From: a virus
Virus record (IMG/VR): IMGVR_UViG_3300007538_006617
Location: 1 to 28,694 of that record
Length of the DNA stretch: 28,694 bases
Direction: 5' to 3' (one strand)
In this document: in pieces, positions 1 through 28,694 of the stretch
Layout of the letters: each line of letters starts with the position of its first letter
Numbering within the stretch: position 1 is the first letter of the stretch
The notes under the pieces: model-generated
Told to the model about the DNA's origin: nothing
Seen by the model: the letters and a program-made list of their open reading frames with translations, nothing else
The model's database searches: none
Made by a program: the position numbers and the translations under genes

Positions 1-469
1 AAGAACGATATGTTCTCATGTGTGAAAAATTCCAAGCGGAACTTCTAGCTTTATCTGCGTTTGCTTTACCATATTTCATACTTCTACCACTAGTATCAAC
101 CCATCTTGAACCGCAAATCCAAACATCATTATTGGTGTATATTTTATTAATTAATCCTAAAACTAAATTATCACTCAATTTATCATCACCATCAATTTCA
201 ATAATAACATCATTCCATTCTATTTCAGGATTGTTATGTATAACGTCAATAAAATTTTTAGCTTTAAATTTTTTAGTATTATTTTTAATTAGTCTAAATC
301 TGTCGTCATTACCGATAACAGATTTTGCAATTTCGTAAGAATTATCTGTTGACATATCGTCAATAAAATACGCTATATAATTTGTGAAATATTGATTTTT
401 AATTGATTTTATACAATCCTCTATAAATTTTTCAGAATTCCAAAAAGTGCTAACAATAACTAGTTTCAT
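1..469 (-). CDS. GT2 family glycosyltransferase, partial (C-terminus beyond the left edge)
   Basis: The reading frame is open from an ATG at 469 leftward off the window, giving 156 residues. The start MKLVIVSTFWNSEKF followed by a FIDDMSTDNS block (about residues 36-45) is the nucleotide-binding first half of a GT-A fold, family GT2. An EIDGDDK block near residue 94 carries the DxD-type metal and nucleotide-sugar site. It should transfer a sugar from a nucleotide donor; the acceptor cannot be read. It diverges from the plus-strand sugar operon starting at 546, and a shared palindromic TATTTATAAATA element lies between them. Family assignment is firm; specificity and full length are unknown. 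Confidence 0.85.
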   Translation of the reverse strand, partial: MKLVIVSTFWNSEKFIEDCIKSIKNQYFTNYIAYFIDDMSTDNSYEIAKSVIGNDDRFRLIKNNTKKFKAKNFIDVIHNNPEIEWNDVIIEIDGDDKLSDNLVLGLINKIYTNNDVWICGSRWVDTSGRSMKYGKANADKARSSAWNFSHMRTYRS

Positions 470-484
470 AAAATACTACACAAT

Positions 485-498
485 CTATTTATAAATAG
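485..498. promoter_or_regulatory. Palindromic TATTTATA element between divergent genes
   Basis: CTATTTATAAATAG is a perfect 14-base palindrome that offers TATTTATA on both strands. It lies 20 bases before the minus-strand start at 469 and about 50 bases before the plus-strand start at 546. The same element precedes many genes in this window, so I infer a bidirectional phage promoter core. Confidence 0.5.
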
Positions 499-545
499 GC
501 CATCTAAACTATTTTTAGTTCAGATATTTAAAAATATAAGACATA

Positions 546-1115
546 ATGCCAAATAATACATTTATAATACCAAAATATAGAGTTTTTCATGTAATACCTT
601 GGAATTCAGATAAAAATATTGGTAAGTCCTACAATGAAACAATGTCTTTGGTTCGTTCAAATGATTGGGTTTGTTTTATTGATGGTGACTCAGTTCACAC
701 ATCACATTTTTTTGGTAGTAGGATTGAGGAAGTTATCGAATCAAACCCATCCTATTCTTTATTCACCTGTTATACTAATAGAATTGGGTGTGGTTATCAA
801 ATAGCACCTAAAGTAGATGGTAAAAACAATGACCAAAAATACCACCGTGATTTTGGTGAGAACTTATGGAATCAATATAAGACCGAAGTTATGGACATAA
901 CAAAAAGTGGTCCTTTAAGTGGTGTAATGATTTTAATCAGAAAATCAGAATGGGAACGTGTTGGTGGTTTTAAAGAAGAGAAAATGTTATCGGTTGATAA
1001 CGATATTCATGATAAATTTACAAAAGCAGGATTAAAAGTTGGGTTAATGAAAGGTCTTTATTTACAACATTGGTATCGTGGTGGTGACCCTTCAGATAAA
1101 AAACATTTACTATGA
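546..1115 (+). CDS. Glycosyltransferase family 2-like protein
   Basis: This is a 189-aa GT-A type glycosyltransferase. Visible signatures are NIGKSYNE near residue 26, WVCFIDGDS near 42 (DxD metal/UDP-sugar site), and a late block SGPLSGVMILIRKSEWERVGGF, VDNDIHDKF and a terminal HWYRGG, the order seen in GT2 acceptor-side regions. It is shorter than usual GT2 enzymes and lacks a canonical first beta-strand, so it may be a minimal enzyme. Its stop overlaps the next start as ATGA, so translation is coupled to the methyltransferase. The target could be virion, lipopolysaccharide or nucleic acid; the sequence does not decide. Confidence 0.8.
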   Translation: MPNNTFIIPKYRVFHVIPWNSDKNIGKSYNETMSLVRSNDWVCFIDGDSVHTSHFFGSRIEEVIESNPSYSLFTCYTNRIGCGYQIAPKVDGKNNDQKYHRDFGENLWNQYKTEVMDITKSGPLSGVMILIRKSEWERVGGFKEEKMLSVDNDIHDKFTKAGLKVGLMKGLYLQHWYRGGDPSDKKHLL

Positions 1116-1711
1116 CATATAAATTTTTAGACGTTGGTTGTAAAGTCGGAGGTTCATTTGACATTTCAAATAAATTTGGGTTTTCACCTAAAGATGGGTT
1201 GGGGGTTGATATTAATGAGACGAATGTAAATAAATTTATTAAACAAGGATTCAATGGGATGGTTGCTGATGCAACTAATCTACCTTTTGAAGATGGGTCA
1301 TTTGAATTAGTAATATTTTCTCACGTAATTGAACATATCCCCACAGAAGATATGGGTCATAAGGCATTATTAGAATGTATTAGGGTTTCATCAAAATATG
1401 TTTTTTTAGCACTACCTTTTTTTGACGAAGATGACTATCTTAATTCACTTGGTTTAAAAACATTTTATTCAGATTGGGAAGGTCACAAAAACAAAATACA
1501 TTTAAAAAAGATTAAAGAAGATTACTTACTAGGGTTAGATTATTCTGTGAATATGGTTAAAAAAATCACCGATAGTAATTTTTCAGAAATTTTACCTATG
1601 TCAGCACCAGAAGATTCTTTCGATTATGATAAGAATTTACACGGTGAAAAACCATTAATAGTGTTTGATAGAGATATCTGGAGAGAATATAATATAGTGA
1701 TTAAAAAGTAA
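1112..1711 (+). CDS. Class I SAM-dependent methyltransferase
   Basis: A 199-aa Rossmann-fold methyltransferase of the Methyltransf_11 type. Motif I is FLDVGCKVGG (residues 5-14), the acidic end of strand 2 is GLGVDIN, then VADATNLPFEDGSFELVIFSHVIEHI gives motifs II-III and the HVIEHI signature typical of small-molecule and sugar methyltransferases. It overlaps the upstream glycosyltransferase by 4 bases and shares one base (TAATG) with the next gene. It probably methylates a sugar or glycan made by its operon partners. Substrate is inferred only from context. Confidence 0.85.
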   Translation: MTYKFLDVGCKVGGSFDISNKFGFSPKDGLGVDINETNVNKFIKQGFNGMVADATNLPFEDGSFELVIFSHVIEHIPTEDMGHKALLECIRVSSKYVFLALPFFDEDDYLNSLGLKTFYSDWEGHKNKIHLKKIKEDYLLGLDYSVNMVKKITDSNFSEILPMSAPEDSFDYDKNLHGEKPLIVFDRDIWREYNIVIKK

Positions 1712-2391
1712 TGAAGATTGTAGTATATAGTGTAAATATTGGGGGTTATGATGATTTATGGACCCCAAAAGTTGTTGACCCAAATGTCCGTTATATCTTA
1801 TTTACGGATAACAAATACTTCAAATCAAACGTTTGGGAAATCAATCATGTTGATTTTTTAGGTAATGATATGGACAATCGTCTAAAATCAAGGTACGTAA
1901 AAACCCATCCACATATTGTATTACCAAACCACGATGTCAGTGTTTGGATTGATAATTGTTTTTCTTACAAATTCTCAGACACTAAAAAAATGGTTGAGGA
2001 AATAGGTATCACTAATAATTTAATTATGTGTTATAAACATGATGTAAGGAATTGTCTATATGATGAGGCTAAAATTATTAAATTCATGAAATTAGATTAT
2101 TCTGACGTTGTTGATTCACAAATGAATAAGTATCGTGAAGAGGGATTCCCTAAAAAAATGGGGTTATATCAATCAGGATTCATGGTTCGAAAAAACATTA
2201 AAAATGTAAATAATTTTAATAATACTTGGTGGGAAGAGATTAAGTCATTTAGTGGTAGGGACCAATTATCACAAGTATATTCTTCTTGGAAAACCGAAAC
2301 CCCAATAACACCAATTACTAATGGCGGGGACGTATATAATAACAAGTATCTAAACCCTAAAATAAAACATTTGAAAAAATGGTCGATATAA
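1711..2391 (+). CDS. DUF616 (TOD1/MUCI70-like) glycosyltransferase-domain protein
   Basis: A 226-aa protein matching the DUF616 pattern: VVYSVNIGGYDDL at the N-terminus, then YILFTDN near residue 29, an R-x-x-K followed by PH near residues 60-67, and VSVWIDN near residue 77, with a YQSGFMVRKN block later. Members are GT-A-like glycosyltransferases in bacteria and plants. The start is fixed by the TAATG overlap with the methyltransferase. The 3' end overlaps the following GT2 gene by 13 bases, so the five-gene unit is translationally coupled. The sugar is unknown. Confidence 0.75.
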   Translation: MKIVVYSVNIGGYDDLWTPKVVDPNVRYILFTDNKYFKSNVWEINHVDFLGNDMDNRLKSRYVKTHPHIVLPNHDVSVWIDNCFSYKFSDTKKMVEEIGITNNLIMCYKHDVRNCLYDEAKIIKFMKLDYSDVVDSQMNKYREEGFPKKMGLYQSGFMVRKNIKNVNNFNNTWWEEIKSFSGRDQLSQVYSSWKTETPITPITNGGDVYNNKYLNPKIKHLKKWSI

Positions 2392-2963
2392 TTGCAGTAA
2401 CATACGGACAAACGGACATTTTAAAATGTTTCATAAATTCCATTAGGTCACAAACTTGTGATAAATGGAGGTTATTTATAATTCATGATGGACCAAATAA
2501 AAAGTTAAAAAGGTCTCTTGAAAAAGAATTATATGTAAACACAAATAGAATTACATTTATAGAACATCCAGTTAGAACTGAGAATTACGGTCATTTTTTA
2601 AGAAAATGGGCGTTAGAGAATGTGGTGACAAGTGACTATGTCTTGTTAACCAATGGTGATAATTATTACACCCCAAATATGGTTGAGGAAATTAGTAAAC
2701 GAAATGAGGACTTTATCTATTTTGATTTAATACATTCCCACAAAACAAAGTCAAACAGTAACGAATCAACTTATGGTTATATGAAAAGTGAATTAAAAAG
2801 AGGTTTCATTGATATGGGTAACGTAGTTATTAAATCTGAATTAGCCAAAAAAGTAGGTTTTAACTCCTCAGAATATCATGCAGATTGGGGTTATTTTGAG
2901 GAAGTGTTGAATTTGTCACCAACAATATCTAAAATTGATAAGGTATTATTTGTACACAATTAA
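2379..2963 (+). CDS. Glycosyltransferase family 2
   Basis: A 194-aa GT2 enzyme. MVDIIAVTYGQTDILKCFINSIRSQ is the classical GT2 opening, followed by FIIHDGPN, then YVLLTNGDNYY near residue 90 as the DxD-equivalent donor site, and a GNVVIKSELAKKVGF acceptor-loop block. It overlaps the previous gene by 13 bases and is followed 2 bases later by the HNH gene. With the genes at 1, 546 and 1711 it makes four different short glycosyltransferases within 3 kb. Linkage and acceptor cannot be read. Confidence 0.85.
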   Translation: MVDIIAVTYGQTDILKCFINSIRSQTCDKWRLFIIHDGPNKKLKRSLEKELYVNTNRITFIEHPVRTENYGHFLRKWALENVVTSDYVLLTNGDNYYTPNMVEEISKRNEDFIYFDLIHSHKTKSNSNESTYGYMKSELKRGFIDMGNVVIKSELAKKVGFNSSEYHADWGYFEEVLNLSPTISKIDKVLFVHN

Positions 2964-2965
2964 TT

Positions 2966-3457
2966 ATGGATAAAGTTTTAGTGTTAAATTCTGATTATAC
3001 ACCAATAAATGTAACCACAGTTATACGTGGTTTCGTTTTGGTTAGTAAAGGTAAAGCGGAGATTTTAAAATCATCCGATAACCCTATTATTGCAGGGTAC
3101 CAAACTTTTGTTCGACCTGTGATTATTAGATTATTAAATTATGTTAGATATAGAGTTAAAAACTTAAAGATTAATCGTAATAGGATTTTCAAAAGAGATA
3201 ACCATCAATGTGTTTATTGTGGTTCAAAAAGAAGTTTAACTATAGACCACGTTGTCCCAAAATCTAAAGGGGGTAATAATAGTTGGACTAACCTTGTAAC
3301 TTGTTGCTCGCCATGTAATAGGAAAAAGGGGGATAAAACTCCTGAAGAGGCCAATATGAAATTACAAATTAGACCTTATGAACCCACATTATTTTCTGAT
3401 GTAATCAACCCATCAATTTCTGATATTTGGGATGATTTTAAAAAATCGTATTCGTAA
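2966..3457 (+). CDS. HNH endonuclease
   Basis: A 163-aa HNH nuclease. The core is complete: C82-x2-C85 and C114-x2-C117 form the structural zinc site, D94-H95 is the general-base and metal pair, and N109 and N118 are the remaining HNH residues. The N-terminal half (VLVLNSDYTPINV, then RGFVLVSKGKAEIL) is the usual lead-in of the stand-alone HNH family widespread in Bacteroidota and their phages. It starts 2 bases after the GT2 stop and closes the sugar operon. No intron or disrupted gene is visible around it, so it is either a free-standing homing nuclease or a packaging/DNA-processing nuclease. Confidence 0.9.
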   Translation: MDKVLVLNSDYTPINVTTVIRGFVLVSKGKAEILKSSDNPIIAGYQTFVRPVIIRLLNYVRYRVKNLKINRNRIFKRDNHQCVYCGSKRSLTIDHVVPKSKGGNNSWTNLVTCCSPCNRKKGDKTPEEANMKLQIRPYEPTLFSDVINPSISDIWDDFKKSYS

Positions 3458-3463
3458 AAAACA

Positions 3464-3487
3464 AAAGGGTATCTTTCGATACCCTTT
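3464..3487 (-). terminator. Intrinsic terminator of the minus-strand block (possibly bidirectional)
   Basis: Perfect 10-bp stem AAAGGGTATC / GATACCCTTT with a TTTC loop. On the minus strand it is followed by TGTTTTTT, so it should end transcription of the 575-aa gene. On the plus strand it lies just after the HNH stop but lacks a good T-run. Confidence 0.8.
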
Positions 3488-3556
3488 GCTAGATGTGAAC
3501 TACCCCCTTTCTTTTAGATGGTTTATACACACTCGGATTTTACTCCGATAGTTTCT

Positions 3557-5284
3557 TTATGATAATGCTTTTTCTTTCATTACCTCCCCAGCCATGTTCA
3601 TTTTATCCTGAATACCACTTAATGATGGACAAATTAAATCACCAATAAAGTTTTCAAGTTTTTGACCAAACTCAGTGTCCTCAAATGTCTCGATTAATGA
3701 GTTTCTGATGATGTCATAAACAGGGCCCTCCATTCCTTTATCATTTTGTATTTTTCTTACGATACCTTCACCAACTGATTTAGAAATTAAATCACTAAGA
3801 TAATCACATTTAAATATTTTTCCGTTAAAATAATCACCAATAGGTACGTTACCAACCCCAACTACGATTATATTCGCGATATATCCATTAGGGTCCATTG
3901 GAGTTAATTTCTCGACTAAAAATTGCGCGAATCTTTCTTTTAACGTATTAAAGATACCTTCACCAGCGTTACCAAAAAGACCTTTAACAATATCCATGAA
4001 TCCTTCAGTAACTAGTGTATTATTAAAACCTTGCGAGTTTAAATAAAACATTTCATAAATTAAGTCATCCGCAAACTTTTCTTTTTGTTTTTTTGTTTTT
4101 GGTTTTCCTGATTCAGCAATAATTTGAAATCTTTTTTGGATTATATTATTTTCTTCGATTAACGCTTTTTTTTTACCTTCAGATAACTCATTTAAGTTTT
4201 CTCTAATAATTTTCTTTAAGATTGATTCTCTAATTTGGGATTCACTACCAGTTGATAATTTGTAGCTAACTGTAGTACCATTTCTAAACTTATATGTTGG
4301 GAAGTACTGTAGTTCAGCTAACTTTTTACTAAAGCTTCTATTGAACAAATTATCTTTTTTAATTGTTACATCATCTCTACATACAACAAGATAGTCTTTA
4401 GCAGCATCAACCTCATTTTGCGGAATAGGTAATTTCTTTTGTGCCGCTTCATAATAATTTGTAATTAATCCTTGGCAAGCCTCTTTAGTCGCACCTTGTT
4501 CAATCTGTGCAGTAAAATTAACAATGTTGGTATATATAGGGTTTTCTTTAACCCCTTTAGCACCAACCTTTTCTTTACATAATTTTACACCACTAACTTC
4601 TTTTTGGTCAATAGAGGCTGCTCCAGCGATTAAATCTTGTGACGTACATTCACGATACCCCATTGTGTTAACCCAATAGTCTATAGTATCAGTCACATTC
4701 GCACCTTGACTACAAACCCAAATATAAGGAGAACCTTTTTCCATTAATGATTTAACATCAGCTCTAGAACCTAATTCTTTTTTAGTTGCAATAAAGTCAC
4801 TTAACTTAGTTAATTTACACGTACCATTTACTTTATCTGTATTCTTAACATTTGTATCACCATAAGTATAAATTCTAGCTATTTTAGAAGTTGTAACGTC
4901 ATTAACAAACGTCCTTAACTCTTCATTCATACCATCTTCAACTAATTTTCTCAAGAATGCACAATTCCATTTATAATTTCCAGGGCTCTTTTTAGTTAAC
5001 CCTGAATCCCAATATTCTAATTTACCCTCAGATTCACCAGCGTTTTGTGGGAAAATTTTAACCATAGGGTATCCTGATATTTTTTTAGAATTTTGGAATA
5101 ATAATAACGTACCTTCTTGTCCAAAATCATAAGCTATAGTGTCTTGTGGAAAACAACCTGAAACAAATGCGGTTTTTAAATCTCCGTTAGGTATTTTATT
5201 TGCTTCTTTATTTGATGTTCCATCGTTATTTAAACCTTGTTCTATTAAAACTTTTTTAACTATTTTTGAAATATTGTCTTTCAT
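3557..5284 (-). CDS. Putative virion protein with N-terminal cleavable-type leader (575 aa)
   Basis: I do not recognise a characterised family. The N-terminus MKDNISKIVKKVLIEQ is a basic amphipathic helix ending in L-I-E-Q at residues 13-16, like other leaders in this window. Residues 20-340 are mixed alpha/beta with many cysteines (SGCFPQD, NCAFL, WVCSQG, ECTSQD, KLCKEK, EACQG, VVCRDD). Near residues 348-367 a second copy of the leader-like pattern appears (IRESILKKIIRENLNEL), followed by a helical C-terminal domain with hydrophobic stretches (GYIANIIVVGVGNVPIG). This suggests a two-domain precursor, possibly processed. A TATTTATA element lies 12 bases upstream of the ATG. Virion membership is inferred from the leader and from neighbours. 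Confidence 0.7.
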   Translation of the reverse strand: MKDNISKIVKKVLIEQGLNNDGTSNKEANKIPNGDLKTAFVSGCFPQDTIAYDFGQEGTLLLFQNSKKISGYPMVKIFPQNAGESEGKLEYWDSGLTKKSPGNYKWNCAFLRKLVEDGMNEELRTFVNDVTTSKIARIYTYGDTNVKNTDKVNGTCKLTKLSDFIATKKELGSRADVKSLMEKGSPYIWVCSQGANVTDTIDYWVNTMGYRECTSQDLIAGAASIDQKEVSGVKLCKEKVGAKGVKENPIYTNIVNFTAQIEQGATKEACQGLITNYYEAAQKKLPIPQNEVDAAKDYLVVCRDDVTIKKDNLFNRSFSKKLAELQYFPTYKFRNGTTVSYKLSTGSESQIRESILKKIIRENLNELSEGKKKALIEENNIIQKRFQIIAESGKPKTKKQKEKFADDLIYEMFYLNSQGFNNTLVTEGFMDIVKGLFGNAGEGIFNTLKERFAQFLVEKLTPMDPNGYIANIIVVGVGNVPIGDYFNGKIFKCDYLSDLISKSVGEGIVRKIQNDKGMEGPVYDIIRNSLIETFEDTEFGQKLENFIGDLICPSLSGIQDKMNMAGEVMKEKALS

Positions 5285-5296
5285 ATTCTTTTTTTT

Positions 5297-5304
5297 TATA
5301 AATA
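5297..5304 (-). promoter_or_regulatory. TATTTATA element before the 575-aa gene
   Basis: TATTTATA on the minus strand, 12 bases before the ATG at 5284, in the short gap after the upstream gene's stop. It belongs to the recurrent element described in the findings. Confidence 0.45.
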
Positions 5305-5317
5305 TTATTATTAATAA

Positions 5318-6553
5318 TTAAAGTTCGTCGCCCGTAACAATATTAGGTATAAAACTGTTGTCGTCATCTGTCGATGAACCTCCACAATTTTTAATAATTT
5401 TATCATATACATCTTTAGTAATTGTTGTAGGATAACCCTTATCAATTAATTTACCTTCAGTTTCAGGTCCATAACAACCATCTACTTTAGCACCAATACA
5501 ATTTTGGATTTCTTCAATCTTATCACTCTTACACCATTTTTCCATTGGGAATGAACTACATGGTTTACACTTTGATGTTGGTGGGGGAGGTGGTGGTGGG
5601 GGTACTGGTGAACCACCACATTCAATAATATATTCTTTACTACCAATTGTAATTATTATAGGTCCTTCACCTTCCCATTTACCATCATATCTACCATTAA
5701 GTGATTCACAATCTCCATTATCATAGAATATAGCACCACCAGCAGCATCAACATCATCGTTACCTGTTTTTGTAATAATTAATGCATTATCTAAACCTTT
5801 TTCTTGGATTAACTTAGCGTCGTCACCTGATAGTTTATTTCTTAAACAAGCTGGAAATGGAGATTCTTCATTCGAGGTTAAGTATTGCCACAACCAATAT
5901 AAAATACCCGCACCAATTAAATATTTAATAGCCTTTTTGTATGGTAAATTTTTAATTTTATCCCACCATGGTGGTCTATTTGGTATAGGTGGTGGTGGGG
6001 TAGGGATAGGGTCTGGAACAGGGTCTGGAACTATCTTCTTACCACCTTTTTTCAAATATGTGTCCGCCAATAACTCAGCTTCTTCTCTAGTATATTTAGT
6101 GTCTTGTAATAATCTTTCTACAATCTGTTCTCTACTTTTTCCAGCGTATTTTTCTCCAAATTTACCCATAGACGTGATTGCTTCAGCACCTGCAGTTCTC
6201 ATCTCTAAACTACTTCCTCTTAAAAATAATGTTTTAGCCACTTCACCAGTTCCTGAAGGTCCTAATTTACCTAATCTAACCGCTTCTAATACATCAGCGG
6301 TTTTAGTTAACTTAACACCATCTACAGTAACCATATTTTTCCAAGTAGCAGTTCCTTCTCTAAACCCACCCTCAAGACTTCTCAAAGCGGCTTCACTATC
6401 TCTACTCATAACTTTAGACATATCCTCTAAAGCAACTTTCCAAAGTTGTTCACTTAATAAAGATTCTGTATTTTCAGTTAAAGTTTTTTTAGTGTCATAA
6501 CCCATAAGTAATTTAACTCTGGTTAATTCTTCATTTATAATTTCTGTTTTCAT
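5318..6553 (-). CDS. Membrane-anchored protein with C-terminal peptidoglycan-binding-like domain
   Basis: A 411-aa protein. I take the ATG at 6553 because an upstream in-frame start would run back into the neighbouring gene, and the leader MKTEIINEELTRVKLL then sits at the N-terminus as in sibling proteins; an L-L-S-E-Q site follows at residues 32-36. A helical domain (40-170) leads to a Pro-rich hinge (176-195), one hydrophobic membrane segment (about 208-225), a beta-rich domain, a run of eight prolines near 318-325, and a C-terminal block IEEIQNCIGAKVDGCYGPET that matches the PG_binding_1 fold. It probably contacts peptidoglycan during infection or lysis. Start and domain reading are fairly secure; role is inference. 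Confidence 0.7.
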   Translation of the reverse strand: MKTEIINEELTRVKLLMGYDTKKTLTENTESLLSEQLWKVALEDMSKVMSRDSEAALRSLEGGFREGTATWKNMVTVDGVKLTKTADVLEAVRLGKLGPSGTGEVAKTLFLRGSSLEMRTAGAEAITSMGKFGEKYAGKSREQIVERLLQDTKYTREEAELLADTYLKKGGKKIVPDPVPDPIPTPPPPIPNRPPWWDKIKNLPYKKAIKYLIGAGILYWLWQYLTSNEESPFPACLRNKLSGDDAKLIQEKGLDNALIITKTGNDDVDAAGGAIFYDNGDCESLNGRYDGKWEGEGPIIITIGSKEYIIECGGSPVPPPPPPPPTSKCKPCSSFPMEKWCKSDKIEEIQNCIGAKVDGCYGPETEGKLIDKGYPTTITKDVYDKIIKNCGGSSTDDDNSFIPNIVTGDEL

Positions 6554-6566
6554 ATTTTTATTTTTT

Positions 6567-8015
6567 TTAAAAGAGACCAATTTGTGCAATTTCAGTATCA
6601 CTTAATTGATTTAATCGATTAACATTTTCTTTAGATGTTAGAGATTTTTTTGCTGCCTCAACATCTTCAGGTGTTACTTCACCGCTTTCAACTTTGTGGT
6701 GACAGGTCCATCCATCAAGACCTAATGCCGCACATAATGCACCAGTTAATATTATTGTTTGACCTGTTTTTTTAGCGACAACAGGCCATGGTTTAGTAAA
6801 TTTAAAGTCTTTAGAAAATTGTTTAAGTCCTTTACCAGCATCAGAAAGTTTGGTACCCGCTTTTTGAATTAACCCTGGTTGTTTAACGGTCGCGAGTTCA
6901 GCACTTTTAGTTGTTGCACCACCTAATTCTTGTACTGTTTTTTCCATGAATGAAGTGGCTTTAGTTCCAAAATTTTTTAACCACGTAATACCTAATTTTT
7001 CACCAATCCAAGTCGCAGATTTACCGATAAAACCAACTATTTTAGAAATACCTCCCTTAAGTAAATTTACCGCTTTAGCCAATACACCACCTTTTTTTGC
7101 CGCAGCAACCGCTAATTCAGCACCACCTTTAATACCTCTAAGTGCCCCTCTAAGTATTCCACCCAAAGCGGGTAATAGTAGACATACCGCATCAATAATA
7201 ATATCCGCAAAACTCCATTTGTACTCACCACTTTCGTATTTTCCACTTAACATTTTATAAACGTCCCAAATAAGTAGACAACCAAAAACAATACTATCAG
7301 CAATTTGACCCACACCTGGTATAAAAGTAACTGCGGTCATAACACCCATACCAACAGCTGAGAAGACGGCACTTCTAAGTCCTTCCATTAAACACTCAAC
7401 AAAGTTATTAGTTAGACAGTTCCAAGCTTTTGAGACTGCGTTTTTAACTGAATTCCAAACGTTTTTGGCTTTATCAATTCCCCATTGTACAAGTCCTTTT
7501 TGTTTAATTTGTTTTGCTTGGTCTTTAGTCCAATCGACAACACCCTTAGCTTGGTCTCCAATCCATTTACCAGCTCTTTCAACACCACCTTTCCAATCCC
7601 AAGAAAATGGATTGTACCAAGCTTCTAAAAGAACTTTAAGACTTTCCCAAGATTCATTAATACGGGATTCAACAATTAGTTTGTCAACAGATTCATTAAT
7701 TAACAATAGTTTAGAACCAAATTGTTCTTCCCATTCTTTAATAATGCTAACATTATTTTTTAATTCAAATATTTCTAACAATTGGTATAAAAACTTTCTA
7801 GATGAATTCGCGTATTCTGTTAGAGATATTTTATTTAATTTGTAGTAAAGTTCTTTGTGTTCTTTTAAAATATCAATGGCTATTGGTAAATTTTCAAAAG
7901 TATAATTAATAACATTTCCGTTATTTTGGAAATAGTCACCTGTTTGCACCATTCCTCTATTAGTAAAAATATACTTAAGGTTTTCGGATACTCCTTGAAA
8001 TTGTAGTGCACTCAT
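6567..8015 (-). CDS. Hydrophobic helical protein, possible membrane-active ejected protein (482 aa)
   Basis: I do not recognise a specific family. Residues 1-130 are a soluble helical region containing LLINES and RINESWESL. From about residue 130 there are amphipathic Trp/Lys-rich repeats (WIGDQAKGVVDW, KQIKQKGLVQWGIDKAKNVW). A central hydrophobic core (VGMGVMTAVTFIPGVGQIAD, then ADIIIDAVCLLLPALGGILRGAL) resembles the IPGVG-type segments found in pre-toxin and pore-associated regions of polymorphic toxins. Gly/Ala/Lys-rich helices follow, then a short Cys-containing membrane segment. This would suit a protein ejected with DNA that breaches the host envelope. A TATTTATA element lies 18 bases upstream of the ATG. 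Confidence 0.65.
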   Translation of the reverse strand: MSALQFQGVSENLKYIFTNRGMVQTGDYFQNNGNVINYTFENLPIAIDILKEHKELYYKLNKISLTEYANSSRKFLYQLLEIFELKNNVSIIKEWEEQFGSKLLLINESVDKLIVESRINESWESLKVLLEAWYNPFSWDWKGGVERAGKWIGDQAKGVVDWTKDQAKQIKQKGLVQWGIDKAKNVWNSVKNAVSKAWNCLTNNFVECLMEGLRSAVFSAVGMGVMTAVTFIPGVGQIADSIVFGCLLIWDVYKMLSGKYESGEYKWSFADIIIDAVCLLLPALGGILRGALRGIKGGAELAVAAAKKGGVLAKAVNLLKGGISKIVGFIGKSATWIGEKLGITWLKNFGTKATSFMEKTVQELGGATTKSAELATVKQPGLIQKAGTKLSDAGKGLKQFSKDFKFTKPWPVVAKKTGQTIILTGALCAALGLDGWTCHHKVESGEVTPEDVEAAKKSLTSKENVNRLNQLSDTEIAQIGLF

Positions 8016-8033
8016 TAATTTACTTATTTAACA

Positions 8034-8041
8034 TATAAATA
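8034..8041 (-). promoter_or_regulatory. TATTTATA element before the 482-aa gene
   Basis: Minus-strand TATTTATA, 18 bases before the ATG at 8015, preceded by AAG as in several other copies in the window. Confidence 0.45.
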
Positions 8042-8066
8042 CTTTGAAACAATAAAAAAATTATTT

Positions 8067-8303
8067 TTATAATAAAGTATTTGCTTTACCTCTTGCAATT
8101 CCATTACCATTCCATTTTTGTTGTTCGGGGTTATAGGTTGGACCAAATTTTCTACCACTACTCCACTTGGTTACGGTGGGGTATGTACCACCGCCGCCAC
8201 CACCAGAATTAGAGGTTGCGTCTTGTTCACCAATTTCACCATTACCATCGCTTGGGGTAAATTCTTTCATTAATGAAATAATATAGTCTACATCGGTTCT
8301 CAT
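8067..8303 (-). CDS. Small glycine-rich hypothetical protein
   Basis: A 78-aa protein: an N-terminal helix (DVDYIISLMKEF), a disordered acidic segment, a six-glycine run, and a C-terminal part rich in Trp, Tyr, Asn and Gly (KWSSGRKFGPTYN, QQKWNGNGIARGK). No family is recognised. It has its own TATTTATT element only 3 bases before the ATG (8307-8314) and follows a terminator of the upstream gene, so it is probably a separate transcript. If the element is a promoter, translation might instead begin at Met12. Low complexity makes homology hard to judge. Confidence 0.55.
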   Translation of the reverse strand: MRTDVDYIISLMKEFTPSDGNGEIGEQDATSNSGGGGGGTYPTVTKWSSGRKFGPTYNPEQQKWNGNGIARGKANTLL

Positions 8304-8330
8304 AATAATAAATACCTATAAAATAAAAAA

Positions 8331-8347
8331 ACCTGTCAATGACAGGT
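8331..8347 (-). terminator. Intrinsic terminator after the acidic 110-aa gene
   Basis: Stem ACCTGTC / GACAGGT with a 3-base loop. On the minus strand it runs into an uninterrupted T-stretch, TTTTTTTATTTT. It lies 8 bases beyond the stop of the gene at 8355. Confidence 0.8.
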
Positions 8348-8354
8348 CTTTAAT

Positions 8355-8687
8355 TTAAAAAAAATCAGGGTTTGGTAATCTATCCGAATATATTAGATAA
8401 TATTCATTTAAAAACGATATTATTTCTTCTTGGTCTAACTCATCATCGTCATCAAAAAAACTACCGAAGAACTCATCATTATTTTCATCATCATCGTCTT
8501 CATTATACATCTCGATTAAATTACTTTCAGTAAAATCATCAAAATTATACCCAAAAGACGTTACTTCATCTAATTGTATTTGGTCTGTTCTTATTTCATC
8601 ATCACCATCAATAGTTAATCTAAAAGTAACTTCTAGTATTTCTGATGTTTCATTTATGTAATAAGATACTAATTCTTTAATTTCCAT
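8355..8687 (-). CDS. Acidic hypothetical protein (110 aa)
   Basis: No family is recognised. Residues 1-45 look like an ordered alpha/beta unit (ELVSYYINETSEILEVTFRLTIDG), while residues 50-95 are dominated by Asp and Glu, including YNEDDDDENNDEFF and FFDDDDELDQEE. The acidic stretch may mimic nucleic acid or bind basic proteins or metal ions, but nothing proves this. A strong terminator follows it. No TATTTAT element is visible upstream. Confidence 0.6.
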   Translation of the reverse strand: MEIKELVSYYINETSEILEVTFRLTIDGDDEIRTDQIQLDEVTSFGYNFDDFTESNLIEMYNEDDDDENNDEFFGSFFDDDDELDQEEIISFLNEYYLIYSDRLPNPDFF

Positions 8688-8750
8688 GTTATTATTAATT
8701 AGTTGTGTTTATAACAAAGAAATATCTATAAAATATTAAAAAGACAAGAT

Positions 8751-9281
8751 TTAATTATATTTTTTAAATCTATTAAAAATATCAATTGATTCTTGGATAT
8801 TAAAAGAGATTTCACCCATTTCGTCTTCGTCAAAATCATCACCAAAAACATCTTCTTCCCAATTATCCTCATAATTATCGTCATCATCCAAATCATGGTC
8901 AAAATATTCACCATCAGTTTCAGGACTCATTAATACCATAATTTCATTTTCAGTATCATCTACATCTACAGTTCCGTTTGGTAAATCGTATGGACCGTCA
9001 CCAATCATATCTAATTTTTCACCTAAACTCATATAGTATTCATCATCAACGATATCCTCATTTTCTGTAACACTTTCATTTATACCCATATTCCTATAAG
9101 TCATAACATCACCTTGATTGTTAACAGTAATACCACCCTTATCATTGGCGTAATCTTGGGTATATAATGGTTGCATGTTTGAAGTAACATTATTTGTTGC
9201 ATAACCATTATACAACTCTTTGTGTTTGTCGAGGATATTTTCTTTCTCCTCATTATTCATCTTGAAAAAATATGCATTCAT
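8751..9281 (-). CDS. Acidic protein with NEEKENIL-type N-terminus
   Basis: 176 aa from the ATG at 9281; a second in-frame ATG at 9260 gives MNNEEKENILDKHKELYNGYAT, which fits the E-E-K-x-x-I-x-x-x-(H/L)-Y leader pattern of other proteins here better and may be the true start. The middle contains VTENEDIVDDEYYMSLGEKL; the last third is extremely acidic (HDLDDDDNYEDNWEEDVFG). A TATTTATA element lies 14 bases before the first ATG. I read it as a probable virion or head-associated small protein on the basis of the leader only. Confidence 0.6.
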   Translation of the reverse strand: MNAYFFKMNNEEKENILDKHKELYNGYATNNVTSNMQPLYTQDYANDKGGITVNNQGDVMTYRNMGINESVTENEDIVDDEYYMSLGEKLDMIGDGPYDLPNGTVDVDDTENEIMVLMSPETDGEYFDHDLDDDDNYEDNWEEDVFGDDFDEDEMGEISFNIQESIDIFNRFKKYN

Positions 9282-9295
9282 GTCTTTCTTTTAGT

Positions 9296-9303
9296 TATAA
9301 ATA
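9296..9303 (-). promoter_or_regulatory. TATTTATA element before the NEEKENIL protein
   Basis: Minus-strand TATTTATA ending 14 bases before the ATG at 9281, in the gap between divergent genes. Confidence 0.45.
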
Positions 9304-9340
9304 TATTGATAGGTAAGAATGTTTTAATTATAATTATAGT

Positions 9341-9649
9341 ATGAAAGTAGATATTAATGAATATGCTGAAGGGGCGATATTATTAGATGGTCTTGAATCG
9401 GCAATTGTGGGTATAACAGATGAATTTGGCACAGGTCGTAGAATGTTATACTCAAAAGATAAAATCATTTCAATTCTCCAAGAAAGAGATGGAATGACTT
9501 GGTCTGAAGCCGAAGAATTCTTTGATTATAATATCAAGGGTGGTTATTTTGGTGAACAAAATCCCGTATTTTTAGAATTATCATTAACACCAATGAAAAA
9601 TGATGAAGGTGATTGGGAATTTGATTTTGACTTTAACTCAGAAGAGTAA
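9341..9649 (+). CDS. Conserved phage hypothetical protein (102 aa)
   Basis: A small acidic alpha/beta protein. The segment FGTGRRMLYSKDKIISILQERDGMTWSEAEEFFDYNI resembles a conserved unnamed protein common in large phages, in which a GxGRR(M/V)(L/I)YS strand is followed by a helix-turn-helix-like pair (ISILQERDGMTWSEAEEFF). Function is unknown. The final 12 bases overlap the end of the convergent gene at 9638. No clear promoter motif is visible in its 60-base upstream gap beyond AT-rich sequence. Confidence 0.7.
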   Translation: MKVDINEYAEGAILLDGLESAIVGITDEFGTGRRMLYSKDKIISILQERDGMTWSEAEEFFDYNIKGGYFGEQNPVFLELSLTPMKNDEGDWEFDFDFNSEE

Positions 9650-10330
9650 CATATAGTTTTGAACCACCGCCTGAGAGAATCTTCTTAGTTCACGATTGAT
9701 TTGTTGTAAATCGGCTTCCTTACCGTTAGCCTCCAAATACTTAATAATTCCATGAACCATTTCTGATTGAGCTTGGTCTGCCATATCTAACAACTCGTCA
9801 AATTTTTCTTCATTAGGGATATCTTTGTATTTGAACTCGTGTTTAAGTCTTTCCCTACCAATATAAAGATAAGGTGATGCCGCGAACATATTGGTAATAC
9901 CTGAGTCTCTAAGAGTTAACAAATATTTTCTTAAGAACTGAGCGTTAAAGTATTTGAATACATCGGCATTACTACCACTAATCACTTTCTTAAAACTATC
10001 AATATTCATTTCAAGAATACTTTCAACCATTTTACTTTTTTTAAGTAATTTTTGTTCTTTACTATTATTTTTAATAACCGATTTAAACTCAGACTCTTTT
10101 AATTTGTTTTTTTTTCTTTTAGTAATATTTTCTTCAGTATCCCACATATCAACACTTGATATAATCGCCAATAGACCACCATTATCCCATTTTACATAGT
10201 ATTGGTCATCACCAAATAACTTTGAGTGCCTTAATACAGTTCCAGCGGTACCTGGAGGAATTGTTGATATTTCATCTTCCATATGTAAAATAACAACTCT
10301 GTCACCAACTTTTAATTCGGGATTAATCAT
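9638..10330 (-). CDS. Protein with N-terminal DUF4314-like SH3 barrel
   Basis: 230 aa. Residues 7-65 (VGDRVVILHMEDE, PPGTAGTV, YYVKWDNGG) match the small-barrel pattern of DUF4314-like/KOW-type domains. Residues 70-110 form a lysine-rich linker, and the rest is all-helical (FKKVISGSNADVFKYF, LLTLRDSGITNMFAASPYLYIGRERLKHEF, QQINRELRRFSQAVVQNYMLLF). The protein may bind nucleic acid or form part of the particle; neither is shown. A TATTTATT element lies 17 bases upstream, back to back with one for the divergent gene at 10378. Confidence 0.65.
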   Translation of the reverse strand: MINPELKVGDRVVILHMEDEISTIPPGTAGTVLRHSKLFGDDQYYVKWDNGGLLAIISSVDMWDTEENITKRKKNKLKESEFKSVIKNNSKEQKLLKKSKMVESILEMNIDSFKKVISGSNADVFKYFNAQFLRKYLLTLRDSGITNMFAASPYLYIGRERLKHEFKYKDIPNEEKFDELLDMADQAQSEMVHGIIKYLEANGKEADLQQINRELRRFSQAVVQNYMLLF

Positions 10331-10347
10331 TTAACGCAATATTTAAT

Positions 10348-10372
10348 AATAAATAGTATCAAAGTATTTATT
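10348..10372. promoter_or_regulatory. Divergent pair of TATTTATT elements
   Basis: AATAAATA and TATTTATT form the arms of an inverted repeat with a 9-base centre. One arm faces the gene starting at 10330 (17 bases away), the other faces the gene starting at 10378 (5 bases away). Confidence 0.5.
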
Positions 10373-10377
10373 AGTAT

Positions 10378-11013
10378 ATGAACAAAACCATTTTAATAAA
10401 CGAGGGTCAAAAAAAATTGATTTTAAAAGAATCAATTAATGATAGTTTTGGAGAAATAATTAAAGGTAGTTATGAATTTACCAAAAAAATTATAAAAATG
10501 TCTTCAGAACAAATGGGTATGAATTTAGAATTCTTACTAACATGGGGAGCTAGTATTGGTGGTTTTGTCGGTCCATTAAACGATTTTATTGCAGGTAAAT
10601 TCCCTGAATTAAGTGATATGGAATTAAGTTTAATCATAACTGGTGTTATTTCGCTATACTATATTGATAATAAAGAAACCGTAAAAAAAATATTAGGTAA
10701 AATAAAAGAAGTAGGTTTGTATGATGAATTTGGCGTATTACTTAAAAAAAGTGGTGAGTTAAAAAGTACGTTTGTTGATTTTATTACAAGTTTAAATATA
10801 ACCCTACATAAGGTAACAAATATTATGTCTTATGCATTTATAATACCAATTATACCAATAATTTATGAATCAGTTAATAGTGGTGTTATAAGTTCTTCAG
10901 ATTATAAAGAAATTGCGTTAAGACTAAGTTCTTTTGGTTTGTTAACCGTTGCTGGTGTTTTAGTTAGAGAGTTGTTTGGTAAATTAATTAAGAGATTTAG
11001 TAATCACCGTTAA
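10378..11013 (+). CDS. Membrane protein with LINE-type leader, possible holin
   Basis: 211 aa. The N-terminus MNKTILINEGQKKLILKES carries L-I-N-E and L-K-E sites like the leaders of other proteins here. Hydrophobic segments follow at about residues 55-75 (LLTWGASIGGFVGPL), 82-95 (LSLIITGVISLYYI), 147-165 (IMSYAFIIPIIPIIY) and 183-198 (LSSFGLLTVAGVLV), so three or four membrane spans are likely. Multi-span phage proteins of this size can be holins or head/tail membrane components; I cannot choose. It overlaps the convergent gene by 17 bases. Confidence 0.65.
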   Translation: MNKTILINEGQKKLILKESINDSFGEIIKGSYEFTKKIIKMSSEQMGMNLEFLLTWGASIGGFVGPLNDFIAGKFPELSDMELSLIITGVISLYYIDNKETVKKILGKIKEVGLYDEFGVLLKKSGELKSTFVDFITSLNITLHKVTNIMSYAFIIPIIPIIYESVNSGVISSSDYKEIALRLSSFGLLTVAGVLVRELFGKLIKRFSNHR

Positions 11014-11761
11014 CAAAGTCGTCAATTTTTGATGTAAATAAATCAAGACCAACATCGTGGTTTTGTGAGTCAACTTTTATCCCTAAAAATTCAGTGTAGT
11101 AAAAAATACCATATACGTAATAGTCACAATACCTCGAATCCATATCGTCGTTTAATAAACTCCAAGCAACATCAGTACTACTAATTCTTTCGTTATCAAA
11201 CACAAATGGTAATGAACCACATATAAACTCAGCAAAATCCTTGTCAGTCACTTCTTGTGAAACACCATTGATTAAAAAGTCCGTAACTTTACCATCATAG
11301 TAAAATGTCAAACCAGTCTCATCCTCATTTGGTTCAACCTTAGATAAATCATAATCACAAATAAAGGTTACTTCAGCTATTTGTCGATTAAGATACATTT
11401 GTCTAGTTAATTTTCCTGAATGATATTTAACACCTTTCATTAATTTTTTAACAAACTTATCGGATATTGAATAATTAGAAATACTAACTTCCTCACCATT
11501 AAATAGAGTTTGGAATATATCGATATCAAGGTTATCGTCAATACCTATAATTTTTTTTATCTCATCGGTAATGTCAGGGACCGCACAATCATAAAATATA
11601 TCGTATATGTAAGATGTGTAATCTTCAGTTGGGATAACATTTAAATCTGTTGCAATCCATTCATCGTCCCTTATGTTTGAGTTGTTAAACTCTATAAGGT
11701 ATTTACCTTTCCTATGTTTAATCTTCTCAAGGTATTTTATTACCGCATCTAATTTACCCAT
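10997..11761 (-). CDS. Hypothetical protein coupled to a zincin-like gene
   Basis: A 254-aa soluble acidic protein; no family is recognised. It is rich in Asp, Tyr and Ile, with beta-rich stretches such as VTFICDYDLSKVEPNEDE and LTFYYDGKVTDFLINGV, and a C-terminal Tyr-rich patch (YCDYYVYGIFYYTEF). Its ATG shares one base with the stop of the upstream zincin gene (TAATG), so the two are translated together and may act together, for example as a protease and its partner. This partnership is inference from coupling alone. Confidence 0.6.
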   Translation of the reverse strand: MGKLDAVIKYLEKIKHRKGKYLIEFNNSNIRDDEWIATDLNVIPTEDYTSYIYDIFYDCAVPDITDEIKKIIGIDDNLDIDIFQTLFNGEEVSISNYSISDKFVKKLMKGVKYHSGKLTRQMYLNRQIAEVTFICDYDLSKVEPNEDETGLTFYYDGKVTDFLINGVSQEVTDKDFAEFICGSLPFVFDNERISSTDVAWSLLNDDMDSRYCDYYVYGIFYYTEFLGIKVDSQNHDVGLDLFTSKIDDFVNGDY

Positions 11762-12735
11762 TATTGTTTATAACTTAAAATTTTATCAATAATAAGATTA
11801 ACTTCATCATTATTTAAACCGTGTATGTCTTTATTATTATCAAACCAATTTTTGGCAACATCCTTTATAGGTTTTTTGGTTAATTTTGATAATCTTTTAA
11901 AACCTTGGTATTGTGCAGGTATTTCATGCTCTTGTGAGTAGTAAGCCAAAGACTCTTCGGGCTCTTCATCTTTATCCATAAATTCACCCCTATATTCTTG
12001 CATACCATGCTCAAGTTCATGACCTAATAGTTCGTTTAATTCACCAACTAAATCATATAATTGTGATTGTATTTTATTTGGGTTAAAAACTACTAAAATT
12101 TCAACAACTTGTTCCCCATCAACATAGTATCCATTAATCATAAACCTGTCAATTTTTTTATCTGTTTTTAGAGTTAATTCAACACTAAAATCAAATGGTG
12201 GTCTACTAAAAGAATATTCTTCATAATCGTCAGGTAAATAAAAAAAACCTCTTTTTTTATTTTTAACTTTAGTAATAACATCTTTAACAACAGTTCTAAT
12301 AGCTTCTTTATTCATTTTTGATTCACTAATTATTTTTTTGTTTAAACTATACCTAATAATATTCTCTTTTAATTTATCATCAACAGTGATATTTGATAAT
12401 AAGACTCTAACATTAGTTCCTGCAAATATAGTTAAAATATCTTTAATTTCCTCAAGTAATTTATAATTCACATCACTATTCATTATCACGAGTTTTACCG
12501 CATCACCATCATTCAATCTTTTTATAAAATCACTTTTTAATTTAATAATATTAACATCAACTTTAAGGTAGTGCATATATTCACCGATGGTAATCATTTG
12601 TTTATAACCTGATAAACTAATGGTATAGTCAAAATCTATTTGGTGTCGAATACTTGAGAACATAGGTCCTCTATAAGTAAAAACCTTATTAGACAATAGT
12701 TTATTAGTAATCTCTATTTGTTTTTCTGACAACAT
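11761..12735 (-). CDS. Putative zinc metallopeptidase (HELEH zincin)
   Basis: 324 aa. The catalytic signature H239-E-L-E-H243 sits in LLGHELEHGMQEY, and a downstream E-H-E (residues 269-271) in a helix could give the third, glutamate zinc ligand as in gluzincins. An internal segment at about 137-155 (SESKMNKEAIRTVVKDVITK) repeats the amphipathic pattern of the leaders seen on other proteins. It is probably a virion-associated or maturation peptidase; the substrate is unknown. A TATTTATA element ends 4 bases before the ATG (12740-12747), so a leaderless or very short 5' end is possible. Confidence 0.7.
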   Translation of the reverse strand: MLSEKQIEITNKLLSNKVFTYRGPMFSSIRHQIDFDYTISLSGYKQMITIGEYMHYLKVDVNIIKLKSDFIKRLNDGDAVKLVIMNSDVNYKLLEEIKDILTIFAGTNVRVLLSNITVDDKLKENIIRYSLNKKIISESKMNKEAIRTVVKDVITKVKNKKRGFFYLPDDYEEYSFSRPPFDFSVELTLKTDKKIDRFMINGYYVDGEQVVEILVVFNPNKIQSQLYDLVGELNELLGHELEHGMQEYRGEFMDKDEEPEESLAYYSQEHEIPAQYQGFKRLSKLTKKPIKDVAKNWFDNNKDIHGLNNDEVNLIIDKILSYKQ

Positions 12736-12783
12736 ATCCTATAAATACTTTTTTTTAAGGAATTGTTTCATTATACTTTACCT

Positions 12784-13203
12784 ATGGAACTTCTAAACAC
12801 TCACCCAATCAAAAAATCCGACTTAGGATTCCACGGAAATCTCTTCGGTGGAAAATTATTAGCGTGGATTGACGCTGCCGCGGCAGGATATTCGATGCAA
12901 TTATGTGACACACCAAGAATGGTCACAGTATCAATCGATAAATGTTTTTTTGAAAAACCTGCGAAGGAAGGTCAACTACTTAAAATATACGGAAAACCAT
13001 CCTCAATAGGTAATACTTCAGTAACACTTTATATGGAAGCTAGGGCACATAATGTTTACACTGGGTCACAAACAATAATTTTAAAAACAAATATTAGATT
13101 TGTCTCAATTGACAATGAAGGTAACCCAATTCCAATAAGTGAACGAGGTAAAAGAAAAATACAACAAACAATAGATTTAGAAAACAATGAAGAACATGAA
13201 TAA
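12784..13203 (+). CDS. Hotdog-fold acyl-CoA thioesterase
   Basis: A YciA/ACOT-type thioesterase of 139 aa from ATG 12784; an in-frame TTG at 12763 would add 7 residues, but an AAGGA lies too close to it (12757-12761). The active-site helix reads HGNLFGGKLLAWIDAAAAG, with N19 and D30 at the positions used by bacterial acyl-CoA thioesterases, followed by VTVSIDKCFFEKPAKEG and a beta-sheet ending FVSIDNEGNP. The reaction is hydrolysis of an acyl-CoA to a free acid and CoA. It is followed by an overlapping IMPDH/GMPR-like gene. In a phage this is an unusual auxiliary gene, perhaps remodelling lipid or acyl pools. Confidence 0.85.
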   Translation: MELLNTHPIKKSDLGFHGNLFGGKLLAWIDAAAAGYSMQLCDTPRMVTVSIDKCFFEKPAKEGQLLKIYGKPSSIGNTSVTLYMEARAHNVYTGSQTIILKTNIRFVSIDNEGNPIPISERGKRKIQQTIDLENNEEHE

Positions 13204-14224
13204 AAAGAAGTTTGATTTTAAAGATATTACTATTGTACCTGAAATAGTATCATCTATCTCAAGTCGTAAAGAAATTAATATTTTCACAGAAGATAAAAAA
13301 TTACCTTTAATTGTGTCACCAATGGATACTGTTGTAGATAATGAAAACTATTTTAAATTCTTAAATAAAGATATGGTTGTTTGTCTACCTAGAGGTGAGT
13401 CTCAGATTAATGATGTTTTTTGGTCACTATCTTTGGAAGATTTTGATTTAATAATATATAATGAAATTATTATGGAAGCGGATGAACCTGTTCATATTTT
13501 AGTTGATATTGCAAACGGCCATATTGAAAAATTACATAATCTTTGTGAAAAGTTCGTGAAACAAAACAAAAAAAATATTCATAAACTTATGGTTGGTAAT
13601 GTGGCAAATCCTAAAACATATGCGACTTTATCTGAAATAGGTGTCGACTATGTTAGAGTTGGTATTGGTGGTGGTTCAGGGTGTTTAACTTCCGCGAATA
13701 CAGGTATTCATTACCCTATGGCGTCACTAATTAACGAAAGTTTTAAATTAAAGAAAACTAATAATTACAAAACAAAAATAGTCGCCGATGGTGGATTTAA
13801 AAATTACGATGATATTATTAAGGCGTTAGCACTAGGTGCTGATTATGTAATGTTAGGTGGTATATTAAATAAAACATTAGAGTCTTGTTCTCAAACAAAA
13901 TTATTTAATTTAATACCTCTTAATGAGAATATCAGTAATACAATATGGATTAAATACCCTTTTTTAAGAAAATATATGTATAAAAACTTTAGAGGTATGA
14001 GTACTAAAGAAGTTCAAAGAAAATGGGGTAAATTAAAATTAACAACGTCTGAAGGTATTAGTAAAACTAACAAAGTAGAATATACTTTAAGTCAATGGGT
14101 TGATAATTTTAACGACTATTTAAGGTCGGCAATGTCATACACCAATTCAAGAAATTTAGAAGATTTTAAAAATTGTGAAATTGTTTTTATCACCAAAAAC
14201 GCACTTGAGCGTTTCGACAAATAA
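13187..14224 (+). CDS. IMP dehydrogenase / GMP reductase family protein
   Basis: A 345-aa TIM-barrel enzyme. PLIVSPMDTVVD near residue 40 and VDIANGH near 107 match strands of the family. GIGGGSGCLTSANTGIHYP places the catalytic cysteine at about residue 166; IVADGGFKNYDDIIKALALGADYVMLGG (198-225) is the phosphate-binding region, and FRGMSTKEVQ plus LRSAMSYTNSR the C-terminal flap. No CBS insert is present. The family interconverts IMP with XMP or GMP; the GMP reductase reaction (GMP to IMP) and the IMPDH reaction cannot be told apart here. An alternative ATG at 13196 also overlaps the thioesterase stop. Likely role: purine supply for phage replication. Confidence 0.85.
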   Translation: MKNMNKKKFDFKDITIVPEIVSSISSRKEINIFTEDKKLPLIVSPMDTVVDNENYFKFLNKDMVVCLPRGESQINDVFWSLSLEDFDLIIYNEIIMEADEPVHILVDIANGHIEKLHNLCEKFVKQNKKNIHKLMVGNVANPKTYATLSEIGVDYVRVGIGGGSGCLTSANTGIHYPMASLINESFKLKKTNNYKTKIVADGGFKNYDDIIKALALGADYVMLGGILNKTLESCSQTKLFNLIPLNENISNTIWIKYPFLRKYMYKNFRGMSTKEVQRKWGKLKLTTSEGISKTNKVEYTLSQWVDNFNDYLRSAMSYTNSRNLEDFKNCEIVFITKNALERFDK

Positions 14225-14776
14225 TTAAATGAACGTTATGGAGACTTTAAGGTCTCCATTTCCTTTTATAACTCTATGAAAAACTCCTTCAGGAATTAAA
14301 TAACTTTTACCAACCTCTAAAATAACGGGTAATTCGTTATCTAGTTGTACCTTCCAGTTATTAGATTCTAAAACCTTAACAATTCGGTCTTCTTTATCTC
14401 TGTGCCACTTTAATTCACCATCGTCAACAGATTCGGTAAAAACTCTAATTTTTTTATCTTCACTAATGGTTTCTTGATAAGGAGTTTTATCCTCAAACCA
14501 AACAGGTGTTTGATAATTAATAATGACTCTTGAAGATACTGAATCTTCACCCCCAAAATCTAACCCCATATAAACATAATGTTTAATAATCTTTTCAATT
14601 GTTTTATCATTAGTTTGCGGTTCGGTCTGAACAAATACAACAATTTCTTTGTATTTGTTTTCTTTTATGTTATCAATAGTCAATACAATGTCCTCGCCAG
14701 TTAAATCTTTAATTTTGGGCTCCGCAAATTTTGTTAAATAAGCTTGAACGATTCTTTTTAATACTCTGTTTGACAT
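14225..14776 (-). CDS. Conserved phage protein with cupin-like C-terminal domain
   Basis: 183 aa from the ATG at 14776, which shares a base with the upstream stop (TAATG). The N-terminus (SNRVLKRIVQAYLTKF) is an amphipathic helix like the leaders of neighbouring proteins but without an (I/L)xE site. The C-terminal third, LKWHRDKEDR, then VGKSYLIPEGVFHRVIKGNG, follows the two-motif layout of a cupin, with His in both motifs as possible metal ligands. Catalysis or sugar binding is possible but not shown. It abuts the IMPDH/GMPR-like gene with no spacer, and its 3' end contains a hairpin that may terminate that gene. Confidence 0.65.
   Translation of the reverse strand: MSNRVLKRIVQAYLTKFAEPKIKDLTGEDIVLTIDNIKENKYKEIVVFVQTEPQTNDKTIEKIIKHYVYMGLDFGGEDSVSSRVIINYQTPVWFEDKTPYQETISEDKKIRVFTESVDDGELKWHRDKEDRIVKVLESNNWKVQLDNELPVILEVGKSYLIPEGVFHRVIKGNGDLKVSITFI
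14238..14259 (+). terminator. Hairpin terminator embedded in a convergent coding tail
   Basis: Perfect 8-bp stem ATGGAGAC / GTCTCCAT with a 6-base loop, then TTTCCTTTT on the plus strand. It starts 14 bases after the stop of the IMPDH/GMPR-like gene but lies inside the last codons of the opposing cupin-like gene. Confidence 0.65.
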
Positions 14777-15351
14777 TACCAATAACCCCCATAAGTTTTA
14801 CCGCCCCATAAATGACCGTATCTATTAATTCTACACGCCCAATACCCTGCAGTCATTCTATCTTTTTTAGCTTTACAATTGTGTCTAGATGCAAAAGCCT
14901 TTCTAGCCTTTGGGTTTGAGACTTTAGCGGTTAGTCCTCCATGGACATCACCAAACGAGATTTTCTTTACTTTTTTAGTGGATGGGTTTTTAACATATAC
15001 CACATATTTTTTACCACCACCTGAATTTCTCATAGGTTTTCCTAATTGTACTTTTCTACCTTGGTATTCAGCCTCATTGATAGATTCCTCAATATAGGGT
15101 ACCTCTAATCTAACTATTTTACCTGTCGATAATTTAACTTGTTTTCCAAAATCAGACTCAACTAACCATCTATCATCTAAACCAATTTGTATTAAATTTT
15201 TATTATACAAATTTCTAACTTCATTAATTAAGTTAAAAAAGTTTTCAGAATATGGTCTATAAACGTTTTCGGTTAAAGATAAACCTTCATTTAGATGAAA
15301 CTCTAATTCTTTAGATATTTTGGTTTCTGTTATTAAATTTAATGGTGTCAT
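14776..15351 (-). CDS. Conserved phage protein with RHNC/WAC C-terminal domain
   Basis: 191 aa from the ATG at 15351, chosen because it follows the previous stop by one base (TAAAATG); an upstream start at 15390 would overlap that gene. The N-terminus holds several (I/L)xE sites (NLITET, FHLNEG, SLTENV). The C-terminal 90 residues, KKYVVYVKNPSTKKVKKISFGD, then ARKAFASRHNCKAKKD and YWACRIN, match a small domain recurring in large phages and giant viruses, with conserved His and Cys residues that may bind metal. The basic character suggests nucleic-acid or structural binding. Function is unknown. Confidence 0.7.
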   Translation of the reverse strand: MTPLNLITETKISKELEFHLNEGLSLTENVYRPYSENFFNLINEVRNLYNKNLIQIGLDDRWLVESDFGKQVKLSTGKIVRLEVPYIEESINEAEYQGRKVQLGKPMRNSGGGKKYVVYVKNPSTKKVKKISFGDVHGGLTAKVSNPKARKAFASRHNCKAKKDRMTAGYWACRINRYGHLWGGKTYGGYW

Positions 15352-15352
15352 T

Positions 15353-15568
15353 TTATTTAGAAAGTTTTTGAAAGTAAAAGTATAAGCCAAAACATACTGC
15401 CGAGATACAATACAAGATTAAATTGGCGTAGAATATACTGTTTGTTAGAGTAAAAAGATAATATTGTATTGCATCGAACCCAAATGGATTGAAGAACATT
15501 CCAAGCATTAAAAACTTCACAGATATGTTTTCGAGGAATATCTTCCTCCATGTCCTTATTGGATTCAT
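15353..15568 (-). CDS. Small membrane protein (71 aa)
   Basis: A basic, amphipathic N-terminus (NPIRTWRKIFLENISVK) is followed by two hydrophobic helices: FLMLGMFFNPFGFDAIQYYLF and FYANLILYCISAVCFGLYFYF, ending QKLSK. The overlapping reading frame beginning at 15575 is less protein-like, and only this frame leads neatly (TAA-A-ATG) into the next gene. The two-helix layout with an NPFGFD turn recurs in phage small membrane proteins of unknown role. A TATTTATA element (15614-15621) lies 45 bases upstream. Confidence 0.65.
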   Translation of the reverse strand: MNPIRTWRKIFLENISVKFLMLGMFFNPFGFDAIQYYLFTLTNSIFYANLILYCISAVCFGLYFYFQKLSK

Positions 15569-15613
15569 CGTCCATATTTTGGTATTTAAAGTTTATGTTT
15601 TTAAACCTTTTAA

Positions 15614-15661
15614 TATAAATACCTTGAATAATGGATAATTACAAATTATGAAATATTTATT
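15614..15661. promoter_or_regulatory. Divergent TATTTAT elements
   Basis: Minus-strand TATTTATA at 15614-15621 faces the three-gene operon starting at 15568, and plus-strand TATTTATT at 15654-15661 faces the gene at 15679 (17 bases away). Both point away from each other. Confidence 0.45.
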
Positions 15662-15678
15662 GTTTAAAGACCGTATAT

Positions 15679-16185
15679 ATGAGTAAGTTTATAATTAACG
15701 AAAAAGAAATTCGTAAGATTGTTAGAAAATACATCTTAGAACAAGTTAGTCCAAATGGTGAGCCAGAAAAAAAACAAAGATGTGTTTCACGTAATGTAAT
15801 TCCATTAAATGATATGGTAGGTCCATCCGATAGTTTTAAACCATATGCTGGTAAACTTTTAAGGAGAGATGGTGGTATTAATGGTATGACAGATACATTA
15901 GATATGTTAAGAACTTTGAGGTTACATCCTGACATTAATGATGGTGGAGAACATTTATCTTATAGTTTAATGAACCATTTAAATAAGTTTAGAAATAAAA
16001 ACTATTTTGACGAAACAAATGGTGGGTGTGTTAAAGCAATGGACAAAGTAATAGAGCTTTATCGTGAAAACGAACACGGTGAAGAGTTAGTTAAGGATAT
16101 TGAAAAAGTTTTAAAACACAATGACCCCACTCCAAGGGCAAAAGAATATCTAAAAAGATGTCTTGTGTTAGTTAAAGAAAAATAA
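15679..16185 (+). CDS. Hypothetical protein with IINE / ILEQ leader
   Basis: 168 aa. The N-terminus MSKFIINEKEIRKIVRKYILEQ combines both leader hallmarks: I-I-N-E at residues 6-8 and I-L-E-Q at 19-22, with a basic helix between. If cleaved after Glu21 the mature protein would begin QVSPNGEPEKK. The rest is helical and soluble, with repeated charged helices (YSLMNHLNKFRNKNYF, KVIELYRENEHGEELVKDIEKVL, RAKEYLKRCLVLVKEK). No family is recognised; virion assignment is inference from the leader. Two tandem hairpin terminators follow. Confidence 0.65.
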   Translation: MSKFIINEKEIRKIVRKYILEQVSPNGEPEKKQRCVSRNVIPLNDMVGPSDSFKPYAGKLLRRDGGINGMTDTLDMLRTLRLHPDINDGGEHLSYSLMNHLNKFRNKNYFDETNGGCVKAMDKVIELYRENEHGEELVKDIEKVLKHNDPTPRAKEYLKRCLVLVKEK

Positions 16186-16202
16186 TCCTCCTTTACGGGG
16201 GA
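16186..16202 (+). terminator. First of two tandem hairpins
   Basis: TCCTCC / GGGGGA stem (one wobble pair) with a TTTAC loop, directly after the stop of the preceding gene and followed by CTTTT. Confidence 0.5.
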
Positions 16203-16235
16203 CTTTTAGGACCGTTACTGTTAAGGTAACAAATT

Positions 16236-16260
16236 AAAGGGGAATTCGCTACTCCCCTTT
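16236..16260 (+). terminator. Intrinsic terminator
   Basis: Perfect 8-bp stem AAAGGGGA / TCCCCTTT with a 9-base loop, then TTTATTT. It separates the IINE-leader gene from the host-type promoter at 16281. Confidence 0.85.
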
Positions 16261-16280
16261 TTTATTTCCATTATTTTTAT

Positions 16281-16288
16281 TATCTTTG
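16281..16288 (+). promoter_or_regulatory. Bacteroidota-type -7 promoter box
   Basis: TATCTTTG fits the TAnnTTTG -7 element of Bacteroidota housekeeping promoters and lies 15 bases before the ATG at 16304, just after a strong terminator. Confidence 0.6.
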
Positions 16289-16303
16289 TAAAAATCTATT
16301 GTT

Positions 16304-16939
16304 ATGGAAATAAAATTTGCACCTACTTTTGAAAAAAGTTTAAAAAAATTGATTCGTCGTGAAACTTGGTGGTACAAAACTTACGAGTTTTTCCGCTATG
16401 ATATTGGTCGTTTTTTAGGTAATGTTTGGAGATTCCGAAAGGGATTATCACAACATTATTGGTGGGACCATCACGGAATGCTAATGTTTATGGAGTCAGC
16501 GCTAATTCATATGTCTGATAGACTAGAAAAAGACGGTTTGGAGGTTGATGAATCTCGTCTTAAGAAAGTGGAGAAGATACGTAGAGCGGTTCAAATCATT
16601 CAAAATTATAACAATGATTTGTTTATTGACATGGCTGAGGCGGAACTTGGAGAACTTTATTCCAGAGGATTTGACATGAATGATTTTGTTGAGACAGGTG
16701 AGACTATCGATAATCCTTTAGGTGAAAAAAATGAAAAAACATACTATTGGGTTGATAGGCTTTCTGAAGAAGAATCTGAACATAACCGTAAAGTTTATCA
16801 AAGAGCTCGTGAAATTAGCGATAGCGAGTGGATAGAGTTTTGTGAAATTCTTAAAGGTCAAGATTATGTAAAGTTTGATAAAAACATCGATTTTTACAAA
16901 CAATTTGATGGTTCTGGTTTAAAAGGTTGGTGGGATTAA
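16304..16939 (+). CDS. Conserved phage protein rich in Trp/His (WWDHHGM)
   Basis: 211 aa, soluble and largely helical. The block FFRYDIGRFLGNVWRFRKGLSQHYWWDHHGMLMFMESALIHMSDRLE (about residues 29-76) resembles an unnamed protein I associate with large phages. Its clustered His, Asp and Glu (WWDHHG, then MESALIH) could form a metal site, and a second helix pair contains YNNDLFIDMAEAELGE. I know of no function. Transcription should start from the TATCTTTG box, so it is probably expressed early from host RNA polymerase. The 30-aa membrane peptide gene and the phosphoesterase gene follow it. Confidence 0.75.
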   Translation: MEIKFAPTFEKSLKKLIRRETWWYKTYEFFRYDIGRFLGNVWRFRKGLSQHYWWDHHGMLMFMESALIHMSDRLEKDGLEVDESRLKKVEKIRRAVQIIQNYNNDLFIDMAEAELGELYSRGFDMNDFVETGETIDNPLGEKNEKTYYWVDRLSEEESEHNRKVYQRAREISDSEWIEFCEILKGQDYVKFDKNIDFYKQFDGSGLKGWWD

Positions 16940-16949
16940 TAAATTTAAC

Positions 16950-16957
16950 TATATTTG
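16950..16957 (+). promoter_or_regulatory. Host-type -7 box adjoining an ATG
   Basis: TATATTTG, then four bases (TACT), then the ATG at 16962. The spacing implies transcription starting at or next to the start codon. Confidence 0.55.
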
Positions 16958-16961
16958 TACT

Positions 16962-17054
16962 ATGAAAAATTTTTTTAAGGATAATACACCGATGATAATT
17001 GTCGGTTTATGGTTTATATCGATAATGTTATTAGCAATTTATTTAACTAATTAA
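16962..17054 (+). CDS. 30-aa single-span membrane peptide
   Basis: Encodes MKNFFKDNTP followed by a hydrophobic helix (MIIVGLWFISIMLLAIYL) and TN. It has its own promoter box four bases upstream and ends 6 bases before the phosphoesterase ATG, so it heads a two-gene unit. Small phage membrane peptides of this form can modify the host envelope or respiration; nothing specific can be said. Promoter, length and placement argue it is real. Confidence 0.55.
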   Translation: MKNFFKDNTPMIIVGLWFISIMLLAIYLTN

Positions 17055-17060
17055 TATAAT

Positions 17061-17756
17061 ATGAAAATCACATTAATTTCAGATACTCACAACAAACACA
17101 AGTTAATCACTGAGGATTTACCTGGCGGCGAATTGTTACTACACGCTGGTGACTCAACAAGTATGGGTTACAAACACGAGTTGGGGAATTTCTTCGATTG
17201 GATGAATAGTTTAAGTAATTACGACCACAGAGTTTTCATCGCTGGTAATCATGATTGGGGTTTTCAGGACCACTCCGACTTTGTTAAAAAAACTTTGGAG
17301 GATTACCCCCACATTGATTACCTCGAAGATGACATGTATGTTCTTGGTGACGATTACCAAAGTGCAGTTAAGATTTGGGGTAGTCCATGGCAACCAGAGT
17401 TCTACAATTGGGCGTTCAACTTACCAAGAAATGGTGAAGAACTAAAGGCTAAGTGGGATATGATTCCTATGAACACCGACATCTTAATTACTCACGGTCC
17501 TGCTTGGGGTTATGTAGACACCGTTGAGGGTCGCAGAGGGGAACACTTGGGTTGTGAGTTACTTGCGGAAAGAATCAAAGTTGTAAAACCAAAGATTCAC
17601 CTTTGTGGTCACATCCACACTGGTAATGGTTATATGTTTGATGGTGATACTCACTACATCAACGCGGCGGTTCTTAATGAAAGATACAACTACGCTCACA
17701 AACCATTCCACATAGATTGGAATCCTGAAACTAACGAACTTGTGTTCTTAGATTAG
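17061..17756 (+). CDS. Calcineurin-like metallophosphoesterase
   Basis: 231 aa with the full metallophosphoesterase motif set: D8-x-H10 (SDTHN), G30-D31 (HAGDS), G62-N63-H64-D65, H145 (LITHGP) and G183-H184-x-H186 (CGHIHTG). These residues bind two metals and activate water to cut phosphomonoesters or diesters. The overall arrangement, including a WGSPWQPEFYNWAFN block, resembles the UPF0046/MPPED-type branch. The substrate in a phage could be a nucleotide signal or RNA ends. It follows a 30-aa membrane peptide by 6 bases and ends at a bidirectional terminator. Confidence 0.9.
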   Translation: MKITLISDTHNKHKLITEDLPGGELLLHAGDSTSMGYKHELGNFFDWMNSLSNYDHRVFIAGNHDWGFQDHSDFVKKTLEDYPHIDYLEDDMYVLGDDYQSAVKIWGSPWQPEFYNWAFNLPRNGEELKAKWDMIPMNTDILITHGPAWGYVDTVEGRRGEHLGCELLAERIKVVKPKIHLCGHIHTGNGYMFDGDTHYINAAVLNERYNYAHKPFHIDWNPETNELVFLD

Positions 17757-17764
17757 TAAAAAAG

Positions 17765-17789
17765 AAATGGGGGTCACTGACCCCCATTT
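17765..17789. terminator. Bidirectional intrinsic terminator
   Basis: An 11-bp perfect stem, AAATGGGGGTC / GACCCCCATTT with an ACT loop, lies between convergent genes ending at 17756 and 17795. It has a T-run on both strands. Confidence 0.9.
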
Positions 17790-17794
17790 TTAAT

Positions 17795-18676
17795 TTATAA
17801 ACTCATTAACATGTCCATTAATTCCTGTTGTGGGAACATATCCACTTTATCTTTTCTAGTGTTTGTGTGTGTCCACAAACCTTTTACTTTTCCATAATAC
17901 GCATTTTCATTAAATTCAAAAGCGTCTGCCCCTTTTTCTTTAACTAATTCAGGTAAACCAGCTCTTACATCAATACTATCTCTTTCACCAATCCATAAAA
18001 TCCATTTATGTAATTTACTAATTTGTGCGTCTGAATATCGGTGCCAAGTTTTATGTCCTCTAAAAGGTTTTGATAATTCCACAATTTGTGATTCTACAAC
18101 TGGTGTTCCTTGATACGCCTTTCCGTTAACAACATACCCAAAGTTACATACTTCAATAGCAACTGAGTTTTTGTGCATTTTTTGAGAACCGTTAGCCCCT
18201 AAATGCCAACCATAGTTTCCTTCAGGGAACGCTTGGACCATTTCTCCATCGTATTTGTCGTCGTTTCCTTTAATTGAAGGCCCTCCTAATACGAATTCAG
18301 TTGCAATCGCGCCCCTATTATCTTTACCCCAATTGTTAATTGTATTGTAAGGGTTATGCCAACCTGCCGTGTGGTGTAAGAACACCCATTCAGCATTAAT
18401 AGGACCTTGTTTATATTCACCTATAGGTAAAAAGTGTCTATGAATCACCAAACCATTTTCTGTGGTATAAACATTTTCTGACAAATCTGTAGTTGCTAAC
18501 CCCATAGCGTCCCATGTTTTAGGTCCCACAATACCATCAGGTGTTAATCCATTTTTCTTTTGCCATTTTTTAACTGCAGCATCTGTTTTAGGCCCAAAAT
18601 CACCATCAGTGTTTAGTCCGAGAAACTCTTGGAGTTCTTTAACTTCTTTTCCTTTACTTCCGAGTTTTAAAATCAT
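17795..18676 (-). CDS. Endolysin: PG_binding_1 plus N-acetylmuramoyl-L-alanine amidase
   Basis: 293 aa. Residues 3-60 are a peptidoglycan-binding domain (VKELQEFLGLNTDGDFGPKT, WQKKNGLTPDGIVGPKTW). Residues 95-285 are a type-2 amidase/PGRP domain: VFLHHTAGW supplies zinc ligand H101, GLWTHTNTRKDKVDMFPQ supplies H270 and probably D279, and WHLGANG and NSVAIEVCNFG are core strands. It should cleave the amide bond between MurNAc and L-Ala to release progeny. There is no signal peptide, so it needs a holin for export. A TATTTATA element (18691-18698) lies 14 bases upstream, and the terminator at 17765 follows. Confidence 0.92.
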   Translation of the reverse strand: MILKLGSKGKEVKELQEFLGLNTDGDFGPKTDAAVKKWQKKNGLTPDGIVGPKTWDAMGLATTDLSENVYTTENGLVIHRHFLPIGEYKQGPINAEWVFLHHTAGWHNPYNTINNWGKDNRGAIATEFVLGGPSIKGNDDKYDGEMVQAFPEGNYGWHLGANGSQKMHKNSVAIEVCNFGYVVNGKAYQGTPVVESQIVELSKPFRGHKTWHRYSDAQISKLHKWILWIGERDSIDVRAGLPELVKEKGADAFEFNENAYYGKVKGLWTHTNTRKDKVDMFPQQELMDMLMSL

Positions 18677-18690
18677 AATATATCTTTATA

Positions 18691-18698
18691 TATAAATA
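18691..18698 (-). promoter_or_regulatory. TATTTATA element before the amidase
   Basis: Minus-strand TATTTATA ending 14 bases before the ATG at 18676. The gene is a classical late (lysis) gene, supporting a late-promoter reading of the element. Confidence 0.5.
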
Positions 18699-18717
18699 TA
18701 AAAATAATTTATTTTTA

Positions 18718-18903
18718 TTACTTTTTACCCCCTAATTTAGTTCTTTTCACGCTTGTACGCACTGGAGGTTTTTTATACTTAATTTCAACCTCATATGGGT
18801 TTACCATACTAATTTTAGAATTGTATCTCCATATACTTATGGTTTCTTCATCCTCATAAACTCTTTCCCATTTTTTATGTTCTTGTTCTTGTTTTTTTGC
18901 CAT
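18718..18903 (-). CDS. Small basic protein (61 aa)
   Basis: Starts MAKKQEQEHKKWERVYEDEETISIW and ends PVRTSVKRTKLGGKK. It has a charged N-terminus, a short beta-rich middle (SIWRYNSKISMVNPYEVEIKYK) and a strongly basic tail that could bind nucleic acid. I choose the ATG at 18903 because a TATATTTG box (18908-18915) stands exactly 4 bases before it; a longer in-frame start would fall inside that box. No family is recognised. Confidence 0.6.
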   Translation of the reverse strand: MAKKQEQEHKKWERVYEDEETISIWRYNSKISMVNPYEVEIKYKKPPVRTSVKRTKLGGKK

Positions 18904-18907
18904 AATA

Positions 18908-18915
18908 CAAATATA
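18908..18915 (-). promoter_or_regulatory. Host-type -7 box adjoining an ATG
   Basis: Minus-strand TATATTTG, four bases (TATT), then the ATG at 18903. The layout is the same as at 16950 and 22451. Confidence 0.55.
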
Positions 18916-18926
18916 CAAATATTTTT

Positions 18927-19757
18927 TTAGACCGCCAAAACTTCTAGATTATTTAGTTCATAAGCTCTCGCCATACGAGTCATTCCAATACCACCACCAA
19001 AACGAGGAAAGAAGGTGAAAGATAAGAACTCTTCTAATTCTTTCTCAACTCTTTCTTTACCAAATAGTTCAAACAACTTGGCGGAATAACCGCCATCTTC
19101 GATGGTATAAAACATATTTCTCATTTCTTCAACATTACAACTTCTTTCCGCAGAACCAATAGTTTCTTGACCAAATAGTATAACATCAACTTTATTAAAT
19201 ATTCCGTTTTTATCGTGTTTCATATTCCAAAATGGGTTTGTTCTTAATGGAAAATTCTGTAATGACACAACCGAACTTTTTTCTTTCCACATCCTTGTTT
19301 CGTGTTCATCTTCTAAAATAGGTATTCCACCATATTCTTGACAAACCTCATCATAATTAACTTCAATTATATCATCATCAAAACCAAGATGATTTAGTAA
19401 ATCATTTTCTAATTTAATCAAGTCTTTCATAGTACCTTTTGATTCGAACTCAAACATTGGGAAAATTAACTCATGCCTGCCAGGGATTGGGTTTTTTTCT
19501 TCTCGATATGAAGTTGATACGCAGAAAACTCCATTCCATTCAGGGTTTTTTAACAATTCATACTCTAACCACATTTGACCTGTTTGAGGTAGTGGCCAAA
19601 TTAATCCACCATACTCAAATGTTTTAACTGAATGCGGATTTTCACACGCAGCTAAAATCGATAATCTAGATTGTGTTGGTACCTCAACAAAACCTTTCTC
19701 TAAGAAGAACTCTCTCATCTTCTGTACTAACTCGTTGTAAATTTTTGTGTTTTTCAT
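18927..19757 (-). CDS. AsnRS/AspRS-like catalytic domain without anticodon-binding domain
   Basis: A 276-aa class II aminoacyl-tRNA synthetase-type core. Motif 2 is SYREEKN with R85-x-E87, followed by HELIFPMFEFE; motif 3 is GGGIGMTRM with R261; WPLPQTGQMWLEY resembles the substrate-loop region of the Asx/Lys subgroup. The usual N-terminal OB-fold for the anticodon is absent. Stand-alone proteins of this kind include the archaeal asparagine synthetase AS-AR, derived from AsnRS, so ATP-dependent asparagine synthesis, or amino-acid transfer to a non-tRNA target, is more likely than tRNA charging. Its upstream leader contains a terminator-like hairpin. Confidence 0.8.
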   Translation of the reverse strand: MKNTKIYNELVQKMREFFLEKGFVEVPTQSRLSILAACENPHSVKTFEYGGLIWPLPQTGQMWLEYELLKNPEWNGVFCVSTSYREEKNPIPGRHELIFPMFEFESKGTMKDLIKLENDLLNHLGFDDDIIEVNYDEVCQEYGGIPILEDEHETRMWKEKSSVVSLQNFPLRTNPFWNMKHDKNGIFNKVDVILFGQETIGSAERSCNVEEMRNMFYTIEDGGYSAKLFELFGKERVEKELEEFLSFTFFPRFGGGIGMTRMARAYELNNLEVLAV

Positions 19758-19802
19758 TTTATTTTATTTTTGGTTTATTTTTATTTCCGTAAGGGCAAAA
19801 AA

Positions 19803-19824
19803 AATCCCCTCAATAGAGGGGATT
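19803..19824 (-). terminator. Strong hairpin terminator in the leader of the AsnRS-like gene
   Basis: Perfect 9-bp stem AATCCCCTC / GAGGGGATT with an AATA loop, followed on the minus strand by TTTTTTTT. It lies 46 bases upstream of the AsnRS-like ATG, with no established gene beyond it, so it either ends a small RNA or attenuates the gene. Confidence 0.8.
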
Positions 19825-19893
19825 AATAATGGTCGAATGTCTTGTTTCTTAAATTTCTGTAATGTAATATCTCTAAAATATGTGACCATTGGA
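19803..19893 (-). ncRNA. Candidate structured RNA or attenuator leader
   Basis: On the minus strand a TATTTATT element (19894-19901) is followed by a segment bounded by AATGGTC and GACCATT (19884-19890 and 19828-19834, complementary arms), then the 9-bp terminator at 19803. The segment would fold into a closed stem enclosing about 50 bases plus a terminator. A 41-codon frame (19764-19889) also crosses it but reads through the terminator, so I favour RNA. No known RNA family is recognised. Confidence 0.35.
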
Positions 19894-20073
19894 AATAAAT
19901 ATATTATATTTGATTAAAAGGTCAAGTTTAACTATACTTTTTAACTAAAATGTTATTTTGTCACATTGTGTTATATAAATAAATTAGATTTATGACATTT
20001 TGTCAGTATTTACAAATTGGCACATTTTTGTTAGAGTTGTTGTATAAATAAAAAATAAAATTAAATAATTAAT
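19894..20073 (+). promoter_or_regulatory. Regulatory leader of the UVR-dnaK operon
   Basis: The 316-base gap between 19757 and 20074 holds no convincing protein gene. Its right part contains the palindromes CACATTGTG (19962-19970) and TGACATTTTGTCA (19993-20005), a TTGGCAC...TTTTTG block (20017-20030) resembling a -24/-12 type promoter without the exact GG-N10-GC spacing, and two TATAAATA boxes (19974-19981, 20043-20050). Each box follows a (G/T)CACATT-type half. I infer a regulated stress-type promoter region with a repressor or activator palindrome. Confidence 0.45.
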
Positions 20074-20535
20074 ATGGATTTATTTGGAGGATTTAGAAAT
20101 GATAAACATCTCGATGACATGATGAAGTCGATAAACGAGAGATTAAAAAAGTTTGGTTTTGAATCATTTAACTTTGATTTTGACATGAAAATGGAGTCGG
20201 GTATTGACTCTAAAGATGGTGAGTGGACAAAAACAACTTACACCAGTGAAGATGGTACAACTCACATTGTTACCATGACTAAAGGTTTTGGTGGTAATAA
20301 ACCATCTTACGATAAGTCGGATAATATTGAGTACTTAAGGTCTCAATTATCCTCAGCTATTGAATCTCAGAATTTTGAAAAGGCGGTTGAGATTCGTGAT
20401 AGAATTAACGAACTTAAAAACACCGAAAATAAAATAGTTGAGTTGGAATCTGAGTTATCTAACTCAATCAAAGAACAAAACTTTGAGAAGTGTATCGAAC
20501 TTAGAGATAAAATAAAAAAATTAAAAAACAAATAA
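20074..20535 (+). CDS. Protein with two UVR motifs, paired with DnaK
   Basis: 153 aa. Residues 1-85 are a novel-looking acidic domain ([22 protein letters not shown], then a beta-hairpin [22 protein letters not shown]). Residues 89-118 and 121-152 are two tandem UVR motifs ([20 protein letters not shown] and [20 protein letters not shown]), the helical hairpin used by UvrB-UvrC and by McsA, which activates the ClpC unfoldase. McsA-type zinc cysteines are absent. It sits one base ahead of dnaK, so an adaptor or cochaperone role is the natural inference. The start follows an AT-rich leader without a Shine-Dalgarno. Confidence 0.75.
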
Positions 20536-20536
20536 T

Positions 20537-22393
20537 ATGGGAAAGATTATAGGAATTGATTTAGGAACAACTAACTCTTGCGTCGCGGTTATGGAAGGGA
20601 GTGAACCTGTTGTGATAACAAATAGTGAAGGTAAAAGAACAACACCTTCCATAGTAGGTTTTACTGGTTCAGGTGAAAGAAAAATTGGTGACCCCGCCAA
20701 ACGACAATCAATCACAAACCCTGAAAAAACAATTTACTCGATTAAAAGATTTATGGGGACTTCATTTGAAGAGTCTAAAAATGAAGTTAAAAAAGTCCCT
20801 TACAAAGTTGTAAACCAAAAAAATAGTCCTCGAGTATCTATTGACGACAGGATGTATTCACCACAAGAATTGTCCGCAGCGGTACTCCAAAAAATGAAAC
20901 AAACCGCGGAAGACTATTTGGGGCAAAGTGTAACGGACGCGGTCATTACAGTACCTGCGTATTTTAATGACTCCCAACGACAAGCAACTAAAGAAGCTGG
21001 TGAAATTGCGGGTCTTAACGTACTTCGTATTATTAACGAACCTACCGCGGCAGCTTTGGCGTATGGATTGGATAAAAAATCAAAAGACATGAAAATTGTT
21101 GTATTTGATTGTGGTGGTGGAACACATGACGTTTCAGTTCTTGATTTAGGTGATGGAGTATTTGAAGTTTTATCGACGGATGGAGACACTCATTTAGGTG
21201 GTGATGATTTTGACCAAGTAATAATTGATTATTTATCGTCAGAATTCAAAAAAGAAAATGGTATTGATATCACTAAAGACCCAATGGCGTTACAACGTCT
21301 TCGTGAAGCTGCGGAAAAAGCTAAGATTGAGTTATCATCTTCACCAAGTACTGAAATTAATTTACCATACATTACCGCAGATTCTACAGGTCCAAAACAT
21401 TTAGTTATAACACTTAATCGGGCTAAGTTTGAATCTTTAACCGAATCTTTGGTTAAAAGAACTATTAAACCTTGTGAAACCGCATTAAAAAATGCCAATC
21501 TAAATCCATCGGACATTGATGAAGTAATTTTGGTTGGCGGGTCAACACGTATTCCCGCAGTCCAAGAAGCGGTTAAAAAGTTTTTTGGTAAAGAACCTTC
21601 TAAAGGTGTGAACCCTGATGAAGTTGTTGCTCTTGGCGCGGCAATTCAAGGCGGTGTATTAGGTGGTGACGTAACTGATGTATTATTATTAGATGTAACA
21701 CCATTGTCTCTTGGTATTGAAACGATGGGTGGGGTTTTCACCAAACTTATTGAGTCAAATACAACAATCCCTACCAAAAAATCTGAAACTTTCTCAACGG
21801 CAGTTGATAACCAACCTTCAGTAGAAATTCACGTACTTCAAGGAGAAAGAACAATGGCTAAAGATAACAGAACTATTGGTCGTTTCCACTTAGATGGTCT
21901 ACCACCATCAATGAGGGGTGTTCCTAAAATTGAAGTTACTTTTGATATTGATGCAAACGGTATTATTAATGTTTCGGCAATTGATAAGGCGACCAACAAA
22001 CAACAATCAATCCGTATCGAATCGTCTTCAGGTCTTTCAAAAGAGGAAATTGAAAAAATGAAAATTGAAGCTGAACAAAACGCTGAGGCGGATATGAAGT
22101 TAAAAGAAGATGCCGATACACTTAACTCAGCAGATTCTTTATTGTTCCAAGTAAACAAGTCAATGAGTGATTTAGGGGATAAAATAAGTGAAGAACAAAA
22201 ATTGGAAATTAATTCAACAATCGATAAGTTAAAGGAGTCACATAATCAGAAAAATGTTTCTGAAGTTAAAACTTTAATGGAGGAGTTAAATAGTAAATTC
22301 CAAAAAATTACTCAGGATTTATATGAAACCGCATCTGAAACTCAAGAAAACGATTTTGATGCATCGGATGTTGAGTTTGAGGAAGTAAAATAA
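20537..22393 (+). CDS. dnaK: Full-length Hsp70 chaperone DnaK
   Basis: A 618-aa Hsp70 with all domains: [16 protein letters not shown] (residues 6-21, phosphate 1), [14 protein letters not shown] (connect), phosphate 2 at FDCGGGTHD (190-198), adenosine motif [11 protein letters not shown], linker [12 protein letters not shown], substrate-binding domain ([16 protein letters not shown]), helical lid, and a C-terminal VEFEEVK tail that in bacteria binds the DnaJ partner. ATP-driven folding of client proteins is expected. Odd points are C192 and H197 where most DnaK proteins have Leu and Phe in the GGGT loop. No dnaJ or grpE is visible, so host cochaperones would be used. It is cotranscribed with the UVR gene (1-base gap). 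Confidence 0.95.
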
Positions 22394-22418
22394 ATTGATT
22401 TTATTATAAAAAATATAG

Positions 22419-22448
22419 AACCCCCGCTTTTCATAGTGGGGGTTTTTT
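22419..22448 (+). terminator. Intrinsic terminator of the dnaK operon
   Basis: AACCCCCGC / GTGGGGGTT stem (one G-T pair) with an 8-base loop and a TTTTTT tail. The next promoter box starts 3 bases later. Confidence 0.88.
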
Positions 22449-22450
22449 AT

Positions 22451-22458
22451 TATCTTTG
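22451..22458 (+). promoter_or_regulatory. Host-type -7 box adjoining an ATG
   Basis: TATCTTTG, four bases (TTCT), then the ATG at 22463. Same four-base spacing as at 16950 and 18908. Confidence 0.55.
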
Positions 22459-22462
22459 TTCT

Positions 22463-22636
22463 ATGGAAAAGTTAATTATGCTGATGAGTATTGTGTGTTT
22501 TATCAGCTCATCATTTTTTTTAGTTGCTAAGGTTACGAAAACAAATCAGTTTTTCACGTTTTTGTTTAGACTTATCGGTATATTAGGTGTTGGGTTACCT
22601 ATCTTATTTTGGTTAAAACTGAACTCGATAATTTAA
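22463..22636 (+). CDS. Small two-span membrane protein (57 aa)
   Basis: Starts MEKLIMLMSIVCFISSSFFLVAKV and has a second hydrophobic helix FLFRLIGILGVGLPILFWL after a short polar turn (TKTNQFF). I use the ATG at 22463 because the promoter box lies four bases upstream; a longer in-frame start would extend back into the dnaK terminator. It is followed 7 bases later by a HAD phosphatase and both end before the terminator at 23242. No function is recognised. Confidence 0.6.
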   Translation: MEKLIMLMSIVCFISSSFFLVAKVTKTNQFFTFLFRLIGILGVGLPILFWLKLNSII

Positions 22637-22643
22637 TTAAAAA

Positions 22644-23216
22644 ATGAAAGTAATATTTTTAGACCATGACGGAGTAATCTGTTTATCCTCAGAGTGGGGT
22701 GGTCGTCACAAGAAACAAAAAAAATGGGGTGGTCGTAAATTATCTATGACCAACAAAGAGGTTCCATTAGATTATAGATTTGACAACTTTAATAAAAAAG
22801 CGGTTAAGGTACTTAATGAAATCTTAGAAGAAACTGGTGCTGAACTCGTTACATCATCAGATTGGAAAAATTGGGCTAACCTTGAGGAAATGGGTGAATA
22901 CTACGAGAAACAAGGTATTATCAAAAAACCAATCGCATTAACTAAAAATTTGGGTCAGTGTAATTGGTACAATAATATGGTTTGGGTTTGGTCACCTAAA
23001 TGGGATTTAGAAATGACTCGTGTTATTGAGATTAAACAATTTTTACACGACCATCCTGAGGTTACTCATTGGGTCGCAATTGACGACTTAGATATGGGTA
23101 AAAATGATGAGAGTTGGAAAGATTGGGGGTTAGATAACTTTGTTCTAACACCAAAGGGAAATGAAGGAATTAAACAGTTAGGTATCAAAGAAAAGATTAT
23201 AAAATTCCTTAAATAA
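22644..23216 (+). CDS. HAD-like phosphatase (HAD_SAK type)
   Basis: 190 aa. Motif I is FLDHDGV with D7 and D9 as nucleophile and acid-base (most relatives have DxDGV with Ile or Leu at x). Motif II is TSSDW (70-74) and the acidic metal motif is AIDDLDM with D147-D148. The pattern and the WVAIDD block fit the HAD domains associated with nucleic-acid end repair (Swiss Army Knife group). A short lysine/tryptophan-rich insertion between motif I and the cap repeats WGGR(H/K). Possible roles are trimming 5' or 3' phosphates on nucleotides or RNA during host-defence repair; this is inference. Confidence 0.75.
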   Translation: MKVIFLDHDGVICLSSEWGGRHKKQKKWGGRKLSMTNKEVPLDYRFDNFNKKAVKVLNEILEETGAELVTSSDWKNWANLEEMGEYYEKQGIIKKPIALTKNLGQCNWYNNMVWVWSPKWDLEMTRVIEIKQFLHDHPEVTHWVAIDDLDMGKNDESWKDWGLDNFVLTPKGNEGIKQLGIKEKIIKFLK

Positions 23217-23241
23217 TAATGCCATTCTTTTGTCACAAATT

Positions 23242-23266
23242 AAACCCCTCCCACAAAGAGGGGTTT
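23242..23266. terminator. Intrinsic terminator between convergent genes
   Basis: AAACCCCTC / GAGGGGTTT stem with a 7-base loop. A T-run follows on the plus strand. It lies between the ends at 23216 and 23271 and may serve both strands. Confidence 0.85.
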
Positions 23267-23270
23267 TTTA

Positions 23271-23501
23271 TTATTCTTCAATTTTGTCGTCTTCTTTAAA
23301 GAAATTTGTTAAGAATTTACCAACAACACCTAATAGTATTGACGATATAATCATTGATTTCAACTCGATAGTGGTAAAAATATCTTTTAGGTTGTCAAAT
23401 TGCCACAACCCACCAATTGATAAGACTGTTGCTGACGCTAAAAGAGAGTCCCCAATTCTTCTCCATTTTTTAGGAGTCGGTTTCCAATAATTACTCATCA
23501 T
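23271..23501 (-). CDS. Small two-span membrane protein, holin-like
   Basis: 76 aa (a second ATG one codon later is possible). A polar N-terminus YWKPTPKKWRRIGDSLLASATVLSIGG leads into the first hydrophobic helix. A second helix, MIISSILLGVVGKFLTNFF, ends in a charged tail KEDDKIEE. The KWRRIGD...GKFLTNFF layout is common in small proteins of Bacteroidota phages and suits a holin or head-tail membrane anchor. A TATTTATA element (23519-23526) lies 17 bases upstream, as for the amidase. Holin function is inference. Confidence 0.6.
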   Translation of the reverse strand: MMSNYWKPTPKKWRRIGDSLLASATVLSIGGLWQFDNLKDIFTTIELKSMIISSILLGVVGKFLTNFFKEDDKIEE

Positions 23502-23541
23502 ATTTTTTTACCTTTACTTATAAATATTTTAACATGTCTTA

Positions 23542-23676
23542 TTATCTTCCTTGACCTCGATATTTTTTTGGTTTCTCCTCTTTAGGTCCAAATTTCTTTT
23601 TTAATTTACCAACACTTTTTTTACCGAATGATGTTTTCATCGAATTAGATGAACTTAATTTACTTCCTTTAGCCAT
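23542..23676 (-). CDS. Small basic protein MAKGSK...RGQGR (44 aa)
   Basis: A short gene encoding MAKGSKLSSSNSMKTSFGKK, then SVGKLKKKFGPKEEKPKKYRGQGR. It is rich in Lys, Arg and Gly and probably disordered, likely binding nucleic acid. The AKG...FGKK...KYRGQGR pattern recurs in very small proteins of Bacteroidota and their phages. A TATTTATT element (23710-23717) lies 33 bases upstream, just after a terminator. Composition and reading frame agree with a real gene. Confidence 0.6.
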   Translation of the reverse strand: MAKGSKLSSSNSMKTSFGKKSVGKLKKKFGPKEEKPKKYRGQGR

Positions 23677-23732
23677 TTTAATATTTTAATTTATTGTTTA
23701 TTTACACCAAATAAATATAAATTTAATTAAAA

Positions 23733-23761
23733 AAAAAGTGGGGATAAAATCCCCACTTTTT
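23733..23761. terminator. Bidirectional intrinsic terminator
   Basis: A 13-bp perfect stem AAAAAGTGGGGAT / ATCCCCACTTTTT with an AAA loop, the strongest hairpin in the window. It ends the 66-aa gene at 23836 on the minus strand. Confidence 0.9.
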
Positions 23762-23773
23762 CATATATATAAA

Positions 23774-23815
23774 GGCTCTCGCAATGAGAGTGATAGTTAT
23801 TATAAATATATCACT
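23774..23815. other. Two adjoining hairpins in a 74-base gap
   Basis: CTCTC / GAGAG (23776-23780 and 23786-23790) is followed by AGTGATA / TATCACT (23789-23795 and 23809-23815) with a T-run after it. They lie between the 66-aa gene and the bidirectional terminator and may be extra 3' structures of that transcript or a small RNA. Confidence 0.35.
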
Positions 23816-23835
23816 TTTTCTAAAAAATCAATGTT

Positions 23836-24036
23836 TTAATGCCACCCACCAATAATTTTTTGTAAATCAAACATCATTGATTTCATATCAGTATTCATGT
23901 TTTTTGGTGAGATTTTTTTAAGTTGCTCCATTGAGTCAAACATTTTTAATCCGTATTTTTTCCACCATCGATTAACCATGTAAGTCATTGTAATTAAAAC
24001 TACTACTAAAATTGTTAAAATAATATTTAGGTACAT
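23836..24036 (-). CDS. Small N-terminally anchored membrane protein (66 aa)
   Basis: Residues 3-22 form one hydrophobic span (LNIILTILVVVLITMTYMV) followed by a positive stretch NRWWKKYGLK and a soluble helical tail (FDSMEQLKKISPKNMNTD, MMFDLQKIIGGWH). The topology predicts an inner-membrane anchor with the tail in the cytoplasm. No family is recognised. It is followed by hairpins and a strong terminator; no TATTTAT element is visible before it. Confidence 0.55.
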   Translation of the reverse strand: MYLNIILTILVVVLITMTYMVNRWWKKYGLKMFDSMEQLKKISPKNMNTDMKSMMFDLQKIIGGWH

Positions 24037-24119
24037 ATATTTTTTTTATTAAGTATACACAATAATAACCCACATGTCAAATAGATTGATTAAGTTATTT
24101 TTTAAATTATATTTAAATT

Positions 24120-24389
24120 ATGAAAAAATGTTTAGAGGTTTTACTTAACAAAATTTTTAAAAAAGATTTAGAATTACTTTTTGGTAATGGTAGTATAATC
24201 CACGTTAATAGTTGTAAATACTCAACTAACAATCTAACATTTGTAATTGATTGCAAAATTTTAGTTTCAGATGTTAAATTAACAGAAGAAGTCTATCCCG
24301 ACGGTTTAATTATTTTGGTTGAAGACTCTTGGAAATATATGGGTTTTGATGAAAAGATATCGGTTATAACCTCAATTGACCTTCTTTAG
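24120..24389 (+). CDS. Hypothetical protein (89 aa)
   Basis: A small alpha/beta protein: MKKCLEVLLNKIFKK forms a basic N-terminal helix, then strands such as LTFVIDCKILVSDV and LIILVEDSWKYMG. It has the look of a small phage protein with a conserved core but no family is recognised. Its 3' end overlaps the convergent gene at 24364 by 26 bases, the largest such overlap in the window. No promoter motif is clear. Confidence 0.55.
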   Translation: MKKCLEVLLNKIFKKDLELLFGNGSIIHVNSCKYSTNNLTFVIDCKILVSDVKLTEEVYPDGLIILVEDSWKYMGFDEKISVITSIDLL

Positions 24390-24558
24390 AAATCAATCCG
24401 TTATTCACATATTGATAATAAACACTTTCAACAACAGAAATCCTATCCATTTCATTTTTATCTAAAAGTTTTGAGGTAACCTCCGTACTGAATTCATTAA
24501 AGACTCCACTAATGTGAGCAGCCCAATACAATTCTTCAATAATTTCTTCGTTAGTCAT
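24364..24558 (-). CDS. Small helical protein (64 aa)
   Basis: MTNEEIIEELYWAAHISGVFNEF followed by further helices (EVTSKLLDKN, ISVVESVYYQYVNNGLI). Sequence style and start are like small phage proteins beginning MTNEEIIEE. Two possible promoter elements precede it on the minus strand: TATTTATT at 24582-24589 and a host-type TATATTTG box at 24600-24607. No function is known. It overlaps the convergent gene by 26 bases. Confidence 0.55.
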   Translation of the reverse strand: MTNEEIIEELYWAAHISGVFNEFSTEVTSKLLDKNEMDRISVVESVYYQYVNNGLISKEGQLRL

Positions 24559-24599
24559 TATACCAAAGTTTAAATGTGTTCAATAAATATCACTTAAAT

Positions 24600-24607
24600 A
24601 CAAATAT
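24600..24607 (-). promoter_or_regulatory. Host-type -7 box upstream of the 64-aa gene
   Basis: Minus-strand TATATTTG about 40 bases before the ATG at 24558, with a TATTTATT element (24582-24589) between. The gene may therefore be read from two promoter types. Confidence 0.4.
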
Positions 24608-24663
24608 ACGAAAAAGTATTTGATTATTCGAGTGATTATACTTAAACTTATAAAAAAAATATT

Positions 24664-25089
24664 ATGAAACAAATTGAAAATGGTGATAGTGTTAAAGTTC
24701 ACTACACAGGAAAATTAGAGGACGGTACAATTTTTGACTCGTCTATGGTTGAAGGTAGAGAGCCTTTAGAAGTCGTATTGGGTAACAATATGTTGATTAA
24801 AGGTTTCGAGAATGGTCTTATGGGATTAACTGAGGGTGAAACTAAGACTATTGAAATTGAACCTTCCGATGCTTATGGTGAATATACCGAAGAAATGATT
24901 AATGAAATTCCAAGAGCTCAAGTACCTGAAAATGTACAGGTTGGTGAAAGACTCCAAGGAATGAGTCCAATGGGTCCAATCAATGTTCATGTTATTGAAG
25001 TTAAAGATGACACTGTAGTGATTGATGCAAACCATCCTTTGGCAGGTAAAAAATTGACTTTTGAAGTAGAAGTTATTAGTGTTAATTAA
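24664..25089 (+). CDS. SlyD-like FKBP-type peptidyl-prolyl isomerase
   Basis: 141 aa. VKVHYTGKLEDGTIFDSS (residues 10-27) is the start of the FKBP domain. The chain is then interrupted by an insert-in-flap domain (EEMINEIPRAQVPENVQVGERLQGM, about 79-103) and returns with VVIDANHPLAGKKLTFEVEVISV. This is the SlyD arrangement; the His-rich metal-binding tail of E. coli SlyD is missing. It should catalyse cis/trans isomerisation of Xaa-Pro bonds and bind unfolded clients in the cytoplasm. It heads an operon with a membrane protein and a lytic transglycosylase. A phage version would add to DnaK as a folding aid. Confidence 0.92.
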   Translation: MKQIENGDSVKVHYTGKLEDGTIFDSSMVEGREPLEVVLGNNMLIKGFENGLMGLTEGETKTIEIEPSDAYGEYTEEMINEIPRAQVPENVQVGERLQGMSPMGPINVHVIEVKDDTVVIDANHPLAGKKLTFEVEVISVN

Positions 25090-25101
25090 AAACAAATAAA
25101 A

Positions 25102-25416
25102 ATGGAAGAGAAATTAAAATTAATTAAAGAAAAACTTAAATCTATTTTTAAACATACCTTAATTTATTTGATTATAGTATTTGCGGTAATATCGTCATTC
25201 TTTGTTGGTATTTATTACAATGAGGTAACAAAAAAAGAAAAAAAATATGAGGTTACCAAGATTATTAAGGATGAGGTTAGTTTAGCTATTGACGAAAATA
25301 GTAATTTAATCATTATAGAAAATAAAACAGGTGATTATACAATTTATGAAGATTCTGTTGGGGTTTCTATCTTTAGATTATACGCTAAAAACGTCTGGGG
25401 ACAACATAAACAATAG
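25102..25416 (+). CDS. Single-span membrane protein (104 aa)
   Basis: A basic N-terminal region (EEKLKLIKEKLKSIFKH) is followed by a membrane helix at about 18-38 (LIYLIIVFAVISSFFVGIYY), then a soluble domain with two strand-rich blocks: EVSLAIDENSNLIIIENKTGDYTIYEDSVGVSIF. The soluble block resembles a recurring unnamed domain in phages of this type. Located between the SlyD-like isomerase (12 bases) and the SLT (5 bases), it probably acts at the inner membrane or in the periplasm with the transglycosylase. Confidence 0.65.
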   Translation: MEEKLKLIKEKLKSIFKHTLIYLIIVFAVISSFFVGIYYNEVTKKEKKYEVTKIIKDEVSLAIDENSNLIIIENKTGDYTIYEDSVGVSIFRLYAKNVWGQHKQ

Positions 25417-25421
25417 ACATT

Positions 25422-25976
25422 ATGAAAGTTAAACACATTTTTTTATTTGTAGTTTTATTACTCTCAACTTTAGTTGTGGTAAGTCATTTTAATATTACTA
25501 CAATTTTTAAATGTGATAATAATGAAGTGGTGATAGGTGGGTCAGGTGGTTATCCAAAATCACCTGTATCACTTAAAATGTACGATTTACTTGAGAAGTA
25601 TAGTTCTGAGTACGATGTCCCAAGATATATTGCTTACAACGTGGCTTTTTTAGAAACTAGATATCAAGGGCCATTTGATTGGTCATATGACCCATATTTA
25701 ACCTCAAGTGCAGGGGCTGTAGGACCAATGCAAATTATGCCTTCAACAGCAAATTATATTAATAAGAGAAAAATTAACAAAGAAACTCTTAAAAACGATT
25801 TAGAATTGAACATTGAGACGAGTATGAAGTTGTTGAGTAAACTTTACGAAAGGTATGAAAATTGGGGGGTTGTTTGTGGTTGTTACAATACTGGTAGACC
25901 AATAGTTAATGGGTACGCGGTTTTCTGTTCAAGTAATAAAAATTATAGAGATAATTGGATTTACGTAGAAAATTAA
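25422..25976 (+). CDS. Membrane-anchored SLT-type lytic transglycosylase
   Basis: 184 aa. Residues 5-23 are a signal anchor (HIFLFVVLLLSTLVVVSHF). The SLT domain covers about 50-180 with catalytic E78 (AFLETRYQ), SAGAVGPMQIMPSTA and the VCGCYNTG block. It cleaves the MurNAc-GlcNAc bond with 1,6-anhydro product formation, in the periplasm. It may open peptidoglycan during DNA entry or help at lysis. It directly abuts the convergent zincin gene with no spacer. Confidence 0.9.
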   Translation: MKVKHIFLFVVLLLSTLVVVSHFNITTIFKCDNNEVVIGGSGGYPKSPVSLKMYDLLEKYSSEYDVPRYIAYNVAFLETRYQGPFDWSYDPYLTSSAGAVGPMQIMPSTANYINKRKINKETLKNDLELNIETSMKLLSKLYERYENWGVVCGCYNTGRPIVNGYAVFCSSNKNYRDNWIYVEN

Positions 25977-26366
25977 TTATTCGTACATTTTAGGTAATTT
26001 TTTTGGGTTAACCTTCTCAAAAGTTTTAACTAACGAACCAGCTTTAGAATTAGCCTCATCTTCGATAGGACCCCCAATATCGGGTCCTTTTTCTTTGTTA
26101 GAAACACTGAATTGGTGTTCATGTACCCATTCATGTGCTAAAGTTCTACAAATATCTCTATTCATCCTATTTTTAGATAGGACTTTTAACTCATGTTTGT
26201 TGTTACGGCTACCAGTAGACATACCCTCTTTTTTATTACCTAAAAACATGATTGTGATGTCTTCTTTAAGAGGTAACTCATTTTGTAAGAATTTAATAAA
26301 ATTATTAAAAAACTCGTGGTCTTTATGTTTTATACCAGAATGGATATGTTTTACGGTGACTTTCAT
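25977..26366 (-). CDS. Small zincin metallopeptidase (HEWVH)
   Basis: 129 aa. The zinc motif is H78-E-W-V-H82 in RTLAHEWVHEHQF, and a Glu (E102, in PIEDEANSKAG) at the right distance can be the third ligand, as in gluzincin-like minimal peptidases. The N-terminus is a short helical/strand unit (IKFLQNELPLKEDITIMFLGN). Such small zincins are frequent in large phages and may process virion or host proteins. A TATTTATC element (26370-26377) lies 3 bases before the ATG, and a palindrome (26384-26398) separates it from the element facing the GH19 gene. Confidence 0.8.
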   Translation of the reverse strand: MKVTVKHIHSGIKHKDHEFFNNFIKFLQNELPLKEDITIMFLGNKKEGMSTGSRNNKHELKVLSKNRMNRDICRTLAHEWVHEHQFSVSNKEKGPDIGGPIEDEANSKAGSLVKTFEKVNPKKLPKMYE

Positions 26367-26369
26367 AAT

Positions 26370-26410
26370 GATAAATATATTTAACTTATTTAATAAGTAA
26401 GATATTTATT
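26370..26410. promoter_or_regulatory. Divergent TATTTAT elements around a 15-bp palindrome
   Basis: Minus-strand TATTTATC at 26370-26377 and plus-strand TATTTATT at 26403-26410 flank the perfect palindrome ACTTATTTAATAAGT (26384-26398). It could be a shared operator between the zincin and the GH19 gene. Confidence 0.5.
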
Positions 26411-26425
26411 TAAAAAGTATAATTT

Positions 26426-27253
26426 ATGCGTAAAAAATTAATAATCACCGAAGAGGAAAAAAACGACATCAGGGGTTTATATGGACTTGAGAACGAAAAT
26501 AACCCTTTGGCGTTATTATTAAAGGCCGCCTTGGGTGTTAAATCTGATAATAAAACAGATGACGTTAGTAACACCAATAAGAAAGATTCATCTTTAGATT
26601 TCAATACTTCAAATCTAACAACTGGAAATGTTGAATTAAAAGGAAACTTTAATAGTGAACAAGAAAAAGTTATTAAATTGATTATAGACGAAATGGAAAA
26701 ACAAGGGATTAAAGACCCTTTAGCCCAAATTGGTATTCTTTCAGTAATTGATAAAGAAAGTGGTTTTAGAACCTATAAAGAGATTGGGTATGGTGGTACT
26801 TCAGATAGTAGAATTGAAAGTGTTTTTGGTAAGAGAGGAACTAAATGTAAACACCTAAAAAAAGATAACCCTAAGTTTTTTGATTGTGTTTATGGAAAAG
26901 ACTCAGGTGTTAGATTAGGTAACGACCAACCAGGTGACGGATGGAAATATGTTGGTAGAGGTCTGAATGGTATTACAGGTAAAGCAAACTATAGAAAATA
27001 TGGTAATATGATTGGTGTTGATTTAGTAGGTAATCCTGAACAAGCGGAGGACCCTAGAACTGCCGCAAAAATAGCTATCGCATTTTTTACTAAAGGTAAA
27101 CCATCATCTTCTTTCCCTAAATTTAATAGTAAAGAAGATTCTGTTAATTATTTTGCAGATTTAAATGCTGGGAGAGCCAATTCCAAATTCGGTAGAACTG
27201 CTGCTATAGCATCATCAAGTAAGTTTGATGTTGATTATTCTAACTTAGCTTAA
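26426..27253 (+). CDS. GH19-type endolysin with IITE leader
   Basis: 275 aa. The leader MRKKLIITEEEKNDIRGLYGLENE carries I-I-T-E at 6-9. A disordered acidic linker (30-75) leads to a glycoside hydrolase family 19-like lysozyme domain: QIGILSVIDKESGFRT has catalytic E111, and GWKYVGRGLNGITGKANYRKYGNMIG plus NPEQAEDPRTAAKIAIAFF are hallmark blocks. It should cleave the glycan backbone. Unlike the amidase it bears the leader of the putative virion proteins, so it may be a virion-associated lysozyme used at entry. A TATTTATT element lies 15 bases upstream. Confidence 0.88.
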   Translation: MRKKLIITEEEKNDIRGLYGLENENNPLALLLKAALGVKSDNKTDDVSNTNKKDSSLDFNTSNLTTGNVELKGNFNSEQEKVIKLIIDEMEKQGIKDPLAQIGILSVIDKESGFRTYKEIGYGGTSDSRIESVFGKRGTKCKHLKKDNPKFFDCVYGKDSGVRLGNDQPGDGWKYVGRGLNGITGKANYRKYGNMIGVDLVGNPEQAEDPRTAAKIAIAFFTKGKPSSSFPKFNSKEDSVNYFADLNAGRANSKFGRTAAIASSSKFDVDYSNLA

Positions 27254-27973
27254 GTATTTTGACATATTAATTGCCGCTTGTAAAGCGTCGTCTAAATTTT
27301 CTATCACTTTTTTACCTCTACGTTTGAATGGTATAACACTAGTAATACCGTCTAAAAATAACCATTCTTGGTCAAATTCATCACCTTTTTGATAAGTTTT
27401 GGTAAATTTTTTAACATACCCATCCCATTCTTCTTCAGGATAATCTTCCTTTTTAGGGACATAGTTTTCATCAAACAATCTATCACCTATTTGAAACAAA
27501 TTACCTCCTCGATGTGAGTACCCATAATAACCTTTAACACCATCTATACCACTAAGAACTGTCTTATAACCATATGCGGTTCTCCATACAATCGCAACAC
27601 CACGAGGATATTCATCACACACGGTCATACCATTTTTAAAGTACCACCAAGCTTCCTCAATACTACCAATATAGGTACCATCTTGACTTAAGAATGAGTT
27701 ATATAAAGTGTGTTCATTATTAGGACCAAACTTATGCTCACCAATCTTACCATCGGTGTACATTTGTATAAGTTCTAGTTTTACAGGGTCAATCTCTTGA
27801 CCAAAACCGTCCTCAGTCTTTACATAATTAATTTTAAGTCTACTAACTAATTTAGTAAAACCAAGATTCAAATGAACCTTATTTAGTTTATTAGCCCCAC
27901 TTGAATAATGAGGATTTTTCTCAAATTTCAATCTAAGTTTACCTTTATATGGTGTTTGGTTTTTAATAAACAT
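27245..27973 (-). CDS. Hypothetical protein (242 aa)
   Basis: No family is recognised. The N-terminal third is beta-rich and basic (YKGKLRLKFEKNPHYS, then KVHLNLGFTKLVSRLKINYV). The middle is aromatic and Gly-rich (GTYIGSIEEAWWYFKNG, VWRTAYGYKTVLSGIDGVKGYYGYSHRGG). A late DEFDQEWLFLDGITS block precedes a helical tail (VIENLDDALQAAINMSKYL). It is the last gene of a coupled three-gene unit (TAATATG with the previous stop) and overlaps the convergent GH19 gene by 9 bases. Confidence 0.6.
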   Translation of the reverse strand: MFIKNQTPYKGKLRLKFEKNPHYSSGANKLNKVHLNLGFTKLVSRLKINYVKTEDGFGQEIDPVKLELIQMYTDGKIGEHKFGPNNEHTLYNSFLSQDGTYIGSIEEAWWYFKNGMTVCDEYPRGVAIVWRTAYGYKTVLSGIDGVKGYYGYSHRGGNLFQIGDRLFDENYVPKKEDYPEEEWDGYVKKFTKTYQKGDEFDQEWLFLDGITSVIPFKRRGKKVIENLDDALQAAINMSKYLS

Positions 27974-27974
27974 A

Positions 27975-28499
27975 TTAATTTAAATAAAAAGTATATCCTT
28001 TACTCCAGTAGTCACCATAATCACGGAATTGCGATAAATCCACATTGTTATATTTTAACCCAGTCATTAGTTCAATAACTTCACCAACACTAACAATAAT
28101 TGGTTCCAAATGTTTGGGGTCAAAATCCTCCTCAATATCTAGGTCATAAATCATAGGAGTCCCTTTAATATAATCTTCAACAAGAAGAGTGTTTGGGTCT
28201 TCAAACAAATATTCAACATCCTCTGTTTGAAGGTTTAGATTGTCGTCAGACTCCCAAATTTTGTCACCGTTTTCGTTGTAAACTCTAATACTCAACAAAT
28301 ATGGGTTTGGGTATAACCCTAAAACAACTTCATCAGTATCCAAGAAGTCATCAACTTCTAAGATATTACAAATTTCCGTAACATCCATCCCATCATCAAC
28401 AACATCACCATCAACAAGTTGTTGTTTTTGGTCATCAGTAAGGTTAAATACATAAACCTCACCACCTTTACCACTTACTTCAATTTTATACTTTTTCAT
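27975..28499 (-). CDS. Acidic hypothetical protein (174 aa)
   Basis: No family is recognised. It is strongly acidic, with strand-like segments (YKIEVSGKGGEVYVFNLT, LLSIRVYNENGDKIWES) and helix (VGEVIELMTGLKY). It starts 2 bases after the stop of the gene to its right and ends 1 base before the ATG of the next, so the three are translated from one message. A partner or chaperone-like role to the downstream protein is possible, but unsupported. Confidence 0.6.
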   Translation of the reverse strand: MKKYKIEVSGKGGEVYVFNLTDDQKQQLVDGDVVDDGMDVTEICNILEVDDFLDTDEVVLGLYPNPYLLSIRVYNENGDKIWESDDNLNLQTEDVEYLFEDPNTLLVEDYIKGTPMIYDLDIEEDFDPKHLEPIIVSVGEVIELMTGLKYNNVDLSQFRDYGDYWSKGYTFYLN

Positions 28500-28501
28500 T
28501 T

Positions 28502-28693
28502 TTATAGTTGATTACAAAGTTCTTTACAAATTTCATACTCCTCAATTTTTTCAAAATATGGTAATATATGATTTATCATCATAATTTTATCGTCATTTGA
28601 ATATCCTTCAAATTGAAAGTTATCATCTTTCATAGTTTGATACATATTCCACATCGATTTATCTAAAATTTCGGTATCTAAAATCTCTTTCAT
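28502..28693 (-). CDS. Small helical protein (63 aa; start at the window edge)
   Basis: Reads MKEILDTEILDKSMWNMYQT, then DDNFQFEGYSNDDKIMMINHILPYFEKIEEYEICKELCNQL. All-helical and acidic. The MW..YQTM.DDNFEGYS...KI..I..ILPYFE(K/E).EEYE layout resembles a small recurring phage protein of unknown role. The ATG lies one base from the window edge, so a longer upstream form cannot be excluded. It is the first visible gene of the coupled three-gene unit. Confidence 0.5.
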   Translation of the reverse strand: MKEILDTEILDKSMWNMYQTMKDDNFQFEGYSNDDKIMMINHILPYFEKIEEYEICKELCNQL

Positions 28694-28694
28694 A

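Follow-up and report, generated by a model that had tools for sequence, protein, structure and literature searches.

Five proteins encoded in the 28,694-nucleotide stretch of viral DNA analysed here (the window) begin with a short segment carrying an I/L-x-E site, and the question raised by this locus is whether such leaders target unrelated proteins to the phage head in the manner of the T4 capsid-targeting sequences (CTS).

Leaders in the window

All five N-termini were confirmed in the window sequence, in frame and where the original prediction had placed them. They are members of a large leader-module family, of which we found no published description in the literature searched. The leaders measure about 9 to 35 residues and often comprise a conserved helix and two sites. 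The features are listed below (a slash marks a predicted cut point; the ORF caller was a simple one and part of its start codons are wrong).

3557-5284, minus strand: predicted cargo protein (575 aa) behind the 5284 leader; neither Pfam nor PHROG matched (E ≤ 0.1)
5240-5284, minus strand: leader, residues 1-15 of the same protein, MKDNISKIVKKVLIE then Q, predicted cut before Q (sequence, alignment)
5318-6553, minus strand: predicted cargo protein, C-terminal part resembling a peptidoglycan-binding domain by eye only
6449-6553, minus strand: class D leader, residues 1-35, MKTEIINEELTRVKLLMGYDTKKTLTENTESLLSE then Q, predicted cut before Q (sequence, class D statistics)
7650-7715, minus strand: internal leader-like element, residues 101-122 of the 6567-8015 protein, with I-x-E/S three times in succession
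8226-8303, minus strand: leader formed by the first 26 residues of the 8067-8303 protein (78 aa); its end, GEIGE/Q, is followed by a Gly-rich stretch
10378-10431, plus strand: class A leader, residues 1-18, MNKTILINE/GQKKLILKE/S (held-out profile match)
10378-11013, plus strand: predicted cargo protein, mainly helical in a low-confidence model (mean pLDDT 58.3)
15325-15351, minus strand: short leader, MTPLNLITE, comprising the first 9 residues (the coding region ends at 14776)
15679-15741, plus strand: class B-like leader, residues 1-21, MSKFIINE, then KEIRKIVRKYILE, then Q, with predicted cut points after each segment (held-out profile match)
15679-16185, plus strand: predicted cargo protein behind the 15679 leader; no confident fold match
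26426-26452, plus strand: class C leader MRKKLIITE, residues 1-9 (held-out profile match; relatives L014, L067, L005 and L218)
26426-27253, plus strand: GH19-type lysozyme/endolysin domain after the leader (Pfam PF00182, PHROG 181)

The leader at 8303-8067 and the internal copy within 8015-6567 are candidates beyond those listed in the original prediction, which had also described the leaders as basic; this is true of four of the five, the net charge of MKTEIINEELTRVKLL being about zero by hand count.

Homologues retained the sites to different degrees. In the alignment of the 5284 protein, I/L-x-E-Q was present in all but one of the first 9 non-identical rows (8 of 9), and an early [ILVF]xE in 16 of 27 rows overall; the relatives' sites (ILKEQ, NINEQ, NIKEQ, KLNEQ, TIKEQ) were preceded by starts of unequal length. 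The 40 members of the 8067-8303 family carried, in residues 9-36 of the match, [ILVF]xE in 38 cases and [ILVF]xEQ in 35, and in the next 28 residues in none. The second I/L/V-x-E site of the 10378 protein was retained in 48 of 48 homologues, with an entropy of 3.06 bits at P2, and an alignment of 26 sequences showed E18 invariant and E9 at 90% or more; the model of this protein was of too low a quality for a fold search. All 22 homologues of the 15679 protein had I/L/V-x-E between residues 17 and 28, and its structure model placed a helix at residues 8-23, a low-confidence segment at 24-32 and the folded part after it; a Foldseek search with this model gave a best E of 0.64 and nothing confident. 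For the 5318-6553 protein nothing scored above the Pfam cut-off and no PHROG matched. In the 26426 leader the second site (LSEQ or INEQ in relatives) is not intact, and a longer class C pattern occurred in three stretches only; the domain behind it matched PF00182 at E = 1.2e-5 (25.7 bits, cut-off 25.5) and the PHROG 181 endolysin at E = 1.8e-34. An endolysin-like protein at 17795-18676 has no leader and could be the lysis enzyme.

Of two weaker starts named beforehand, that of the protein ending at 14776 stood, its start being probably 15351: orthologues at 64-67% identity have different leaders at this position (LIKKVLTE, LIKKVLKE, IIKKVLQE), one at 45% has IEKVIKRVLNE and one at 84% keeps LITE. 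The other, at 9260 (start probably 9281), was dropped as a leader protein; its family has a similar helix, with an early [ILVF]xE in only 9 of 60.

Recurring leader classes

Class B has the consensus MKK[IV][IV]RLTESDLxRIVKRVIxE, the second half of which the 5284 leader resembles. The 6553 leader belongs to another recurring class, D, with the consensus LMxYDxxKTLxEN and [ILVFM]-x-E at variable spacing downstream. First runs on 80 of at least 120 class B loci and on 80 class D loci were both redone on every locus collected.

The leaders sit on unrelated proteins, as had been proposed: the 133 unique class B proteins fall into 106 unrelated mature families, and in a comparison of ten window proteins the sole BLAST match at E ≤ 0.1 was a 23-aa leader stretch common to the 10378 protein (residues 2-24) and the internal element of 6567-8015 (48% over 23 aa, E 0.03-0.05). 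A counterpart of this internal element is present in L401 and L405 and absent from L335, L368/L324 and L397.

Conservation in class B ends at I/L/V-x-E, with the middle residue free. Among the 133 proteins, [ILVM]xE stood at the leader end in 125, versus 11 and 5 in two later segments; E22 was present in 124, and residue 20 was I in 102, L in 18, V in 12 and S in 1, with 2.69 bits at P2, 3.08 bits at P1' and background beyond. In class D, [ILVFM]xE followed KTLxEN within 25 residues in all 86 unique proteins, versus 11 in the next 25, and xEQ in 52 versus 0. Other third residues gave no comparable rise (first versus next 25 residues: D 27/25, N 30/22, S 33/32, T 27/30, K 30/40, G 30/46, A 24/40); Q, which often comes right after the E, gave 30/11. 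The site lay 3-12 residues past KTLxEN in 62 proteins, whose P3 was I in 40, L in 12, V in 6, M in 3 and F in 1.

Such a segment might be a membrane-binding amphipathic helix tethering proteins at the host membrane, as RIVKRVI is basic and amphipathic by eye and the 10378 protein is mainly helical in its low-confidence model. Short forms such as MKLNEQ are, however, too small for a helix, and the leader also occurs on superoxide dismutase (SOD), normally a soluble enzyme; we consider membrane tethering very improbable.

Leader profile and bare motif across genomes

The bare motif [ILVM][ILV]xE in residues 2-25 was modestly enriched (8 of 35 window proteins versus 4.3 ± 1.6 after shuffling and 3.6-14.3% of internal segments), and in T4 (160,000 bases) N-terminal [IL]xE with E by residue 12 occurred in 40 of 247 called ORFs, mostly of non-head proteins. 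For both reasons it is weak evidence and was dropped as a test. A profile trained on contigs G002, G005, G006 and G008, with homologues of test-set proteins taken out (the held-out profile), recovered three of the five N-termini (10378, 15679 and 26426) among 37 window proteins; the 5284 and 6553 proteins did not match it. It gave 3 N-terminal matches versus 0 elsewhere at score ≥7 and 3 versus 2 at ≥5, and 3 versus 0 at both thresholds with residues 1-2 masked. Its N-terminal and other matches at ≥7 in further contigs numbered 8/0 (G001), 6/1 (G002), 11/3 (G005), 12/6 (G006) and 13/1 (G008), and with start residues masked 3/0 in the window and 6/0, 5/1, 9/0, 8/3 and 9/1 in the same five contigs.

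The T4 record had no leader-profile match, N-terminal or anywhere, phiKZ matched neither the leader profile nor PF03420, and tblastn of a 33-aa natural leader against a public phage collection returned nothing. The class B tag occurred in at least 120 viral stretches, whereas a cellular collection comprising 84,980 genomes gave one match. These counts bear on whether the leaders are merely chance N-termini of AT-rich genomes whose proteins are rich in I, L, K and E. The modest enrichment in the window and the frequency of the bare motif in T4 would agree with such an artefact, which could hold for single bare-motif proteins; the held-out profile, the viral versus cellular distribution and the class statistics speak against it, the counts excluding it for classes B and D, and as a general explanation we rate it as highly unlikely.

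In the cultured relative immuto, which infects Flavobacterium sp. LMO8 (238 CDS, annotated starts), the bare motif was present in 15 of 20 proteins of the head block, whose limits were initially drawn by eye, versus 46 of 191 elsewhere. The densest 20-gene windows (15/20) included those starting at 97.7-101.8 kb, ahead of the head block, and the block itself, a density reached in 3 of 5000 permutations; by the caller's own starts the block was the best 20-gene window (16/20 versus 48/196; 0 of 5000), the signal being weaker with annotated CDS. The variant [IL]xK was likewise raised in the head block (9/20 versus 54/191), and we take immuto as only moderate support, the bare motif being moderately enriched in its head region.

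Protease and capsid protein of the relatives

A gp21-like (S77) protease had been predicted elsewhere in the genome. Neither S77 nor gp23 was found in the window or in its twin of 47.9 kb, both probably fragments, and the protease was seen only in relatives. The long relatives are T4-superfamily jumbo phages, most of which have S77 (7 of 12 and 14 of 20 scored above cut-off) and gp23 (9 of 12). The T4 gp23 site SFLTE/A aligned with FLINE/A (G002, G005, G008), HLINE/S (G006), YLINE/S (G009) and QIVSE/A (immuto); gp23 of the five leader-rich contigs thus shares its site form with the leaders and, by analogy with T4, would be cut there. The gp23 proteins of G007 and G004, which are leader-less, lacked a site of this form in the corresponding column of the alignment.

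Two or more leader matches were found in 13 of 15 contigs with S77 versus 5 of 14 without it (p = 0.008), in a sample collected via an unrelated gene (AsnRS-type loci) and containing some near-duplicates: 10 contigs of the 12-relative set (L001 and L004, found otherwise, were excluded) and 19 loci chosen on contig extent. Leader matches were absent from the S77-bearing G007 and G037 and from all but one of seven named records with S77, the exception (LR756508) having one weak match; the leader family is therefore clade-specific and no mark of S77. Leader-rich records with no S77 match (G001, G012, G019, G020, G041, G042, G045 and G048) may be fragments.

Predicted cargo proteins and possible alternative roles of the leaders

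Leader-bearing proteins include SOD, PPK2, DHH phosphoesterase, lysozyme and many small proteins. The SOD leaders finish FFINE/M, FFLTE/M or FLLTE/M immediately before MK(T/K)IGI. An apparent leaderless SOD in G002 was rejected as such, since its called start was internal and an in-frame leader, with no ATG in view, lies upstream. The leader regex matched 1 of 21 proteins with head-shell/packaging homologues in immuto (a scaffold), 0 of 24 with tail, 1 of 35 with DNA-metabolism and 0 of 3 with other homologues, and 113 of 995 without an annotated immuto homologue; the single match among the head homologues counts against the head-propeptide reading.

Lysozyme and peptidoglycan-binding domains among the cargo could mean that the leader is a zymogen propeptide, whose cutting activates toxic or lytic cargo and which has no targeting role, the leaderless protein at 17795-18676 being then available for lysis. 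Lytic domains were found, however, in only a few of 93 leader proteins scanned against Pfam and PHROG (26426 and 92 of the 114 regex matches, selected by eye with omission of 22 doubtful ones), and for SOD and PPK2 such control would be unnecessary. A gp21-type protease, moreover, acts within proheads according to the account consulted (PMC9026906), so that targeting would be needed anyway, and we give the zymogen role very little credence.

The leader could also direct or dock proteins to some other phage assembly, such as a replication compartment or cytoplasmic complex, with I/L-x-E a mere helix end. Metabolic enzymes (SOD, PPK2, DHH) bear leaders, the whole class B helix is conserved beyond the site, named S77-bearing T4-type relatives do not have this profile, and motif density in immuto extends outside the head block. 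A helix end, however, does not need a free middle residue, the class D site, although its distance varies over 3-12 residues, occurs in every one of the 86 proteins, and the leader site agrees with the aligned gp23 site; a docking tag is therefore rather unlikely.

Comparison with known systems

In the available account of T4 maturation, gp21 cleaves after L/I-X-E and takes off propeptides of 7-65 residues (PMC9026906). The leaders resemble the T4 CTS of IPI-IPIII and Alt, which gp21 (S77) cleaves, in being short N-terminal segments on unrelated proteins that end in I/L-x-E, and in most long relatives the protease family and the type of gp23 are those of T4. In T4, IPII and IPIII both start MKTYQEFIAE and Alt starts MELITE; the leaders have no sequence match to these CTS and, unlike them, form several classes that are swapped among orthologues. 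T4 has about four classic cargo proteins, whereas each leader-rich contig gave 7-33 matches with a second profile, which includes three window proteins, its count for G001 not being independent.

Head proteins of the giant phages phiKZ and SPN3US (gp175/gp245 protease) are, in the description available, also proteolytically matured and ejected, with cuts after SxE in phiKZ and AxE in SPN3US and several SPN3US propeptides of more than 100 residues (PMC5694885); P3 of the leaders is mostly I, L or V and differs from these motifs. bS21-encoding Bacteroidetes phages and moraphages, compared by the descriptions available, are of jumbo size and have a prohead protease, which lies close to the capsid gene or belongs to the core set, features in common with the window and its relatives; DnaK, likewise shared with these, is described for moraphages only, and neither description, as far as available, mentions a leader family (PMC9723584, PMC12619734).

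Proposed mechanism and significance

We conclude that the leaders are probably N-terminal propeptides that target proteins to the capsid as in T4, and that here they have been expanded into a modular system for cargo. The N-terminal specificity, the site anatomy, the gp23 site, the S77 of the relatives, the near-absence of the class B tag among cellular genomes and, moderately, immuto are consistent with this reading; some S77-positive phages without leaders, a length and build that differ from those of T4 CTS and the failure of 9260 weaken it. Because of these points, the absence of S77 from the window and twin, and because cleavage and packaging of the leader proteins are deduced from sequence, the reading is partly supported. 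Being longer and more conserved than T4 CTS, the leaders may have another or an additional job.

In the proposed mechanism a leader, made of a short I/L-I/L-T/N-E segment and then an amphipathic helix, would dock its protein onto the core of the scaffold while the prohead assembles; cutting past I/L-x-E, the S77 protease would free the mature protein within the head, from where it would travel with the packaged DNA and be ejected into the next host. Lysozyme, SOD, PPK2, DHH phosphoesterase and many small proteins would be such cargo, and some of the small ones could counter host defence, by analogy with T4 IPI.

We lean slightly towards the broader view that this T4-superfamily jumbo clade has a plug-in packaging code, in which any gene can acquire one of a few swappable leader modules and dozens of unrelated proteins per virion are delivered before phage gene expression. 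If so, antioxidant enzymes, polyphosphate enzymes, hydrolases of the cell wall and numerous small proteins of unknown function would be among the cargo of the largest repertoire of injected proteins read straight from sequence. The majority of the proteins of such phages are unknown, and a simple profile would assign many of them (7-33 per contig) to the virion, identify the proteins present at time zero of infection together with candidate injected counter-defence proteins, and provide tags with which foreign proteins could be brought into large phage heads. The leaders would likewise foretell the rule by which the protease of this clade cleaves.

The window and its relatives

The window is the entire 28,694-base IMG/VR record and probably represents a fragment. 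A 47.9-kb contig (G001) encloses it, with proteins 99-100% identical, and the gene order of window positions 3.5-16 kb is largely retained, with diverged proteins, in a 203-kb contig (G002). PHROG matches identified glycosyltransferases, an HNH nuclease, a dehydrogenase and endolysins; DnaK and FKBP were assigned from sequence reading. Among 12 relatives, the T4-type major capsid protein gp23 was over the cut-off in nine and the gp21-like prohead protease S77 in seven, and therefore we regard them as T4-superfamily phages. The named isolates nearest to the G002 capsid protein (tblastn) were Microcystis phage Mel-JY01, Flavobacterium phage immuto and Rhodothermus phage RM378. In size, prohead protease and DnaK, the window and its relatives are reminiscent of the bS21 phages described in PMC9723584 and the moraphages described in PMC12619734, for which Bacteroidota are the predicted hosts. 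Published bS21 phages likewise carry bS21; small genes, by eye like ribosomal protein bS21, lie antisense between protease and portal in four relatives (G002:130015-130251, G008:194570-194755, G006:66230-66415 and G005:44393-44596). Window 18927-19757 (minus strand) is AsnRS-like by eye (PHROG 29758, annotated unknown function), a gene very widespread in viral contigs (at least 592 confirmed; 592 of 599 pattern stretches among the matches listed).

Leader classes and the predicted cleavage site

Leaders, i.e., short N-terminal segments ending in I/L-x-E and candidate capsid-targeting propeptides, recurred in four forms.

Recurring leader forms
Class A: MK(x)IITE(S/N)Q
Class B: MKK(I/V)(I/V)RLTESDLxRIVKRVIxE, or its second half on its own
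Class C: IITEEEKxxIxxLY
Class D: LMxYDxxKTLxEN

A DNA pattern for MKK[IV][IV]RLTESDL matched at least 120 viral stretches and, in 84,980 cellular genomes, a single 3.2-kb stretch. The latter match (1436-1729 of L296, DFKH01000024.1) lies in a contig from a MAG that carries the label Alphaproteobacteria, and may be phage DNA that was binned with it; the adjoining ORF begins MDIQRIIREEINRFIRE, which is leader-like too. In the 133 unique class B proteins among the matches listed, residues 14-20 and 22 were conserved though not imposed by the pattern: residue 20 was I, L or V in 132 and residue 22 was E in 124, residues 21 (2.69 bits) and 23 (most commonly Q) were free, and beyond residue 23 conservation dropped to background, the mature parts belonging to 106 families. 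In class D an upstream stop lay within 48 codons for 112 of 124 matches. All 86 unique class D proteins had [ILVFM]-x-E no more than 25 residues past KTLxEN, versus 11 in the next 25 residues; with Q after the E, the counts were 52 versus 0. Spacing from KTLxEN to the site was 3-12 (62 proteins measured). A floating position and a free middle residue are the looks of a protease site, which the I/L-x-E ending the leaders is predicted to be.

None of six leader strings was found in the published full text covered, which left out bioRxiv preprints and most subscription papers; within the same coverage, the literature on T4 capsid targeting sequences (CTS) in jumbo phages, Bacteroidetes and metagenomes yielded work on T4, SPN3US and P1 and no such leaders.

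Leaders in the window against chance

The original prediction was of a leader pattern shared by unrelated window proteins. By bare motif the leaders barely exceed chance (8 of 35 proteins versus 4.3 ± 1.6 in shuffles), but by profile they clearly do so. T4 (160,000 bases) has N-terminal [IL]xE in 40 of 247 called ORFs, including IPII, IPIII, Alt, gp21, gp22, gp24 and gp68. Profile seeds came from other contigs, minus any protein whose mature part resembled a test protein, and whole proteins were scanned. Matches were mainly N-terminal; at score ≥5 the window gave three N-terminal versus two others.

Held-out profile matches at score ≥7 (N-terminal/other); in brackets, with residues 1-2 masked
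Window: 3/0 (3/0)
G001: 8/0 (6/0)
G002: 6/1 (5/1)
G005: 11/3 (9/0)
G006: 12/6 (8/3)
G008: 13/1 (9/1)
Immuto: 0/0
T4: 0/1

Window families are named here by coordinate. In family 10378 the second I/L/V-x-E was kept in 48/48 homologues, followed by S or A in 39, and E18 was among nine invariant columns (26 aligned). Family 15679 had the site in 22/22 homologues; its predicted structure (mean pLDDT 78.4) presents a helix at 8-23, low confidence at 24-32 and a folded part thereafter. In family 5284, I/L-x-E-Q occurred in eight of the first nine non-identical rows, with starts as short as MKLNEQ, and rows beyond these mostly start differently. Family 8303 had the site with Q in 35/40. Of the proposed related but weaker starts, 14776/15351 was borne out, as 14776 orthologues (64-67% identical) bear LIKKVLTE- or LIKKVLKE-type leaders in place of the window's LITE; 9260 (probable start 9281) was rejected, its family having the site in only 9/60. 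Protein 6567-8015 has a leader-like element with three consecutive I-x-E|S sites (7650-7715, minus strand), roughly 100 residues from its N-terminus and with a similar stretch in two homologues (L401 and L405); by analogy with SPN3US, this element may mark a long propeptide.

Capsid protein, protease and scaffold

T4 gp21 cuts after L/I-X-E (PMC9026906, accessible part). When gp23 sequences were aligned, five leader-rich contigs had FLINE|A, HLINE|S or YLINE|S at the position of the T4 site SFLTE|A, and immuto had QIVSE|A there; gp23 of G007 and G004, both without leader matches, had no such site at the aligned position. The gp21-like protease expected elsewhere in the genome was present in relatives; of 15 class B contigs >100 kb among the matches listed, 13 had an S77 match that passed the cut-off. 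It also occurred without leaders in G007, G037 and six of seven S77-positive named records (profile scan). At least two leader matches were found in 13/15 contigs with S77 versus 5/14 without (Fisher p = 0.008); the 29 contigs compared were chosen through their AsnRS-like gene, and some are near-duplicates and many possibly fragments. The G005 scaffold starts MSQEIKELVKESLTEQ, class B-like by eye; our guess, after the T4 model, is that the leader docks on the scaffold.

Immuto, a cultured relative

The leader profile had no match in immuto (host Flavobacterium sp. LMO8), and neither virion proteomics nor immuto was found in the accessible part of PMC7077304, on Flavobacterium phages of LMO8 and others. 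The immuto head block runs from gp087 to gp066 and comprises the genes for protease, scaffold and capsid protein with their neighbours. N-terminal [IL]xE occurred in 15/20 annotated genes of this block versus 46/191, and in 7/9 of the strict terminase-to-capsid-gene span versus 54/202 (p = 0.003); terminase and portal lacked it. [IL]xK was raised too (9/20 versus 54/191), 20-gene windows upstream at 97.7-101.8 kb equally reached 15/20, and 3 of 5000 permutations were as dense as the best 20-gene window. This enrichment gives moderate sequence-based backing to a head link. Over 97.7-110 kb (L171/L168), the motif is as dense directly upstream of the head block as inside. A leader regex matched jumbo proteins with an immuto-annotated homologue in 0/24 tail, 1/35 DNA-metabolism, 1/21 head and 0/3 other cases, and 113/995 of those without one.

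Modularity and candidate cargo

Among the twelve most alike pairs of G008 leader genes, the first 66 nt were 70-85% alike, post-leader sequence was mostly near background, and upstream similarity was low in most (best pair 77% over 30 nt). SOD proteins of G008, G006 and G002 had leaders ending FFINE|M, FFLTE|M or FLLTE|M, followed by MK(T/K)IGI. Pfam searches of 93 leader proteins gave DHH (3), SOD (2), DUF6576 (2) and singletons such as PPK2, PG_binding_1, GH19 and OmpA. In four long contigs, 15-gene windows in or near the window-orthologous region were among the densest for the bare motif.

Several further loci were observed:
Window 26426-27253, plus strand: endolysin-type match with leader, possibly a virion enzyme
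Window 17795-18676, minus strand: endolysin-type match without leader, possibly the lysis enzyme
G001 40935-43689 (L121): small-protein run adjoining the window in the same phage, five starting MK(V/L/I)(I/V)ITE(S/N); looks like an island of small candidate cargo genes
T4 gene 61.1 (L173:18966-19130): begins MKTFKEFIKE, near the IPII/IPIII targeting sequence MKTYQEFIAE; its product is a possible overlooked T4 cargo protein

The T4 internal proteins, described in the accessible part of PMC3012670 as diverse defence proteins with the CTS alone in common, offer a precedent for counter-defence cargo.
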